The notes beneath the pieces are model-generated. The model was not told the DNA's origin, did no database searches, and saw only the letters and a list, made by a program, of their open reading frames with translations. A DNA stretch of 64,000 nt, taken from Pararhodobacter aggregans (GTDB lineage: Bacteria; Pseudomonadota; Alphaproteobacteria; Rhodobacterales; Rhodobacteraceae). Position 1 is the stretch's first letter, and each line of letters starts with the position of its first letter. This document shows, piece after piece, positions 1-64,000 of the stretch. The DNA is taken from NCBI RefSeq assembly GCF_003075525.1, contig NZ_QDDR01000002.1, forward strand, positions 124,001 to 188,000, given 5' to 3'. The translations under genes were made by a program, and so were the position numbers.

Positions 1-664
1 GCGCCAGCTCCTGGGTGATGGCAAGCGGATGGCGCGGGCCCTGGAACAGCAGGAACAGGATCTCGTTGCAGGGCAGGTCGCCGACCAGCGAGGCCGCCAC
101 CATCCCCCCCGATTGCGAGGAGGTGGCGGTGAAACTGGCGTCGTTGCGGCGCGCCAGGCGGGGGCGGGGCTCGGTCTCGACCTGCTCGGGCTGGCTGCGC
201 TGGATGGTGACGCTGGTGGAATGGGCGGGGCCGCCGCAGGCGGTGCAGCAGTAATCGGCCTCCAGCAGGTGGCCGCAGCTCTTGTGGATGATGTCGAAGG
301 GCAGCACCTCCTCGACCCCCGGATTGGCCCGGTGCCAGAGCCAGATCGCATACATGGCATCGGCCAGATCGAAGGTCTTGGCGGTGGGCGCGTATTCGGG
401 CGCGGCCTGCGTGCCGCCCGATTGCGGCGCTGGGAAGCGGCGGTAGAGCATCTGCTCATGACACAGCGCGGTGAGCCTGAGCGACAGGGTCTGCTTGGGG
501 ATGTTCAGCGCCCGCTGGAAGGCGCTGAAGCGGCGGGTGCCGTTGAAGGCCTCCTTCAGGATCAGCATGGTCCAGGGATCGGAAAGAATCCGCAAAGCCC
601 GCCGCAACGAGGTCGCGGGCGGGCCTTCCGGCAGGGCGGGGGCGTCGGGCATCGGGTCGGGCAT
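1..664 (-). CDS. HxlR-family double-domain regulator (C-terminus cut by window edge)
   Basis: The frame is open from an ATG at 664 to base 1, giving 221 residues without a stop, so the C-terminus lies outside the window. Residues about 18-80 form an HxlR-type winged helix, with an R-I-L-S-D-P-W-T-M entry helix, a R-R-F-S-A-F-Q segment and a recognition helix around N-I-P-K-Q-T-L. At residues 127-143 there is H-K-S-C-x9-C-x2-C, which looks like a small zinc-binding knuckle. A second winged-helix domain starts near residue 195 and is truncated. The same layout occurs in the complete gene at 19016-19951. It lies downstream of the carotenoid oxygenase on the same strand, about 78 bases away, and may be cotranscribed with it. 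It probably controls the neighbouring catabolic genes; the effector is unknown. An upstream in-frame GTG is an alternative start. Confidence 0.82.
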   Translation of the reverse strand, partial: MPDPMPDAPALPEGPPATSLRRALRILSDPWTMLILKEAFNGTRRFSAFQRALNIPKQTLSLRLTALCHEQMLYRRFPAPQSGGTQAAPEYAPTAKTFDLADAMYAIWLWHRANPGVEEVLPFDIIHKSCGHLLEADYCCTACGGPAHSTSVTIQRSQPEQVETEPRPRLARRNDASFTATSSQSGGMVAASLVGDLPCNEILFLLFQGPRHPLAITQELA

Positions 665-741
665 CAGTCCAGGCACGCGGGCAGGTTCCTTGCGCGACCC
701 AAGCATGCCCGGCCCCCTCTGTCCATCGGGGCGACGGCCCC

Positions 742-2295
742 TCACGCGCCCCAGATATCCGCGCCATCCACCCAGGTGGTGTGGAAGCCGATCGAGATGC
801 GGCGCGGGATCTTCACCTTGGCGATGGGCCGGGTGATATCCTCGGCATCGAAGATCAGGCAGGCCGAGGACCAATCGTTGGTATCGGTGATGAAGCTGAC
901 CGGATAGGCCCGCCCCTCAGCCCCGTCGCGCCCGCTGCCCTGCGCCGGGGCGACCGGCGCCTCGGAGCCATAGACGCCTTCGCCGTAATCGTAGCGCTGG
1001 GTCGCGCCCGTCTCCAGATCATAGCGCAGCAGGCCGTTGAAGGTCTGGCAGCGCCCTTCCAGCGAGCCCTCCTGCGGCATGGGGATGATCTGGTTGAAGG
1101 AATAGCGCGTCTTGCGGCCCATGAAATGGGCGTTGACGGTCGGAAACTCGGTGTTGCGGTCGTCGATCGGCCCCTCGCGCGTCTCGCCGGTCCGGGTGTT
1201 GAACGACCAGCGGTAAAGGATATGCGAGCGCCGCCTGTAGGCCATCATCGAGGCCAGGTGATGGTCGGCCGGATCCTTGACCGGCATCGGGTCTTCCTGC
1301 CGACAGCCGATCATGTGGACCCAGGGGCCCTCCTCCCAGGCATTGGCGATATGCAGGATGTAGCAGGGTTCGGCCTCGAACCACTGGACCTTCTGCGAAC
1401 GGCCGAAGCGGTCGATCAGCCCGAAGCGGGCGGGTTGGTCGCGGTGGAAGCCCATCACCCGGCGCTTGTGCTTCTTCAGCAGGTCGACGTCGTGATAGAA
1501 GGGCAGGTCGTGCAGGATGGCGTAACTCTCGGTCAGGCCCATGTCATGGGGCGAGCGCGGCCCGGCCAGGTCGATGTCGATATCGAAGACCAGATTGCCG
1601 CTCGCATCCGCCATGCCATAGGACATGTAGGGCGGCTCGTCCTGATAATTGAAGAAGAACAATTCCTTGGAGAAGGGATCGGTCTTCGAATGCGCCGATA
1701 CCGAATGGTGCAGCTTGCCGCCCAGCGTCTCGCGCCCGGTGGTTTCCAGCGTCAGCGGATCGACCGTGTAGGGATCGCCCGCCATGTACCACAACGACAG
1801 AAGACTGCCGTTGTAGAAGATGACATCGGTGTTCGAGACATCCTTGATCGGCGAGCCGGGCAGGCGGAAATCATAGGGCCCCGCCAGGCCCGGCCAGATG
1901 GCGCGGCCCGCCATCTCCTCGACCAGAAAGGCGCCCGAGCGCAGATAGCGCTGGCGGAAACTGGCCTTGCCGTCCCGGAAATAGATCGCCCTGAGCTGCG
2001 CGTCGCCATCGTAGTAATGGTACTTGGAATTGACCGGCTCGAAGCGCTGCGAGGGGCCGTTCATCACATAGGCGCCGCACAGATCCGCCGGGATCTCGCC
2101 CTCGACCTCCAGATCCTCGGCCTCGTATTCGATATCCGTGGGGGCGAAGCCGCCGTGCAGATAGGGGTGGTCGTAGTGCCAGATCCAGTCCGGCGCATCG
2201 GGGGGCGGGGTGCCGTCCGGGGCGTGCAGGCGGACATTGGCCCGCGTCACCGCCAGCGGGGTCTCGTCATGGTCGTGATGCGGGGCGAGGGACAT
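742..2295 (-). CDS. Carotenoid oxygenase family (RPE65/lignostilbene dioxygenase-like) protein 1
   Basis: A 517-residue member of the seven-bladed beta-propeller carotenoid cleavage oxygenase family. These non-heme Fe(II) enzymes split a C=C double bond with O2 to give two carbonyl products. The four expected iron-ligand histidines are visible: S-A-H near residue 202, S-P-H-D near 250, Y-I-L-H near 315 and G-F-H near 505. An ATG 12 bases upstream (2307) is in frame, but its own codons supply GGAGG five bases before the second ATG, so I place the start at 2295. It has no signal peptide and is probably cytosolic. It is divergent from the hydrolase operon at 2533 and is the first of three such oxygenases in the window. 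Family members act on carotenoids, apocarotenoids, stilbenes or phenylpropenes; which one applies here cannot be told. Confidence 0.88.
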   Translation of the reverse strand: MSLAPHHDHDETPLAVTRANVRLHAPDGTPPPDAPDWIWHYDHPYLHGGFAPTDIEYEAEDLEVEGEIPADLCGAYVMNGPSQRFEPVNSKYHYYDGDAQLRAIYFRDGKASFRQRYLRSGAFLVEEMAGRAIWPGLAGPYDFRLPGSPIKDVSNTDVIFYNGSLLSLWYMAGDPYTVDPLTLETTGRETLGGKLHHSVSAHSKTDPFSKELFFFNYQDEPPYMSYGMADASGNLVFDIDIDLAGPRSPHDMGLTESYAILHDLPFYHDVDLLKKHKRRVMGFHRDQPARFGLIDRFGRSQKVQWFEAEPCYILHIANAWEEGPWVHMIGCRQEDPMPVKDPADHHLASMMAYRRRSHILYRWSFNTRTGETREGPIDDRNTEFPTVNAHFMGRKTRYSFNQIIPMPQEGSLEGRCQTFNGLLRYDLETGATQRYDYGEGVYGSEAPVAPAQGSGRDGAEGRAYPVSFITDTNDWSSACLIFDAEDITRPIAKVKIPRRISIGFHTTWVDGADIWGA

Positions 2296-2478
2296 GGCGG
2301 CCTCCATTTGTGTTTATCTAGACCATATGTCGCAATCCGGGGCGCAAAGTCAAGTGAAACGGCCTGCTGTGCCCCTATGCCCCTGGCCGTAAAGCGGTGA
2401 GAGCTTGAGATTGAACGAAAATTGCCGGTTGTTGTGTTCCATCCAGCAAAACATCATTCTGAAAAATAGAGTTTTGCC

Positions 2479-2508
2479 TTGACGGCTTCGCGAATCAAGG
2501 TCTAGGAA
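2479..2508 (+). promoter_or_regulatory. Candidate promoter of catabolic operon A
   Basis: TTGACG at 2479-2484 and TAGGAA at 2503-2508 are separated by 18 bases, just upstream of the hydrolase start at 2533, in a stretch less GC-rich than its surroundings. A GAATCAA heptamer sits in the spacer (2492-2498) and recurs before the second carotenoid oxygenase (10553-10559). Assigned by eye only. Confidence 0.4.
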
Positions 2509-2532
2509 TAGGTATAAAGAGGGGGAGCCATC

Positions 2533-3264
2533 ATGACGACGCTGGTCTGCCTGCCGGGTCTGCTCTGCGAGCCCGAGGTGTTCGACCCGCTGCGCGCGGT
2601 CCTTGAGGCGCGGGGTGCGGCGGTCGACATGCGGGTTCTGGCCCTGCCCGAGGGCGAGGATTTCGACGCGCTGGCCCGGTCGCTGGCGGCGCAGATCCCC
2701 GACGGCGCCGTCCTCCTCGGCATGTCGATGGGCAGCTATCTGGCGCTGCGCATCGCGCTCACCCATCCCGGCAAGCTGGCCGGTCTGGTGCTGATCGGCA
2801 CCAATGCCGCAGCCGATACGCCGGAGGCGGCGGCGATGCGCGGCAAGGTCGCCCGCTGGGCCGCGCGCGAGGGGATGGAGGCACTGGGCGCCAGCCTCGC
2901 CGATACGCTCGTCTCTCCCGCCCGCCGCTCGGACCCGGCGCTGCGCGCGCGGATGATCCGCATGGCGCTGACGCAGGGCGTGGCGCGCTTCACCGCCCAT
3001 CAGAAGGCGCTCGCCGCTCGCCCCGATCAGCGCGGGGATCTGGGGGCGCTGACCTGCCCGCTGCTGGTCCTCTGCGGCAGCGAGGACGGCGTGACCCCGC
3101 TGGAGGCGGGCCGCGCCCTGGCCGAGGCGGTGCCCGAGGGCCGCTGCATCGCGCTGCCCGGCACCGGCCATATGGCGGTGCTGGAGGCGCCGCAGATGGT
3201 GGCTGGCCATGTGACCGATTTCCTGTCCCGGATTGCGACGAACACGAAGGAAGACGCCCGATGA
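2533..3264 (+). CDS. Alpha/beta-fold hydrolase
   Basis: A 243-residue cytosolic alpha/beta hydrolase. The nucleophile elbow G-M-S-M-G places the catalytic serine at about residue 65, an S-E-D-G segment offers the acid, and G-T-G-H-M near the C-terminus offers the histidine. The N-terminal L-P-G-L-L-C is the usual oxyanion strand of the MhpC/BioH-like group. It opens operon A, preceded by a purine-rich AGAGGGGGAG ribosome site, and its stop overlaps the next start as ATGA. It may hydrolyse an ester, lactone or vinylogous diketone in the pathway; the substrate cannot be inferred. Confidence 0.85.
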   Translation: MTTLVCLPGLLCEPEVFDPLRAVLEARGAAVDMRVLALPEGEDFDALARSLAAQIPDGAVLLGMSMGSYLALRIALTHPGKLAGLVLIGTNAAADTPEAAAMRGKVARWAAREGMEALGASLADTLVSPARRSDPALRARMIRMALTQGVARFTAHQKALAARPDQRGDLGALTCPLLVLCGSEDGVTPLEAGRALAEAVPEGRCIALPGTGHMAVLEAPQMVAGHVTDFLSRIATNTKEDAR

Positions 3265-4202
3265 TGCCGAAAGACCGGCTGGCAGCCCTGCGGTTGCCCG
3301 CCTTCGCCGCGCCGATGTTCCTGGTCTCGGGTCCCGATCTGGTGGTGGCCTGCTGCAAGGCGGGCATCGTCGGCAGCTTCCCCGCGCCGAACCTGCGTTC
3401 CAGCGCCGAACTGGGCGCGTGGATGGCCGAGATCGGCGCGCAGCTGACCGAGGCGGATGCACCCTGGGCCCTGAATCTGGTCACCCATTCCACCTCGCCG
3501 CGCCTGCCGGGCGATCTGGAGCAGGTGGCGATCCATCAGCCGCCGATCGTCATCACCGCGCTGGGCAGCCCCAAGCCGGTGCTGGCCACGGTGCATGGCT
3601 ATGGCGGGCTGGTCTTTGCCGATGTCATCTCGGTCGCGCTGGCGAAAAAGGCGGTCGAGGCCGGGGCCGACGGTCTGGTGCTGGTCTGTTCGGGTGCCGG
3701 TGGGCATACGGGCGAGCTGAGCCCGCTGGTCTTTGTCGAGCGGGTGCGCCAGTTCTTCGACGGGCCGATTGCGCTGGCGGGGGCGATCAACACCGGCGAG
3801 GCGATCCTGGCGGCGCAGGTGCTGGGCGCGGATTTCGGCTATATCGGCACGGCCTTTCTGGCGGCCGAGGAAAACCTCGCCAGCCCCGAATACCGGCAGA
3901 TGTGCGTGACCTCGGATGCGACCGACCTCCTGGTCACGCGGGCTTTCACCGGCGCCCGGGCCTCGATGCTGAAACCCTCGATGGTGGCCAAGGGGCTGGA
4001 CCCCGCGGATCTGGAATTCAAGGTCGCCAAGTTCAATTTCACCGGCCGCCAGAACGAGGCCGTCAAGCCCTGGTCGGGGATCTGGGGCGCGGGGCAGGGG
4101 GTCGGCAAGATCGAACGGATCGAGCCCGCCACCGCCATCGTCGACCGGCTGGCCCGCGAATACGAGGCCGCCAAGGCCCGCGCCCGGAGGCTCTGCGCAT
4201 GA
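3261..4202 (+). CDS. Nitronate monooxygenase-like FMN protein 1
   Basis: A 313-residue TIM-barrel flavoprotein of the nitronate monooxygenase / 2-nitropropane dioxygenase family. The start is A-A-P-M-F-L-V-S-G, the usual first barrel strand, and the phosphate/FMN region holds G-A-G-G-H-T-G with the conserved histidine. Members oxidise nitronates or act as NADH:quinone reductases or enoyl reductases, and many remain unassigned. Its placement between a hydrolase and a CoA ligase argues for a redox step in carbon catabolism rather than nitronate detoxification. A close paralogue at 15674-16603 also sits directly before an SCP2-type thiolase, apart from the ligase inserted here. Translationally coupled on both sides (ATGA overlaps). 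Confidence 0.8.
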   Translation: MMPKDRLAALRLPAFAAPMFLVSGPDLVVACCKAGIVGSFPAPNLRSSAELGAWMAEIGAQLTEADAPWALNLVTHSTSPRLPGDLEQVAIHQPPIVITALGSPKPVLATVHGYGGLVFADVISVALAKKAVEAGADGLVLVCSGAGGHTGELSPLVFVERVRQFFDGPIALAGAINTGEAILAAQVLGADFGYIGTAFLAAEENLASPEYRQMCVTSDATDLLVTRAFTGARASMLKPSMVAKGLDPADLEFKVAKFNFTGRQNEAVKPWSGIWGAGQGVGKIERIEPATAIVDRLAREYEAAKARARRLCA

Positions 4203-5887
4203 GCCTGTTCCCGCCCGAGGATTACGCCCGCTTCCGCGCCGAGGGGCATTGGGCCGACATCACCCTGCCGCAGATGGTCGCGGCGAGTGTCGCCCGGGTG
4301 CCCGACCGGCTGGCGCTGGTCGATGCGCCCAATCGCGAAACGCTGTTCGAAGGGGCGCCGAAGCGGCTGACCTATGCCCAGATGGAGGCCGAGGTGGCGC
4401 GCTATGCCGCCCATCTGCAGGCGCAGGGTCTGGGGCAGGGGGCGTTGGTCGCGACGCAATTGCCCAATATTGCCGAGACCTTGCTGCTTTATCTGGCGAT
4501 CAGCCGGATCGGCGCGGTGCTGAGTCCCGTCTCCATGGCCTACCGCGCCGCGGAACTGGCCGATCTGACCCGGGTCGCGGGGTTCGACGCCTTCATCTCC
4601 ATCGGTCACTTCAAGGGCCAGCCCTTCGATCCTGAGCGCCTGAGCGCGCTGCCTGCGAGCGTGCTGCGCCTCGGCATCGGTTCGGGCCTGCCCGACGGCA
4701 TGGCGTCGCTCGACGGTCCGGCGCCCGCGCCGCTGGCCTCTGTCACGGTCGACGCCGACGCGCCCTTCGCGGTCTTCTGGACCTCGGGCACCGAGGGCGT
4801 GCCCAAGGCGGTGCCGAAGACGCACAACAACCTCATGGCCTCGTCGCTGGGGGCCTGGCGGCTGCTGGACCTGCCCGACGGCGCCAATATCCTCGCGCCC
4901 TTTCCCTTCGTGAACGCGGCCGCGGTGGGCGGGCTGATGATGTGCTGGATGCGTACCGCAGGCGCCCTGTTCCTGCACCATCCCTTCGACCTTCAGGTCT
5001 TCCTGCACCAGCTGAAGACCGAGGACATCGCCTATACGATGGTCGCGCCGACGCTGCTGACCTATCTGCGCGATCAGGCAGACGATCCCGGGCTGCGGGC
5101 GGCGCTGCACCGGCTGATCGCGCTGGGCACCGGCTCGGCCCCTCCGGACCCTGAGGTTTTCGTCTTCTTCGAGCAGCATTTCGCCATCCCGGTGGTGAAT
5201 TTCTTCGGCTCGAACGAGGGGGCGCAGATGTGTTCGGCCGCGAGCCGCGTGCCCGACCCGCGCGAGCGCGCCCGCTTCTTTCCCCGCGACGGGGACGAGG
5301 GCTGGGACGCCACCAGCCGCACCGCCAATGGCGGCACCTTCCGGCTGGTCGATCCGGCAAGCGGCGCGGCCGTCACCGAGCCCGGGGGCCTGGGCGAGAT
5401 GCAGCTGCGCGGCCCGGCGATGATGCCCGGCTATTACTCGCGGCTGGGCTATGACCGGACGAAATTCACCCCGGACGGCTATTTCCCCTCGGGCGACCTG
5501 TTCCAGATCTCGGATTGCGGCGGGCTGATCCGCTTCCACGCCCGGGCCCGGGAATTGATCGTGCGCGGCGGCATGAAGATCGCGCCGGTGGAGCTGGACA
5601 ACACCCTCTCGGCCCTGCCCGGGGTGCGCGAAGTGGCGGTCGCGGCCTATCCCGATCCCCGCATGGGCGAGAAGGTCTGCCTTTTCGCCGTGATGCACCC
5701 GGGCCGCAGCCTGACCCTGGCCGAGGTTTCGGATTTCTGCGACCGGGTGGGGCTGGCCAAGTTCAAATGGCCCGAGCGGCTGGAATTCCTGCCCGCCCTG
5801 CCGCGCACCCCCTTGGCAAAGCTCGACCGCAAGGCGCTGGCCAAGCGTCTGGCCGAATCCCAGAAAACCGGAGAGATCCATGCCTGA
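4199..5887 (+). CDS. AMP-dependent acyl/aryl-CoA ligase
   Basis: A 562-residue ANL-superfamily adenylating enzyme, expected to convert a carboxylic acid, ATP and CoA to the acyl-CoA. The P-loop reads T-S-G-T-E-G-V-P-K, with glutamate where threonine or glycine is usual. A G-S-N-E-G motif, a G-D-L-F hinge region and a C-terminal catalytic lysine in P-L-A-K-L-D-R-K follow. Overall form resembles the 2,3-dihydroxybenzoate-AMP ligase / cyclohexanecarboxylate-CoA ligase branch, so an aromatic or cyclic acid is plausible. The ATG at 4199 overlaps the previous stop. The open frame extends far upstream, but that part only shadows the flavoprotein gene. Confidence 0.87.
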   Translation: MSLFPPEDYARFRAEGHWADITLPQMVAASVARVPDRLALVDAPNRETLFEGAPKRLTYAQMEAEVARYAAHLQAQGLGQGALVATQLPNIAETLLLYLAISRIGAVLSPVSMAYRAAELADLTRVAGFDAFISIGHFKGQPFDPERLSALPASVLRLGIGSGLPDGMASLDGPAPAPLASVTVDADAPFAVFWTSGTEGVPKAVPKTHNNLMASSLGAWRLLDLPDGANILAPFPFVNAAAVGGLMMCWMRTAGALFLHHPFDLQVFLHQLKTEDIAYTMVAPTLLTYLRDQADDPGLRAALHRLIALGTGSAPPDPEVFVFFEQHFAIPVVNFFGSNEGAQMCSAASRVPDPRERARFFPRDGDEGWDATSRTANGGTFRLVDPASGAAVTEPGGLGEMQLRGPAMMPGYYSRLGYDRTKFTPDGYFPSGDLFQISDCGGLIRFHARARELIVRGGMKIAPVELDNTLSALPGVREVAVAAYPDPRMGEKVCLFAVMHPGRSLTLAEVSDFCDRVGLAKFKWPERLEFLPALPRTPLAKLDRKALAKRLAESQKTGEIHA

Positions 5888-7115
5888 GCCCGTCTATATC
5901 CTCGGAGGCGCGCAAAGCGACTTCGCCCGCAACTGGTCGCGCGAGGGCTTAGGCATCGATGCGATGATGCGCGAGGTGCTGTTCGAGGGGCTCGAGAATA
6001 CCCGGCTGGAACCGCGCGACCTGCAATCCGTGCATGTCGGGAATTTCGTGGCCGAGCTGTTCTGCGGGCAGGGGCAATTGGGCGGCATGATCGCCTCGTT
6101 GCATCCCGACCTTTCGGGCGTTCCGACCCAGCGGCACGAGGCCGCCTGCGCCTCGGGCTCGATGGCGATGCTGGCGGCTGCGGCCGAGATCGAGGCCGGG
6201 CGCTACGATCTGGTGGCGGTGCTGGGCGTCGAATACATGCGCAACGTGCCGGGCCAGCGGGCGGCCGAGCATCTGGGCGCCGCGGCCTGGGCCGGGCGCG
6301 AATGGCAGGACGCCACCTATGTCTGGCCCGCCGCCTTCGCCGATCTGATCGAGGCCTATTCCGAGAAATTCGGCCACGTCGATTACGCCCATCTGGGCGA
6401 GATCGCGCGGATCAACTACGCCAACGGCAAGCGCAACCCCTATGCCCAGACCCGCAAATGGGACTTCACCGACCGCTCCTTCACCGAGGATGACGCGGCC
6501 AATCCGGTGATCGAGGGCCGGGTCCGGCGCAACGATTGCGGGCAGGTCACGGATGGCGCGGCGGTGGTGTTCCTCGCCTCGGCCAGCCGGGCGGCGGAAT
6601 ACGCCAAGGCGCGCGGGCTGGAGCTGTCCGATCTGGCGAAGATCGACGGCTGGGGCCACCGCACCGCGCCGATGATGCTGTCGGAAAAGCTGGCGGAAAG
6701 CCGCAACGACCGTTTCGTGCTGCCGCATGTGAACAAGGCGATCCGCGAGAGCTTCGCCCGGGCCGGCATCGACAGTCCGTTTCAGCTGGACGCCATCGAG
6801 ACGCATGATTGCTTCGCCATGACCGAATACGCGGCCATCGACAGTTTCGAGATCACCGCCCCCGGCGAAAGCTGGAAAGCCGTCGAGGAGGGGGTGATCG
6901 CACCGGGCGGACGGTTGCCGATCAACCCCTCGGGCGGGCTGATCGGTCTGGGCCATCCGGTCGGTGCGACCGGCGTGCGGATGATGCTCGACGGCTACAA
7001 ACAGGTGACCGGGCGCGCCGGCGATTGTCAGGTCGAGGGCGCCGAACGGGTGGGCCTGCTGAACATCGGCGGTTCCACCACCACCATCGCCGCCTTCGTC
7101 GTGGGGCGCGGCTGA
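5880..7115 (+). CDS. SCP2-type thiolase (acetyl-CoA acetyltransferase family) 1
   Basis: A 411-residue thiolase of the sterol-carrier/SCP-x-like branch. The nucleophilic cysteine lies in A-A-C-A-S-G-S, the second catalytic pair in E-T-H-D-C-F, and the active-site histidine in G-L-G-H-P-V-G-A-T-G. Such enzymes cleave 3-oxoacyl-CoAs to a shortened acyl-CoA plus acetyl- or propionyl-CoA. They often need a DUF35/OB-fold partner; none is encoded nearby. It overlaps the ligase by eight bases and precedes the TRAP transporter. A paralogue lies at 16600-17808. Confidence 0.87.
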   Translation: MPEPVYILGGAQSDFARNWSREGLGIDAMMREVLFEGLENTRLEPRDLQSVHVGNFVAELFCGQGQLGGMIASLHPDLSGVPTQRHEAACASGSMAMLAAAAEIEAGRYDLVAVLGVEYMRNVPGQRAAEHLGAAAWAGREWQDATYVWPAAFADLIEAYSEKFGHVDYAHLGEIARINYANGKRNPYAQTRKWDFTDRSFTEDDAANPVIEGRVRRNDCGQVTDGAAVVFLASASRAAEYAKARGLELSDLAKIDGWGHRTAPMMLSEKLAESRNDRFVLPHVNKAIRESFARAGIDSPFQLDAIETHDCFAMTEYAAIDSFEITAPGESWKAVEEGVIAPGGRLPINPSGGLIGLGHPVGATGVRMMLDGYKQVTGRAGDCQVEGAERVGLLNIGGSTTTIAAFVVGRG

Positions 7116-7176
7116 CAGACGACCCGACCGGGCCCAAGACCCGGACATTTCTTCAAGATCCTGGGAGGAGATCACC

Positions 7177-8169
7177 ATGAAGACGACACTCACCGGCCTT
7201 GCCGCCGGACTGGCCCTGACCCTTGCCACCGGGGCCTCGGCCCGCGATCTGGCCTTCGCGGTCTTCGTGCCCGCGGCCTCGCCGACGGTGCAGCATGTCT
7301 ACCAGCCCTGGGTGGATTGGTTCAACGAACAGGCCGCGGCGGACGACGTGCAGATCACGCTCTATGCGGGCGGGACTTTGGGCCGCAACCCGCTGGCGCA
7401 GGCGCAGATGGTGGCGGATGGCGTGGCCGATATCGGCCTGACCGTGCCCAGCTACACGCCGGGCGTCTATCCCGATTTCGACGTCTTCGAGCTGCCGGGC
7501 TTTGCCCGCAACACCGCCGAGGGTTCGCAGGCGGCGCTGGAACTCTATCAGGAGGGCGCGCTGAGGGGCTACGAGGATTACTACGTCGTCGCCATGTATA
7601 CCTCGGGCGCCTACATGCTGCATTCGCGCGAACCCATCGCCAGCGTGGCGGATATCGAGGGCCAGCGCTTCCGCGTCGCGGGCCAGATCCAGACCCAGGT
7701 GATCGAGGCGCTGGGCGGCGTGCCGCATTCGATGGGCGCGGGCGAGATGGCCGAGGCCATCGACCGCGGGCTGATCGACGGGGCGATGACCGATGCCTCG
7801 GTCGCGCGCACCTTCCGGGTGGCCGATGTGGCGCATAACCACTACGAAAGCAGCCTCGGCGTGCTGGTCTTCTCGATCCTGATGAACCGCGGCGTCTATG
7901 ACAGCCTGCCGCCCCGGGTCCACGAACTGCTGGCGCAATCGGGCCAGTTCATCGTCGACCGCCAGGTCGAAAGCTACGCCCCCGCCATCGAGGCCAATAT
8001 CGCCGCCTGGGCCGAAAGCCCGGACGCGACGCTGGTCGTCCCCTCGGCCGAGGACGAGGCCGAGATCGCGCGGCGCGTGCAGCCGGTGATCGACCGGGTC
8101 GCGGCCTCGGCCAGCGAGGGCCTGATCGAGGCCTATACCGCCAAGCTCGAAGACATCCGCGCCCGCTGA
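7177..8169 (+). CDS. TRAP transporter solute-binding protein (DctP family)
   Basis: A 330-residue periplasmic substrate-binding protein of a tripartite ATP-independent transporter. It begins with a typical Sec signal (K-T-T, a hydrophobic stretch, then G-A-S-A-R-D, cleavage near residue 22). The DctP fold is supported by the G-T-L-G-R-N-P-L region and the basic patch F-R-V-A-G-Q-I-Q, where family members place the arginine that grips a carboxylate. A GGGAGG ribosome site precedes the ATG. The ligand is presumably an organic acid used by operon A. A strong hairpin separates it from dctQ. Confidence 0.9.
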   Translation: MKTTLTGLAAGLALTLATGASARDLAFAVFVPAASPTVQHVYQPWVDWFNEQAAADDVQITLYAGGTLGRNPLAQAQMVADGVADIGLTVPSYTPGVYPDFDVFELPGFARNTAEGSQAALELYQEGALRGYEDYYVVAMYTSGAYMLHSREPIASVADIEGQRFRVAGQIQTQVIEALGGVPHSMGAGEMAEAIDRGLIDGAMTDASVARTFRVADVAHNHYESSLGVLVFSILMNRGVYDSLPPRVHELLAQSGQFIVDRQVESYAPAIEANIAAWAESPDATLVVPSAEDEAEIARRVQPVIDRVAASASEGLIEAYTAKLEDIRAR

Positions 8170-8180
8170 GGCCTGCCGCC

Positions 8181-8204
8181 GCCGGGCCCCGCGACGGGCC
8201 CGGC
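8181..8204 (+). terminator. Intercistronic hairpin between TRAP dctP and dctQ genes
   Basis: A perfect nine-base-pair stem (GCCGGGCCC / GGGCCCGGC, six-base loop) followed by GCTTTCCC lies between the binding protein and the small permease genes. It could be a leaky terminator or an mRNA-stabilising hairpin that keeps binding-protein output above that of the membrane subunits. Confidence 0.6.
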
Positions 8205-8233
8205 GCTTTCCCTGGCCAGACTGGAGCCCGCAA

Positions 8234-8746
8234 GTGAACCGTCTCGAGAGGCCCTTCCTCATCGTGTCGCGCGCCGCCGCCATCCTCGGCGTGCTGTTTT
8301 TGCTGTTCGTGGCGGCCCTGTCGGTCGCCGATATCCTGACGCGCGAGGTCACCGGCCGCCCGATCCGCGGCGCCTATGACCTGTCGGAACTGATGACCAT
8401 CATCGTCATCGCCGCCTGTTTCCCCGCCGGCCTGCTGGAGCGGCGCCAGATCAAGGTGGCCTTCCTGGGCGCGCTGCTGCCAAGGGGGGCGAACCGCGCG
8501 CTCGAGGTCTTCGGCGCGCTTTGCACCGGGGCCATGTTCCTGGCCATCGCTTGGTATGTCACGCTGCACGCCCAGCGCGTCACCGCCTCCGAGGAATACA
8601 CCATGATCCTGCATTGGCCGGTCGCCCCCTGGTGGTGGGTCGCCGCCGCCTGTTTCTGGATCTGCATTCCCGCCCAGACCTTCGTGCTGGTGGCCGAGAT
8701 CCTCGGCCATGGCGCCCCCGACCATCCCGCAGACGGCGAGGCCTGA
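8234..8746 (+). CDS. TRAP transporter small permease (DctQ family)
   Basis: A 170-residue inner-membrane protein with four predicted hydrophobic segments (about residues 10-35, 50-70, 90-110 and 130-155), the size and layout of DctQ-type small permeases. The start is a GTG with GGAG nine bases upstream. It ends two bases before the large permease ATG and must assemble with it to couple uptake to a sodium or proton gradient. Motifs such as R-P-I-R-G-A-Y-D-L-S-E-L near the second segment are typical of the family. Confidence 0.85.
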   Translation: MNRLERPFLIVSRAAAILGVLFLLFVAALSVADILTREVTGRPIRGAYDLSELMTIIVIAACFPAGLLERRQIKVAFLGALLPRGANRALEVFGALCTGAMFLAIAWYVTLHAQRVTASEEYTMILHWPVAPWWWVAAACFWICIPAQTFVLVAEILGHGAPDHPADGEA

Positions 8747-8747
8747 C

Positions 8748-10061
8748 ATGGAGCCCTATCTCATCGGCCTGCTCGGCATGGGCGTGATGTTCGCGCTGAT
8801 CGTGCTGCATGTGCCCATCGGCGTGGCCATGGGCATCGCCGGGGTGGCCACCTTCGGGCTGATCCGCGGCGATATCGGCCCGGCGCTGACCCTGTTCGGC
8901 ACCGAGACGGTCAGCAAGGTCTCAAGCGCCGAACTGGCGGTGATCCCGCTGTTCCTGCTCATGGGCAGTTTCGCCACGGTGGGCGGGCTGTCGGCCGACC
9001 TCTACCGCATCGCCTATGCGCTGATCGGCCATATCCGCGGCGGGCTGGCCGTCGCCACCATCGGCGGCTGCGCGGGGTTCGGGGCGATCTGCGGCTCTTC
9101 CGTCGCCACCGCCACGACGATGACCCGCATCGCCCTGCCCGAGATGATGAAGCGGAACTATTCCGAGCGCCTCGCCACCGGCTCCATCGCCGCGGGCGGC
9201 ACTTTGGGCATGCTGATCCCGCCCTCGATCATCCTGGTCCTTTACGGCGTGCTGACCGAGCAATTCGTGAAGACCCTGTTCGTGGCCGCCCTACTGCCGG
9301 GCCTGCTGGCCGTGGCGCTGCATATCGTGACGATCATGATCCTGGTGCGGCTGAAGCCCGAGCTGGCCTCGACCGGCGACAAACAGCCCTGGATCGAGAC
9401 GCTGCGCGCGCTGAAGGACGGCTGGACCGCGGTCCTGCTGATGGCGGCGGTCTCGGGCGGGATCTATGCCGGGATCTTCTCGGTCAACGAAAGCGCGGCG
9501 GTGGGGGCTTTCCTCGCCTTCCTGATCGCGCTGCTGCGCCGCCGCCTGACCTGGCCGCGCTTCTGGTCGGCGCTGCAAGAGACGGCGGCCACCACCTCGA
9601 TGATCTATCTCATGACCATCGGCGCCTCGATCTTCACCTATGCGGTGACCATCTCGGGCCTGCCCCGGCTGATCGTCGCCGGTATCCAGGACACCGGCCT
9701 GCCGGGGATCTGGGTGGTGATGCTGCTGATGGTCATGTACCTGATCCTGGGCTCGATCTTCGAGACGATCTCCAGCATGGTCATCACCATCCCCTTCGTC
9801 TTTCCGCTGATCATCGGCTATGGCTACGACCCGATCTGGTGGGGCGTGCTGACCGTCATGGTGATCGAGATCGGCATGATAACCCCGCCCATCGGCATGA
9901 ATGTCTTCGTCATGAAGGCGATGCTGCCACGGACCAAGCTGTCGACGATCTTTGCCGGTGTCGCGCCGTTCATCGCCGCGGATATCCTGCGGCTGGGGAT
10001 CCTGATCGCCTTTCCGGCGCTGTCGCTGTTCCTGGTCAACCTGTTCAACCTGCCGCGCTGA
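8748..10061 (+). CDS. TRAP transporter large permease (DctM family)
   Basis: A 437-residue polytopic membrane protein matching DctM, with about twelve hydrophobic segments. It contains the family signatures G-A-I-C-G-S-S-V-A-T-A-T-T-M (residues about 110-125), G-T-L-G-M-L-I-P-P-S and, near the C-terminus, I-T-P-P-I-G-M-N-V-F. The in-frame ATG at 8709 is rejected because it overlaps dctQ; the ATG at 8748 directly follows the dctQ stop. It carries the substrate- and ion-translocating pathway of the operon A transporter. Confidence 0.9.
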   Translation: MEPYLIGLLGMGVMFALIVLHVPIGVAMGIAGVATFGLIRGDIGPALTLFGTETVSKVSSAELAVIPLFLLMGSFATVGGLSADLYRIAYALIGHIRGGLAVATIGGCAGFGAICGSSVATATTMTRIALPEMMKRNYSERLATGSIAAGGTLGMLIPPSIILVLYGVLTEQFVKTLFVAALLPGLLAVALHIVTIMILVRLKPELASTGDKQPWIETLRALKDGWTAVLLMAAVSGGIYAGIFSVNESAAVGAFLAFLIALLRRRLTWPRFWSALQETAATTSMIYLMTIGASIFTYAVTISGLPRLIVAGIQDTGLPGIWVVMLLMVMYLILGSIFETISSMVITIPFVFPLIIGYGYDPIWWGVLTVMVIEIGMITPPIGMNVFVMKAMLPRTKLSTIFAGVAPFIAADILRLGILIAFPALSLFLVNLFNLPR

Positions 10062-10070
10062 GGGGGCATC

Positions 10071-10409
10071 ATGGCCGTTCTGTGGATCCTGGAAACCAGC
10101 CTCGACCCCGCCCGGGTCGGGGATCTGCGCCGACTGGCGGCGGAGATGAGCGAGGTCGTGCGGGCCGAGGAGCCGGGCTGCCTGCGCTACGACTGGCATC
10201 TGAACGAGGAGGGCAACCGCTGCCATATCCTCGAGGGCTACGCCGATGACGCGGCCCTGCTGAGCCATGTCGAGGGGTTCAACCGGCGCTGGGCGCGGGC
10301 CTTCTTCGGCCTGCTGAAGCCCGAGCGGCTGGTGGTCTATGGCGATCCGGGGCCCGAGGCGCGCGCTGCCATCGCCGCCCTGCGCCCGGTCTACATGCCC
10401 AGCCTCTGA
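10071..10409 (+). CDS. ABM-domain protein (putative quinol monooxygenase)
   Basis: A 112-residue dimeric alpha/beta-barrel (antibiotic biosynthesis monooxygenase, YgiN-like) protein, judged by its small size, the E-P-G-C-L-R-Y-D-W segment and the following H-I-L-E-G-Y-A-D strand. Members oxygenate quinols or polyphenols without a cofactor, or simply bind hydrophobic ligands. It begins nine bases after dctM and ends operon A before a hairpin. A role in opening or oxidising a phenolic intermediate is possible but unproven. Confidence 0.72.
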   Translation: MAVLWILETSLDPARVGDLRRLAAEMSEVVRAEEPGCLRYDWHLNEEGNRCHILEGYADDAALLSHVEGFNRRWARAFFGLLKPERLVVYGDPGPEARAAIAALRPVYMPSL

Positions 10410-10430
10410 CCCCACCTCTTCGCGGCCTAG

Positions 10431-10463
10431 AGCCCGGTCGGCCCCTCGGTGGCCAGCCGGGCT
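10431..10463 (+). terminator. Hairpin ending operon A
   Basis: AGCCCGG at 10431-10437 pairs with CCGGGCT at 10457-10463, with an additional GGCC/GGCC pairing inside, then a moderately T-containing tail. It lies 22 bases after the ABM gene stop and fits a terminator. Confidence 0.55.
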
Positions 10464-10530
10464 TCGTGCGTTTCCGGGGGAAAGATCGGGGCGGGCCCCC
10501 GCCGCTTTGACCCGGATTGAAAATCCATGA

Positions 10531-10559
10531 TTGACAGACTCACCTTTTGGCGGAATCAA
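10531..10559 (+). promoter_or_regulatory. Candidate promoter/operator region of catabolic operon B
   Basis: A consensus TTGACA at 10531-10536 lies in an AT-richer patch before the second carotenoid oxygenase. No convincing -10 box is found at 16-18 bases. GAATCAA (10553-10559) repeats the heptamer of the operon A promoter and may be a shared regulator half-site. Confidence 0.35.
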
Positions 10560-10605
10560 TAGTTCAAGAACGTAAGTAAGATTCGAGCCTGGCGGAAGGA
10601 ACACC

Positions 10606-12099
10606 ATGCCCCCTGTCGTGGTCAGAAACTATGCTGGCACCATCGAGGCCGGCGATCACCCTTATCTGCAAGGTCCCTGGACCCCGCTGCACGAGGAGGT
10701 GAACGCCGATGACCTCGTCCTCCTTGAGGGCGAGGTGCCGCGTGACATCGATGGCGTCTATCTGCGCAACACGCAAAATCCGCTGCATCAGGCGCTGGAT
10801 CGCTACCATCCCTTCGACGGGGACGGCATGATCCACATGGCGGCCTTTCGTGATGGAAAGGTGCAGTATCGTAACCGTTTTATCCAGACCAAGGGCCTGA
10901 ACGCCGAGATCGACAGCGGCGAGCGGCTCTGGGCCGGGCTGATGGAAGATCCCGCGCTGTCCAAGCGCCCCGGCTGGGGCGCCCATGGCGCGCTGAAGGA
11001 CGCCAGCAGCACCGATGTGGTGGTCCATGCCGGCAAGGCGCTTTCGACCTATTACCAATGCGGCGAGGGGTATCGGATGGATCCGCTGACCCTCGACCAG
11101 CAGGGCGTGCCGGACTGGTCGCCCGAACACGGCATCTCGGCCCATACCAAGGTGGACGAGGCGACCGGGGAACTCTTGTTCTTCAACTACTCGAAGACGG
11201 CGCCCTACATGCATTACGGCGTGGTCGACCGCTCGGACCGGCTGGTGCATTACACGCCTGTGCCGCTGCCCGGGCCGCGCCTGCCGCATGACATGGCCTT
11301 CACGCAGAATTACGCGATCCTCAACGACTTCCCGCTGCACTGGGACCCGGAACTTCTGAAGCGCGACAAGCATGTGGTGCGCTTCTACAAGGACCGGCCG
11401 TCGCGCTTTGCCGTGATCCCGCGCCGGGGCGGGGCCGAGGAGATCCGCTGGTTCGAGGCGACGCCGACCTTCGTCCTGCATTTTCTCAACGCCTATGAGG
11501 AGGGCGACGAGATCGTGCTGGATGGCTATTTCCAGGAAGACCCGATGCCCACCAATTATGAGGGGGCGCAGCCGGGCTACGAGCGGATGATGTCCTACCT
11601 CGACCAGTACAAGATGGGCACGCGGCTGCATCGCTGGCGCTTCAACCTCAAGACCGGCGAGACGCGCGAGGAACGGCTGGACGACCGCACCCTCGAATTC
11701 GGCATGATCAACCAGAAATACGCCGGGCGGCCCTATCGCTACGCCTATTCCGCGGTGCAGGTGCCGGGCTGGTTCATCTTCAACGGCTATGTGAAGCACG
11801 ACCTTGAGACGGGGCAAAGCTGGCAGCTGACCCTGCCCGAGGGGCATTATGCCAGCGAGGCGCCCTTCGCGCCGCGCATCGGCGCCACGGCGGAGGATGA
11901 CGGCTACCTCGTCACCTTCGTCATCAACGAGAAGACCGGCAAGTCCGAGGTCTGGCTGATCGACGCCCGGGACTTCGAACGCGGCGCGGTCTGCAAATTG
12001 CAACTGCCGCATCAGATGGCCAGCGGGACGCATTCCTGCTGGGCCAATGGCGCCGATTTCCGCGATGGCGGGATTCTGGCGCGGGCGGCGATGGGCTGA
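10606..12099 (+). CDS. Carotenoid oxygenase family protein 2
   Basis: A 497-residue RPE65/lignostilbene-dioxygenase-family enzyme opening operon B. Its four candidate iron histidines are at about residues 180 (I-S-A-H), 228 (L-P-H-D-M), 292 (F-V-L-H-F) and 476 (G-T-H-S-C-W). The N-terminal H-P-Y-L-Q-G-P-W and Y-L-R-N-T-Q-N-P segments are the first propeller blade. It likely cleaves a conjugated C=C bond with O2 to give aldehydes or ketones. It is followed 11 bases later by a third family member; the two are clearly homologous but well diverged, so they probably take different substrates or successive cleavage products. AAGGAAC precedes the ATG. Confidence 0.88.
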   Translation: MPPVVVRNYAGTIEAGDHPYLQGPWTPLHEEVNADDLVLLEGEVPRDIDGVYLRNTQNPLHQALDRYHPFDGDGMIHMAAFRDGKVQYRNRFIQTKGLNAEIDSGERLWAGLMEDPALSKRPGWGAHGALKDASSTDVVVHAGKALSTYYQCGEGYRMDPLTLDQQGVPDWSPEHGISAHTKVDEATGELLFFNYSKTAPYMHYGVVDRSDRLVHYTPVPLPGPRLPHDMAFTQNYAILNDFPLHWDPELLKRDKHVVRFYKDRPSRFAVIPRRGGAEEIRWFEATPTFVLHFLNAYEEGDEIVLDGYFQEDPMPTNYEGAQPGYERMMSYLDQYKMGTRLHRWRFNLKTGETREERLDDRTLEFGMINQKYAGRPYRYAYSAVQVPGWFIFNGYVKHDLETGQSWQLTLPEGHYASEAPFAPRIGATAEDDGYLVTFVINEKTGKSEVWLIDARDFERGAVCKLQLPHQMASGTHSCWANGADFRDGGILARAAMG

Positions 12100-12110
12100 G
12101 GGAGAAAGCC

Positions 12111-13595
12111 ATGGGACTCGAGACGATACCCCCGAACCAGGACTGGCTGGTCGAGAATGCCTCGATGCAGGGGCCCTTCGCGCCGATGCACAACGAGATC
12201 GTGGCGCAGGATCTGGAGGTCATCGGCGATCTGCCCGAGGATCTGAACGGGCTCTATGTCAGGAACGGGCCGTCGCCCGCCCATGCCCCGCATGGCAAAT
12301 ACCATTGGTTCGACGGCGACGGCATGCTGCATGCGGTGCGCTTTCAGGGCGGCCGCGCCACCTATCGCAACCGGATGGTGGAAACCGACGGGCTGAAGGC
12401 CGAGCGCGAGGCGGGCAGGGCGCTCTGGCCCGGGCTCAAGGACCGCATGCCCGACGGCGCGCTGCCGGACGACGCGCTGAAGAACACCGCCAACACCGAT
12501 GTGAAATTCCACAACGGCAAGCTCTACTCGATGTGGTATCGCGGCGGCGCGGTCTATACCGTCGACCCGGGCAGCCTGCAGACTCTGGGCAAGCTGGAAC
12601 AGGACCCGCGGCTGGTCGGCCTGCAGATCTCGGCCCATAGCCGGATCGACGAGGCGACGGGCGAGTTCATCTTCTTCGCCTATGGCAACCGCCATCCCTA
12701 CATGCATTACGGGGTGATCGGCGCCGATGGCGCGCTGAAGACCTTCATGCCGGTGGAACTGCCCGGGCCGCGCCTGCCGCATGATTGCGCGATCACGCCG
12801 AACTTCACCATCCTGCATGATTTCCCGCTGGTGAATAACCGCGAGGCCCTGCAACGCGGCCGCTATTCGCTGGAATTCCATCAGGACTGGCCGACCCGTT
12901 TCGCGGTGATCCCGCGCCACGGCACCCCCGACCAGATCCGCTGGTTCGAGTTCAACCCGCGCTACATGCTGCATGTCTCGAACGCCTGGGAAGAGGTCAA
13001 CGCCCAGGGCGAGCGCGAGGTGGTGATGCTGGGCACGCCCTATGCCATGCCGCGCGGCTACGATGGCGGGCTGGATGTGCAGCGGCTGCTGTTCACCATC
13101 GGCACGCAGGGCACGGATTACGAGCTTTACCAGTGGCGCATGAACCTCGACACCGGGATGACGCGGGAAGGGATCGTCGACGACATCCTGAATACCGAAT
13201 TCCCGATGATCAACACCCGCTTCCAGGGGCTGAAGAACCGCTACACCTATAACGTGCTGATGGGGCGGCCGCGGACGCTGGAGCAGCCGCATTTCGCGGG
13301 GCTGGCCAAGTACGACCTGCAGACCGGGGCGGCCGTGGCCTATCATCCGGGCGAGGGGTACTGGTTCTCGGAAGCGCCCTTCGCGCCCCGCGACGGCGCG
13401 ACCGAGGAAGACGACGGCTATGTCGTGGGCTTCGTCTGGAACGGGCTGGCGAACCGCTCCGAGGTCTGGGTCACCGATGCCCGCGACATCTCGAAAGGGC
13501 CGATCGCCCGGGTGATCGTGCCGCAGCGGGTGCCGCATGGCTTCCATTCCTGCTGGGTGCGCGAAGACCAGCTGACGGCGGCGCAGGTGGCCTGA
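12111..13595 (+). CDS. Carotenoid oxygenase family protein 3
   Basis: A 494-residue tandem paralogue of the preceding gene. The metal-binding histidines are at about residues 176 (I-S-A-H-S), 224 (L-P-H-D-C), 288 (Y-M-L-H-V) and 479 (G-F-H-S-C-W). It shares the Y-V-R-N-G-P-S-P first-blade motif typical of lignostilbene-type enzymes. Its stop overlaps the next start (TGATG), so it is translated with the lipocalin-like and aldehyde dehydrogenase genes that follow. The dehydrogenase nearby is a natural consumer of the aldehydes such cleavage makes. Cytosolic, no signal peptide. Confidence 0.88.
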   Translation: MGLETIPPNQDWLVENASMQGPFAPMHNEIVAQDLEVIGDLPEDLNGLYVRNGPSPAHAPHGKYHWFDGDGMLHAVRFQGGRATYRNRMVETDGLKAEREAGRALWPGLKDRMPDGALPDDALKNTANTDVKFHNGKLYSMWYRGGAVYTVDPGSLQTLGKLEQDPRLVGLQISAHSRIDEATGEFIFFAYGNRHPYMHYGVIGADGALKTFMPVELPGPRLPHDCAITPNFTILHDFPLVNNREALQRGRYSLEFHQDWPTRFAVIPRHGTPDQIRWFEFNPRYMLHVSNAWEEVNAQGEREVVMLGTPYAMPRGYDGGLDVQRLLFTIGTQGTDYELYQWRMNLDTGMTREGIVDDILNTEFPMINTRFQGLKNRYTYNVLMGRPRTLEQPHFAGLAKYDLQTGAAVAYHPGEGYWFSEAPFAPRDGATEEDDGYVVGFVWNGLANRSEVWVTDARDISKGPIARVIVPQRVPHGFHSCWVREDQLTAAQVA

Positions 13596-14005
13596 TGCCG
13601 GATCTGGGAGGAACCTGGCATCTGCTCGCCTGGGAGATCGAGACGGAGGGGCGCGTCACGCATCCCTTCGGCGAGGCCCCGACCGGGATGATCTGCTACA
13701 CGGAAGATGGGTTCATGTCGGCCTGCATCGCCCGGGCCGACCGGCCGCGCTGGTCGACCGGCAATCCGCGCAAGGCGCCGGATGCCGAAAGGCTCGCGGC
13801 TTTCGAGAGCTATTTCCACTATGCCGGGACCTGGCGGATCGTGGAACGCGACGGCATCCCCCATGTGGTCCATGCCGTGACCCACAGCCTGAACCCCGAT
13901 TTCCCGGGCAGCGAGCAGGTGCGGCGGATCGACCTTGAGGGCGACCGGCTGACCCTCTCGGCCCAGGAAGGCCCGCGCCATCACCGGCTGCGGTGGAGGC
14001 GCTGA
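13595..14005 (+). CDS. Lipocalin-like domain protein
   Basis: A 136-residue protein starting L-G-G-T-W-H-L-L-A-W, the characteristic G-x-W of the bacterial lipocalin-like domain. It continues with P-F-G-E-A-P-T-G-M-I-C-Y-T-E-D-G-F-M-S, also a hallmark of that family. No signal peptide. Relatives appear in aromatic and polyketide catabolic clusters and may bind or isomerise a hydrophobic intermediate. Start and stop overlap the flanking genes by one base each (TGATG), so it is a genuine operon member. Biochemical function unknown. Confidence 0.72.
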   Translation: MPDLGGTWHLLAWEIETEGRVTHPFGEAPTGMICYTEDGFMSACIARADRPRWSTGNPRKAPDAERLAAFESYFHYAGTWRIVERDGIPHVVHAVTHSLNPDFPGSEQVRRIDLEGDRLTLSAQEGPRHHRLRWRR

Positions 14006-15681
14006 TGTTCGACCATTCCGCCCTTCTGGCCCGCGCCCGTCAGGCCTGTGCCGACCGCGCCTGCTGGTCTCCCTATCCCGAGATGCCGAAGCTGTATCCT
14101 CAGGGCGAAGCGGCCGCCGCCGCCGGCAAGGCCGCGTTCGAGGCGCTTCTCGGCCAGCCCTTCGCGCTGGATCTGCCGGGGGTGACCGGGCAGGCGGGCG
14201 AGGAAATCTCGCCCTATACGCAAGCCCCCCTCGGCATTACCTATCCGCAGGCCGATCCCGATAGGCTCTTTGCCGCCGCCCGGGCCGCGATCCCGGGCTG
14301 GGCCGGGGCCGGGATCGACACGCGGCTGAACCTCTTGATGGAGGGGCTTGACCGGCTTTACCGCGAGCATCTGTTCACGCTGGTCCATGCCGTGATGCAT
14401 ACCGCCGGGCAAAGCTACAACATGGCCTATGCCGGATCGGGCGTGAACGCGCTCGACCGCGGGATCGAGGCTTTGGTCTATGCCGAGCAGGCGATGCGGG
14501 CGGTGGCGCCGCAAGCCCGCTGGCAGCGCCGCTTCGGCCCGGACGAGATCGCGCTCGACAAGACCTACCGTCTGGTGCCGCGCGGGGTTGCGGTCTGTTT
14601 CACCTGCGCCAGCTTCCCGACCTGGAACGCCTGGCCCTCGATGCTGGCCAGCCTCGCGACCGGCAATGCGGTGATCGTGAAGCCGCATCCGGCGAGCGTG
14701 CTGCCGATGGCGATCACCGTGCGGGTGTTCCGGGCGCTGCTGGCCGAACAGGGGTTCGATCCCGATCTGGTGACGCTCTGCCTTGACACGCTGGTGGCGC
14801 CGCTGGGCAAGGTGCTGATAAAGCACGAGGATTGCGCCATCGTTGATTTCACCGGCTCGGCCCGTTTCGGCCAATGGGTCGAGGCCAATGCCCATCCGGC
14901 GCTGGCCTTCACCGAGACCTCGGGCTGCAACACCGTGGTGTTGGCCGGGGCCGAGGATCTGGACGCGGCGATCCGCTCGCTGGCGACGACCATGTGCATG
15001 TTCTCGGCGCAGATGTGCACCAGCCCGCAGAATGTCTATCTGCCGCCCTGGATCGACACGCCCGAGGGGCCTGTCGCCCGGGACGAGGTGGCGGCGCGGC
15101 TCGCCGCTGCCATCGCCCGGCTGACCGAGGATCCGCGCCGCGCCGCGATGATCCTTGCCACCGTGCAGGGCGCTGGGACTCTGGCGCTTATCGAGGCGAT
15201 GCGGCGCGAGGGGCAGGCTCGGGGCCGGGTGCTGCTGGACAGCCGCCCCTATGCCCATCCCGATTTCCCCGATGCCCGGACCGCCACGCCCTTGCTTGTC
15301 AGCCTCGGCAAGGAGGCGCGCGACCTCTACGCCGAGGAACGCTTCGGCCCCATCGGCTTCGTCATCGCCTGCGACAGCGCCGAGGATGCGCTGGAACAGG
15401 CGACGCGGGACGCGCGCGAACAGGGCGGGATCACCGGCTTCCTCTATGCCCGGGACGAGGGCTTCATCGCCCGGGCCGAGGCCGCCTATGCCCGCGCCGG
15501 GGCGCAGCTGACCATCAACCTGACCGGCGCCATGCCGCTCAATTTCGCCGCTGCCTACAGCGATTACCACGTCACCGGCCTGAACGGCGCGGGCAATGCC
15601 GCGCTGACCACGCTGGCCTTTGTCGCCTCGCGCTTTGCCGTGACCCAATCCCGACGCCCCGTGAGAGATGCGAATGCCTGA
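14005..15681 (+). CDS. PaaN-type aldehyde dehydrogenase
   Basis: A 558-residue aldehyde dehydrogenase of the type annotated as phenylacetic acid degradation protein PaaN. It is longer than ordinary 480-500-residue ALDHs at the N-terminus, and lacks the hydratase domain of PaaZ. The nucleophile is probably Cys338 in M-F-S-A-Q-M-C-T-S-P-Q-N; the general-base region is F-T-E-T-S-G-C. An earlier in-frame GTG (13993) overlaps the previous gene, so the ATG at 14005 is preferred. In this operon it would oxidise the aldehyde made by the carotenoid-type oxygenases. It could act on a CoA-linked semialdehyde instead, as in the phenylacetate route. Confidence 0.82.
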   Translation: MFDHSALLARARQACADRACWSPYPEMPKLYPQGEAAAAAGKAAFEALLGQPFALDLPGVTGQAGEEISPYTQAPLGITYPQADPDRLFAAARAAIPGWAGAGIDTRLNLLMEGLDRLYREHLFTLVHAVMHTAGQSYNMAYAGSGVNALDRGIEALVYAEQAMRAVAPQARWQRRFGPDEIALDKTYRLVPRGVAVCFTCASFPTWNAWPSMLASLATGNAVIVKPHPASVLPMAITVRVFRALLAEQGFDPDLVTLCLDTLVAPLGKVLIKHEDCAIVDFTGSARFGQWVEANAHPALAFTETSGCNTVVLAGAEDLDAAIRSLATTMCMFSAQMCTSPQNVYLPPWIDTPEGPVARDEVAARLAAAIARLTEDPRRAAMILATVQGAGTLALIEAMRREGQARGRVLLDSRPYAHPDFPDARTATPLLVSLGKEARDLYAEERFGPIGFVIACDSAEDALEQATRDAREQGGITGFLYARDEGFIARAEAAYARAGAQLTINLTGAMPLNFAAAYSDYHVTGLNGAGNAALTTLAFVASRFAVTQSRRPVRDANA

Positions 15682-16603
15682 CACCCTGCGCCTGCCGGTC
15701 TTTGCCGCGCCGATGTTCCTCGTCTCCGGCCCCGATCTGGTGATTGCCGCCTGCAAGGCGGGGATCGTCGGCGCCTTCCCCACGCCCAATTGCCGTAGCA
15801 TCGAGCAGCTGGACGAGTGGATGACCCGGATCAGGGCCGAGGTCGGCACGCGGCCCTGGTGCGCGAACCTGGTCACCCATTCCTCGAACGCGCGGCTGCC
15901 GCAGGATCTGGCGCTGGTCGCCAAGCACCAGCCGCCCTTCGTGGTCACCGCGCTCGGCTCGCCGAAACCGGCCATCGAGACGGTGCATGCCTATGGCGGC
16001 ACGGTCATCGCCGATGTGACCAGCGTCGCGCTGGCGAAAAAGGCCATCGCCGCCGGGGCCGACGGGCTGGCCTGCATCTGCGCCGGGGCGGGCGGGCATA
16101 CCGGCACGCTCTCGCCCTTCGCCTTCATCAGCGCGGTCAGGGCCTTCTTCGACGGGCCGCTGATCGTCGGCGGGGGCATCAGCGACGGCGCGGGCATCGC
16201 GGGCGCCATCGCGGCGGGGGCGGATTACGTCTATATGGGGACGTCCTTCATCGCCGCCGAGGAAAGTCTGGCGCCTGCGGCCTACAAGGACATGCTGGCG
16301 GCCGCCCAGATCGAGGATCTGCTGGTCAGCGCCGGGATCACCGGCACACCGGCCAGCTGGCTGAAACCCTCGCTGCGCGATAACGGCATGGACCCCGACA
16401 ACATGCCCGACGCGCCGGGCCGGGCCTATGACAGCAGCCAGAGCTTCAAGGGCAAGCGCTGGGCCGATGTCTGGTCGGCGGGGCAGGGGGTCGGCGCGGT
16501 GAAGGGTACGGAACCCGCGGCAGTGATCGTCGAGCGGTTGGCGCGGGAATACGACGCGGCGCAGGCGCGGCTTGCCGCCCGGCGCGAACGGAGCCTGGCA
16601 TGA
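15674..16603 (+). CDS. Nitronate monooxygenase-like FMN protein 2
   Basis: A 309-residue FMN TIM-barrel protein, clearly paralogous to the one at 3261-4202. Both share the A-A-P-M-F-L-V-S-G-P-D-L start and the G-A-G-G-H-T-G flavin/histidine motif. Two ATGs six bases apart (15668, 15674) are possible; the second is better spaced from GAGAG. It overlaps the PaaN-type gene by eight bases and is coupled to a thiolase by ATGA. Nitronates are possible substrates by family, but its place in a beta-oxidation-like operon suggests reduction or oxidation of a pathway intermediate. Confidence 0.78.
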   Translation: MPDTLRLPVFAAPMFLVSGPDLVIAACKAGIVGAFPTPNCRSIEQLDEWMTRIRAEVGTRPWCANLVTHSSNARLPQDLALVAKHQPPFVVTALGSPKPAIETVHAYGGTVIADVTSVALAKKAIAAGADGLACICAGAGGHTGTLSPFAFISAVRAFFDGPLIVGGGISDGAGIAGAIAAGADYVYMGTSFIAAEESLAPAAYKDMLAAAQIEDLLVSAGITGTPASWLKPSLRDNGMDPDNMPDAPGRAYDSSQSFKGKRWADVWSAGQGVGAVKGTEPAAVIVERLAREYDAAQARLAARRERSLA

Positions 16604-17808
16604 CCTATATCCTTGGTGCATCGCAAAGCGATTTCGCCCGCGTCTGGTCGCGCGAAGGGCTGGACCTGTCGGACATGATCCGCGCCTCGGTGCTGGACGC
16701 GCTGGAGGATGCGCAGGTCAGCCCGGCCGAGATCGGCAGCATCCATGTCGGCAACGCCTTCGGCGAATTGCAGCGCCAGCAGGCGCATCTGGGCTCGATG
16801 GTGGCGCAGGTGGTGCCCGAGCTCTGGGGCGTGCCCGCGATGCGCCACGAGGGGGCCTGCGCCAGCGCCTCGCTCGCCGTGCTGGCGGCGATGGCCGAGA
16901 TCGAGGCCGGGCGCTACGCGTGCATTCTGGTGGTCGGCGCCGAGGAATTGAAGAACACCAAGGGCGACGTGGCCTCGGTCAACCAGAACGCCGCCGGTTG
17001 GCAGGGGCATGAGGAGATCGACTGCCGCTTCCTCTGGCCCGCGGTCTTCGGCCTCGCCGCGCAGGAATACGAGGCGCGCTACGGCCTCGACCGCCGCCAC
17101 CTCAACCGCATTGCCGAGCTGAATTACGCCAATGCCCGAAAGAACCCGCTGGCCCAGACCCGCGGCTGGGCCTTCAACGCGCTCAGCTTCACCGATGACG
17201 ACAACGCCAACCCGCTGATCGAGCCCGGCACCCGGCGGCAGGATTGCGGGCAGATCACCGATGGCGCGGCCTCGCTGGTGCTGGCCTCGCCCGCCTTCGC
17301 CGCCGAATGGGCGCGCCGCACCGGGCGCCGGGCGGCGCGGATCGCGGGTTGGGGGCACCACAACGCCGGGCTCCGCTTCAAGGACAAGCTGGCGCGGCAG
17401 GGGGACTACGTTTTCCCGCATGTCCGCCAGACCATCGAGGATGCCTGGCGCCGCGCCGGCATCGGCGGGATCGAGGCGATCAGCGGGGTCGAGACGCATG
17501 ATTGCTTCACCACCACCGAATACATCGCCATCGACCATCTGGGCCTGACCGCGCCCGGGCAAAGCTGGCAGGCCATCGAGGACGGCAGCATCGAGGCGGG
17601 CGGGCGCTGCCCGGTGAACCTGTCGGGCGGGCTGATCGGCTGCGGCCATCCGGTCGGCGCCACCGGCACGCGGATGCTGCGCGACGCGGCGCGGCAGGTG
17701 ACGGGGCAGGCGGGCGACATGCAGATCGAGGGGGCGCAGCGCATCCAGACGCTGAACATCGGCGGCAGCTTCGGCACCGTGGTCAGCTTCGTCGTCGAAA
17801 ACGCCTGA
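16600..17808 (+). CDS. SCP2-type thiolase 2
   Basis: A 402-residue paralogue of the operon A thiolase. The catalytic elements are G-A-C-A-S-A-S (cysteine nucleophile), E-T-H-D-C-F and G-C-G-H-P-V-G-A-T-G (active-site histidine). It would cleave a 3-oxoacyl-CoA with CoA. As in operon A it is associated with a nitronate-monooxygenase-like gene, which suggests the pair was duplicated as a unit. No OB-fold/DUF35 partner is present. Ends 26 bases before the next thiolase. Confidence 0.87.
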   Translation: MTYILGASQSDFARVWSREGLDLSDMIRASVLDALEDAQVSPAEIGSIHVGNAFGELQRQQAHLGSMVAQVVPELWGVPAMRHEGACASASLAVLAAMAEIEAGRYACILVVGAEELKNTKGDVASVNQNAAGWQGHEEIDCRFLWPAVFGLAAQEYEARYGLDRRHLNRIAELNYANARKNPLAQTRGWAFNALSFTDDDNANPLIEPGTRRQDCGQITDGAASLVLASPAFAAEWARRTGRRAARIAGWGHHNAGLRFKDKLARQGDYVFPHVRQTIEDAWRRAGIGGIEAISGVETHDCFTTTEYIAIDHLGLTAPGQSWQAIEDGSIEAGGRCPVNLSGGLIGCGHPVGATGTRMLRDAARQVTGQAGDMQIEGAQRIQTLNIGGSFGTVVSFVVENA

Positions 17809-17834
17809 GGCTCGGACGGGACAGGGAGAAGAAC

Positions 17835-19019
17835 GTGTCGGATATTGTCATCATCGACGCCCTGCGCACCCCGCGCGGCCGGGGCAATGCCAAGGGCGCG
17901 CTGGCGGGGGTGAAACCCGTGGACCTGCTGGCCGCGCCGCTGTCGGCGCTGGCCGGGCGGCACGATCTGCGCGGGCGGGTGCTGGCCGATGCGGTGTTCG
18001 GCTGCGTCACCCAGACGGCCGAGCAGGGCGCCAACATCGGCAAGCTGGGCCTGATCGCGGCGGGCTATGGCGACAGCGTCCCGGGTCTGACCGTCAACCG
18101 CTATTGCGCGAGCGGCCTCAGCGCGCTGGGGCTCGCGGCACTCAGGGCCGGGGCGGAGGATGCGCTGGCCCTCGCCGGCGGGGTGGAGAGCATGTCGCGG
18201 GTGCCGATGGCCTCGGACAAGGGCCCGCTCACCCATGATGTCGCGTTTCAGAAGGCGGCGGGGCTGATCCCCATCGGCATCAGCGCCGACGCGGTGGCCA
18301 CGGCCGAGGGTTTCAGCCGCGCCGAGTGTGACGCCTATGCGGCGGAAAGCCAGCGCCGGGCGGTGGCGGCGCGGGACAGCGGCGCCTTCGCCTCGCTGGT
18401 CGCGGTCGGCGGGCTGGCGGCGGATGAAACCCCGCGCGCGGGCACCAGCGCCGAGAGCCTCTCGGCCCTCGCCCCCGCCTTTGCCGAGATGGGCGGGAAA
18501 TACGGGCTCGACGCGGCGATCATGGCCCATACCGGGCTGGAAAGGGTGGATCACGTCCACCACGCGGGCAATTCCCCCGCCATGGCCGATGGCGCCTCGG
18601 CGGTGCTGCTGGGCACGGCGGCGGCCGCGTCGCGCGCCGGGCTGAAGCCAAGGGCGCGGCTGCTGGCCATGGCCGAACTGTCGGTCGACCGGGTGCTGGC
18701 GCTGACCGGCTCGGTCGATGCGGCGCGGGTGGCGCTGGCCAAGGCCGGGCTGTCCCCCGACGACATCGACCTTTTCGAGGTGAACGAGAGCTTCGCCGCT
18801 CTTGCCCTGCATTTCGCCCGCCACATGCAGGTGCCGCCCGACCGGCTCAACGTCAACGGCGGGGCCATCGCGCTGGGTCATGCCATGGGCTCGACCGGGA
18901 CCGCGCTGATCGGCACCGCGCTCGATGAACTGGACCGCCGCGGCGCCCGCCGGGCGCTGATCGCCGCCTGTGGCGCGGCGGGGCTGGCCTCGGCCGTGAT
19001 CGTCGAGCGTATCGCATGA
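17835..19019 (+). CDS. FadA/PcaF-type acetyl-CoA C-acyltransferase (thiolase)
   Basis: A 394-residue thiolase I-type enzyme, distinct from the two SCP2-type ones. It has N-R-Y-C-A-S-G for the nucleophile, N-E-S-F-A, and N-G-G-A-I-A-L-G-H-A-M-G for the histidine. The C-terminal catalytic cysteine loop reads C-G-A-A-G-L-A, a departure from the usual C-G-G-G-x-G. The start is GTG at 17835 after GGGAGAA; frame upstream of this only shadows the previous gene. It overlaps the HxlR gene by ATGA. Likely the terminal thiolysis step, giving acetyl-CoA. Confidence 0.86.
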   Translation: MSDIVIIDALRTPRGRGNAKGALAGVKPVDLLAAPLSALAGRHDLRGRVLADAVFGCVTQTAEQGANIGKLGLIAAGYGDSVPGLTVNRYCASGLSALGLAALRAGAEDALALAGGVESMSRVPMASDKGPLTHDVAFQKAAGLIPIGISADAVATAEGFSRAECDAYAAESQRRAVAARDSGAFASLVAVGGLAADETPRAGTSAESLSALAPAFAEMGGKYGLDAAIMAHTGLERVDHVHHAGNSPAMADGASAVLLGTAAAASRAGLKPRARLLAMAELSVDRVLALTGSVDAARVALAKAGLSPDDIDLFEVNESFAALALHFARHMQVPPDRLNVNGGAIALGHAMGSTGTALIGTALDELDRRGARRALIAACGAAGLASAVIVERIA

Positions 19020-19951
19020 GCGAGACGCAGGATCTGGACCTGATGCGCGACGCGCTGTCGACCTCGGTGCTCAGCCATGCGCTGAAGCTGATCGGCGACC
19101 GCTGGACCATGCAGATCCTGATGGGCGCCTTCATCGGGGTGAAGCGCTTCGACGATTTCCAGACCCGCCTCAACATCCCCCGCCGGACCCTTTCCGACCG
19201 GCTCAGGGCGCTGGTGGCGATGGATATGCTCAGGCCCCGGCTCTATCAGGAACGGCCCGAGCGCTACGCCTATCACCTGACCCGCAAGGGCATGGCGATC
19301 TACGAGGCGACGCTGATGACTTGGGATTGGGAGCATCGCTTCGGCGAGAACCGCATCGCGCTGCCCTCGCGGCTGATCCACAAGACCTGCGGCCACCGCT
19401 TCCTGCCGCAGCTGGTCTGCGAGCATTGCGGCGAGCCGGCGACGATGCACGAGCTGGACCTGCGGCTGAAGCCGAACCCGCATCTGCCGCATGACACCGG
19501 CGGGCCGGACCGGGCGCCCAAGGTGACCGTCAAGGACGGGGCGATGTCGCATCTGGCGCTCAGGCTCGACCGCTGGTCGCTGATGATCGTGGCGGCGCAG
19601 GTGCTGGGCTGCCGGCATTTCGACCAGATGGCCTATGTGCTGCGGATCAGCGCCCCGCTGCTGAGCCGTCGTCTGGCGGCGATGGTCGAGGCGGGCCTGC
19701 TGACGGTCGAGCAGGACCGCGAGGACGGACGGCGCCGGGTCTATCTGCTGACCCCGGCAAGCCGGGCGCTGTTCCCCTACATCACGCTCCTTTCAACCTG
19801 GGCCAGCGAGCAGCTCTTTCACGAGCCAAGCTCGATCCGCCCCTATCACAAGACCTGCGGCAAGCCTTTCGTGCCGCGCGCGACCTGCGGCCATTGCCAC
19901 CAGCGGCTGCAGGCCTGGGACGTGACTTTCGAAACGGGGCAGGGAACATGA
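19016..19951 (+). CDS. Double-domain HxlR-family regulator with paired Cys/His knuckles
   Basis: A 311-residue protein made of two HxlR-type winged-helix halves. The first covers residues about 12-105 (entry helix with G-D-R-W-T-M). The second covers about 177-265 (L-D-R-W-S-L-M). Each half is followed by the same motif, H-K-T-C-x9-C-x2-C, at residues 122-138 and 278-294, which looks like a zinc knuckle. Ordinary HxlR proteins have about 110-150 residues and dimerise; this one is a covalent pseudo-dimer. It is embedded in operon B with ATGA overlaps on both sides, so it likely autoregulates the operon. The truncated gene at 1-664 has the same design. Confidence 0.85.
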   Translation: MSETQDLDLMRDALSTSVLSHALKLIGDRWTMQILMGAFIGVKRFDDFQTRLNIPRRTLSDRLRALVAMDMLRPRLYQERPERYAYHLTRKGMAIYEATLMTWDWEHRFGENRIALPSRLIHKTCGHRFLPQLVCEHCGEPATMHELDLRLKPNPHLPHDTGGPDRAPKVTVKDGAMSHLALRLDRWSLMIVAAQVLGCRHFDQMAYVLRISAPLLSRRLAAMVEAGLLTVEQDREDGRRRVYLLTPASRALFPYITLLSTWASEQLFHEPSSIRPYHKTCGKPFVPRATCGHCHQRLQAWDVTFETGQGT

Positions 19952-20832
19952 GCAGCCATCTGGAACTTTTTGCCCAACTCACCGCCAATGGCGTCGCCGT
20001 CGGCTCGATCTATGCGCTGGTCGCGCTGGGGATCGTGCTGATCCACAAGGCGACCGAGGTGCTGAACTTCGCCCATGGCGACCTGCTGGTGGTCGCGGCC
20101 TTCAGCGCCTGGGCGCTGATCGACAAGGCGGGGCTGTCCTTCTGGCTGGTGCTGCCGCTGGTGGCGCTGGCCATGGGGGTGCTGGCCTACGGCATCGACG
20201 CGCTGGTGGTGCGCCGGATCGTCGGCCAGCCGCAATTCGCGGGCGTCATGCTGACCATCGCCATCGCCTTCATGATGCGGGGCCTCGTCAGCATGGGGTT
20301 CGGCACGGAATCGCAAAGCTATGACACGCCCTGGACCGGTTCCTCGACCGAGATCCTGGGCATCACCGTGGCCGATCTGTCTTTGGTCATCATGGGGTCG
20401 GTGCTGCTGATCGCGGCGCTGCTGTGGCTTTTCTTCCGCTACACAAGGCTGGGGATCGCCATGCAGGCGGCCAGCCAGAACCAGCTGGCGGCGCATCTGA
20501 ACGGGGTGCGGGTGAAGCGGGTCAATTCGCTGGTCTGGGCGCTGGCCGGGGTCACTGCCGCCGTCGCCGGGATCTTCCTCGCGCCGATCACGCTGGTCGA
20601 TACCTCGCTGTGGCTCATCACGCTGAAGGCGCTGGCGGCGATCGTGCTGGGCGGCTTCGGCAGCCTGCCGGGCGCGGTGATCGGCGGCATCCTGATCGGG
20701 CTGATCGAGCAATACGCGGGCGTCTACCTGATGCATGGGGTCAAGGACATCGCCGCCTATCTGGTCCTGATCCTGGTGCTGATCCTGCGCCCGACCGGGA
20801 TCATGGGCGAAGCCCATGGGCGGAGGGTCTGA
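19948..20832 (+). CDS. livH: Branched-chain-type ABC transporter permease LivH
   Basis: A 294-residue inner-membrane permease with about eight hydrophobic segments and the LivH signature G-S-I-Y-A-L-V-A-L-G near the start, then N-F-A-H-G-D-L. It pairs with LivM and the two ATPases that follow. Liv-type systems linked to acyl-CoA ligases often import aromatic acids or other carboxylates rather than amino acids, and that reading fits here. ATG at 19948 overlaps the regulator stop. Confidence 0.88.
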   Translation: MSSHLELFAQLTANGVAVGSIYALVALGIVLIHKATEVLNFAHGDLLVVAAFSAWALIDKAGLSFWLVLPLVALAMGVLAYGIDALVVRRIVGQPQFAGVMLTIAIAFMMRGLVSMGFGTESQSYDTPWTGSSTEILGITVADLSLVIMGSVLLIAALLWLFFRYTRLGIAMQAASQNQLAAHLNGVRVKRVNSLVWALAGVTAAVAGIFLAPITLVDTSLWLITLKALAAIVLGGFGSLPGAVIGGILIGLIEQYAGVYLMHGVKDIAAYLVLILVLILRPTGIMGEAHGRRV

Positions 20833-20835
20833 ACC

Positions 20836-21912
20836 ATGCGCTTCGACTATCACACGCAGTACCGACAGGGCTTCGCGCTGCTGCCCCACACCAGCGACCG
20901 CGTGCTTTATGGCCTGCTGATCGCGCTCCTGCTGGCGGTGCCCTTCTTCGCCTCGACCTATCTGCTGGGCGAGTTGGGCTATGTGCTGATCCTGTGCATC
21001 GCCGCCATGGGGCTGATGGTGCTGACCGGCTTCACCGGACAGGTGAGCCTCGGCCACGCCAGTTTCGTGGCCATCGGTGCCTATGCCCATGCCTGGCTGA
21101 TGACCCAGGGCCTGCCCTTCGCCCTGTCGCTGCCGCTGGCGGCGCTGATCTCGGCCGGGGCGGGGCTGGTGGTGGGGATCCCGGCGATCCGCGTTTCGGG
21201 CCTGTACCTCGCCATGGTGACGCTGGCCTTTTCCATCGTGGTGGAACAGGTGATCGGCCTCTGGCGCGGGGTGACCGGCGGGTTCATGGGCATGCTGGTG
21301 CCGAACCCCGAGCTGTTGGGCCTGTCGCTGTCCTCGCCCCGCGCGTTCTATTACGTCTGCCTGTTCTTCACGCTGGCGGTGCTGCTGGCGCTCTTGAACC
21401 TGATGCGGTCGGGCATCGGGCGGTCCTTCGTCGGCGTCCGCGATTCCGAGGCCGCGGCCTATGCGCTGGGCATCCCGGTCAAGCGGGTCAAGGTCGGCGC
21501 CTTCGGCCTGTCCGCCGGGGTCACGGGGCTGGCGGGCGCGCTGATGGCGCATCACATCGGCTACCTCACGCCCGACGCCTTCACCCTGCTTCTGTCGCTC
21601 GATCTGGTGCTGATGGTGGTGATCGGCGGCATGGGCAGCCTGCGCGGCGCCATCCTCGGCGCGATCCTCATCAGCCTGCTGCCCCGTGCCGTCGCCGCGC
21701 TGAAGGCGCTGCTGCCGGACGCCATGGCCCGCCAGTCGGGGATGGAGATCTTCGTCGCGGGCGCGGTGCTGGCTTTCTTCGTGCTGTTCGAGCCGATGGG
21801 CCTGAACGGTCGCTGGCTGAAGCTGCGCGCGCTGGGCGAGAGTTTCCCGCTGTATCGCCGCGACACCTTCCGCCGCCAGAAAAGCTACATGCGTTCGGAG
21901 AGAAACCGATGA
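20836..21912 (+). CDS. livM: Branched-chain-type ABC transporter permease LivM
   Basis: A 358-residue permease, the partner of LivH, with about nine hydrophobic segments. The family stretch G-Q-V-S-L-G-H-A-S-F is at about residues 68-77, and the G-G-M-G-S-L-R-G loop near residue 260 contacts the ATPases. The C-terminal 30 residues are charged and cytosolic. It starts three bases after livH and overlaps livG by four. Confidence 0.9.
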   Translation: MRFDYHTQYRQGFALLPHTSDRVLYGLLIALLLAVPFFASTYLLGELGYVLILCIAAMGLMVLTGFTGQVSLGHASFVAIGAYAHAWLMTQGLPFALSLPLAALISAGAGLVVGIPAIRVSGLYLAMVTLAFSIVVEQVIGLWRGVTGGFMGMLVPNPELLGLSLSSPRAFYYVCLFFTLAVLLALLNLMRSGIGRSFVGVRDSEAAAYALGIPVKRVKVGAFGLSAGVTGLAGALMAHHIGYLTPDAFTLLLSLDLVLMVVIGGMGSLRGAILGAILISLLPRAVAALKALLPDAMARQSGMEIFVAGAVLAFFVLFEPMGLNGRWLKLRALGESFPLYRRDTFRRQKSYMRSERNR

Positions 21913-22670
21913 CCGCGCTTCTGGAACTCGACGAGGTGGAACTCGCGTTCGGCGGGCTGGTCGCCATCGGCGGGCTGTCGCTCAGGGTCGACAAGGGCGA
22001 GGTTCTGGCGGTGATCGGCCCCAATGGCGCCGGCAAGACCTCGATGCTGAACCTGGTGACGCGGGTCTTCAACGCGCGGCGCGGGCGGATCCGCTTCAAG
22101 GGGCAGGACATCGCCCAGCTGCCGCGCGCGCGGATCGCGCATCTGGGGATCGCGCGGACCTTTCAGAACATCGAACTCTTCGACGCGGCCACCGTGCTCG
22201 ACAACCTCCTGCTGGGGCGTCACCGCTTCGGCTCGGGCGGCTGGTGGCAGCAGGTCCTGCGCACGCCCGCGCTGACCAGGCTGGAGGAAAGCCACCGCGC
22301 CAAGGCCGAGGAGGTGATCGAATTCCTCGACCTCTCGCCCTGGCGCAACGCCCGGGTGGCGGGCCTGCCTTACGGTGTGCGCAAGGTGGTGGAACTGGGC
22401 CGCGCGCTCTGCGCCGAGCCGGAACTCTTGTTCCTCGATGAACCCGCCTCGGGCCTCAATCCCGAGGAAACCCGCGATCTGGCCTTCTGGATCGAGGATA
22501 TCCGCACCGAACTGGGCATCACCGTGGTGATGATCGAACACGACATGTCGCTGGTTTCGGCCGTGGCCGACCGGGTGATCTGCATGGCGCAGGGCAAGAT
22601 GCTGGCCGAGGGCACGCCCGCCGAGGTGCAGGGCCATCCCGATGTCATCGCCGCCTATCTGGGGACGTAA
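21909..22670 (+). CDS. livG: ABC transporter ATPase LivG
   Basis: A 253-residue ATP-binding subunit. Walker A is G-P-N-G-A-G-K-T-S, followed by a Q-loop F-Q-N-I-E-L, Walker B L-L-F-L-D-E-P, and a switch histidine in V-M-I-E-H-D-M. The signature region reads P-Y-G-V-R-K, a LivG-type deviation from LSGGQ. The frame is open far upstream, but the ATG at 21909 overlapping the livM stop is the sensible start. Confidence 0.9.
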   Translation: MTALLELDEVELAFGGLVAIGGLSLRVDKGEVLAVIGPNGAGKTSMLNLVTRVFNARRGRIRFKGQDIAQLPRARIAHLGIARTFQNIELFDAATVLDNLLLGRHRFGSGGWWQQVLRTPALTRLEESHRAKAEEVIEFLDLSPWRNARVAGLPYGVRKVVELGRALCAEPELLFLDEPASGLNPEETRDLAFWIEDIRTELGITVVMIEHDMSLVSAVADRVICMAQGKMLAEGTPAEVQGHPDVIAAYLGT

Positions 22671-22671
22671 C

Positions 22672-23442
22672 ATGCTGCTGGACGTACAGAATCTGGAAAC
22701 CTGGTACGGCCCGATCGCGGCGATGAAGGGCGTCAATCTGACGGTGGCCGAGGGGCGGATCGTCGCCGTGCTGGGCGCCAACGGGGCGGGGAAGACCACG
22801 CTGCTCAACACACTGGCGGGCGTCATCGACCCGTTCAAGGGGCAGGCATTGTTCCTGGGGCAGCCGGTGCAGGGCCTCGACGCCGATGAGGTGGCGCGTC
22901 GGGGCCTCGTGCTGGTGCCCGAGGGGCGGCAGATCTATCCCTTCCTCACGGTGCGCGACAATCTGATGATGGGCGCCTATGCCCGGCGCGACCGCGACGC
23001 CGTGGCCCGGGATCTTGAGAAGGTGCAGGCGTGGTTTCCCCGCCTCAAGGAACGCGACAGCCAGCACGCGGGGCTGCTGTCCGGGGGCGAACAGCAGATG
23101 GTGGCCATCGGGCGCGCCTATCTTTCCGCGCCGAAACTCCTCATGCTGGACGAGCCCAGCCTCGGCCTGTCGCCGCGTCTGGTGCAGGTGATCTTCACCA
23201 TCATCCGCCGCATCCGCGACGAGACGGGGACCGCGGTGCTGGTGGTCGAACAGAACGCCGCCGTCGCGCTCAAGCACGGCGACGACGGCTATATCATGGA
23301 GCTGGGCCGCATCGTCGCCGCCGACACCTGCGCGGAACTTTCGCGCAAGGAGGACGTGCGCGAGGCCTATCTCGGCGGGCGCGAGGCCGAGGGGCTGAGC
23401 GGCACGGCGCAACGCTGGAAGCGGCGGAGGACCTGGCGATGA
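22672..23442 (+). CDS. livF: ABC transporter ATPase LivF
   Basis: A 256-residue second ATPase subunit of the Liv system, with Walker A G-A-N-G-A-G-K-T-T, signature L-S-G-G-E-Q-Q, Walker B L-M-L-D-E-P and the L-G-L-S-P motif typical of LivF. It starts two bases after the livG stop. The C-terminal basic tail overlaps the acyl-CoA ligase start. Confidence 0.9.
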   Translation: MLLDVQNLETWYGPIAAMKGVNLTVAEGRIVAVLGANGAGKTTLLNTLAGVIDPFKGQALFLGQPVQGLDADEVARRGLVLVPEGRQIYPFLTVRDNLMMGAYARRDRDAVARDLEKVQAWFPRLKERDSQHAGLLSGGEQQMVAIGRAYLSAPKLLMLDEPSLGLSPRLVQVIFTIIRRIRDETGTAVLVVEQNAAVALKHGDDGYIMELGRIVAADTCAELSRKEDVREAYLGGREAEGLSGTAQRWKRRRTWR

Positions 23443-25283
23443 ACGCGATGAACGCGATGATGGAGCATCCCCTGACCTTTGTCGGTCACGCCACCCCGGC
23501 CGGTGTCTTCCGCGCCCGGGCGCAGGAATGGGCGGCGATGCCCGCCCTTCGTCATAAACGGCGGGGCCTCTGGCAGAGCCTGACCTGGGCCGAGTATTAC
23601 GCGCAGGCCCGCGCTCTGGGTCTGGCGCTGGCCGATCTGGGCGTCCGGCGGGGCGAGGTCGTGGCGGTGCTGGCCGAGAACCGGCCGGAATGGGTGATCG
23701 CCGATATCGGCGCGCAGGCCATGGGGATCGTCGGCAACGGCATCTATCCCACCGCCTCGCCCGAGCAGATGCGCTACATCCTGCAAGACAGCGAAACCCG
23801 GGTGCTGATCGTCGAGAACCAGGAACAGCTGGAAAAGGCGCTGGCCGTGCGGGCGGAATGCCCGGCGCTGGTCAGGATCGTGGTGATCGACCCCGAGGGG
23901 CTGCGCAAGCTCTCGGATCCCGATGTCCTGTTCTGGACCGACCTCTTGGCCCGGGGGATGGACCTGGCCCGGACCCGCGCGGCAGAGTTCGAGGCGGCGA
24001 TCGACGCCGGGCGCTCGGCGGATCTGGCGTTCCTCGTCTATACGTCCGGGACCACCGGGGCGCCCAAGGGGGCGATGATCTCGAACGCGAATGCCATCTT
24101 CCAGATGCAGAAGGCGACCGAGTATCTGGACGCCAAACCGGGCGACAAGTCGCTGAGTTTCCTGCCGCTTTGCCATATCGCCGAGCGCATGGCCTCGGTC
24201 TTCAACCCGCTGGCGCTGGGGCTGATCGTGCATTTCCCCGAAAACGCCGGGACCGTGCAGAACGATCTGCGCGAGGTGGCGCCGCATGTGGTCTTCGCCC
24301 CGCCGCGCTTTTGGGAAAAGATGCATTCGGCGGTGGAGTTGTTCCTGCGTGACGCCACCGGCCCGGCCCGCTGGACCTATCGCACGGCGCTGAAACGCGG
24401 TCGCGCCGGGGTCGAGGCCCGGCTCACGGGGGCGGCGCCGCCGCGGCCCGGGCCGCTCGACGCGCTGCTGAACCGGCTGGCCTTCCGCAACATCAAGGTG
24501 TTCCTGGGGCTTCAGAACTGCCGCAGCGCGCTGACCGGCGCCGCCCCGGTGCCACCCGAGCTGATCCGCTGGTTCCTGTCCATCGGGATTGAACTGCGCG
24601 AGGCGTTCGGGATGACCGAAACCGCCGGTTTCGCCGCCTCCACCCCTTCGGGCGGGATCCGGCTGGGCTGGGCCGGCACCGCCGCCGGGGGCACCGAGAT
24701 CCGCATCGCCGAGGAGGGCGAGATCCAGATCCGCGGCCCCAATGTCTTTGCCGGGTACTGGCGGCAGGCCGACAAGACCGCCGAGACGATCCTGCCCGAC
24801 GGCTGGCTCAGGACCGGCGATTGCGGCGAGGTCAGCCCGGACGGCTATCTGGCGATCCGCGACCGGATCAAGGACATCATCATCACCGCGGGCGGCAAGA
24901 ACATCACGCCGACCCAGATCGAGAGCCAGCTGAAATTCAGCCCCTTCATCACCGATGCGGTGGTGATCGGCGAGGGGCGGCGGTTCCTGACCGCGCTGGT
25001 GATGATCGACCTCGAACACGTCAGCCGCTACGCGCAGGAACAGGCGATCCCCTACACGGATTTCGCCAGCCTGACCCGGGCCGAGGGCGTGGTGCAGCTG
25101 ATCCGGGCCGAGATCGAGGCGGTCAATCCCCGCCTCGCCCGGGTCGAACAGATCAAGGATTTCCGCATCATCGACCAGTTGCTGACGGCCGAGGACGAGG
25201 AACTGACGCCGACCATGAAGCTGAAACGCAAGGTCATCGCGCAGAAATACCGACCGCTTATCGACGGCATGTACCCCTCCTGA
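23439..25283 (+). CDS. Long-chain-type acyl-CoA synthetase
   Basis: A 614-residue ANL-superfamily ligase of the long-chain FACS branch, with P-loop Y-T-S-G-T-T-G-A-P-K, S-F-L-P-L-C-H-I-A-E-R, A-F-G-M-T-E-T and the D-R-I-K-D hinge. It probably activates the acid brought in by the adjacent Liv transporter to its CoA ester. The start is one of a cluster of ATGs in a nine-base repeat (ATGAACGCG twice, then ATGATG). The first, at 23439, overlaps the livF stop and follows GGCGGAGG. Transporter-plus-ligase linkage is common for aromatic acid uptake systems. Confidence 0.87.
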   Translation: MNAMNAMMEHPLTFVGHATPAGVFRARAQEWAAMPALRHKRRGLWQSLTWAEYYAQARALGLALADLGVRRGEVVAVLAENRPEWVIADIGAQAMGIVGNGIYPTASPEQMRYILQDSETRVLIVENQEQLEKALAVRAECPALVRIVVIDPEGLRKLSDPDVLFWTDLLARGMDLARTRAAEFEAAIDAGRSADLAFLVYTSGTTGAPKGAMISNANAIFQMQKATEYLDAKPGDKSLSFLPLCHIAERMASVFNPLALGLIVHFPENAGTVQNDLREVAPHVVFAPPRFWEKMHSAVELFLRDATGPARWTYRTALKRGRAGVEARLTGAAPPRPGPLDALLNRLAFRNIKVFLGLQNCRSALTGAAPVPPELIRWFLSIGIELREAFGMTETAGFAASTPSGGIRLGWAGTAAGGTEIRIAEEGEIQIRGPNVFAGYWRQADKTAETILPDGWLRTGDCGEVSPDGYLAIRDRIKDIIITAGGKNITPTQIESQLKFSPFITDAVVIGEGRRFLTALVMIDLEHVSRYAQEQAIPYTDFASLTRAEGVVQLIRAEIEAVNPRLARVEQIKDFRIIDQLLTAEDEELTPTMKLKRKVIAQKYRPLIDGMYPS

Positions 25284-25346
25284 GGCGGCAGGACGGGGAA
25301 GGGAGAAGGCCGAATGTCATTCCGCCAGTTGAACAGGGAGGTTCTC

Positions 25347-26519
25347 ATGACACTGAACAGACGGCAGATTCTGGCCGGCAGCGCCGCGGCTCTGGCTTTG
25401 GGCGCAAGCCTGCGTCCGGCCCGGGCGGCCGGGGTCCATTCGGACGAGATCGTCATCGGCACGCATCTCGACCTGTCGGGTCCGGCTGCGGCCGGGATGC
25501 CCGCGCTGCGCAACGCCACCGAGCTTGCGCTGGCCGAGGCCAATGCCGCGGGCGGCGTCCACGGCCGCCAGATCCGGCTGATCGTCGAGGATAACGGCTC
25601 GCAGCCGCAGCTTGCCGTGCGCGCGGTGCAAAAGCTGATCCGCTCGGACGAGGTGTTTGCCCTGCTGAACCCCTTCGGCTCGGGCACCAATGCCGCGACC
25701 ATCGGTCAGGCGGTGCAGGCGGGGACCGTGGTCTTCGCGCCCTGGGCTGCGTCCTCGGTCATGCATCAGGTCGCGGGCGGATCGGACCTGCTGTTCACCA
25801 CGGTGCAGAACTACAACACCACGATGAACTCGGCCCTGACCCGGATGCTGCCGGAATGGGGCGTCGAGCGGCTGGGCGGGATCTACATGGAAGGGCCCTT
25901 CGGCGACCTGATCCATGCGGGCGTCACCCCGGCGCTGGAGGCTGCCGGTCTGACCGAGGCGGCGACCGCCGCCTATCGGCCCGGCGACATCGACTTCTCC
26001 AGCCAGGTCGCCCGGATGCGCGCGGCCAATGTCGACACGATCGTCGCCGCGACCATCACCCGCGAGACGGTCGGCGTCATGGCCGAGGTCAAGCGCCTTG
26101 GCTGGGACGATGTGCGCGTGCTCACCGCCATTCCGGGCCGTTCGACCGTGGTGGCGCGGCTGGGCGGGGCGGATACCGAGGGGCTCTACGGTGTCGGCGG
26201 CTGGCGTCTGCACAGCGCGGACACGACCGATCCGGGCGCGCGGGCCTTCATGGATGCCTATCAGGCGGCCTATGGCGACATCCCCGACGAGAACGCGGCC
26301 AACGCCTATTCCTACACCAAGTGGTTCCTCGCCTCGCTCGAGGCCGCGGGCGCCGATCTGACCGCCGAAAGCTTCACCGAAGGCGCGCGCCAGACCCGGC
26401 ATTCGGACTTCACCACCTATGCCGAGGCCGGGTTCGAGAACAACCACGCCATGCCCGAACTGGTCTCCATCGACCGGATCGAGGGCGGCGCCTGGGTCCC
26501 GCAGACCGAGCCGTTCTGA
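25347..26519 (+). CDS. Liv-type periplasmic binding protein, Tat-exported
   Basis: A 390-residue type 1 periplasmic binding protein (LivK/HbaE-like) for the ABC transporter. The N-terminus has T-L-N-R-R-Q-I-L-A-G-S, a twin-arginine signal, with likely cleavage after A-R-A near residue 27. The folded part starts I-V-I-G-T-H-L-D-L-S-G-P, usual for the family. An upstream in-frame ATG at 25314 is rejected because GGGAGG sits seven bases before 25347. It is the last gene of operon B, 63 bases after the ligase, and is followed at once by a terminator hairpin. Confidence 0.88.
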   Translation: MTLNRRQILAGSAAALALGASLRPARAAGVHSDEIVIGTHLDLSGPAAAGMPALRNATELALAEANAAGGVHGRQIRLIVEDNGSQPQLAVRAVQKLIRSDEVFALLNPFGSGTNAATIGQAVQAGTVVFAPWAASSVMHQVAGGSDLLFTTVQNYNTTMNSALTRMLPEWGVERLGGIYMEGPFGDLIHAGVTPALEAAGLTEAATAAYRPGDIDFSSQVARMRAANVDTIVAATITRETVGVMAEVKRLGWDDVRVLTAIPGRSTVVARLGGADTEGLYGVGGWRLHSADTTDPGARAFMDAYQAAYGDIPDENAANAYSYTKWFLASLEAAGADLTAESFTEGARQTRHSDFTTYAEAGFENNHAMPELVSIDRIEGGAWVPQTEPF

Positions 26520-26525
26520 CCGGCA

Positions 26526-26549
26526 GGGGGCGGCAGCCTTGCCGCCCCC
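26526..26549 (+). terminator. Terminator hairpin of operon B
   Basis: A perfect ten-base-pair stem (GGGGGCGGCA / TGCCGCCCCC, four-base loop) begins seven bases after the binding-protein stop. There is no T-run, as is common in high-GC genomes, but stem strength and position support transcription termination. Confidence 0.7.
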
Positions 26550-26957
26550 CAGCCCTTGCGGGTCGCGCCGAGGGTCGCGCAGCCTTGGCCGTTGAGCCGG
26601 ACCCGCGCCCTGAGCGATATTCCCGTGCCGAGGCGCCAGCGCCGCGGGCGGGCTTGCCGTGGCCTGAGGCCGAGTCGCAGCGCCCAAGCCTCGGCCCCCG
26701 TGGTTGTTGCACCCCCCACCGGCATCCTCGACACCGCGCTGCACGTCGATCAGCGGTAGCGCCCTCTCGGCCGGGTACAGGCGACGTCCTGGCAGGGTGC
26801 CTGACCGGCGCGACCCCGGCCGGGCAGCGCCGGGCGATCCCCCGCGACCTGGGGCCAGCAATCCCCCTCAGCCCGGCCTGAAAACTTCTCAATCGCCCCC
26901 GTCCGCCAACCCGGAAACCATGGCCGAGGCCCCGATCCGGGGCGCTCAGGAGAACCC
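26550..26957. other. Non-coding gap with no supported gene
   Basis: About 400 bases between the operon B terminator and the DUF1330 gene. Short frames exist on both strands, but none shows recognisable domain motifs or a good ribosome site. Composition is as GC-rich as the coding DNA, so a decayed gene is possible. No tRNA, repeat array or riboswitch was seen. Confidence 0.5.
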
Positions 26958-27248
26958 ATGCCCGCCTATATCGTCGCCCAGCTGCGGTTCCGGGACCGCG
27001 TCCGCTACCGCCGTTATCAGGCGGCCTTCCCGGCGGTGTTCGCCCGCTTTCAGGGCCGCGTCGTCACCCAGGACGAAGCAGTCGACCGGCTCGAGGGCGA
27101 CTGGCCCTTCGACAAGCTGGTGATCCTCGAATTCCCCTCGCGGGCCGAGGCCCTGCGCTTCGCCCATTCCCCCGCCTACGCCGGGATCGCCGGCGACCGG
27201 AAGGCCGGGGCGGATTCGGTGGTGATCCTGGCGGGCGACGGCGGGTAA
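26958..27248 (+). CDS. DUF1330 family protein
   Basis: A 96-residue protein matching DUF1330, a small ferredoxin-like (ABM-related) fold. It has M-P-A-Y-I-V-A at the start, Y-x-x-Y-Q-A-A-F-P-A-V, a central W-P-F-D-K-L-V-I-L-E-F-P-S and A-x-x-F-A-H-S-P-A-Y. The function of the family is unknown. CAGGAGAACCC gives a good ribosome site. It stands alone, 86 bases before the MOSC remnant. Confidence 0.8.
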   Translation: MPAYIVAQLRFRDRVRYRRYQAAFPAVFARFQGRVVTQDEAVDRLEGDWPFDKLVILEFPSRAEALRFAHSPAYAGIAGDRKAGADSVVILAGDGG

Positions 27249-27334
27249 GCCGGACGGCGAGCCCTTGCACCCCCGCCGCGGCTGCGCCAGACATCGGGCA
27301 GACGCTGGCCGGTTCCCCATCGAAGGACAAGCGC

Positions 27335-28055
27335 ATGCCCGCCACCGCCACCGCCACACCCCCCTCCCGGACGGGGCGGGACGTGACCCTCGTCACCGGC
27401 CGCGTGGCGCTTCTGCCCGGCAGTCAGGCCGAAAGCGGCATCGCCAAGACGCCGGTCACCTGCCCTGTGCACCTGGACGCCGATGGGTTCGAGGGCGACG
27501 AACGGGCCGATCGCCGCGTGCATGGCGGGGTCGAGAAGGCCGTCCACCATTACCCGCGCGACCATTCCGCGACCTGGGCGGCCGAGCGCGGCCCCCTGCC
27601 GCCGCTCGCCCGGCCGGGTGCCTTCGGCGAGAACCTCTCGACCCTTGGCCTGACCGAGGCCGAGGTCGCGGTCGGCGACATCTGCCGCCTTGGCTCCGCG
27701 ATCCTGCAGGTGTCGCAGGGCCGCCAACCCTGCTGGAAGCCGAACCACCGTTTCGGCCAGCCCGACATGGCGCGGCGGGTCCAGACCACCGGCCGCACCG
27801 GTTGGCATTACCACGTGCTGCAGCCCGGTCTGGTCAGCCCGGGCGTCCACTCCTCTTCCTCGACCGCGCCCCGGGCCCGAGTGGACGCTGCACCGCCTCT
27901 GGCGCGCGCTCTACGTCGACCGACTGAACCGGGCCGAGCTGCAGGGGATGGCGGCGCTGGACCTTCTGGCCGAAGGCTGGCGCAAATACGCCCGCCGCCG
28001 CCTCGCCAGCGGCCGGGTCGAGGATTGGTCGCAACGGCTGGACGGCAGGGCGTGA
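27335..28055 (+). pseudogene. MOSC-domain protein (YiiM-like), frameshifted
   Basis: The N-terminal three quarters read as a YiiM-type MOSC protein, with D-x-D-G-F-E-G-D-E, R-R-V-H-G-G-V-E-K-A-V and the conserved cysteine in R-Q-P-C-W-K. MOSC proteins handle molybdenum-cofactor sulfur or reduce N-hydroxylated compounds. After G-L-V-S-P-G near 27845 the homology moves to a second frame (L-L-F-L-D-R-A-P-G-P). Near 27876 it moves to a third, which carries the expected C-terminal helices (P-E-W-T-L-H-R-L-W to W-S-Q-R-L, stop at 28055). Both changes look like single missing bases, so the frame is never restored. Either a recent pseudogene or a sequencing error. Confidence 0.75.
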
Positions 28056-28173
28056 TCGCGCGCCCGCGCAGTGACCTGTCGGTGAGTCTGCCTGAAGGCC
28101 AGCAGACAAACCCTTGAACGGGATCACAAACCCTGACAGCCAAGCTGCCGGGTCAACGCTGATGAGAGGGGGA

Positions 28174-28263
28174 TGGCGGACAGTGAGGGATTCGAACCCT
28201 CGAGACGGTTCCCCGCCTACACACTTTCCAGGCGTGCGCCTTCGACCACTCGGCCAACTGTCC
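28174..28263 (-). tRNA. tRNA-Ser (GGA anticodon)
   Basis: On the minus strand the acceptor GGACAGT pairs with ACTGTCC at the 3' end. The anticodon loop reads CTGGAAA, giving GGA. A long variable arm typical of serine tRNAs and the T-loop GGTTCGAATCC are present. The 3' end includes discriminator G and an encoded CCA at 28174-28176. Length 90 bases fits tRNA-Ser. Confidence 0.95.
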
Positions 28264-28323
28264 GTGGGCGCAGCAATAACCAAGCGCGCAGGCTGGCGCA
28301 AGGGGGCAGGAGCGGGTCCGGGA

Positions 28324-28353
28324 TTGCACAAACGGGGTGGCGGTGTGTATACG
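28324..28353 (+). promoter_or_regulatory. Promoter with overlapping GntR-type operator
   Basis: TTGCAC (28324-28329) and TATACG (28348-28353) are 18 bases apart, and a TGTATAC palindromic core lies on the -10 box. GTATAC-centred palindromes are typical binding sites of FCD-class GntR proteins, so the GntR gene starting at 28381 may repress itself here. Confidence 0.5.
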
Positions 28354-28380
28354 GATAGCCTCAACCCGGGGGTGTTTTTC

Positions 28381-29031
28381 ATGGCCAACCAGACCGAAAC
28401 CATCCTGCAGACGCTGCATGACTGGATCGACACCGGCCGCCTCAACCCCGGTGACGAGATCGAGGAGGCGGCGCTGGTCCAGCATTTCGGCGTCTCGCGG
28501 ACCCCGGTGCGGGAGGCGCTGATGCAGATCGAGGCGACCGGCCTCGTGCGGCGCCTGCCGCGCAAGGGGGCGGTGGTCTTCAAGCCGACGCTGACCGAAT
28601 TCCTGGCGATCCTCGAGGTCCATGCCAAGCTGGAGGGGCAGGCGGCGGGGCTGGCGGCGCGGCGGCTGTCGGCGGCGGGTGCCCGGTCGCTGGAGGCCGC
28701 GACGGAGGCCTGCGAGACCCATTTCGCCACCTTGGGCGAGGCCGAGCCCGACGCCTATTACCAGTTGAACCTGCGCTTCCATGCCGCGGTGGCCGAGAGC
28801 GCGGGCAACCCGTTCCTGCTGGACATGATAAAGACCAACGCCCGGAAATTGATGGCCTATTACCGGGCGCGCTATCGCTATGCCGGCTCGATCGAGGCTT
28901 CGGCCCGCGATCATCGGGCCATCGCCGGGCTGATTTTCGCCCGCGATTCCGAGGCCGCCGAGGCGGCGATGCGCCAGCATGTGCAATTCGATCAGGTCAC
29001 GGCGATGGATCTGCTGGCGGCGCTGGGCTAG
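28381..29031 (+). CDS. GntR-family (FCD-type) transcriptional regulator
   Basis: A 216-residue regulator. The N-terminal winged helix spans residues about 5-70 with P-G-D-E-I-E-E, the S-R-T-P-V-R-E-A-L recognition-helix signature and R-K-G-A-V-V. The C-terminal all-helical FCD effector domain spans about 75-205, with the metal/ligand-binding H-A-K-L-E and H-x-x-H-x-A-I patterns. The open frame reaches upstream over the tRNA-Ser region, but the ATG at 28381, just after the promoter, is the likely start. It converges on, and overlaps by 35 bases, the MarR gene. Gene context suggests it controls the P450 module; metabolite-responsive repression is typical of the family. Confidence 0.85.
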   Translation: MANQTETILQTLHDWIDTGRLNPGDEIEEAALVQHFGVSRTPVREALMQIEATGLVRRLPRKGAVVFKPTLTEFLAILEVHAKLEGQAAGLAARRLSAAGARSLEAATEACETHFATLGEAEPDAYYQLNLRFHAAVAESAGNPFLLDMIKTNARKLMAYYRARYRYAGSIEASARDHRAIAGLIFARDSEAAEAAMRQHVQFDQVTAMDLLAALG

Positions 29032-29500
29032 GGGGGCTGTCCGCGATCTGGGCGTGATGGGCCAGCAGGCTGCGCAGCATGATGCGAAAGGCCTGTGCTG
29101 CGCCGCCGCCCGCCTCGCCCAGCGGTTCGGTGAGCTGCCGGTCGAGCGCTGCGACCGTCCTCCGCGCGGCCGTGAGGCGGCTCTCGCCGAGCGGTGTCAG
29201 CGACAGGCGGCGGGCGCGGGCATCGCCGGGATCGGGCAGGCGGGTGACGAGGCCCGCGCCTTCGAGCGCCCGCAGCAGCTTCGAGACATAGATCGCGCTC
29301 AACCCCAATGCCTGGGCCAGCGCCTGCTGGCTGGGCTCGCCCCCCTTGCGGCGCAGCGTCGAGAGCGCGGCCAGCAGGCTATATTGCGCCTGCGTCAGGC
29401 CCAGCGGCGCAAGGCTGCGGTCGGCCTCGACCCGCCAGCGGGTCGAGAGCTGCCAGACGAGAGAACCCAACGTGGCCTGGTCCAAGGAAATACTGTCCAT
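28997..29500 (-). CDS. MarR-family transcriptional regulator
   Basis: A 167-residue winged-helix regulator from the ATG at 29500, or 172 from an ATG at 29515. It has the MarR core L-T-x-A-Q-Y-S-L-L-A-A-L, a recognition helix A-L-G-L-S-A-I-Y-V-S-K-L-L-R-A-L-E and the wing D-P-G-D-A-R-A-R-R-L-S-L-T. A perfect inverted repeat covers the start region (29497-29517), so I prefer the second ATG; neither has a clear Shine-Dalgarno sequence. It lies downstream of the amidotransferase gene on the same strand and probably responds to a phenolic or amine-like ligand. Confidence 0.82.
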   Translation of the reverse strand: MDSISLDQATLGSLVWQLSTRWRVEADRSLAPLGLTQAQYSLLAALSTLRRKGGEPSQQALAQALGLSAIYVSKLLRALEGAGLVTRLPDPGDARARRLSLTPLGESRLTAARRTVAALDRQLTEPLGEAGGGAAQAFRIMLRSLLAHHAQIADSPPSPAPPADPSP

Positions 29501-29517
29501 GATGATGATAATCATGG
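29497..29517. promoter_or_regulatory. MarR-type operator palindrome
   Basis: CCATGAT and ATCATGG form a perfect seven-base inverted repeat separated by seven bases, centred on the start of the MarR gene. Length and position fit an autoregulatory MarR operator, whose protein would block translation start and transcription of its own gene. Confidence 0.55.
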
Positions 29518-29563
29518 AGAGTAAAAGCGGATCCAGCAGAGTCGAGCGCTTGCGCGGCGTCCT

Positions 29564-30274
29564 TCAGGTCCGGGCCTGTTGGAAGAAGGCGGCGATCCAG
29601 CCTGCCATCTGCGCGGCACCGACCGGCCCGGTGAGGGAGTCCCGGGCGGCGCGGGCGACCGCCGGCTCAAGGCTGGCCGTCATTTCCCCGATCAGATCCT
29701 GCATGAAGGCCCGGGTCAGCTCGGGGTGGTACTGGGTGGTGAAGACACCTGCGCCATAGGCGAGATGGCCATAGGGCGTGGTCTCGGTCCCGCCCAGCAC
29801 CTGGGCGCCGGGGGGCAGGGCCAGTACCTGCTCGTTATGGGCGGCATGCAGGGCGATCCGGGGTCCGGCCCCCGCCATCCAGGTCGCGGGGGCGTCGATC
29901 CGGCTTTCGACCCGGCCCAGAACCCAGCCTTGCGGGTTGCGGCCGACCCGGCCGCCCAGCGCCTTGGCCACCGCCTGATGGCCGAGGCAGGCGCCGAACA
30001 CCGGCACGCCTGCCGCGACGGCCTCGCGGATCACCGCCTCCAACCGTGCCATCCAGGGCGTCGGATCGTTGACCGAGGCCGGGCTGCCCGAGATCATCAC
30101 CCCGTCGACCCCCGTCAGCGCCTCGGGGAAATGCCCCTCGGTCACGCGGAAATCCTCATAGCGCCAGCCCGGCGCCACCGGGTCCATCAGCGCCCGGAAT
30201 TTGTCCACTTCGCTGGCATGGCGGGCAGCCAGCGCGGAGCGGTCGATGTTGGTGTCGAGAAAGGCGATATGCAT
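29564..30274 (-). CDS. Class I glutamine amidotransferase (candidate gamma-glutamyl amide hydrolase)
   Basis: A 236-residue GATase1 domain protein. The nucleophile cysteine lies in F-G-A-C-L-G-H-Q, and the His-Glu pair in Q-Y-H-P-E. An I-S-G-S-P strand precedes the elbow, as in GMP synthase amidotransferase domains. Stand-alone proteins of this class include PuuD (gamma-glutamyl-GABA hydrolase) and the AtdA2/TdnT type that hydrolyses gamma-glutamylanilide. It is divergent from a P450 and near a glutamine-synthetase-like gene, so removal of a gamma-glutamyl group from a pathway intermediate is the best guess. The ATG at 30274 gives M-H-I-A-F-L-D; the longer frame upstream is a shadow. Confidence 0.8.
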   Translation of the reverse strand: MHIAFLDTNIDRSALAARHASEVDKFRALMDPVAPGWRYEDFRVTEGHFPEALTGVDGVMISGSPASVNDPTPWMARLEAVIREAVAAGVPVFGACLGHQAVAKALGGRVGRNPQGWVLGRVESRIDAPATWMAGAGPRIALHAAHNEQVLALPPGAQVLGGTETTPYGHLAYGAGVFTTQYHPELTRAFMQDLIGEMTASLEPAVARAARDSLTGPVGAAQMAGWIAAFFQQART

Positions 30275-30285
30275 GAATTTTCCAT

Positions 30286-30315
30286 TTGCATACGTTGCAA
30301 GTCCAATAATATACA
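30286..30315 (+). promoter_or_regulatory. P450 promoter with TTGCA-N5-TGCAA operator
   Basis: A strikingly AT-rich patch between the divergent amidotransferase and P450 genes. TTGCA-TACGT-TGCAA (30286-30300) is a perfect inverted repeat. It also forms a -35 (TTGCAT) 18 bases before TATACA (30310-30315). A looser CAATA-N7-TATTG repeat follows at 30304-30320. A regulator bound here could control both directions. Confidence 0.55.
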
Positions 30316-30344
30316 TATTGAGCGGGGCATTCAAGGAGAGTCGC

Positions 30345-31601
30345 ATGACCATCTGGACACCGACCGACGACGGCCACGCCGATCTGACCTCGCACGACAC
30401 CTTCATGGACGGCCCGCCGCACAACACTTTCGCCCGCCTGCGCCGCGAGGATCCGCTCAGCTGGACCGAATGGGACAAGGGGCAGGGCTTCTGGTCGGTC
30501 ACCCGCAACGAGGACATCCTGGCGCTGAACCGGCAGGCGGATCTCATGTCCTCGGCCCGGGGGATTCGGATGGAGGATCAGAGCTACGAGGAATACCTGG
30601 CGCGGCGCACCTTTCAGGAGACCGACCCGCCCGAGCATTCGATGACCCGGGTCAAGGTGGCGAAAGCCTTTTCCAAGCCGGTCGTCGCCGGGTTCGAGGC
30701 GCAGATCCGCGAGCTTTGCGACGAGATCCTGGACGAGGCGCTGGAGCAAGGCACCTTCGACGCGACCAAGGCCATCGCCCGGCAATTGCCGATGCGGATG
30801 CTGGGCCGCATCATCGGCACGCCCGACGCGGACCTGCCCTGGCTGGTGGCAAAGGGCGATGCGCTGATCGCCAATACCGACCCCGATTTCACCGATCACG
30901 TGCTCGACCGGATGACGACCGATGCCTACCGGCTGATGCCCTTCAATTCGCCCGCCGGGGCGGAACTCTATGATTACGCAAAGCAATTGATGGCCGACAA
31001 GGCGGCGCGCGGCGATACCGAGGGCGTTTTGCATCTGATCTTGCAACCGGGGCCCGACGGCAGCACCATCTCGGAGACGGAATTCCGCAATTTCTTTTGC
31101 CTGCTGGTGGCGGCTGGGAACGACACGACGCGCTATTCCATCGCCGCGGGCATCCAGGCGATGGCGCATCAGCCGGAACTTCTGGGCCAGATGCAGGAGG
31201 GCGCGATCTGGGACACCGCGCCCGACGAGATCATCCGCTGGGCGACGCCCGCGCTCTATTTCCGCCGCACGGCGACGCGCGACCATGAGATGCACGGCAA
31301 GACGATCCGGGCGGGGGACAAGGTGCTGTACTGGTTCATCAGCGGCAACCGGGACGAGGCGGTGTTTGACGACCCGTTCCGCGTCAATCTGGCCCGCACG
31401 CCGAACCGGCATCTGAGCTTCGGCCAGGGCGGGCCGCATCTGTGCCTGGGCATGCATCTGGCGCGGCTGGAGGTGCGGGTGCTGTTTCAGGAACTCGCGC
31501 GCCGGATCAGGTCCATCGAACCGGCCGGGCCGCAGAAATTCCTGCGCTCGAATTTCGTGGGCGGGATCAAGGAATTGCCGGTCCATGTGACAAGGGCCTG
31601 A
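30345..31601 (+). CDS. Cytochrome P450
   Basis: A 418-residue soluble bacterial class I P450. The I-helix oxygen motif is A-A-G-N-D-T-T-R (residues 256-263), ExxR is E-I-I-R (295-298), and the heme loop is F-G-Q-G-G-P-H-L-C-L-G with the iron-ligand cysteine at about 367. AAGGAGAG precedes the ATG at 30345. Electrons should come from the [2Fe-2S] ferredoxin at 32982; no reductase is in the window. With a glutamine-synthetase-like ligase next to it, it may hydroxylate an amine or its gamma-glutamyl conjugate. The actual substrate is unknown. Confidence 0.92.
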   Translation: MTIWTPTDDGHADLTSHDTFMDGPPHNTFARLRREDPLSWTEWDKGQGFWSVTRNEDILALNRQADLMSSARGIRMEDQSYEEYLARRTFQETDPPEHSMTRVKVAKAFSKPVVAGFEAQIRELCDEILDEALEQGTFDATKAIARQLPMRMLGRIIGTPDADLPWLVAKGDALIANTDPDFTDHVLDRMTTDAYRLMPFNSPAGAELYDYAKQLMADKAARGDTEGVLHLILQPGPDGSTISETEFRNFFCLLVAAGNDTTRYSIAAGIQAMAHQPELLGQMQEGAIWDTAPDEIIRWATPALYFRRTATRDHEMHGKTIRAGDKVLYWFISGNRDEAVFDDPFRVNLARTPNRHLSFGQGGPHLCLGMHLARLEVRVLFQELARRIRSIEPAGPQKFLRSNFVGGIKELPVHVTRA

Positions 31602-31678
31602 CACCGCGACGTCAAACGGGGCGCGAAGACCAAGCCGACCCGCCCCTCGGCACCAAAAAAGACCAGGGAGTTAACGAC

Positions 31679-32971
31679 ATGCGCGACCGCCTTCGCCCCG
31701 TCTGGTGCGATCACCTCTCGATCCTGCGGGGCAAATACCTGCCGCAGGAAAAGATCGGCTCGGGGGCGACCCGCTTCGCCCAGCCCTGTTTCGCGGTCCA
31801 TTACGACAAGGACCTGATCGTCGACGCCCCCGGCACCGCCTGCCTTGAGGGGCTGCCCGACATGGAACTGCGCTGGGACGCCCATGACATCCGCCCGGGC
31901 TGGGAACCGGGCGTGCATATGGTCACGGGCGATCTCTATGACCGGCACGGCCAGATGATCCCCATCGCCGGGCGGGCCACGCTGAAAGAGGCGATCGCCG
32001 GGTGGAAAAAGCACGGGCTGACGCCCAAAGTCGGGCTGGAGCTGGAGGCCTTCGCCTTCACCCGGGCCGAGGATGGCAGCCTTCAGCCCTATGACGTGCC
32101 GGGCGGGCATGTCTATGGCGGCGGGCCGTTCAACGATCCGCTGGGCTTCACCGATGCGATCTGGGAGACGGCCGAAACCGCGGGGTTCAAGCTGGAACTG
32201 GTCACCACCGAATACGATACCCCGCAATACGAATTCACCCTCGCCTTCGAAGAGGCGCTGGATGCGGTGGACGAGATGGTGATGTTCCGCCAGCTGGCCC
32301 GCGAAGTGGCCTTCCGCCAGGGGGTGATCCTCACCTTCCTGCCGAAACCCTTCTTCGACCGGGGCGGCTCGGGGATGCATATCAACCTCAGCTTCGCGGG
32401 CAAGGACGGCCAGAACGCCTTTGCCCGGGGCGAGACGGGCGGGATCGAGGCGATGAACGACCTGATGCAGGGCTGTGTCGCGGGCTGGATGCGCCACCAC
32501 AAGGGGCTGGCGGGGCTGGTCGCCCCCTCGGTCAATTCCTACGCAAGGCTGCAACCGGCCACCATGTCCGGCTTCTGGTGCAACTGGGGCGAGGATCATC
32601 GCGGCGTCACGTCACGCGTCTCGGGCGAGGGCGGCAAGAAGGCGCGGCTGGAACACCGGATGGCCGATGCCTCGGCCAATCCCTATGCCGCCGTGGCCGC
32701 CGTGCTGCAGGCCGCGCGGCTGGGGTACGAGCAGCGCTACCCGCTGCCGCCGGCCGAGACCGGCGATTGTTTCATGGGCCAGAGCGCGGAATACGGCGTG
32801 GCCGAGACGCTGACCGGGGCGCTGGACGATCTGGAGGCGGATGGCGCGCTGGTCGCGGCGATGGGCGAGGCCTATTGCGCCCACCACATCCACATGAAGC
32901 GGGTCGAGGTCGACAAGACCCGGGACATGACGCCCGAAGGCGCCCGTGATTTCGCCATCTGGTTCGTCTGA
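31679..32971 (+). CDS. Glutamine synthetase-like ligase (candidate gamma-glutamylamide synthetase)
   Basis: A 430-residue member of the glutamine synthetase superfamily, closer in size and motifs to GSIII-like and PuuA/GlnA-type gamma-glutamyl ligases than to housekeeping GlnA. It has G-L-E-L-E-A-F (metal glutamates), G-S-G-M-H-I-N-L-S (the ATP/metal histidine), N-S-Y-A-R-L and A-S-A-N-P-Y. Family members join glutamate gamma-carboxyl to ammonia or to amines such as putrescine, isopropylamine or aniline. The P450 and amidotransferase neighbours favour an amine. ATG at 31679 follows GGGAG; 77 bases separate it from the P450. Confidence 0.85.
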   Translation: MRDRLRPVWCDHLSILRGKYLPQEKIGSGATRFAQPCFAVHYDKDLIVDAPGTACLEGLPDMELRWDAHDIRPGWEPGVHMVTGDLYDRHGQMIPIAGRATLKEAIAGWKKHGLTPKVGLELEAFAFTRAEDGSLQPYDVPGGHVYGGGPFNDPLGFTDAIWETAETAGFKLELVTTEYDTPQYEFTLAFEEALDAVDEMVMFRQLAREVAFRQGVILTFLPKPFFDRGGSGMHINLSFAGKDGQNAFARGETGGIEAMNDLMQGCVAGWMRHHKGLAGLVAPSVNSYARLQPATMSGFWCNWGEDHRGVTSRVSGEGGKKARLEHRMADASANPYAAVAAVLQAARLGYEQRYPLPPAETGDCFMGQSAEYGVAETLTGALDDLEADGALVAAMGEAYCAHHIHMKRVEVDKTRDMTPEGARDFAIWFV

Positions 32972-32981
32972 GGGGGACGCG

Positions 32982-33296
32982 ATGAAAGCCACCTGGATCC
33001 TGCCCGACGGGCGCGAGATCGGTCTGGAGGTCAAGCCCGGCCTCTCGCTGATGGAGGCCGCCGTGGCGGGCAATGTGCCCGGCATCATCGGCGAATGCGG
33101 CGGCACGATGAGCTGCGCCACCTGCCATGTCTATGTGGCGGACGGCTGGCAGGAGGCGGCGGGCGCCCCCTCGGATTTCGAGGAGGCGATGCTCGACGCC
33201 ACCGACGCGCCGCGGCTCGCTTGCTCGCGGCTCTCGTGCCAGCTGGAAATGGGGCCGCAGATCGACGGGATCGTCCTCAGGGTGCCCGCGGTCTGA
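32982..33296 (+). CDS. [2Fe-2S] ferredoxin (adrenodoxin/putidaredoxin type)
   Basis: A 104-residue ferredoxin with C-G-G-T-M-S-C-A-T-C-H (C-x5-C-x2-C) and a distant fourth cysteine in L-A-C-S-R-L. This is the ligand spacing of the ferredoxins that feed class I P450s. It starts ten bases after the ligase stop, from GGGGGACGCG-ATG. It is the probable electron donor of the P450 at 30345. A separate ferredoxin reductase, absent here, must be supplied elsewhere. Confidence 0.9.
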   Translation: MKATWILPDGREIGLEVKPGLSLMEAAVAGNVPGIIGECGGTMSCATCHVYVADGWQEAAGAPSDFEEAMLDATDAPRLACSRLSCQLEMGPQIDGIVLRVPAV

Positions 33297-33354
33297 GGGG
33301 GCGGGCGGGGCGGCGCGGCTCGGACCCCCGCGAGGGGGGCCACTCGCCGCGCCG

Positions 33355-33466
33355 GCGGGGGCAAGCCCCGCGGGCCTCTCTACCGGCCGTGGCGCGTGGG
33401 TCGGCTTGCCCAAAGGTTGACGCGGCCCGCCAAGCCCTTGAGACGTCTCAGGGCAGGGGCCTGCCC
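33355..33466. terminator. Hairpin-rich convergent intergenic region
   Basis: Between the convergent ferredoxin and pgm genes lie a GCGGGG-GCAAG-CCCCGC hairpin (33355-33371) and a GGGCAGG-GG-CCTGCCC palindrome (33451-33466). Both could end transcription, one for each direction; neither has a T-run. Confidence 0.4.
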
Positions 33467-33491
33467 CATGCCCGGGCCAGGGTGCCCGGCT

Positions 33492-35123
<1,632 letters not shown>

Positions 35124-36956
35124 TCAGGTCCTTCCGGCTTCGGCCATGATGGCGCCGGTCTGGTCGAGGGTCGGGGCGGAAATGAGGCCCGATAGCGGCA
35201 AAGGCAGGCGGCGACACCAATTCGGGTGTTCGTAGATCGTGCCGGGCAAGTTAGCCTGTTCGACAGCTCCGGCCAGATCCTCGCCCTGAACGGCGACCAG
35301 ATGGCTGGCGGTCCGGGCGAGGTGGCGGTGCATGGCGGCGAGGTCCTCGCCGCCCGAGAGGGTGTCAAAGGCCGCGACCTCGGCGGCGCGGGCCTCGCGC
35401 GCGGCGGGTTCGTCGGGCACCTCGCCCAGCTGCGCGCGCCAGTCGATGTCGCGGCCCTGCCGCCAGCCGGCCCAGGTCGGCAGGTCATGCGTCGCCCACG
35501 AGGCGAGCGCGGTCGGCGTATAGGCCTCGGGCGGCAGGAAATCGCGCGTGCCCTCCCAGTCGCGTTCGAACATGGCGACCCGGCAGCCCATCACGCCCGA
35601 GGCGTCGAGCGCGGCCCGGAGCCCCTCGGGGATGGTGCCCAGATCCTCGCCGATGACGGAGGCCCCGGCACGGGTGGCCTCGATCCTGAGGACCGCGAGG
35701 AGTTCCTCGCGCGGCATGGTGACGTAGAGGCCGGGCAACCCGTCGGGCAGCCAGAAGCTGCGCTCAAGCCCGAGGATATGGTCGATCCTGAGCAGCCCGC
35801 AGAACTTGAGTTGCGCCCGGAGCGTCTGGGCGAAGGCGGTGTAGCCGGTGGCGCGCAGCACGTCGGGGCGGAGCGGCGCCAGCCCCCAGCGCTGGCCCGA
35901 GGGGCCCAGCAGATCGGGCGGCGCGCCGAGGCTGACGCCCTGCCCGAAGGACCCCCGCTCGGCCCAGGTCTCGGCCCCGTGGGGGTGCGTGCCGACCGCG
36001 ATGTCGAGATAAAGGCCGAAGTTCATGCCCGCCGAACGCGCCCGCATCTGCGCGTCATGCAGCTGCGTCTCGGCCTGCCATTGCGCCCAGGCGTGAAACC
36101 TGAGGCGCTGCCAGCGCTCGCGGGCGAAGGCCTGCACTTCGGCGCTGCGCGGGTCCTGGAAGGCCAGCGGCCAGCCGCCCCAATAGGCGCCATGCACCTC
36201 GCTCAGCGCCTGATGGGTGACGAATTCCTCCAGCGCCGCGCCGCCCTCGCCGCGCCAGGCCTCGAAATCGGGGTCGCCGTGGAACTGGGCGAAGGCCTCT
36301 TCCAGCGCCGCGCGCTGGGCGCGGATCGCGCGGCCATAGTCGATCAGCGCCCCGCTTTCGGGCAGTTTCAGCCCGGTCTCGACATGCATCGTGTTCAGGC
36401 GGCGGCGGTGCGAGGGGGCGTAGGGCGAGTAATTGCCGGGATCGGCGGGAAAGCCCGCGTGGATCGGGTTGATGCCGAGGAAGGCGGCGCCGTGGCCCGC
36501 CAGCCCCTCGGCCAGAGCGCCGAGTTGCGGATAGGTGCCCATCCCGGCCTCGGCCCCCTCCCACAGAGCAAAGAGCGGCAGGGTCACGCCCCAGCGGCGC
36601 GGCGGCATCGGCAGGCGCGGGGGCTCGGCCAGCAGATGCACGGTCCAGCCCTGATGCAGGATGCGGTGATAGCCCATCGGCAGGGGCGGCAGCGGGCCTT
36701 CGCCCCGGATCTCGCCGCCGTCCTCGGTCAGGATCACCCAGGGGCCGGGGCCCCAATCGGTCGGCGCCCCCGCCGGAATGGCCCGCGAGGTCGAGCGTTG
36801 CAGCGTGACCGGCAGCGCGGCTTCGGCATTGCCATGGCCCAGCGCGGCGAGGACCGCGCGGCGGCTTTCCTCGGGCGCCTCCTGCATCCGGCCCGCGCCG
36901 TCGCGGTAGACCCAGATCAGGCCAAGGGCACGGCAGGCATCGTCCAGGTCGCTCAT
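35124..36956 (-). CDS. malQ: 4-alpha-glucanotransferase (GH77)
   Basis: A 610-residue amylomaltase/disproportionating enzyme, transferring maltooligosaccharide segments between alpha-1,4-glucans. GH77 features include N-P-I-H-A, S-P-Y, R-I-D-H-I-L-G-L (catalytic aspartate region), G-E-D-L-G-T-I-P and A-T-H-D-L-P. The N-terminal 80 residues are an extra small domain. It overlaps glgX by ATGA and is followed three bases later by pgm. It probably works with GlgX on the short branches left by glycogen phosphorylase. Confidence 0.92.
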   Translation of the reverse strand: MSDLDDACRALGLIWVYRDGAGRMQEAPEESRRAVLAALGHGNAEAALPVTLQRSTSRAIPAGAPTDWGPGPWVILTEDGGEIRGEGPLPPLPMGYHRILHQGWTVHLLAEPPRLPMPPRRWGVTLPLFALWEGAEAGMGTYPQLGALAEGLAGHGAAFLGINPIHAGFPADPGNYSPYAPSHRRRLNTMHVETGLKLPESGALIDYGRAIRAQRAALEEAFAQFHGDPDFEAWRGEGGAALEEFVTHQALSEVHGAYWGGWPLAFQDPRSAEVQAFARERWQRLRFHAWAQWQAETQLHDAQMRARSAGMNFGLYLDIAVGTHPHGAETWAERGSFGQGVSLGAPPDLLGPSGQRWGLAPLRPDVLRATGYTAFAQTLRAQLKFCGLLRIDHILGLERSFWLPDGLPGLYVTMPREELLAVLRIEATRAGASVIGEDLGTIPEGLRAALDASGVMGCRVAMFERDWEGTRDFLPPEAYTPTALASWATHDLPTWAGWRQGRDIDWRAQLGEVPDEPAAREARAAEVAAFDTLSGGEDLAAMHRHLARTASHLVAVQGEDLAGAVEQANLPGTIYEHPNWCRRLPLPLSGLISAPTLDQTGAIMAEAGRT

Positions 36957-39034
36957 CGCATGTCTTCCAGAACCAGCGCCGAGACGGAATGCGCGGGCAC
37001 CACCAGCTTGCCCGAGCCGATCCGCTCATGAGGCGCGGTCGGGGCATAGGTGTTGAGGCGGCGCGACCAGATCTTGCCATCGGGGGCGGGGGTGAGGGTC
37101 ACGTCAAGCTGCCCGCCCGCGTTGAAGACGAGGAAGATCGCATCCTCCAGATCAGCATAGGCGGGCGTGCCCGAGGCGGTGCGCAATTCAACGCAGACAT
37201 GGCTCAAGGCCGGGTCTTCCCAATCGGCGGGGGTCATGCGCCGCCCTTCGGGGTGCCACCAGAGGACATCGGCCTTGCCGTCCGAGGACCGCGCCTTGGA
37301 ATGCAGGAACAGCTTCTGGCGCAGGATCGGGTGGTTCTTGCGGAACTGGATCAGGCGACGGGTGAAGGCCAGCATGTCGCCGTCCATCCGGCTCCAGTCC
37401 AGCCAGGAAATCGGGCTGTCCTGGCAATAGGCGTTGTTGTTGCCCTGCTGGCTGTGGCCCATCTCGTCGCCCGCCAGGATCATCGGCGTGCCCTGGCTCA
37501 GCAGCAAGGTGGCCATCAGGTTGCGCCGGCGCAGGGCCCGGGCCTGCAGGATCTGCGGATCGTCGGTCGGCCCCTCGTGCCCCATGTTGTCCGAGTAATT
37601 CTCGGAATGGCCGTCGCGGTTGTCCTCGCCATTGGCGATGTTGTTCTTCTGGTTGTAGCTGACCAGATCGGTCAGGTTGAAGCCGTCATGCGCGGTCAGG
37701 AAGTTGATCGAGCTGGTGGCGCCGCGGCCGGAATGGTCGAACTGGATGGCGGACCCCGTGATCCGGGCGGCCAGTTCCGGCGCCGGGCGCGCATCGCGGC
37801 GCCAGAAGCGGCGCACGCCGTCGCGGAACTTGTCGTTCCATTCGTGGAAGGGATGGGGGAAGGCGCCCAGCTGATAGCCGCCGGGGCCGATGTCCCAGGG
37901 CTCGGCGATCAGCTTGACGCGGTTCAGGACCGGGTCTTGCCGGATCGCCGCGAAGAAGGCCGAGTTCGACTGGAATCCGGCATCGTCGCGCGCCAGCGTC
38001 GAGGCGAGGTCGAAGCGGAAGCCGTCGACATGCATCACCTCGACCCAGTAACGCAGGCTGTCCATCACCATCCTGAGCACCATCGGGTGATCGAGGTTCA
38101 GCGTGTTCCCGCAGCCGGTGTCGTTGATGTAATGGCGCGGATAGGGGGCGAGGCGGTAATAGCTGCGGTTGTCGATGCCGCGGAAGCTGAGCGTCGGGCC
38201 CAATTCCGAGCCCTCGCAGGTATGGTTGTAGACCACATCGAGGATCACCTCGATCCCTGCCGCGTGAAGCCGCGCGACCATGTGCTGGAATTCGTTGATC
38301 TGGCCGTTGACCAGATAGCGCGGATCGGGCGCGAAGAAGCCAAGGGTCTGATACCCCCAGTAATTGGTCAGCTTCTTCTCGATCAGCCAGCGGTCGTTGA
38401 GGAAGCTCTGGACGGGCAGCAGTTCAACCGCCGTGATGCCCAGATCGACCAGATGGTCCAGCACCCGGTCCGAGGCGACGCCGAGGAACTTGCCCGCATT
38501 GACCGCGCCCGACAGCTGGGTCAGCCCCTTCACATGCGCCTCGTAGATGATCGTCTCGTTGGCGGGTTTGGCGGGCGGGCGGTCGTTGCCCCAATAAAAG
38601 CTCGGGTCCTCGACCACGCATTTCGGCATGAAGCGCGCGGAATCGCGGGTCGAGAAGGTCAGATCCTGGGTCTTGGCCCCGGGGTTGTAGCCGAAAACCG
38701 CATCCGACCAGCGCGGGTGCCCGGTCAGGCGCTTGGCGTAGGGGTCAAGGAGCAGCTTGTTGGCGTTGAAGCGGTGGCCTTCCTCGGGGGCGTAGGGGCC
38801 GTGCACCCGGTAGCCGTATTGCTGCCCGGGGAACAGGCCCGAGACCCGGCCATGCCAGACATAGCCGGTGCGTTCGGGCAGCCGCAGGCGGTGCGTCTCG
38901 CGCATGCCGTCGGGCGAGAAGAGGCACAGATCCACGGCCGTGGCATGTTCCGAGAAGACGGCGAAGTTCACGCCGTCGCCGTCGAAGGTGGCGCCGATGC
39001 GGTCGTGGCGGCCGCGTTCGATGGTCAGGTTCAT
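36953..39034 (-). CDS. glgX: Glycogen debranching enzyme GlgX
   Basis: A 693-residue isoamylase-type GH13 protein with an N-terminal CBM48 domain (V-W-H-G-R-V, Y-G-Y-R-V-H-G-P-Y). The catalytic barrel has V-V-Y-N-H-T-C-E-G, G-F-R-F-D-L-A-S (nucleophile), A-E-P-W-D-I-G-P-G-G-Y (acid/base) and F-L-T-A-H-D-G-F. It removes alpha-1,6 branches from phosphorylase limit dextrin. Start and stop overlap glgA and malQ by ATGA. Confidence 0.95.
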   Translation of the reverse strand: MNLTIERGRHDRIGATFDGDGVNFAVFSEHATAVDLCLFSPDGMRETHRLRLPERTGYVWHGRVSGLFPGQQYGYRVHGPYAPEEGHRFNANKLLLDPYAKRLTGHPRWSDAVFGYNPGAKTQDLTFSTRDSARFMPKCVVEDPSFYWGNDRPPAKPANETIIYEAHVKGLTQLSGAVNAGKFLGVASDRVLDHLVDLGITAVELLPVQSFLNDRWLIEKKLTNYWGYQTLGFFAPDPRYLVNGQINEFQHMVARLHAAGIEVILDVVYNHTCEGSELGPTLSFRGIDNRSYYRLAPYPRHYINDTGCGNTLNLDHPMVLRMVMDSLRYWVEVMHVDGFRFDLASTLARDDAGFQSNSAFFAAIRQDPVLNRVKLIAEPWDIGPGGYQLGAFPHPFHEWNDKFRDGVRRFWRRDARPAPELAARITGSAIQFDHSGRGATSSINFLTAHDGFNLTDLVSYNQKNNIANGEDNRDGHSENYSDNMGHEGPTDDPQILQARALRRRNLMATLLLSQGTPMILAGDEMGHSQQGNNNAYCQDSPISWLDWSRMDGDMLAFTRRLIQFRKNHPILRQKLFLHSKARSSDGKADVLWWHPEGRRMTPADWEDPALSHVCVELRTASGTPAYADLEDAIFLVFNAGGQLDVTLTPAPDGKIWSRRLNTYAPTAPHERIGSGKLVVPAHSVSALVLEDMR

Positions 39035-40488
39035 GCGGGCTCCTGCGGGAGGGCGGCGAGACGGGCGTAGAGCGCGGCATAGAGCGGCGCGCTCGCCTGC
39101 CAGCCGACCGGGTGTTTCATGGCGTTCTTCTGGATCTTGCGAAAGACGGCGCGGTCGGCCCAGAGCGCGCAGAGCTGTCGCAGCGCCTGGGCCAGGGCCT
39201 CGGCGCTGTGCGGGTCGTGGACGATGCCGGTGGCGCAGCCCGCCGCCAGCGCCGCGGCATTGGCGTGGATCACCGTGTCGGCCAGCCCCCCGGTCCGCGC
39301 CACCACCGGCACCGCGCCATAGCGCAGGCCATACATCTGGGTCAGACCGCAGGGCTCGAACCGGGACGGCACCAGCACCGCATCGGCGCCCGCGTAGATC
39401 CGGTGCGACAGCGCCTCGTCATAGCCGACGCGGACCGCGACCTTGCCGGGATGGGCGGCGGCGGCGGCAAGCCAGGCGTTCTCCAGCCGCCGGTCGCCCG
39501 AACCCAGCATCGCCAGTTGCCCGCCATTCCCGACCAGCGCCGGCAGGGCGGTCAGCAGCAGGTCCAGCCCCTTCTGGTCGGAAAGCCGCGAGACGACCAC
39601 GGCCAGCGGCCCCTCGGCGGGGGCAAGGCCGAATTCGGCCCTGAGCGCGCGGGTATTGGCGGCCTTGGCGATGGGGGTGGCGAAGGGGGCGATCAGCGGG
39701 TCGGCGGTCGGGTCCCAGGTCTGGGTGTCGATGCCGTTCAGGATCCCCGACATATCGGCGGCCCGGGCGCGGATCAGCCCCTCCAGCCCCATGCCGAATT
39801 CCGGCGTGCAGAGTTCCTGCGCATAGGTCGGGCTGACGGTGTTGATCGCCGTGGCACCGGTCAGCCCCGCCTTCAGAGCCGAGAGATGGCCGTAGAATTC
39901 GGCGACGTCGAGGGTGAAGGCCTCGTCCGGCAGTTTCAGCGCGGTCAGACGATGGGCGCCGGTCAGCCCATGGAAGGCGATGTTGTGGATCGTCATCAGC
40001 GAGGGCTGGGTCGCGCCCAGCAGCTTCTGGTAGACCGGCGTGAAGCCCGCCTGCCAATCGTGCAGATGCAGCAGTTCCGGCCGCCAGCCGGGGATGCCCC
40101 CCGCCGCGATCAGCGCCGCCGCCTTGCCCAGAGCGGCGAAGCGCAGGTCGTTGTCGCTCCAGTCATGGCCCGCGGCGTCGAGATAGGGCGAGCCCTCGCG
40201 CTCGTAGAGCGCGGGCGCGTCGAGGATCAGCAGGTCCAGCCCCGCCACCTGCGCCGCCAGCACCCGTGCGGGCACGCCCAGCAGATCCGGCAGCGCCATC
40301 GCGACCTTGGGCTTTTTCAGCGCCGCCATGACCCGGGGAAACCCGGGGATCAGCGTGCGGATCGCCCAGCCCTGGGCCGCCAGCGCCTGGGGCAGGGCCC
40401 CCACCACATCGGCCAGGCCCCCGGTCTTGACCAGCGGCGCGCATTCCGAGGCGACGGCCAGAACCGGGCGGGCAGGGCTCGCGCTCAT
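39031..40488 (-). CDS. glgA: Glycogen synthase GlgA (ADP-glucose dependent)
   Basis: A 485-residue GT5 glycogen synthase adding glucose from ADP-glucose to alpha-1,4 chains. The N-terminal [10 protein letters not shown] loop binds the nucleotide sugar. [29 protein letters not shown] and [11 protein letters not shown] are all in order. A longer frame starts 72 bases upstream inside glgC; the ATG at 40488, overlapping the glgC stop, is preferred because it places S-E-C-A-P-L-V-K-T at the usual distance from the start. Confidence 0.95.
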
Positions 40489-41753
40489 GCCTTGCCCGCG
40501 CGCCGGTCCAGCATCGCCTGGGTTATCAGCGTGACGCCGCCGGGGCTGACGCGGAACCATTTCGCGTCCTCGGCGGGATCTTCGCCGACGATCAGCCCCT
40601 CGGGGATCATCACGCCACGGTCGATCACCACCTTGGTCAGCCGGGCGTGGCGGCTCACCGTCACATAGGGCAGCACCACCGCCTGATCGAGCGAGGACCA
40701 GGAATTGGAATGCACCCCGGTGAACAGGAGCGAATTGCGCACTTCGGTCCCCGAGATGATGCAGCCGCCCGAGATCAGCGAACTCAGCGCCACGCCGCGG
40801 CGGTTTTCCTCGTTATGGATGAATTTGGCAGGGGGCACGGATTCGGAATAGGTCCAGATCGGCCAGTCATGATCCCAGAGGTCGAGTTCCGGGTCGAAAT
40901 CGGTCAGGTCGATATTGGCCTTCCAGAAAGCGTCGATGGTGCCCACGTCGCGCCAATAGGCCGTCGCCTCGGCCTTGTGGCGCACGCAGCTCTCCTCGAA
41001 GCGATGCGCCATCGCCTTGCCGTTGCGGACCACATTGGGGATGATGTCGCCGCCGAAATCCCGGTTCGAGCCCGGGTCGTTGGCGTCGTCCATCAGCAAT
41101 TGCCGCAGGAATTTCCAGCGGAAGACATAGATCCCCATCGAGGCGAGCGCGCGCGCGGGATCGTCGGGCAGCGCGGGCGGATCCTTGGGTTTCTCGACGA
41201 AATCGGTGATGCGGCCGGAATGGTCGACGGCCATGACGCCGAAGGCATGGGCGTCAGCGCGCGGCACGGTCAGGCAGCCTACGGTCACGTCGGCGTTCGA
41301 TTCGACATGCTCGCGGATCATCACCTCGTAATCCATCTTGTAGATATGATCGCCCGCCAGAATGATAACGTAATCAATGTCATAGCTGTCGACGATATCG
41401 ATGTTCTGATAGACGGCGTCGGCCGTGCCCTCGTACCAATGCGTCTCGTCCACCCGTTGGCTGGCGGGCAGGATGTCGAGGTATTCGTTGCGCTCGGCGC
41501 GGAAGAAGTTCCAGCCGCGCTGGCAATGGCGGATCAGCGAATGGGCCTTGTATTGCGTGGCGATGGCCATCTTGCGGATGCCCGAGTTCAGCGCGTTCGA
41601 CAGCGCGAAGTCGATGATCCGCGTCTTGCCGCCGAAATAGACCGCGGGCTTGGCGCGGTTGTCGGTCAGCTCGTGCAGGCGCGAGCCGCGCCCTCCGGCA
41701 AGGATGAAGGCCATGGTCCGGCTGGACAGCCGCTGCGGGGCACTGGGCATCAC
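40485..41753 (-). CDS. glgC: Glucose-1-phosphate adenylyltransferase GlgC
   Basis: A 422-residue ADP-glucose pyrophosphorylase, the committed and allosterically controlled step of glycogen synthesis. It shows [12 protein letters not shown] (nucleotide loop), K-P-A-V-Y-F-G-G-K (activator-site lysine region), [19 protein letters not shown], and C-terminal left-handed beta-helix repeats. It overlaps glgB and glgA by four bases each. Confidence 0.96.
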
Positions 41754-43936
41754 GATTCCTCCGGAATCAGGAACAAGGTTGAAAGCGGCGGCAGGGTGAT
41801 TTCGGCGCTGTGCGGTTGACCGGCGGTGGCGGGGCCATCGGCGAGGACCGCGCCCAGATTGCCCCGGTTTCCGCCGTCATAGAGCCCGGCATCGGTGTTG
41901 AGTGCCTCGCGCCAGCGGCCGGGGCGGGGCAGGCCGAGCCGCCAGCGACGCTCCACCGGCGTGAAATTGGCGATGATGGCGACGGGGGGCTGGCCGTCAT
42001 GGCCGAGCCGCAGCCAGGAGAACAGCGATTCCGCCCGCGCCTCGCGGTCGATCCAGGTGAAGCCGCCGGGATCGGCGTCGCGGGCATGGAGCGCGGGCTC
42101 GGCCCGGTAGAGCGTGTTGAGGTCGCGCACCAGCCGTTGCAGGCCCGCGTGTCCCTCGATCCCCAGCACGCCCCAGTCAAGCGCCTGATCGTGGTTCCAC
42201 TCGTGCCCCTGGCCGAATTCGCAGCCCATGAACAGGAGCTTCTTGCCGGGATGGCCCCACATGAAGCCGTAATAGGCCCGCAGGTTGGCCAGTTTCGCCG
42301 CCGGATCGCCCGGCATCTTTTCCAGCATCGAGCCCTTGCCGTGCACCACCTCGTCATGGCTGATCGGCAGGACGTAGTTTTCGGAGAACCCGTAGACCAG
42401 GCCGAAGGTCATCAGGTCGTGGTGGTGGCGGCGGTGGATCGGGTCGTGTTCGACGAACCGCAGCGTGTCGTTCATCCAGCCCATGTTCCACTTGAAGCCG
42501 AAGCCGAGCCCGCCCAGATGCGCCGGCTGGGTGACGCCGGGCCAGGCGGTCGATTCCTCGGCCACGGTCATCAGCCCGGGCGGTGCCTCGCCATAGGCCA
42601 GCGTGTTCATCTCGCGCAGGAAGGCGATGGATTCGTAATTCTCGCGCCCGCCGTCCTTGTTGGGGATCCAGGCGCCGGGGCCGCGCGAGTAATCGCGGTA
42701 GAGCATCGAGGCCACGGCATCGACCCTCAGCCCGTCGAGGTGGAAATCCTCCAGCCAATAGAGGGCGTTGGCGGTCAGGAAGTTGCGCACCTCGTTGCGG
42801 CCGAGGTTGTAGATATGGGTGTTCCAGTCGGGGTGGAACCCCTCGCGCGGGTCGGCATGTTCGTAAAGCGCGGTGCCGTCGAAATGCGCGACGCCATGGG
42901 CATCGTTGGGGAAATGCGCGGGCACCCAGTCCATCAGCACGCCCAAGCCTTTGGCATGCGCGGCCTCGACCAGAGCGCGGAAATCGTCGGGGCTGCCGTA
43001 GCGGCTGGTCGGCGCGTACATCCCGGTCGGCTGATAGCCCCAGGATCCACCGAAGGGATATTCGGCGATGGGCATCAGTTCCAGATGGGTGAAGCCCATG
43101 TCGTGGACGTAATCCACCAGTTCGACCGCCGCCTCCCGATAGGTCAGCGCGCGGCCGTCGCGGTGGCGCCAGCTGCCCAGATGCACCTCGTAGATGCTGA
43201 TCGGCGCGTCGCGGTTGTTGCGGGCGGCGCGGGTCTGCATCCAGGCGTCGTCGCCCCAGGGCCGGTGTCCGGGATCGGGGATGCGCGAGGCGGTGGCGGG
43301 CGGCAGTTCGGTCAGCCGGGCCAGCGGATCGGCCTTGAGGAAGGGGGCGCCTTCGGGCGGGGCGATCTCGTATTTATAGGCCTCGCCCGGTTGCAGGCCG
43401 GGCAGGAAGATCTCCCACACGCCCGCGCCGCGCCGCCGCATCGGGTGGCGCCGCCCGTCCCAGCCGTTGAAGCCGCCGACGACCGAGACGCGGCGCGCAT
43501 TCGGCGCCCAGACCGCGACATGCACGCCCGGGGTTTCCTCATGATTCATCGAATGGGCACCGAGCGCCTGCCAGAGGCGGCGATGCGTGCCCTCGGCGAT
43601 CAGATGCAGGTCCAGATCGCCCAGCACCGGGCCGAAGCGATAGGCGTCGTCATACTCCCAGCGCCGCGTCCCGTCACTGGCCGCCAGCCGGTACTTGCGC
43701 CGCCGCCCGAGGTCTCCGGCGAAGACGCCATGCCCCTGCGGCGCCAGCGGGACGGGGCCCGAGGGGGTGATCGCCTCCATGCTCACCGCATGCGGGTCGA
43801 AGGCCACCAGCAGTCCGGCCCGGCCGCGGTGGCGGGGGCCGAAAACGGCGAAAGGATCGGTGATGCGACCCTCGGCGATAGCGGTCACATCGTCGGAGGA
43901 GATACCGCGAAGCAGGGGGGAAGACGCAGAAACCAT
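41750..43936 (-). CDS. glgB: 1,4-alpha-glucan branching enzyme GlgB
   Basis: A 728-residue GH13 branching enzyme. It has an N-terminal GlgB-specific domain, a CBM48 domain ([10 protein letters not shown]) and a catalytic barrel with [24 protein letters not shown] and L-P-I-S-H-D-E-V. It cuts alpha-1,4 chains and reattaches them as alpha-1,6 branches. Its start has only a weak AAAGAA ribosome site. A strong hairpin lies between it and glgP upstream. Confidence 0.95.
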
Positions 43937-43987
43937 GCGCGATTCTTTGCGCTTCTGCGGGGGAATGGCAATGGATTTGTTAACATT

Positions 43988-44017
43988 TGCCCCGGGTCGC
44001 GCGGGGCGCCCGGGGCA
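43988..44017 (-). terminator. Hairpin between glgP and glgB
   Basis: A perfect nine-base-pair stem (TGCCCCGGG / CCCGGGGCA, twelve-base loop) in the 111-base gap. In the direction of transcription it is followed by AATGTTAACAAAT. It may partly end transcription after glgP, or protect the glgP transcript, so separating breakdown from synthesis genes. Confidence 0.6.
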
Positions 44018-44047
44018 TTGTTGACGGATTGACGACGGCTTGGCCGG

Positions 44048-46513
44048 TCAGATCATCGGGGTGACGTTCCAGATGTCATTCATGTAACCCTTGATGGTCC
44101 GGTCGGACGAGAACCAGCCCGAGCGCGCGCAGTTCAGCGCCGCCATCCGGGTCCAGTGGTCGCGGTCGAACCAGGCATGATCGACGCGGCGCTGGGCGTC
44201 CCAATAGCTGTCGAAATCGGCGCAGACGGTGAAGTAATCATGCGCCCGCAGGTTCTGGGTAATCATCCGGTACATGCCGCGGTCACCCTCCGAGAAGGTG
44301 CCGGCCTCGATGGCGTCGATGGCCCCGCTCAGGCGCGGGCTGGCGGCGATGGCGCTCGAGGCATGGTCGGGATGGCGGCGGCGCTCGACCACCTCATCGG
44401 CGGTCATGCCGAAGAGGAAGAAGTTCTCGGGCCCGACCAGTTCGCGGATCTCGACGTTGGCACCGTCCAGCGTGCCGATGGTCAGCGCGCCGTTCAGGCT
44501 GAACTTCATGTTGCCGGTGCCCGAAGCCTCCTTGCCCGCGGTCGAGATCTGTTCCGACAGGTCCGAGGCCGGGATCAGCCGTTCGGCCATGGTGACGTTG
44601 TAGTTCGCCGGATAAACCACGGTCAGCAGGTCGCGGGTCAGGGGATCGGCGTTGACCACCCGGGCCACGTTGTTGATGAGGTGGATGATCTCCTTGGCCA
44701 TGACATAGCCCGGGGCCGCCTTGCCGCCGAAGATCTTGACCCGGGGCGCCCAGTCGGCGGTCGGGTTCTGGCGGATCTCCTGCCAGAGGGCGATGGTCTC
44801 AAGGATGTTCAGGTGCTGGCGCTTGTATTCGTGGAAGCGCTTGATCTGCACGTCGAACATGGCGTCGGGGTTCAGCGCGATGCCCATCTCGCCTTTGACC
44901 CAGTCCGCCAGATGCGCCTTGTTCTTCGCCTTCACCGCGGCGAAGCGGTCGCGGAAGGCGCGGTCCTCGATGGCGGGTTCCAGCTCGACCAGACGTTCCA
45001 GATCGTCCTCCCAGCCCTCGCCGATGGTCTCGGTGATGAGGGTCGAAAGGCCCGGGTTCGAGCCCTTCAGCCAGCGCCGCGGGGTGACGCCGTTCGTCTC
45101 GTTGACGATCCGCTCGGGGTGCAGGGCGTGCAGATCGGCGAAGACGGTGGATTTCACCAGTTCGGTGTGCAGCGCAGAGACGCCGTTCACCCGATGCGCC
45201 ATGATGAAGCTCAGGTCGCCCATCTTCACCTCGCCATTCTCGACGATCGAGGATTTGCGGGTCGGGTGCTGGCGGGCGTGCAGGTCGTCGATGCGCTCGA
45301 TGATCTGCATGTGCCGCGGCAGGACGGCGCCCATCAGGCTTTCCGACCAGCGTTCCAGCGCCTCGGGCAGCAGGGTGTGGTTGGTGTAGCCAAGGCAGGC
45401 GCGGGCGGTGTCGACCGCCGTTTCGAACTCCATGCCGCGTTCGTCGGTCAGCAGGCGCACCAGTTCCGGGCCGGCGATGGCCGGATGGGTGTCGTTCATC
45501 TGGATGGCGACGCGCGAGGGCAGGGCGGAGAGGTCGCTGTTCTCGGCCGAGAAACGACGCAGGATGTCGCGCAGCGAGGCGGCGGTGAAGAAGAATTCCT
45601 GCTTCAGCCGCAGTTCCTTGCCCTGCGCGGTGGTGTCGTCGGGATAGAGCACGCGGCTGATGGTGCGGGCCAGCGCCTCGGGCGCGGCGGCGGCGGTGAA
45701 ATCACCGGCGTTGAAGGCGGCAAGGTCGAAGGCGCGCAGCGGCTCCGCGCTCCACAGGCGCAGGGTATTGGCCCATTTCGCCTGCCAGCCGACGACCGGC
45801 GTGTCGAAGGCCTTGGCCATCACCGCCGATTCCGGGGTCCAGACGGCGCTGCGGCCGCTTTCGGCGACGCTCCCGCCAAAGCCGATGCGGAAGCTCGCCT
45901 CGGGGCGCTCGAATTCCCAGCCATGCGACTGGCGCAGCCATTCCTCGGCATCCTCGACCTGGCGGCCATCGGGACCGAAGCTCTGGCGGAAGAGGCCGTG
46001 TTCGTAGCGGATGCCGTAGCCATAGGCCGGGCAGCCGAGCGTCGACATCGAATCGAGGAAACAGGCCGCCAGACGCCCGAGCCCGCCGTTGCCCAGCGCC
46101 GCATCGGGTTCGTCGTCCAGCACCGCGCGGAAATCGAAGCCGAGGCCGGTGACCGCTTCCTGCGCCATCTCGGTCAGGCCGAGGTTCATCACCGCGTCTT
46201 CCAGCAGGCGGCCGATCAGGAATTCCATCGACAGGTAATAGACGCGCTTCGACTGGGCGGCATAGGTGGCGCGGGTGGCGCGGAACCAGGGCTCGATCAC
46301 CCGGTCGCGGATCGCCAGCGTCAGCGCCATGCGCATGTCAAAGGTGCTGGAATGCGCCAGATCCTTGCCCTGCGAGAATTCCAGATGCCGCAGGATGGAT
46401 TCGCGCAGTTCATTGGCATTCATCGGCGAGGTGTCCTTGCTGATCAACGTGGGATGCCAGCCGCTCAGGCTGTTGGTGCCCTTGTCGAAAGTCATCGATC
46501 GGTTCGTCCGCAT
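44048..46513 (-). CDS. glgP: Glycogen phosphorylase GlgP
   Basis: An 821-residue GT35 phosphorylase releasing glucose-1-phosphate from glycogen. The PLP lysine is in E-A-S-G-T-G-N-M-K-F-S-L-N-G-A-L. Other family blocks are Y-Y-L-S-M-E-F-L-I-G-R, G-N-G-G-L-G-R-L-A-A-C-F-L-D-S and Q-M-N-D-T-H-P-A-I. AGGAG precedes the ATG at 46513; two later in-frame ATGs give proteins shorter by 6 or 30 residues. First gene of the minus-strand glycogen block, upstream of glgB. Confidence 0.95.
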   Translation of the reverse strand: MRTNRSMTFDKGTNSLSGWHPTLISKDTSPMNANELRESILRHLEFSQGKDLAHSSTFDMRMALTLAIRDRVIEPWFRATRATYAAQSKRVYYLSMEFLIGRLLEDAVMNLGLTEMAQEAVTGLGFDFRAVLDDEPDAALGNGGLGRLAACFLDSMSTLGCPAYGYGIRYEHGLFRQSFGPDGRQVEDAEEWLRQSHGWEFERPEASFRIGFGGSVAESGRSAVWTPESAVMAKAFDTPVVGWQAKWANTLRLWSAEPLRAFDLAAFNAGDFTAAAAPEALARTISRVLYPDDTTAQGKELRLKQEFFFTAASLRDILRRFSAENSDLSALPSRVAIQMNDTHPAIAGPELVRLLTDERGMEFETAVDTARACLGYTNHTLLPEALERWSESLMGAVLPRHMQIIERIDDLHARQHPTRKSSIVENGEVKMGDLSFIMAHRVNGVSALHTELVKSTVFADLHALHPERIVNETNGVTPRRWLKGSNPGLSTLITETIGEGWEDDLERLVELEPAIEDRAFRDRFAAVKAKNKAHLADWVKGEMGIALNPDAMFDVQIKRFHEYKRQHLNILETIALWQEIRQNPTADWAPRVKIFGGKAAPGYVMAKEIIHLINNVARVVNADPLTRDLLTVVYPANYNVTMAERLIPASDLSEQISTAGKEASGTGNMKFSLNGALTIGTLDGANVEIRELVGPENFFLFGMTADEVVERRRHPDHASSAIAASPRLSGAIDAIEAGTFSEGDRGMYRMITQNLRAHDYFTVCADFDSYWDAQRRVDHAWFDRDHWTRMAALNCARSGWFSSDRTIKGYMNDIWNVTPMI

Positions 46514-46654
46514 TCCCTGCTCCTGTTTCGCATACCATGTCCATGGCGCCCTGTTCCCGGGCAGCCTCAGGATCGGATATCAGGGGCGAAGAGGGCCAAA
46601 ACCGGGCAGTCATGGCGTGGTTTGGCGACAAAAGCGGGGTTTTTTGCAGCCGCA

Positions 46655-46689
46655 GCAGGGCGCGTTGCCGCATTTGCGACACGCCCTGC
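46655..46689. terminator. Hairpin downstream of the alpha/beta hydrolase gene
   Basis: GCAGGGCG (46655-46662) pairs with CGCCCTGC (46682-46689), with partial pairing inside the loop, immediately after the hydrolase stop on the minus strand. Probably separates it from glgP. Confidence 0.45.
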
Positions 46690-46699
46690 CGCCCTTGGG

Positions 46700-47359
46700 T
46701 CAGCGCGAGGCCTCGGAGAGGCGGCGTTTGACATAGGTTTTCACGGTGTCGAGCATCGGGTTCATATGCGCCTCTTCGTCGCGGAAGAAGTGGTCGGCGC
46801 CTTCGATCTGCTCGTGCGTGATGGTGATTCCCTTCTGCTCGTGCAGCTTGTTCACGAGGCCGGTCACATCCTTGGGCGGCGCCACGCGGTCGGCGGTGCC
46901 GTTGATGATGAGGCCCGACGCGGGGCAGGGGGCGAGGAAGCTGAAATCATAGAGGTTGGCGGGCGGCGCCACCGAGACGAAGCCGGTGATGTCGGGCCGC
47001 CGCATCAGCAGCTGCATGCCGATCCAGGCCCCGAAGGAGAAACCGCAGACCCAGCAATGGCGGGTGTTCTGGTTCATCGACTGCAGGTAATCCAGCGCCG
47101 AGGCCGCATCCGACAGCTCGCCGATGCCCTGGTCGTATTCGCCCTGGCTGCGGCCGACACCGCGGAAGTTGAACCGCAGCACCGAGAAGCCCAGCGAATG
47201 GAAGGCATAGTGCAGGTTGTAGACAACCTTGTTGTTCATCGTCCCGCCGAACTGCGGATGCGGATGCAGCACGATGGCGATCGGCGCGTCGCGGTTCGGT
47301 TGCGGATGGTAACGTCCTTCGAGGCGGCCATCGGGACCGGCAAAAATCACTTCAGGCAT
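46700..47359 (-). CDS. Alpha/beta hydrolase of the dienelactone-hydrolase-like class
   Basis: A 219-residue cytosolic hydrolase with L-H-P-H-P-Q-F-G-G-T-M-N-N-K-V near the N-terminus and R-F-N-F-R-G-V-G-R-S-Q-G. The nucleophile serine lies in G-F-S-F-G-A, and a C-terminal G-A-D-H-F-F histidine completes the triad. This group is widespread, and its members lack assigned substrates. AGAAGG precedes the ATG at 47359; a longer frame to 47422 is disfavoured because it overlaps the promoter of the divergent iscR operon. It shares that intergenic region with iscR and so may be iron-responsive. Confidence 0.8.
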   Translation of the reverse strand: MPEVIFAGPDGRLEGRYHPQPNRDAPIAIVLHPHPQFGGTMNNKVVYNLHYAFHSLGFSVLRFNFRGVGRSQGEYDQGIGELSDAASALDYLQSMNQNTRHCWVCGFSFGAWIGMQLLMRRPDITGFVSVAPPANLYDFSFLAPCPASGLIINGTADRVAPPKDVTGLVNKLHEQKGITITHEQIEGADHFFRDEEAHMNPMLDTVKTYVKRRLSEASR

Positions 47360-47405
47360 AAACGGACCTTCTGCTGCCTCACGGGTTCCAGCTGGCGTTC
47401 CTTTG

Positions 47406-47443
47406 TTGACAAAAGAAGTCACCTAATCTAGAACGTTTCTAAG
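47406..47443 (+). promoter_or_regulatory. iscR-suf promoter overlapped by an Irr-type iron box
   Basis: TTGACA (47406-47411) and TAGAAC (47429-47434) are exactly 17 bases apart. Positions 47427-47443 form TAGAA-CGT-TTCTA with flanks that match 12 of 14 fixed positions of the iron control element TTTAGAA-N3-TTCTAAA recognised by Irr in alphaproteobacteria. The box covers the -10 element, so bound Irr would repress the operon under low iron. Confidence 0.72.
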
Positions 47444-47565
47444 TTGCGCTCCCGGCTCTGTCGGAGTCGGGTTGGGCGGGATAGCAGTTAAGCAAGGCGG
47501 CCCGGCCCGTCAATCGTTTTGCGCGTTTCGCCGCAGGCCAGGGGCATTCACCGAGGGGTTGCACG

Positions 47566-48030
47566 ATGAAACTGTCGACCAAGGGCCGCTATGCGACGGT
47601 GGCAATGGTGGATCTGGCGCTGTTGCAGCGCCGGGCCGGCGTGCGCCACGTCTCGCTGGCCGAAATCGCGCGCCGTCAGGACGTGAGCCAGCCTTATCTG
47701 GAGCAGCTTTTCGTCAAGCTGCGTCGCGCCGGTCTGGTCGAATCCGTGCGCGGCCCGGGCGGCGGCTATCGTCTGGCGCGCGAGCCCGCGGATATCCGCG
47801 TGGCCGAGGTGCTGGAAGCGGTCGAGGAGACGGTCAGCGCCATGGAGCTGGGGGCAGGGGCCTCGGGCGGGGTGTCCGGCTCGCAGGCGCAGTCGATGAC
47901 TAACCGGCTGTGGGAATCGCTCTCGGCCCAGGTCTATGTCTTCCTGCACCAGACGACGCTGGCCGATGTCGCCGCCAACGGGCTGAAGCCCTGCCCGGCG
48001 GTGCCGACCCTCTTTCAGGTCACGGCATGA
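47566..48030 (+). CDS. iscR: Rrf2/IscR-type iron-sulfur regulator with a single cysteine
   Basis: A 154-residue Rrf2-family winged-helix protein beginning K-L-S-T-K-G-R-Y-A. It has the helix-turn-helix I-A-R-R-Q-D-V-S-Q-P-Y-L-E-Q-L-F and the wing R-G-P-G-G-G-Y. E. coli IscR binds its [2Fe-2S] cluster through three cysteines around residues 92-104; here that loop has none, and the only cysteine is Cys143 near the end. Rhodobacter sphaeroides IscR is known for this unusual ligation. It heads the suf operon and likely represses it when clusters are plentiful. Its last bases overlap the desulfurase start. Confidence 0.88.
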   Translation: MKLSTKGRYATVAMVDLALLQRRAGVRHVSLAEIARRQDVSQPYLEQLFVKLRRAGLVESVRGPGGGYRLAREPADIRVAEVLEAVEETVSAMELGAGASGGVSGSQAQSMTNRLWESLSAQVYVFLHQTTLADVAANGLKPCPAVPTLFQVTA

Positions 48031-49097
48031 GCGCACGGCTCTACCTCGACTGGAACGCCAGCGCGCCGCTCAGGCCCGAGGCGCGCGCCGCGATGATCGC
48101 GGCGCTGGATCTGGTGGGCAACGCCAGCTCCATCCATGCCGAGGGGCGGGCGGTGCGCGGCCTGATCGAACGCGCCCGGGCGCAGGTTTCGGCGGCGCTG
48201 GGCGCGGATGGGGCGGATATCGTCTTCACCTCGGGCGCGACCGAGGCGGCAGCGCTGGCCCATGCCGGGCGGGATCTGGCCTGCGCGGGTATCGAGCATG
48301 ACGCGGTTGCGGCCTGGTGTCGCGCCGCGCTGACCACCGGGCGCGATGGCGCGGTCGCGGTGGCGGATCCGGCAGGCAGCAGCCTGCAACTGGCCAATTC
48401 CGAGACCGGCATCGTGCAGGATCTGCCCGAGGGGCTGGCGGTCAGCGACCTGACCCAGGCTTTCGGCAAACTGCCCCTGGCCTTCAACTGGCTGGGCTGC
48501 GCCATGGGGCTGGTCAGCGCGCACAAGCTGGGCGGGCCCAAGGGCATTGGCGCACTGGCGCTGCGCCGGGGCCTCGACGTGGCGGCGCAGATCAAGGGCG
48601 GCGGGCAGGAAATGGGCCGCCGGGCGGGGACCGAGAATGTGGTGGGCATCGCCGGTTTCGGCGCGGCGGCCGAGGCTGCGGCCCTTGACCTTGCGAACGG
48701 TGTCTGGGACGAGGTCGCCGAGATTAGAAATCTTCTAGAATCGGCTCTGGAAGACGCCTGTCCCGGGATTATGTTGGTCTCCAAGGGCCTCCCACGCCTG
48801 CCCAACACGCTGAGCCTGATCGCGCCCGGCTGGAAGGGCGAGACGCAGGTCATGGCCATGGACCTTCAGGGCTTCGCGGTTTCGGCCGGGTCCGCCTGTT
48901 CCTCGGGCAAGGTCACGTCCAGCCGCGTGCTGCGCGCGATGGGCTATTCGGAGGCCGAGGCGGGCGCGGCCCTCAGGGTCTCGATCGGCCCGGGGGTGAC
49001 GAAGGAAGACGCGCTGCGCTTCGCCGCAGCCTATGGCCGGGCCTTCAAACGGGCCGGTGAACGCATGAAACAGGCAGGCGCAGACCTGCCGCGATAA
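48027..49097 (+). CDS. Cysteine desulfurase (IscS/NifS-like, group I)
   Basis: A 356-residue PLP enzyme taking sulfur from L-cysteine. It has L-D-W-N-A-S-A-P at the start, V-F-T-S-G-A-T-E-A, and the PLP lysine in S-A-H-K-L-G-G-P-K-G. The persulfide cysteine lies in a long group I-type loop, S-A-G-S-A-C-S-S-G-K. It is shorter than E. coli IscS (404). A group II enzyme, SufS, is encoded at the other end of the operon, so there are two sulfur donors in one operon. The ATG at 48027 overlaps the iscR stop. Confidence 0.88.
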   Translation: MSARLYLDWNASAPLRPEARAAMIAALDLVGNASSIHAEGRAVRGLIERARAQVSAALGADGADIVFTSGATEAAALAHAGRDLACAGIEHDAVAAWCRAALTTGRDGAVAVADPAGSSLQLANSETGIVQDLPEGLAVSDLTQAFGKLPLAFNWLGCAMGLVSAHKLGGPKGIGALALRRGLDVAAQIKGGGQEMGRRAGTENVVGIAGFGAAAEAAALDLANGVWDEVAEIRNLLESALEDACPGIMLVSKGLPRLPNTLSLIAPGWKGETQVMAMDLQGFAVSAGSACSSGKVTSSRVLRAMGYSEAEAGAALRVSIGPGVTKEDALRFAAAYGRAFKRAGERMKQAGADLPR

Positions 49098-49112
49098 CGG
49101 GAAGACGACGAT

Positions 49113-50639
49113 ATGGCGGCTTTGGACAATACGGCGGAGGTGCGCGACGGCGTGGACCGCGAGACGGTGGAAACCGTCCAGTCGATGGCCGGCAAGTACA
49201 AGTACGGCTGGGAAACCGAGATCGAGATGGACTTCGCCCCCAAGGGGCTGAACGAGGACATCGTGCGTCTCATCTCGGCCAAGAACGGCGAGCCGGAATG
49301 GATGACCGACTGGCGCCTGCAGGCCTTCCGCCGCTGGTTGCAGATGGAAGAACCCGATTGGGCGATGCTGGAGATCCCGGCGATCGACTATCAGGACGTC
49401 TATTACTACGCCAAGCCCAAGAGCATGGCGGAAAAGCCGAAGTCGCTGGACGAGGTGGATCCCAAGCTGCTGGCCACCTATGAGAAACTGGGCATCCCGC
49501 TGAAGGAACAGATGGTTCTGGCCGGGGTCGAGGGCGCGGATGGCGATATCGCGGCGCCGCGCAAGGTCGCGGTCGATGCGGTCTTCGACTCGGTCAGCGT
49601 CGGCACCACCTTCAAGGAAGAGCTGAAGAAGGCGGGCGTGATCTTCTGCTCGATCTCGGAAGCGATCCGCGAATACCCCGATCTGGTGAAGCAATATCTG
49701 GGCTCGGTCGTGCCGGTCTCGGACAATTTCTTCGCCACGCTGAACTCGGCCGTCTTCTCGGACGGGTCCTTCGTCTATGTGCCGCCGGGGGTGAAATGCC
49801 CGATGGAGCTGTCGACCTATTTCCGCATCAACGCGGAGAACACCGGGCAATTCGAGCGCACGCTCATTATTGCCGATAAAGGTGCATATGTAAGTTACCT
49901 TGAGGGCTGCACCGCGCCCAAGCGCGACACCAACCAGCTGCACGCGGCGGTGGTGGAGATCGTCATTCTGGAGGATGCCGAGGTCAAGTATTCGACCGTC
50001 CAGAACTGGTATCCGGGCGATGAGGACGGCAAGGGCGGCATCTACAACTTCGTCACCAAGCGCGCCGATTGCCGCGAGGACCGGGCGAAGGTCATGTGGA
50101 CCCAGGTCGAAACGGGGTCCGCCATCACCTGGAAATACCCCTCCTGCATCCTGCGCGGTGACGATACCTCGGGCGAGTTCTATTCCATCGCCATCACCAA
50201 CAACTGGCAGCAGGCCGATACCGGCACCAAGATGATCCATCTGGGCAAGAATTCGCGCTCGCGGATCGTGTCGAAGGGGATTTCGGCGGGGCATGCGCAG
50301 AACACCTACCGGGGGCTGGTCAGTATGCACCCCAAGGCGACGAATTCGCGCAACTACACCCAATGCGACAGCCTGCTGATCGGCGATCAATGCGGCGCGC
50401 ATACCGTGCCCTATATCGAGGTGAAGAACGCCTCGAGCCGCGTCGAGCATGAGGCCACGACCTCGAAGGTCGATGACGACCAGCTCTTCTATTGCCGCCA
50501 GCGCGGCATGGATGAGGAAGAGGCCGTGGCGCTGGTGGTCAACGGCTTCTGCCGCGAGGTGCTGCAGGCCCTGCCGATGGAATTCGCCATGGAAGCGCAG
50601 GCGCTGGTGGCGATTTCCTTGGAAGGCTCGGTGGGATGA
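49113..50639 (+). CDS. sufB: Fe-S cluster scaffold protein SufB
   Basis: A 508-residue SufB, part of the SufBC2D scaffold that builds Fe-S clusters. Characteristic blocks are [26 protein letters not shown] and [11 protein letters not shown], which holds a conserved cysteine near residue 415. Length and order match alphaproteobacterial SufB. It overlaps the next small gene by ATGA. Confidence 0.96.
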
Positions 50640-50788
50640 CCCAGGGGCGCGGTGGTGAACCCCTCGGCCAGGCCGGTCTGCCGGCGTCGATGCGTCGCGT
50701 TGCGGGGCTCACGCTGGCGGCTATCCTGCTGAGCGCCCTCGCCGCCGCCCTCTGGTCCAGCCTGCGCGTCAACGGAGCCCTGTCATGA
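50636..50788 (+). CDS. Small single-span membrane protein in the suf operon
   Basis: A 50-residue frame with start and stop overlapping sufB and the YbjQ gene by ATGA, strong evidence that it is translated. A polar 20-residue N-terminus precedes one hydrophobic segment (about residues 23-42, rich in leucine and alanine), then a short tail. No recognised family. It might be an anchor or be kept only for translational coupling. Confidence 0.6.
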
Positions 50789-51099
50789 TCGTCACCACCA
50801 CCCCCAATGTCGAAGGCCGCCCGATCCGCACCTACCACGGTATCGTGGTGGGCGAGGCGATCATGGGTGCCAACGTGGTGCGCGATTTCTTCGCCTCGGT
50901 GACCGATGTGATCGGCGGCCGCTCGGGCGCCTACGAATCGAAATTGCAGGACGCCCGCGAGGTCGCGCTCAGGGAAATGCAGGACCGGGCGGCGCGGATG
51001 GGCGCCAATGCGGTGGTCGGCGTGGACCTCGATTACGAGGTGGTGGGCAATTCGATGCTGATGGTCTCGGCCTCGGGCACCGCGGTGAGCCTGGGCTGA
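50785..51099 (+). CDS. YbjQ family (heavy-metal-binding domain) protein
   Basis: A 104-residue YbjQ/UPF0145 protein with M-I-V-T-T-T-P-x-V-E-G at the start, [12 protein letters not shown], and a central A-R[23 protein letters not shown]. Members form pentamers; metal binding has been proposed but not established. Its place between sufB and sufC suggests, without proof, a role near Fe-S biogenesis or redox stress. Confidence 0.88.
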
Positions 51100-51113
51100 C
51101 GGGGCGGCGCGCG

Positions 51114-52067
51114 ATGAACCCCCCTGAACCCATCGTCTCCGAGGTCGAGCCGCTGCCCCCCGCGGCGCGGCTGCTTCTGGAGCGGTTGCCGCGCGGACGG
51201 CGGACCCGGGTGGTCGATGTCGGCGCAAACCCCCTCTATCCGCCGCCCTATGCCGCGCTGCTGGCTGCGGGCGCCTGCGATCTGGTCGGCTTCGAGCCCG
51301 ACCCCGAGGCCTATGCCGCCCTCATGGCCGACCCGACCCCGGGCGTGACCTATCACCCGGCGGCGATCGGTGACGGGCAGGGGCGGCAGCTGCGGCTCTA
51401 TGCGCATTCGGGCTTCAACTCGGTCTATGACCCCTATCTGCCCGGGCCCGCCTTCCACGGGCTGGGCGGCTGGGAAACCCTGCGCGGCACGCTCGACCTG
51501 CCGACCACGCGGCTCGATGACCTGCCGGGGCTGGCGCCGGTCGATCTGTTGAAGATCGACATTCAGGGTGGCGAGCTCGACGCGCTGAAGGGCGGCGAGG
51601 CGACGCTGGCCCAGACCGGTGTGGTCATCATCGAGCAGCGCTTTTTCCCGCTCTATCAGGGCGAGCCGCTGTTCGCCGAGGTGGATCTGGAACTCAGGCG
51701 GCAGGGCTTCCGGCTGCACAAATTCCTGCAACCGACCGCGCGGCCCGTCGCCTCGTCCCAGAGCCACCGCTTCCGGCGCCGTCAGGTGCGCGACCAGCTG
51801 ATCGACGGCGATTGCGTCTATCTGCGCGACCTGTCGCGTCCCGAGGCGATCGGCGCCGAGGAACTGGCGCAGATGTGCCTGCTTGCGGCGAGCGTGTTTT
51901 CCAGCCATTCGGTGGTGATCCATCTGCTGGACCGCCTGGTCGAGCGCGGCGCCGCGCCCGCCGATCTGGCCGAGGCCTATGTCGATGCGCTGCCCGCCGC
52001 GCTTCTGGACCCCGCGAAGGGCCCGGCGCGGCGGATACGCGACGAGGAAACGGAGCTGAGGACATGA
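51114..52067 (+). CDS. FkbM-family methyltransferase
   Basis: A 317-residue SAM-dependent methyltransferase with V-V-D-V-G-A-N-P as the SAM-binding first strand, F-E-P-D-P-E-A-Y for the second, and L-L-K-I-D-I-Q-G-G-E, a hallmark of FkbM-type enzymes. The C-terminal 90 residues are helical and outside the methyltransferase fold. FkbM proteins usually methylate sugars or polyketide hydroxyls. It is co-oriented between ybjQ and sufC and overlaps the following small gene by ATGA, so it is part of the transcript; a link to Fe-S assembly is not obvious. Confidence 0.8.
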   Translation: MNPPEPIVSEVEPLPPAARLLLERLPRGRRTRVVDVGANPLYPPPYAALLAAGACDLVGFEPDPEAYAALMADPTPGVTYHPAAIGDGQGRQLRLYAHSGFNSVYDPYLPGPAFHGLGGWETLRGTLDLPTTRLDDLPGLAPVDLLKIDIQGGELDALKGGEATLAQTGVVIIEQRFFPLYQGEPLFAEVDLELRRQGFRLHKFLQPTARPVASSQSHRFRRRQVRDQLIDGDCVYLRDLSRPEAIGAEELAQMCLLAASVFSSHSVVIHLLDRLVERGAAPADLAEAYVDALPAALLDPAKGPARRIRDEETELRT

Positions 52068-52258
52068 ACCTGAAATGGCTGCTCTCGGCCGGGGAACCGC
52101 GCCCGCGCTATGTGCTTCTGGTGGCCATCGGCGTGGTGCTGATGATGTCGCTGACCTATCCGATCTGGTACCCGGGCGGCCGGGGCATGGCAGCCTTCGC
52201 GGCGGTGATCGCCGTCGTCCTGAGCCACCTGTCGGCGAAATTCGTGATGCGTCGCTGA
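52064..52258 (+). CDS. Small two-span membrane protein
   Basis: A 64-residue protein with two hydrophobic segments (about residues 17-33 and 42-58) separated by a short W-Y-P-G-G-R-G turn and a basic C-terminus. It is coupled to the FkbM gene by ATGA, and 42 bases precede sufC. Unknown family; similar small membrane ORFs are found inside suf operons of related bacteria as far as I know. Confidence 0.65.
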   Translation: MNLKWLLSAGEPRPRYVLLVAIGVVLMMSLTYPIWYPGGRGMAAFAAVIAVVLSHLSAKFVMRR

Positions 52259-52300
52259 GGCGGCGGACAAGCTCGGCCCGACGGCCGGAATGAGGAAAGA

Positions 52301-53059
52301 ATGCTGGAAATCAACAACCTGCACGTCAAGCTTCAAGACGAGGACAAGGCCATCCTGAAAGGGCTGAGCCTGTCGGTCGAGGCGGGCTCGGTGCATGCGA
52401 TCATGGGGCCGAACGGCTCGGGCAAATCGACGCTGAGCTATGTTCTGGCCGGGCGCGACGGCTACGAGGTGACGGACGGCACCGCCACGCTGGATGGCGA
52501 GAGCCTGCTGGACATGGAGCCCGAGGAACGCGCGGCCCATGGCCTGTTTCTGGCCTTCCAGTACCCGGTCGAGATCCCGGGCGTCGGCAACATGACCTTC
52601 CTGCGCACCGCGGTGAACGCGCAGCGCAAGGCCCGCGGCGAGCCCGAGCTTTCCTCGGGCGAGTTCCTCAAGGTGATCCGCGCCAAGGCCAAGGATCTGA
52701 AGATCGACGCCGAGATGCTGAAGCGTCCGGTCAACGTCGGCTTCTCGGGCGGCGAGAAAAAGCGCAACGAGATCCTGCAGATGGCCATGCTGGAGCCCCG
52801 CATGTGCATCCTGGACGAGACCGACTCGGGCCTCGACGTCGATGCGATGAAGCTGGTGGCCGAGGGCGTGAACGCGCTGCGCTCCGAAGGCCGGGCCTTC
52901 CTGGTCATCACCCATTACCAGCGGCTTCTGGACCATATCAAACCGGACGTCGTGCATATCATGGCCAACGGCCGGATCATCAAGACCGGCGGGCCGGAGC
53001 TGGCGCTCGAGGTCGAAGAGAACGGCTATGCCGATATCCTGGCCGAGGTGCAGGCATGA
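52301..53059 (+). CDS. sufC: Fe-S assembly ATPase SufC
   Basis: A 252-residue ABC-type ATPase of the SufBCD scaffold. It has Walker A G-P-N-G-S-G-K-S-T, the SufC Q-loop A-F-Q-Y-P-V-E-I-P-G, signature F-S-G-G-E-K-K-R-N-E, Walker B C-I-L-D-E-T-D-S-G-L-D and a switch histidine in V-I-T-H-Y. It overlaps sufD by four bases. Confidence 0.96.
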   Translation: MLEINNLHVKLQDEDKAILKGLSLSVEAGSVHAIMGPNGSGKSTLSYVLAGRDGYEVTDGTATLDGESLLDMEPEERAAHGLFLAFQYPVEIPGVGNMTFLRTAVNAQRKARGEPELSSGEFLKVIRAKAKDLKIDAEMLKRPVNVGFSGGEKKRNEILQMAMLEPRMCILDETDSGLDVDAMKLVAEGVNALRSEGRAFLVITHYQRLLDHIKPDVVHIMANGRIIKTGGPELALEVEENGYADILAEVQA

Positions 53060-54363
53060 GCGCAGCGGCAAGCCCCCGGGCGGCCCGGCGTGCGGCGCGC
53101 CAGCAGGCCACGGCCGAAAGGCTGGCCGGCCTGACCCTGCCCACGGCCCCCGCCTGGCTGAAACCGGCGCGTGAGGCGGCCCTGGCCCGGGTGGCCGAGC
53201 TGACGCTGCCCGACCGGCGCGACGAATACTGGTCCTACACCAACCCCGAGAAGCTGATCTCGGCCGAGGTGCGCCCGGCCGAGGTGTTCAAGATCACCGA
53301 CGAGCCGCCGATGTATCAGGGCATCGACCGGCTGAAGATCGTCTTCGTCGACGGTGTCTTCTCGGCTGCGGACAGCGATCCGCTGGCGGGCGAGGGGCTG
53401 GAGATCACCCGGCTGGCCGAGTCGGCCGATATCCATTGGGCGAAGGATCTTTACGGCACGCTCGAAGCGATGGGCCAGTCGCCGGTGCCGCGCCCGCTGG
53501 CGGCGCTGAACTCGGCGCTGGCTACCGATGGCGTGCTGATCCGCGCCACCGGCAAGGTGAAGCGCCCGGTCTCGCTGATCTATCGCCGGGCGGGCCGCGA
53601 CAGCGCGGTGACGCTGCACCATGTGGTGAAGCTGGAAAAGGGCGCCGAGCTGACGCTGCTGGAAAACGGCCCCGTGGCCGCCCGCGCCTCGATGGTGATC
53701 GAGGCCGAGGTGGGCGAGGGCGCAGCGCTGCACCACGTCCGCACCATGGGCCGCGACCACGAACGCAAGGCCGTCACGCATGTCTTCGCCCGGGTGGCCG
53801 AGAAGGCGACGCTCAAGTCCTTCTCGCTGTCGATGAACGGCCGCCTGATGCGCAATGAGGTGATGGTCTGGCTGGCGGGCAAGGACGGCACCGCCCATGT
53901 CGCGGGCGCCGCGCTGGGCGAGGGGGCGTTTCACCACGACGACACCGTCTTCGTGGCCCATCAGGCGCCCGGCTGCGAAAGCCGTCAGGTGTTCAAGAAG
54001 GTGCTTCGCGACGGCGCGGTCGGCGTCTTCCAGGGCAAGATCCTGGTGGAACAGGCGGCGCAGCTGACCGATGGCTACCAGCTGAGCCAGTCGCTGTTGA
54101 TGGACGAGCGGTGCCAGTTCCTGGCCAAGCCCGAGCTTGAGATCTACGCCGATGACGTGAAATGCTCGCATGGCTCGACCTCGGGCGAGATCAGCGCCGA
54201 TCACCTCTTCTACCTGCGCGCCCGCGGTGTGCCGGAAGAGGAGGCGAAGCTGCTTCTGGTGCTGGCCTTCCTCGCCGAGGCGCTGGACGAGATCGACGAC
54301 GAGGACATCGCCAACGACATGCGGCTCAGGCTGCGCCGGTGGCTGGAGAGGCATTCGCACTAG
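53056..54363 (+). CDS. sufD: Fe-S assembly protein SufD
   Basis: A 435-residue SufD, the SufB paralogue of the scaffold. Evidence includes R-R-D-E-Y-W-S-Y-T near residue 55, A-E-K-A-T-L-K-S-F, H-H-D-D-T-V, Q-V-F-K-K-V, F-Q-G-K-I-L-V and the C-terminal K-C-S-H-G-S-T-S-G and L-F-Y-L-R-A-R-G motifs shared by SufB and SufD. The N-terminus is arginine- and alanine-rich. The ATG at 53056 overlaps sufC. Confidence 0.95.
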   Translation: MSAAASPRAARRAARQQATAERLAGLTLPTAPAWLKPAREAALARVAELTLPDRRDEYWSYTNPEKLISAEVRPAEVFKITDEPPMYQGIDRLKIVFVDGVFSAADSDPLAGEGLEITRLAESADIHWAKDLYGTLEAMGQSPVPRPLAALNSALATDGVLIRATGKVKRPVSLIYRRAGRDSAVTLHHVVKLEKGAELTLLENGPVAARASMVIEAEVGEGAALHHVRTMGRDHERKAVTHVFARVAEKATLKSFSLSMNGRLMRNEVMVWLAGKDGTAHVAGAALGEGAFHHDDTVFVAHQAPGCESRQVFKKVLRDGAVGVFQGKILVEQAAQLTDGYQLSQSLLMDERCQFLAKPELEIYADDVKCSHGSTSGEISADHLFYLRARGVPEEEAKLLLVLAFLAEALDEIDDEDIANDMRLRLRRWLERHSH

Positions 54364-54366
54364 GCC

Positions 54367-54858
54367 ATGGCGCTGACCACCGACATCCTCGCCAGCTATC
54401 GCCGTCCCCGGGCGGTGCTGCGCCGCCTGCGGGGCGACCGGCGCGAGGCCCGCATCCTGGTCTATCTGATGCTGGGCTGCGGGCTGATCTTCATCGCCCA
54501 ATGGCCGCGTCTGGCGCGCGAGGCGCATCTGGACGAGAGCGTGCCGCTCGATGCGCTGTTGGCCGGGGCGCTGTTTGCCTGGGTCTTCATCGCCCCCCTG
54601 GCGTTCTACGCGCTGGGGGGGATCCTGTCGCTGGTTCTGCGGCTGGCGGGGCCGGTCGACGGCTTCGCGCTGCGGCTCGGCGTCTTCTGGGCGGTGCTGG
54701 CGGCGGCGCCGCTGTTCCTGCTCTACGGGCTGGCCGCGGGCTTCATTGGGCCCGGGGTGCAAAGCCTCGTCCTGGGGCTGCCGGCGCTGGCCGCCTTCAT
54801 CTCGATCCTCGTCGCGGGCCTCAGGGTCGCGCTCGAGCCCGGCGCGCAGCCGGCCTAA
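54367..54858 (+). CDS. Yip1-like integral membrane protein 1
   Basis: A 163-residue protein with about four or five hydrophobic segments and an N-terminal P-R-A-V-L-R-R-L pattern common to small bacterial Yip1-domain proteins. It starts three bases after the sufD stop. Function unknown; it is followed by a second Yip1-like gene 11 bases later. Confidence 0.65.
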   Translation: MALTTDILASYRRPRAVLRRLRGDRREARILVYLMLGCGLIFIAQWPRLAREAHLDESVPLDALLAGALFAWVFIAPLAFYALGGILSLVLRLAGPVDGFALRLGVFWAVLAAAPLFLLYGLAAGFIGPGVQSLVLGLPALAAFISILVAGLRVALEPGAQPA

Positions 54859-54869
54859 GGAACCCGCCA

Positions 54870-55439
54870 ATGACCGAGGTTTTCCCGCTGATCCGCCTCT
54901 CGCTCGCCGATCCGGTCGAGGGCGGGCGGCGCATCATCGCCCTGAATCCGCCGCCCGTGATCCGCTGGATGCTGCTGGGGGCGGCGGTGCTGGTCTCGGT
55001 GGTGCTGCTCTACGTGCTGCCCGTGCTGATGGGCGAACATGACGTACTGCCCGCGCCCTTCGCCTTTGCCGCGACGCAGGGGCTGATGAACCTGATCGTC
55101 ATCGCCGTGGTGACCTTCGTCGGCCGGGCCTTCGGCGGGACGGGAAATTTCCTCGACGCGGTCTGGCTGGTCGGCTGGATGCAGATGGTGACGGCGGCGC
55201 TGCTGTTGGTGCAGGTCGTGGCGCTGCTGGTGCTGCCCTTCCTCAACATCCCGATCGGCGTGGCCTCGGTGGCGCTGTCGATCTGGGTGCTGGTCGGCTA
55301 TGTCTGTGCGCTGCACGGTTTCAAATCGCGCGTGACCGTGCTGGTCGGCGGTTTCATGACGCTGCTGATCCTCAGCTTCCTGCTGTCGATGGTCCTGCTG
55401 TTCCTGGGCTTCGCCCCGCCGGAGATTTCCAATGTATGA
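54870..55439 (+). CDS. Yip1-like integral membrane protein 2
   Basis: A 189-residue Yip1-family protein with five hydrophobic segments. The N-terminal D-P-V-E-G-G-R-R-I-I and the L-V-G-W-M-Q segment after the third helix suit the family. The open frame extends back through the previous gene, but only from 54870 is the product sensible. It overlaps sufS by eight bases. Yip1-type pairs are a recurring part of suf operons in related bacteria as far as I recall, but their role is unknown. Confidence 0.75.
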   Translation: MTEVFPLIRLSLADPVEGGRRIIALNPPPVIRWMLLGAAVLVSVVLLYVLPVLMGEHDVLPAPFAFAATQGLMNLIVIAVVTFVGRAFGGTGNFLDAVWLVGWMQMVTAALLLVQVVALLVLPFLNIPIGVASVALSIWVLVGYVCALHGFKSRVTVLVGGFMTLLILSFLLSMVLLFLGFAPPEISNV

Positions 55440-56652
55440 CGTTCAGGCGATCCGCCGCGACTTTCCGATCCTGTCGCGGCAGGTGAACGGCAAGCCGCTG
55501 GTTTATCTCGATAACGGCGCCTCGGCCCAGAAACCGCAGGTGGTGATCGACGCCATCGCGCAGGCCTATTCGATGGAGTACGCCAATGTCCATCGCGGGC
55601 TGCATTACCTCTCGAACCTCGCCACCGACAAATACGAGGCGGTGCGCGGCATTGTCAGACGTTTCCTGAACGCCGGGCACGAGGACGAGATCCTGTTCAA
55701 TTCCGGCACCACCGAGGGGATCAACCTGGTCTCCTACGGCTGGGCTGCGCCGCGGATGCAGGCCGGGGACGAGATCGTCCTCTCGGTCATGGAGCACCAC
55801 GCCAATATCGTGCCCTGGCATTTCCTGCGCGAACGGCAGGGCGTGAAGCTGGTCTGGGTCGAGCCCGAGGCCGACGGCTCGCTGGACCCCGCGCGGGTGC
55901 TGGCGGCGATCACGCCCAAGACCAAGCTGGTGGCGGTCACCCATATGTCGAACGTGCTGGGCACGGTGGTCGACATCAAGACCATCGCCGCCGGGTGCCG
56001 GGCGCGGGGCGTGCCGATCCTGGCCGACGGCTCGCAATCGGCGGTGCATATGCCGGTCGATGTGCAGGATCTGGGCGTCGATTTCTATCCGATCACCGGG
56101 CACAAGCTGTATGGCCCCTCGGGCTCGGGCGCGATCTACATCACCCGCGAGCGTCAGGCCGAGATGCGGCCCTTCATCGGCGGTGGCGACATGATCAAGG
56201 AGGTCACGCGCGATGACGTGATCTACAACGATCCGCCCCACAAGTTCGAGGCGGGAACCCCCGGAATCGTTCAGCAAATCGGTCTTGGCGTGGCGCTGGA
56301 CTACATGATGGGTCTGGGGATGGAGACTATCGCCGCGCATGAGCGCGCGCTGGCCTCCTATGCCCGCGAGCGGCTCAAGGGGCTGAACTGGCTCAACGTG
56401 CAGGGCGATGCGCCGGGCAAGGGCGGGATCTTCAGCTTCACCATGAACAACGGCGCGCATGCCCATGATATCTCGACGGTTCTGGACAAGAAGGGCGTCG
56501 CGGTGCGCGCGGGCCAGCATTGCACCGGTCCGCTGATGGAGCATCTGGGCATCAACGCCTCCTGCCGCGCCTCCTTCGCGCTCTACAACACCGAGGCCGA
56601 GGTCGACGCGCTGATCGAGGCGCTGGAGTTCTGCCACGACCTCTTCGGCTGA
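55432..56652 (+). CDS. sufS: Cysteine desulfurase SufS (group II)
   Basis: A 406-residue PLP enzyme with Y-L-D-N-G-A-S-A-Q-K-P, H-R-G-L-H-Y-L, S-x-M-E-H-H-A-N-I-V-P-W, the PLP lysine in T-G-H-K-L-Y-G-P and the short active-site loop R-A-G-Q-H-C-T. All are SufS-type. It delivers sulfur to SufBCD, normally through SufE or SufU, neither of which is present in the window. Last gene of the operon; a hairpin follows. Confidence 0.96.
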   Translation: MYDVQAIRRDFPILSRQVNGKPLVYLDNGASAQKPQVVIDAIAQAYSMEYANVHRGLHYLSNLATDKYEAVRGIVRRFLNAGHEDEILFNSGTTEGINLVSYGWAAPRMQAGDEIVLSVMEHHANIVPWHFLRERQGVKLVWVEPEADGSLDPARVLAAITPKTKLVAVTHMSNVLGTVVDIKTIAAGCRARGVPILADGSQSAVHMPVDVQDLGVDFYPITGHKLYGPSGSGAIYITRERQAEMRPFIGGGDMIKEVTRDDVIYNDPPHKFEAGTPGIVQQIGLGVALDYMMGLGMETIAAHERALASYARERLKGLNWLNVQGDAPGKGGIFSFTMNNGAHAHDISTVLDKKGVAVRAGQHCTGPLMEHLGINASCRASFALYNTEAEVDALIEALEFCHDLFG

Positions 56653-56653
56653 G

Positions 56654-56680
56654 GGCGCCCCGGCCCGCAACTCGGGCGCC
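56654..56680 (+). terminator. Terminator hairpin after sufS
   Basis: GGCGCCC (56654-56660) and GGGCGCC (56674-56680) form a seven-base-pair stem with a 13-base loop, directly behind the sufS stop and 66 bases before tRNA-Arg. Confidence 0.55.
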
Positions 56681-56746
56681 ATCGCCGTCCCAGGCCATTT
56701 CCCCCGTTGCAGCCCCGCGAACCCGGCGCTATACGGGGCGCAGGAA

Positions 56747-56823
56747 GCACCCATAGCTCAGCTGGATAGAGCGTTGCCCTCCGAAGGCAAAGGTCGCACG
56801 TTCGAATCGTGCTGGGTGCGCCA
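56747..56823 (+). tRNA. tRNA-Arg (CCG anticodon)
   Basis: Acceptor GCACCCA pairs with TGGGTGC; the D-arm AGCTCAGCTGGATAGAGC is standard. The anticodon stem TTGCC/GGCAA holds loop CTCCGAA, giving CCG. The T-loop is GTTCGAATC. Discriminator G and encoded CCA end at 56823. Confidence 0.95.
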
Positions 56824-56954
56824 TTTCTCTCGAAATTCCGAGATGCGCTGCCCCCCAACTCCTGGACTGGTTTTCGGCTGAGTGAAGCGGCTGTCTGCGC
56901 CTGCTGATCGGTTTCGATGGGGTTGAGGCAGACCACGGCGGGCGCTTGGCCGCC

Positions 56955-57120
56955 ACCGCACCTTGCCGCCCCGCGCGAGAATGCCTGTGGCACCCTTCAG
57001 CAGCACCTGCTTCCCGTGCGGGATCAGCGTCGGGTGCGCGCCCTGTTCGGCGGCCAGTTCCGCCTGCGGCGCTCTTGCGTCCAGCGCCGCCGCGCTTTGA
57101 CTGCCGCCTCGCGGTTCCTG
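56955..57120 (-). mobile_element. Degenerate IS3-type orfA (transposase helix-turn-helix) remnant
   Basis: Read on the minus strand, one frame gives [15 protein letters not shown] then [15 protein letters not shown]. This tracks the IS3-family OrfA consensus (H-P-T-L-I-H-x-W-K-x-x-L-L-E-G-A-x-x-I-F-x-R-G-G-K). The preceding A-A-V-K-A segment is in another frame, and nothing recognisable follows, so it is a short decayed fragment without ends. The rest of 56824-57300 holds no gene I can support. Confidence 0.6.
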
Positions 57121-57307
57121 GGTTTCGACCGGTCCTGATCGTCGTGCGCCTGGAGCCCCGCAGACGTCAGAGCGCAGCCTCGGTCACGCCCAGTTTCCGG
57201 GGGGCTCAAGGGAATGCCCTGTCACGCAGGCGCTTTCTCGCCCGGGTCGGCAAAAGGCACAAGGATCGGACCTTGCTGAGGAACCTGGAATACTTCCGCA
57301 CTACATG

Positions 57308-57336
57308 TTGACATGCGCCCGGTGGGGGTATCTATA
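57308..57336 (+). promoter_or_regulatory. nrd operon promoter
   Basis: A consensus TTGACA at 57308-57313, a 17-base spacer and TCTATA at 57331-57336 lie just before the cobalamin riboswitch. The transcript would start near 57343, leaving a 280-base leader before nrdH. Confidence 0.6.
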
Positions 57337-57344
57337 TGAAGTTG

Positions 57345-57515
57345 TCTTGGTGCCTGCGACTCGTCGTGGGTGAAAAGGGAAGCCGGTGCGAAACCGGCGC
57401 TGCCCCCGCAACTGTGAGCGGTAAGCCGAGGCCCGTTGTTCCACTGGCGCCCTGCGTCGGGAAGGAGGGCCGAAGCGTTTGAGCCGCGAGCCAGGAGACC
57501 TGCCAGGACGAGATA
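57345..57515 (+). ncRNA. Cobalamin (B12) riboswitch
   Basis: The conserved core is present in order: GGGAAGCCGGTGCGAAACCGG, GCTGCCCCCGCAACTGTGAGCGG, and the B12 box AGCCAGGAGACCTGCC at 57489-57504. CTCGTC (57360-57365) and GACGAG (57507-57512) can close the outer helix. It stands on the leader of nrdHIEF, so adenosylcobalamin should switch off the B12-independent ribonucleotide reductase. This implies a B12-dependent one elsewhere in the genome. Confidence 0.93.
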
Positions 57516-57568
57516 ACCGAACCGGTCGGTGGGCCCGGAGGCGTTGTGCAAATGCGGCGAGGCTGCAT

Positions 57569-57622
57569 GTGCCCCGCGTCCTCTTGTCTTCCGGCCACGG
57601 CGCCAGACCTGACTAGGGGCAC
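57569..57622 (+). promoter_or_regulatory. Riboswitch expression platform sequestering the nrdH ribosome site
   Basis: GTGCCCC (57569-57575) is perfectly complementary to GGGGCAC (57616-57622), which contains the only ribosome-binding sequence before the nrdH ATG at 57626. A second hairpin, ACCGA-N5-TCGGT, lies just behind the B12 box. Control of translation start is the likely mechanism. Confidence 0.5.
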
Positions 57623-57625
57623 GAC

Positions 57626-57847
57626 ATGAGCATCACCGTCTATTCCAAACCCGCCTGCGTGCAATGCACCGCCACCACCCGGGCGCTCGCCGCCAAGGGC
57701 CTCGCATTCGATCTGGTCGACCTGACCGAAGACGCCGAGGCGATGGCCCGCGTGACCGAGCTCGGCTATCGGCAGGCGCCGGTGGTGATGGCGGGCGAGG
57801 ATCATTGGGCCGGCTTCCGCCCCGACAAGATCGCCGATCTGGCCTGA
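57626..57847 (+). CDS. nrdH: Glutaredoxin-like protein NrdH
   Basis: A 73-residue thioredoxin-fold protein with active site C-V-Q-C and the C-terminal W-A-G-F-R-P-D-K-I typical of NrdH. It reduces the disulfide of the NrdE reductase subunit, usually with electrons from thioredoxin reductase. First gene of the riboswitch-controlled nrdHIEF operon; eight bases precede nrdI. Confidence 0.93.
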
Positions 57848-58241
57848 GCCGACCGATGGGGGGCCTGGTCTATTACTCCTCGCGGTCGGGGAACACGCGC
57901 CGCTTCGTCGACCGGCTGGGTCTGGCGGCGATGCGAATCCCGATCGAGGGGGATGCCCCCTTGCCCGGCCCCCGCGCGCCCTTCGTGCTCATCACGCCCA
58001 CCTATGCCGATGGTCAGGGACGGGGCGCAGTCCACAAGCAGGTGATCCGGTTCCTGAACGACCCGGACACCCGCCGCCACCTGCGGGGAGTCATCGCCTC
58101 CGGCAATCGCAATTTCGGCGCGCTCTTCGCCTCGGCTGGGGATGTGGTGGCGCGGAAATGTGGTGTGCCGGTGCTTTATCGTTTCGAACTCGCGGGGACA
58201 GAGACGGATGTCGCCCGCGTCAAAGAGGGACTGGACAGGTT

Positions 58242-61411
<3,170 letters not shown>

Positions 61412-61488
61412 AAGCGGGGGACCAGTCCGGGGACCGGCCGTTGCCGTTTCGCGAAGGGCGTGGGGAAAGCGTCGGACTGGTGCAGAAA

Positions 61489-61510
61489 GGCCCGGCGTTG
61501 CCGCCGGGCC
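61489..61510. terminator. Bidirectional terminator between nrdF and gbcB
   Basis: A perfect GGCCCGGC-GTTGCC-GCCGGGCC hairpin (eight base pairs, six-base loop) lies between the convergent nrdF and gbcB genes and can end transcription from both sides. Confidence 0.65.
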
Positions 61511-61539
61511 CGAACCGTCAGCGATGACGAAAGGGCGTC

Positions 61540-63977
<2,438 letters not shown>

Positions 63978-64000
63978 TCATGCCGGCTGGTTTCCGGACT

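Follow-up and report, generated by a model that had tools for sequence, protein, structure and literature searches.

The cluster described here, from Pararhodobacter aggregans, consists of two separable gene modules lying side by side in a window of 64,000 nucleotides (the whole stretch of DNA analysed; Table 1), and each module probably, at roughly 60%, serves the CoA-linked breakdown of an alkenoic compound that is conjugated and non-phenolic. Gene content, conservation, association, oxygenase clade and ligand residues were obtained by computation, and from these we infer the reactions, their order and the substrate. Each module has its own transporter, of TRAP type in module 1 and of Liv type in module 2, and both encode a double-HxlR regulator, an oxygenase of one particular clade, an NMO/FabK-like FMN protein, an AMP-forming CoA ligase and an SCP2-type thiolase; module 2 has a FadA-type thiolase in addition. 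Overlaps of 1-14 bases between adjacent genes are frequent. The whole genome (5.08 Mb, 32 contigs) contains three RPE65/carotenoid-oxygenase genes, all of them in the window.

The first-pass annotation had treated the region as one 26-kb supercluster for a single pathway. The gene families that it listed were all recovered with Pfam and NCBIfam profiles, and its layout of two operons plus one divergent gene is right, with both operons on the + strand; absent from its list were the alpha/beta hydrolase, the 311-aa double-HxlR protein of module 2 and the second double-HxlR protein at the left edge. The single 26-kb pathway unit had to be given up, because the genomes of the genus show the two halves as separable units. 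Module 1 is present in six of the seven same-genus genomes examined, and in five of the six other genus genomes with both modules it is located on a different contig from module 2. A further module of similar content was found in two genomes (G013 and G016, loci L210 and L212).

Table 1. Features of the two modules, with positions in the window, strand and supporting profile matches.
Feature	Position	Strand	Evidence and remarks
Module 1	1-10409		runs off left window edge
Module 1 regulator, double-HxlR	1..777	-	Pfam HxlR on partial frame; runs off left edge; start approximate
CCO_A, carotenoid-oxygenase family	742..2307	-	PF03055 365 bits; in 87-row clade; divergent from module 1 operon
Divergent promoter region	2318..2505		candidate operator/promoter elements; aligned over 7 genomes
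ABH, alpha/beta hydrolase	2533..3264	+	Pfam; PcaD-like, far under cut-off
NMO1, NMO/FabK-like FMN protein	3261..4202	+	PF03060 84 bits
ACS1, AMP-forming acyl/aryl-CoA ligase	4199..5887	+	PF00501
THL1, SCP2-type thiolase	5880..7115	+	NF004936 617.5 bits, cut-off 375; CAS, HDCF, GHP motifs
DctP, TRAP transporter binding protein	7177..8169	+	PF03480
DctQ, TRAP small permease	8234..8746	+	PF04290
DctM, TRAP large permease	8709..10061	+	PF06808; start may be later
ABM-domain protein	10071..10409	+	PF03992
Module 2	10606-26519		
CCO_B, carotenoid-oxygenase family	10606..12099	+	PF03055 416.5 bits
CCO_C, carotenoid-oxygenase family	12111..13595	+	PF03055 418.6 bits
LIPO, Lipocalin_5 beta-barrel	13595..14005	+	PF13924 100 bits; model pLDDT 96.9
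PAAN, PaaN-like aldehyde dehydrogenase	13993..15681	+	TIGR02288 571.3 bits, cut-off 578.75
NMO2, NMO/FabK-like FMN protein	15668..16603	+	PF03060 91 bits
THL2, SCP2-type thiolase	16600..17808	+	NF004936 571.5 bits, cut-off 375
THL3, FadA-like 3-oxoacyl-CoA thiolase	17835..19019	+	TIGR01930 308.5 bits, cut-off 240.55; GTG start
HxlR12, double-HxlR regulator	19016..19951	+	PF01638, two stretches; HxxC...CxxC in each half; model pLDDT 88.9
LivH-type permease	19948..20832	+	PF02653
LivM-type permease	20836..21912	+	PF02653
LivG-type ATPase	21909..22670	+	PF00005, PF12399
LivF-type ATPase	22642..23442	+	PF00005; start may be later
ACS2, long-chain-type AMP-forming CoA ligase	23439..25283	+	PF00501, PF23562
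Liv-type binding protein	25314..26519	+	PF13458 218 bits

Both SCP2-type thiolases exceed the family cut-off, and thiolase motifs were found in THL1, THL2 and THL3; the Cys, HDCF and GHP motifs of the SCP2 type are present in both SCP2-type enzymes. The two FMN proteins score 98.1 and 111.8 bits with the FabK model TIGR03151, versus a cut-off of 453.1. ACS1 has aryl-acid adenylating enzymes as its closest solved relatives, and an IclR protein encoded just upstream matches the PcaR/PobR family with 123 bits, below the cut-off of 285. The 50 fold matches listed for LIPO are for the most part weak ones to lipocalins and fatty-acid/retinoid-binding barrels; a role as phenolic acid decarboxylase was rejected, as no such enzyme is among these 50. 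The ABM gene has a tblastn match in three of the six other copies of module 1 in the genus. Genes for an acyl-CoA dehydrogenase, an enoyl-CoA hydratase and a hydroxyacyl-CoA dehydrogenase were not found in the cluster of the window, and the pathway would therefore depend on other genes. Similarly, the 24 cluster genes, scanned with Pfam, contain no DUF35 protein or domain, the partner required by some SCP2-type thiolases and aldolases.

The regulators of the two modules are of the same type. HxlR12 matches PF01638 with 96.8 bits over two stretches. The module 1 regulator, complete in locus L143 as a frame of 387 aa whose start is overlong, reaches 188.7 bits over positions 13-311 of a 315-position double-HxlR model, and carries HxxC...CxxC in its first half and a looser HxC...CxxC in its second half. 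The model of HxlR12 matches HxlR-type structures; from the family of HxlR, HypR and YodB this regulator differs by having two HxlR units per chain, each followed by HxxC...CxxC. The divergent promoter region contains the inverted copies CTAGACC (2318-2324) and GGTCTAG (2499-2505) and a near-palindrome, CAAAACATCATTCTG, at 2447-2461. In 397 other Pseudomonadota genomes 15 double-HxlR proteins were found, 11 of them encoded no more than 10 kb from a clade oxygenase (defined here by at least 586 bits, only some of these being in the tree) and four without one inside that distance, as read by eye from the coordinates; scoring was limited to a few top candidates of a first look at each genome, so the counts may miss some. 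At locus L215 a double-HxlR gene is located between Liv operons.

The first-pass annotation had made its proposal dependent on co-occurrence of the genes in other genomes, and there the core families were indeed found together with the oxygenases. Of the 77 clade loci, 46 have two or more of the four core families (CoA ligase, FMN protein, SCP2-type thiolase and second thiolase) as neighbours, versus one of 20 loci with other oxygenases (Fisher p 7e-6, for loci that are not independent). The clade loci are the best 80 of at least 588 related loci, minus three cyanobacterial loci (L100, L102, L113) that were dropped because the tree places them outside the clade; many are MAG contigs, with phyla as labelled, and since many contigs are short, the partner counts are lower bounds. 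The 20 outgroup loci stem from Alphaproteobacteria and encode oxygenases 21-39% identical to those of the window, and for 17 of the 20 the score with LsdA exceeds that with each of the window oxygenases; some of these loci, e.g., L179 and L192, have no tree row of their own. As a control, 13 genes from elsewhere in the window gave one match of at least 60 bits among the same 80 loci. In the comparison with the outgroup, control genes had a match in one of the 77 clade loci and P450 matches in three of the 20 outgroup loci. Chance clustering was rejected on these control genes and the partner counts. Compact core operons are present in loci labelled Chloroflexota, Bacillota, Actinomycetota and Pseudomonadota, related modules were found on plasmids, and CCO, LIPO, PAAN and NMO2 remain together in several families, a PaaN gene being near 15/77 clade loci and a lipocalin gene likewise near 15/77. 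Among the 55 clade loci that span 14 kb or more, 11 have none of the four core families. The neighbours of the related loci include genes for a TonB receptor, TctC, MFS, SDR, SnoaL-like, DUF1295, acyl-CoA dehydrogenase, luciferase-like and VanA-like proteins, and they reveal no clear substrate theme. The acyl-CoA dehydrogenase (L052) or SDRs in some related loci mean that the pathway may extend beyond the short core.

The three window oxygenases belong to the carotenoid cleavage oxygenase superfamily (cut-off of PF03055: 27 bits) and fall into three different subclades of one 87-row clade, which is located outside the branch with the lignostilbene dioxygenase LsdA and the over-cut-off match L144. 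The tree was a quick one (LG+G4, SH-aLRT only) with 114 of 143 rows, from which rows at least 85% identical to a kept row or shorter than 380 residues were left out; SaCCO, PpCCO, NACOX1, Iem and Cso2 are not among its rows. The nearest solved sequence to profile A1 is the carotenoid 9,10-dioxygenase 9m3e, which we take to be plant CCD1 (430 bits, versus 307 with LsdA, lignostilbene dioxygenase isozyme I), and in the tree it is the sister of the clade, with a support of 83. With the model of the 8'-apo-carotenoid 13,14-cleaving dioxygenases the window oxygenases reach only 214.6, 221 and 248.6 bits, versus a cut-off of 675 (NF052295). The four iron-binding histidines are kept in all 87 clade rows. 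In lignostilbene dioxygenases Tyr-101 and Lys-134 bind the 4-hydroxyl of the substrate (PMC8191317). The former is replaced in 86/87 clade rows and the latter is W, F, M or Y in 87/87, with Leu/Trp in CCO_A, Leu/Tyr in CCO_B and Leu/Trp in CCO_C; the sites were located in the solved chain by counting, which is one off versus the published numbering.

These results bear on a lignin-type pathway, in which lignostilbene, isoeugenol or vinylphenol cleavage would yield aromatic aldehydes, which after oxidation would be channelled into ring cleavage. The common superfamily, the aryl-type ligase ACS1, transporters for small acids and a VanA-type Rieske protein adjoining the oxygenase on the plasmid pRW412b would all suit it. 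We nevertheless regard it as unlikely, since the window oxygenases score 212.9, 212.8 and 250.5 bits versus a lignostilbene cut-off of 800 (NF053778), the clade lies outside the LsdA/L144 branch, both substrate-binding residues are missing, none of the core partners is present at the two over-cut-off lignostilbene loci (L173, L174), and the word thiolase does not occur in the available parts of two papers on lignin dimers (PMC12997858, PMC11323797). The lignostilbene label was thus rejected for the window oxygenases on score, tree and residues, and the earlier suggestion of a stilbene or phenylpropene substrate is disfavoured insofar as it would be handled in the lignostilbene way. Much less probable still is a biosynthetic or signalling cluster, making, e.g., retinal or another apocarotenoid: retinal-making bacterial carotenoid oxygenases have been described (PMC5133782), but a set with an aldehyde dehydrogenase, three thiolases, two importers and two CoA ligases suits breakdown, and related modules are plasmid-located.

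PaaN oxidises an aldehyde while it is bound to CoA in phenylacetate breakdown, and the sequence of aldehyde dehydrogenase (PaaN/PaaZ) and thiolysis (PaaJ) resembles that proposed here. It is nevertheless highly improbable that the PaaN and Liv genes form an aromatic operon of the phenylacetate type, with the oxygenases as bystanders. PAAN falls just short of the PaaN cut-off, and Liv genes adjoin four other PaaN matches, but the nearest PaaN relatives are encoded alongside clade oxygenases: of 12 PaaN matches from 397 other Pseudomonadota, the top three are in oxygenase clusters of this kind, and the joint conservation of CCO, LIPO, PAAN and NMO2 also argues against bystanders. The cluster has no PaaA/PaaC-family gene and no ring epoxidase gene; elsewhere in the genome PaaA/PaaC-family genes are followed by a separate PaaZ (998.7 bits, cut-off 562.8), so PAAN is not needed for phenylacetate, and this function was rejected for it. 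A more serious possibility, though one we hold at clearly less than even odds, is that there are two or three parallel pathways with parts in common, the module 1 and module 2 oxygenases having substrates that are not related. The separate contigs, the three subclades and the different transporters would agree with this, in contrast to the same enzyme logic and regulator type in each module and the third similar module. Parallel pathways can be combined with the CoA-linked catabolic units proposed here, for which no common substrate is claimed.

For these CoA-linked units the following course may be envisaged. A conjugated, non-phenolic organic acid with a C=C bond would be imported and converted to a CoA thioester, the unsaturation or oxidation state of which might be tuned by the FMN enzyme. 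The oxygenase would use O2 to cleave the C=C bond into two carbonyl pieces; the PaaN-like dehydrogenase would oxidise an aldehyde piece, perhaps on CoA as PaaN does, and the thiolases would convert the 3-oxoacyl-CoA thus formed to acetyl-CoA or propionyl-CoA, with the operon presumably under control of the double-HxlR protein. The clues to the substrate conflict. The relatives of ACS1, the TRAP, Liv and TctC-type importers, which suit small acids, the IclR protein and the plasmid-borne VanA-type Rieske protein point to aromatics, whereas phenolic stilbenes are disfavoured by the position of the clade and by its residues. Judged from sequence, an isoprenoid- or apocarotenoid-type acid is our leading, still tentative candidate, an aryl-alkenoic compound without a free para-hydroxyl comes a close and likewise tentative second, and there is a smaller chance that it is something else. 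A more specific and rather improbable version is that the clade oxygenases act on CoA thioesters, as an oxygenolytic bypass of a methyl branch that blocks beta-oxidation, with isoprenoid or apocarotenoid acids as natural substrates. The FMN enzyme would then turn a 2,4-dienoyl-CoA into a 3-enoyl-CoA, and the oxygenase would split C3=C4 into an aldehyde and a 3-oxoacyl-CoA (acetoacetyl-CoA in the case of a methyl on C3), which would go straight to the thiolases. This would account for the shortest operons, which consist of ligase, FMN enzyme, oxygenase and thiolases only.

The first-pass annotation knew of no described pathway with this gene set, and a co-occurring catabolic set built on C=C-cleaving oxygenases does appear to be undescribed: the available portions of openly licensed PMC papers contain no description of it or of a substrate for it, and 'HxlR' and 'carotenoid oxygenase' do not occur together in any text among such papers. 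The lignostilbene pathways of Sphingobium SYK-6 and Novosphingobium (LsdA, LsdD, PinU) are similar in that a catabolic enzyme of the carotenoid-oxygenase family is followed by aldehyde oxidation (PMC12997858, PMC11323797). In contrast, the window oxygenases represent another clade, without Tyr-101/Lys-134, and are linked with CoA ligase, FMN protein, thiolases and double-HxlR regulators. For the apocarotenoid oxygenases NACOX1, SaCCO and PpCCO no CoA pathway is mentioned in the portions of the sources at hand, and the available part of one paper on abscisic acid breakdown gives no catabolic genes. In a Mycobacterium paper a carotenoid oxygenase is listed separately from the island described there.

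According to a review, what carotenoid oxygenases do in bacteria is not well established (PMC5133782). The present comparison would tie a good part of one clade to a CoA-linked breakdown pathway, and the evidence speaks against naming its members lignostilbene dioxygenases. For experiments there is a clear handle in a short operon with a single type of regulator and a single clade of oxygenases. As the core operon is present in loci labelled as at least four phyla, and is sometimes plasmid-borne, it may represent a missing route in environmental carbon turnover.

The 26-kb stretch consists of two modules of one kind set side by side. The first-pass annotation had read it as one supercluster for C=C cleavage (742-26519); all the gene families it named are present, and its layout, with two operons on the plus strand and one divergent oxygenase gene, is well supported because many neighboring genes overlap by 1-14 bases. 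Absent from its list were an alpha/beta hydrolase (ABH) and two double-HxlR regulators. No carotenoid oxygenase genes besides these three were found in the genome (5.08 Mb). Beyond the left edge of the window are genes for an IclR protein and a hotdog thioesterase, and a further AMP-ligase-like frame.

Coordinates of features in the window and in L143, the contig stretch completing its left edge
Feature	Position	Strand	Remark
Module 1	1-10409		runs off the left edge of the window
Second double-HxlR regulator	1-777		completed in L143
CCO_A, carotenoid oxygenase	742-2307	-
Divergent promoter	2318-2505
ABH	2533-3264
Module 2	10606-26519
CCO_B, carotenoid oxygenase	10606-12099	+
CCO_C, carotenoid oxygenase	12111-13595	+
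HxlR12, double-HxlR regulator	19016-19951		311 aa, two HxlR units, HxxC...CxxC motif after each half
P450 frame overlapping glutamine-synthetase-like frame	28997-32971		adjoins class-I amidotransferase and MarR gene
Gene run resembling glycogen operon	33492-46513	-	read from sequences
Cobalamin riboswitch	57331-57521	+	147 bits
GroEL-like protein frame	L143:9081-10718		near module 1, outside the window; named from sequence, as is the AMP-ligase-like frame

Relatives of CCO_C with at least 80% identity were found in 8 of 17 genomes of the same genus (several of the 17 are incomplete), and seven of the eight were inspected more closely. Six of these seven carry the module 1 unit, namely an HxlR gene and CCO_A divergent from ABH, the FMN protein gene NMO1, the CoA ligase gene ACS1, the SCP2-type thiolase gene THL1 and a TRAP transporter; the ABM gene turned up in three of these copies. 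Five of the six genomes (G001, G004, G006, G009, G017) have the unit on another contig than CCO_B and CCO_C. The contig extends at least 39 kb beyond the unit in four of these five, while that of G004 ends 3.7 kb past it and supports separation only that far; in the two-contig genome G017 the unit sits on a 230-kb contig. Apart from the window, the modules are adjacent only in G016 among the six. G013 contains the unit from CCO_B to the Liv transporter, without a CCO_A relative among its matches. A third unit is present in G013 and G016 (loci L210 and L212), with a CCO_B-like oxygenase (49%), the FadA-like thiolase THL3 (50-52%), ACS1 (32%), TRAP, double-HxlR and NMO genes. Because the units lie apart in related genomes and a third of the kind exists, the stretch represents juxtaposed modules, and the notion of a single supercluster is wrong.

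A quick tree built from 114 rows groups 87 of them in a single clade (SH-aLRT 99). CCO_A, CCO_B and CCO_C fall into three different subclades of it, and its loci are labeled Pseudomonadota, Actinomycetota, Myxococcota, Chloroflexota, Bacillota, Bacteroidota and Hydrogenedentota. The sister of the clade is a solved carotenoid 9,10-dioxygenase, which we take to be plant CCD1, with a support of 83 and a long branch, and hence weakly placed. The four histidines are kept in 87/87 clade rows, and at the position of Phe-59 in the lignostilbene dioxygenase LsdA, 76 rows have F and 11 have Y. A lignostilbene substrate, one of several candidates in the first-pass annotation, is unlikely, since LsdA and the over-cut-off lignostilbene enzyme L144 are placed elsewhere in the tree and the pair binding the 4-hydroxyl is missing from the clade. 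At the position of LsdA Tyr-101, 86/87 rows have L, I, V, C or M and one has Y; at that of Lys-134 the residue is W (60), F (16), M (8) or Y (3). According to PMC8191317, both residues hydrogen-bond the 4-hydroxyl of the substrate in LSD4 of strain SYK-6; they were assigned by counting along the solved LsdA chain, one off from the numbering in that paper. Among 143 rows the pair is present only in LsdA and L144. Its absence argues against a lignostilbene mode and names no other substrate, because most of the compared oxygenases also lack it.

A profile built from ten oxygenases retrieved at least 588 relatives, of which the best 80 were retained with flanks of up to 10 kb. Around these 80, tblastn at 60 bits or more detected SCP2-type thiolases at 41, ACS1 at 38, THL3 at 36, double-HxlR at 31, NMO at 30, PaaN and lipocalin at 15 each and alpha/beta hydrolase at 8, while 13 control genes taken from other parts of the window gave one match in total. 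For the second ligase, ACS2, 34 loci gave 60 bits or more but only 4/77 gave 100 bits, so much of its signal is cross-matching of ligases. At the 77 clade loci among the best 80, at least two of the core families (SCP2 thiolase, NMO, ACS1, THL3) are nearby at 46, at least three at 25 and all four at 13; the respective numbers for 20 non-clade oxygenases are 1, 0 and 0. Around these 20, NMO and ACS1 were each matched at three loci, and SCP2 thiolase, THL3, HxlR, PaaN and lipocalin at none (60 bits). Control genes matched at 1/77 and 3/20 loci. At 100 bits, two or more core families remain at 42/77 clade loci versus 0/20; Fisher tests at 60 bits gave p values of 4e-6 to 2.5e-4, with the related loci being non-independent. 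Among the 55 clade loci that span 14 kb or more, two or more core families were detected at 35 and none at 11. The first-pass observation of this gene set is sound, and the recurrence of the set in several phyla, compared with controls, makes it stronger than the sequence alone could tell.

The PaaN-like protein as query (E <= 1e-50; 398 Pseudomonadota genomes, that of the window among them) matched in 12 other genomes. The best three matches (47-51% identity) sit among oxygenase, NMO, ACS1, thiolase and double-HxlR genes; near the other nine (40-46%) no oxygenase was seen, three of these regions being shortened by contig ends, and four adjoin Liv genes. In the same genomes, a double-HxlR profile found 15 full-length regulators outside the window's genome (287.9 bits or more; next 175.7), 11 of which have a clade oxygenase no more than 10 kb away; the others are one in G397 (14 kb off) and those in G489, G425 and G415. 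Conversely, 10 of the 15 clade oxygenases (586 bits or more; next 380) in 13/397 genomes have one of these regulators at 10 kb or less, the exceptions being G476 (two), G287, G227 and G489. In G415 (L215) the regulator lies between two Liv operons with CoA ligase and thiolase, and in G489 (L217) beside an SCP2-type thiolase, in both cases with no clade oxygenase nearby.

The double-HxlR type also occurs in oxygenase loci of Actinomycetota (alignment A3). In a 20-row alignment the first HxxC...CxxC motif is invariant, as are H278, C291 and C294 of the second, with C281 nearly so, and we infer that the regulator binds zinc. The HxlR12 model (pLDDT 88.9) matches HxlR/MarR-type structures. In the divergent promoter, seven genomes keep CTAGACC and GGTCTAG as inverted copies close to both starts, with a conserved near-palindrome, CAAAAC....TTCTG or CAAAAC....TTTTG, between them; these are candidate operator or promoter elements. 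The CAAAACNNNNTTYTG pattern is found a single time in the window and in 0/100 shuffles, and GGTCTAGNAA with one mismatch 11 times versus a shuffle mean of 3.2, counts that are description and not a test, the patterns having been picked after the alignment was viewed. Nine of the 11 lie outside the divergent promoter, and thus GGTCTAGNAA is non-specific.

Among solved structures, aryl-acid adenylating enzymes are nearest to ACS1. THL1 and THL2 pass the curated NF004936 score and contain the CAS, HDCF and GHP motifs, and THL3 is a classical thiolase. NMO1 and NMO2 are far under the FabK cut-off, the PaaN-like enzyme narrowly under that of PaaN; the genome also contains PaaZ adjoining PaaA/PaaC-family genes. 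The Lipocalin_5 protein is predicted to be a beta-barrel (pLDDT 96.9), and a fold search gave only weak matches to it.

We read the recurring set of oxygenase, CoA ligase, FMN protein, thiolase(s) and regulator as a CoA-linked route; oxygenolysis would stand in for part of beta-oxidation, and the oxygenase may act either before or after CoA activation. The core may fall short of a whole pathway, because some related loci additionally hold SDRs or an acyl-CoA dehydrogenase. Related modules are found on plasmids of Cupriavidus and Sphingopyxis. On pRW412b of Sphingopyxis granuli (L117) the order is HTH - MFS - ligase - NMO - SDR - ALDH - hydrolase - TonB receptor - VanA-type Rieske - oxygenase - thiolase, flanked on both sides by IS21 genes; this variant, with its Rieske protein and TonB receptor, may hint at a methoxylated substrate. 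Modules differ in PaaN, lipocalin, hydrolase and transporter type, which suggests one common core adapted to several substrates.
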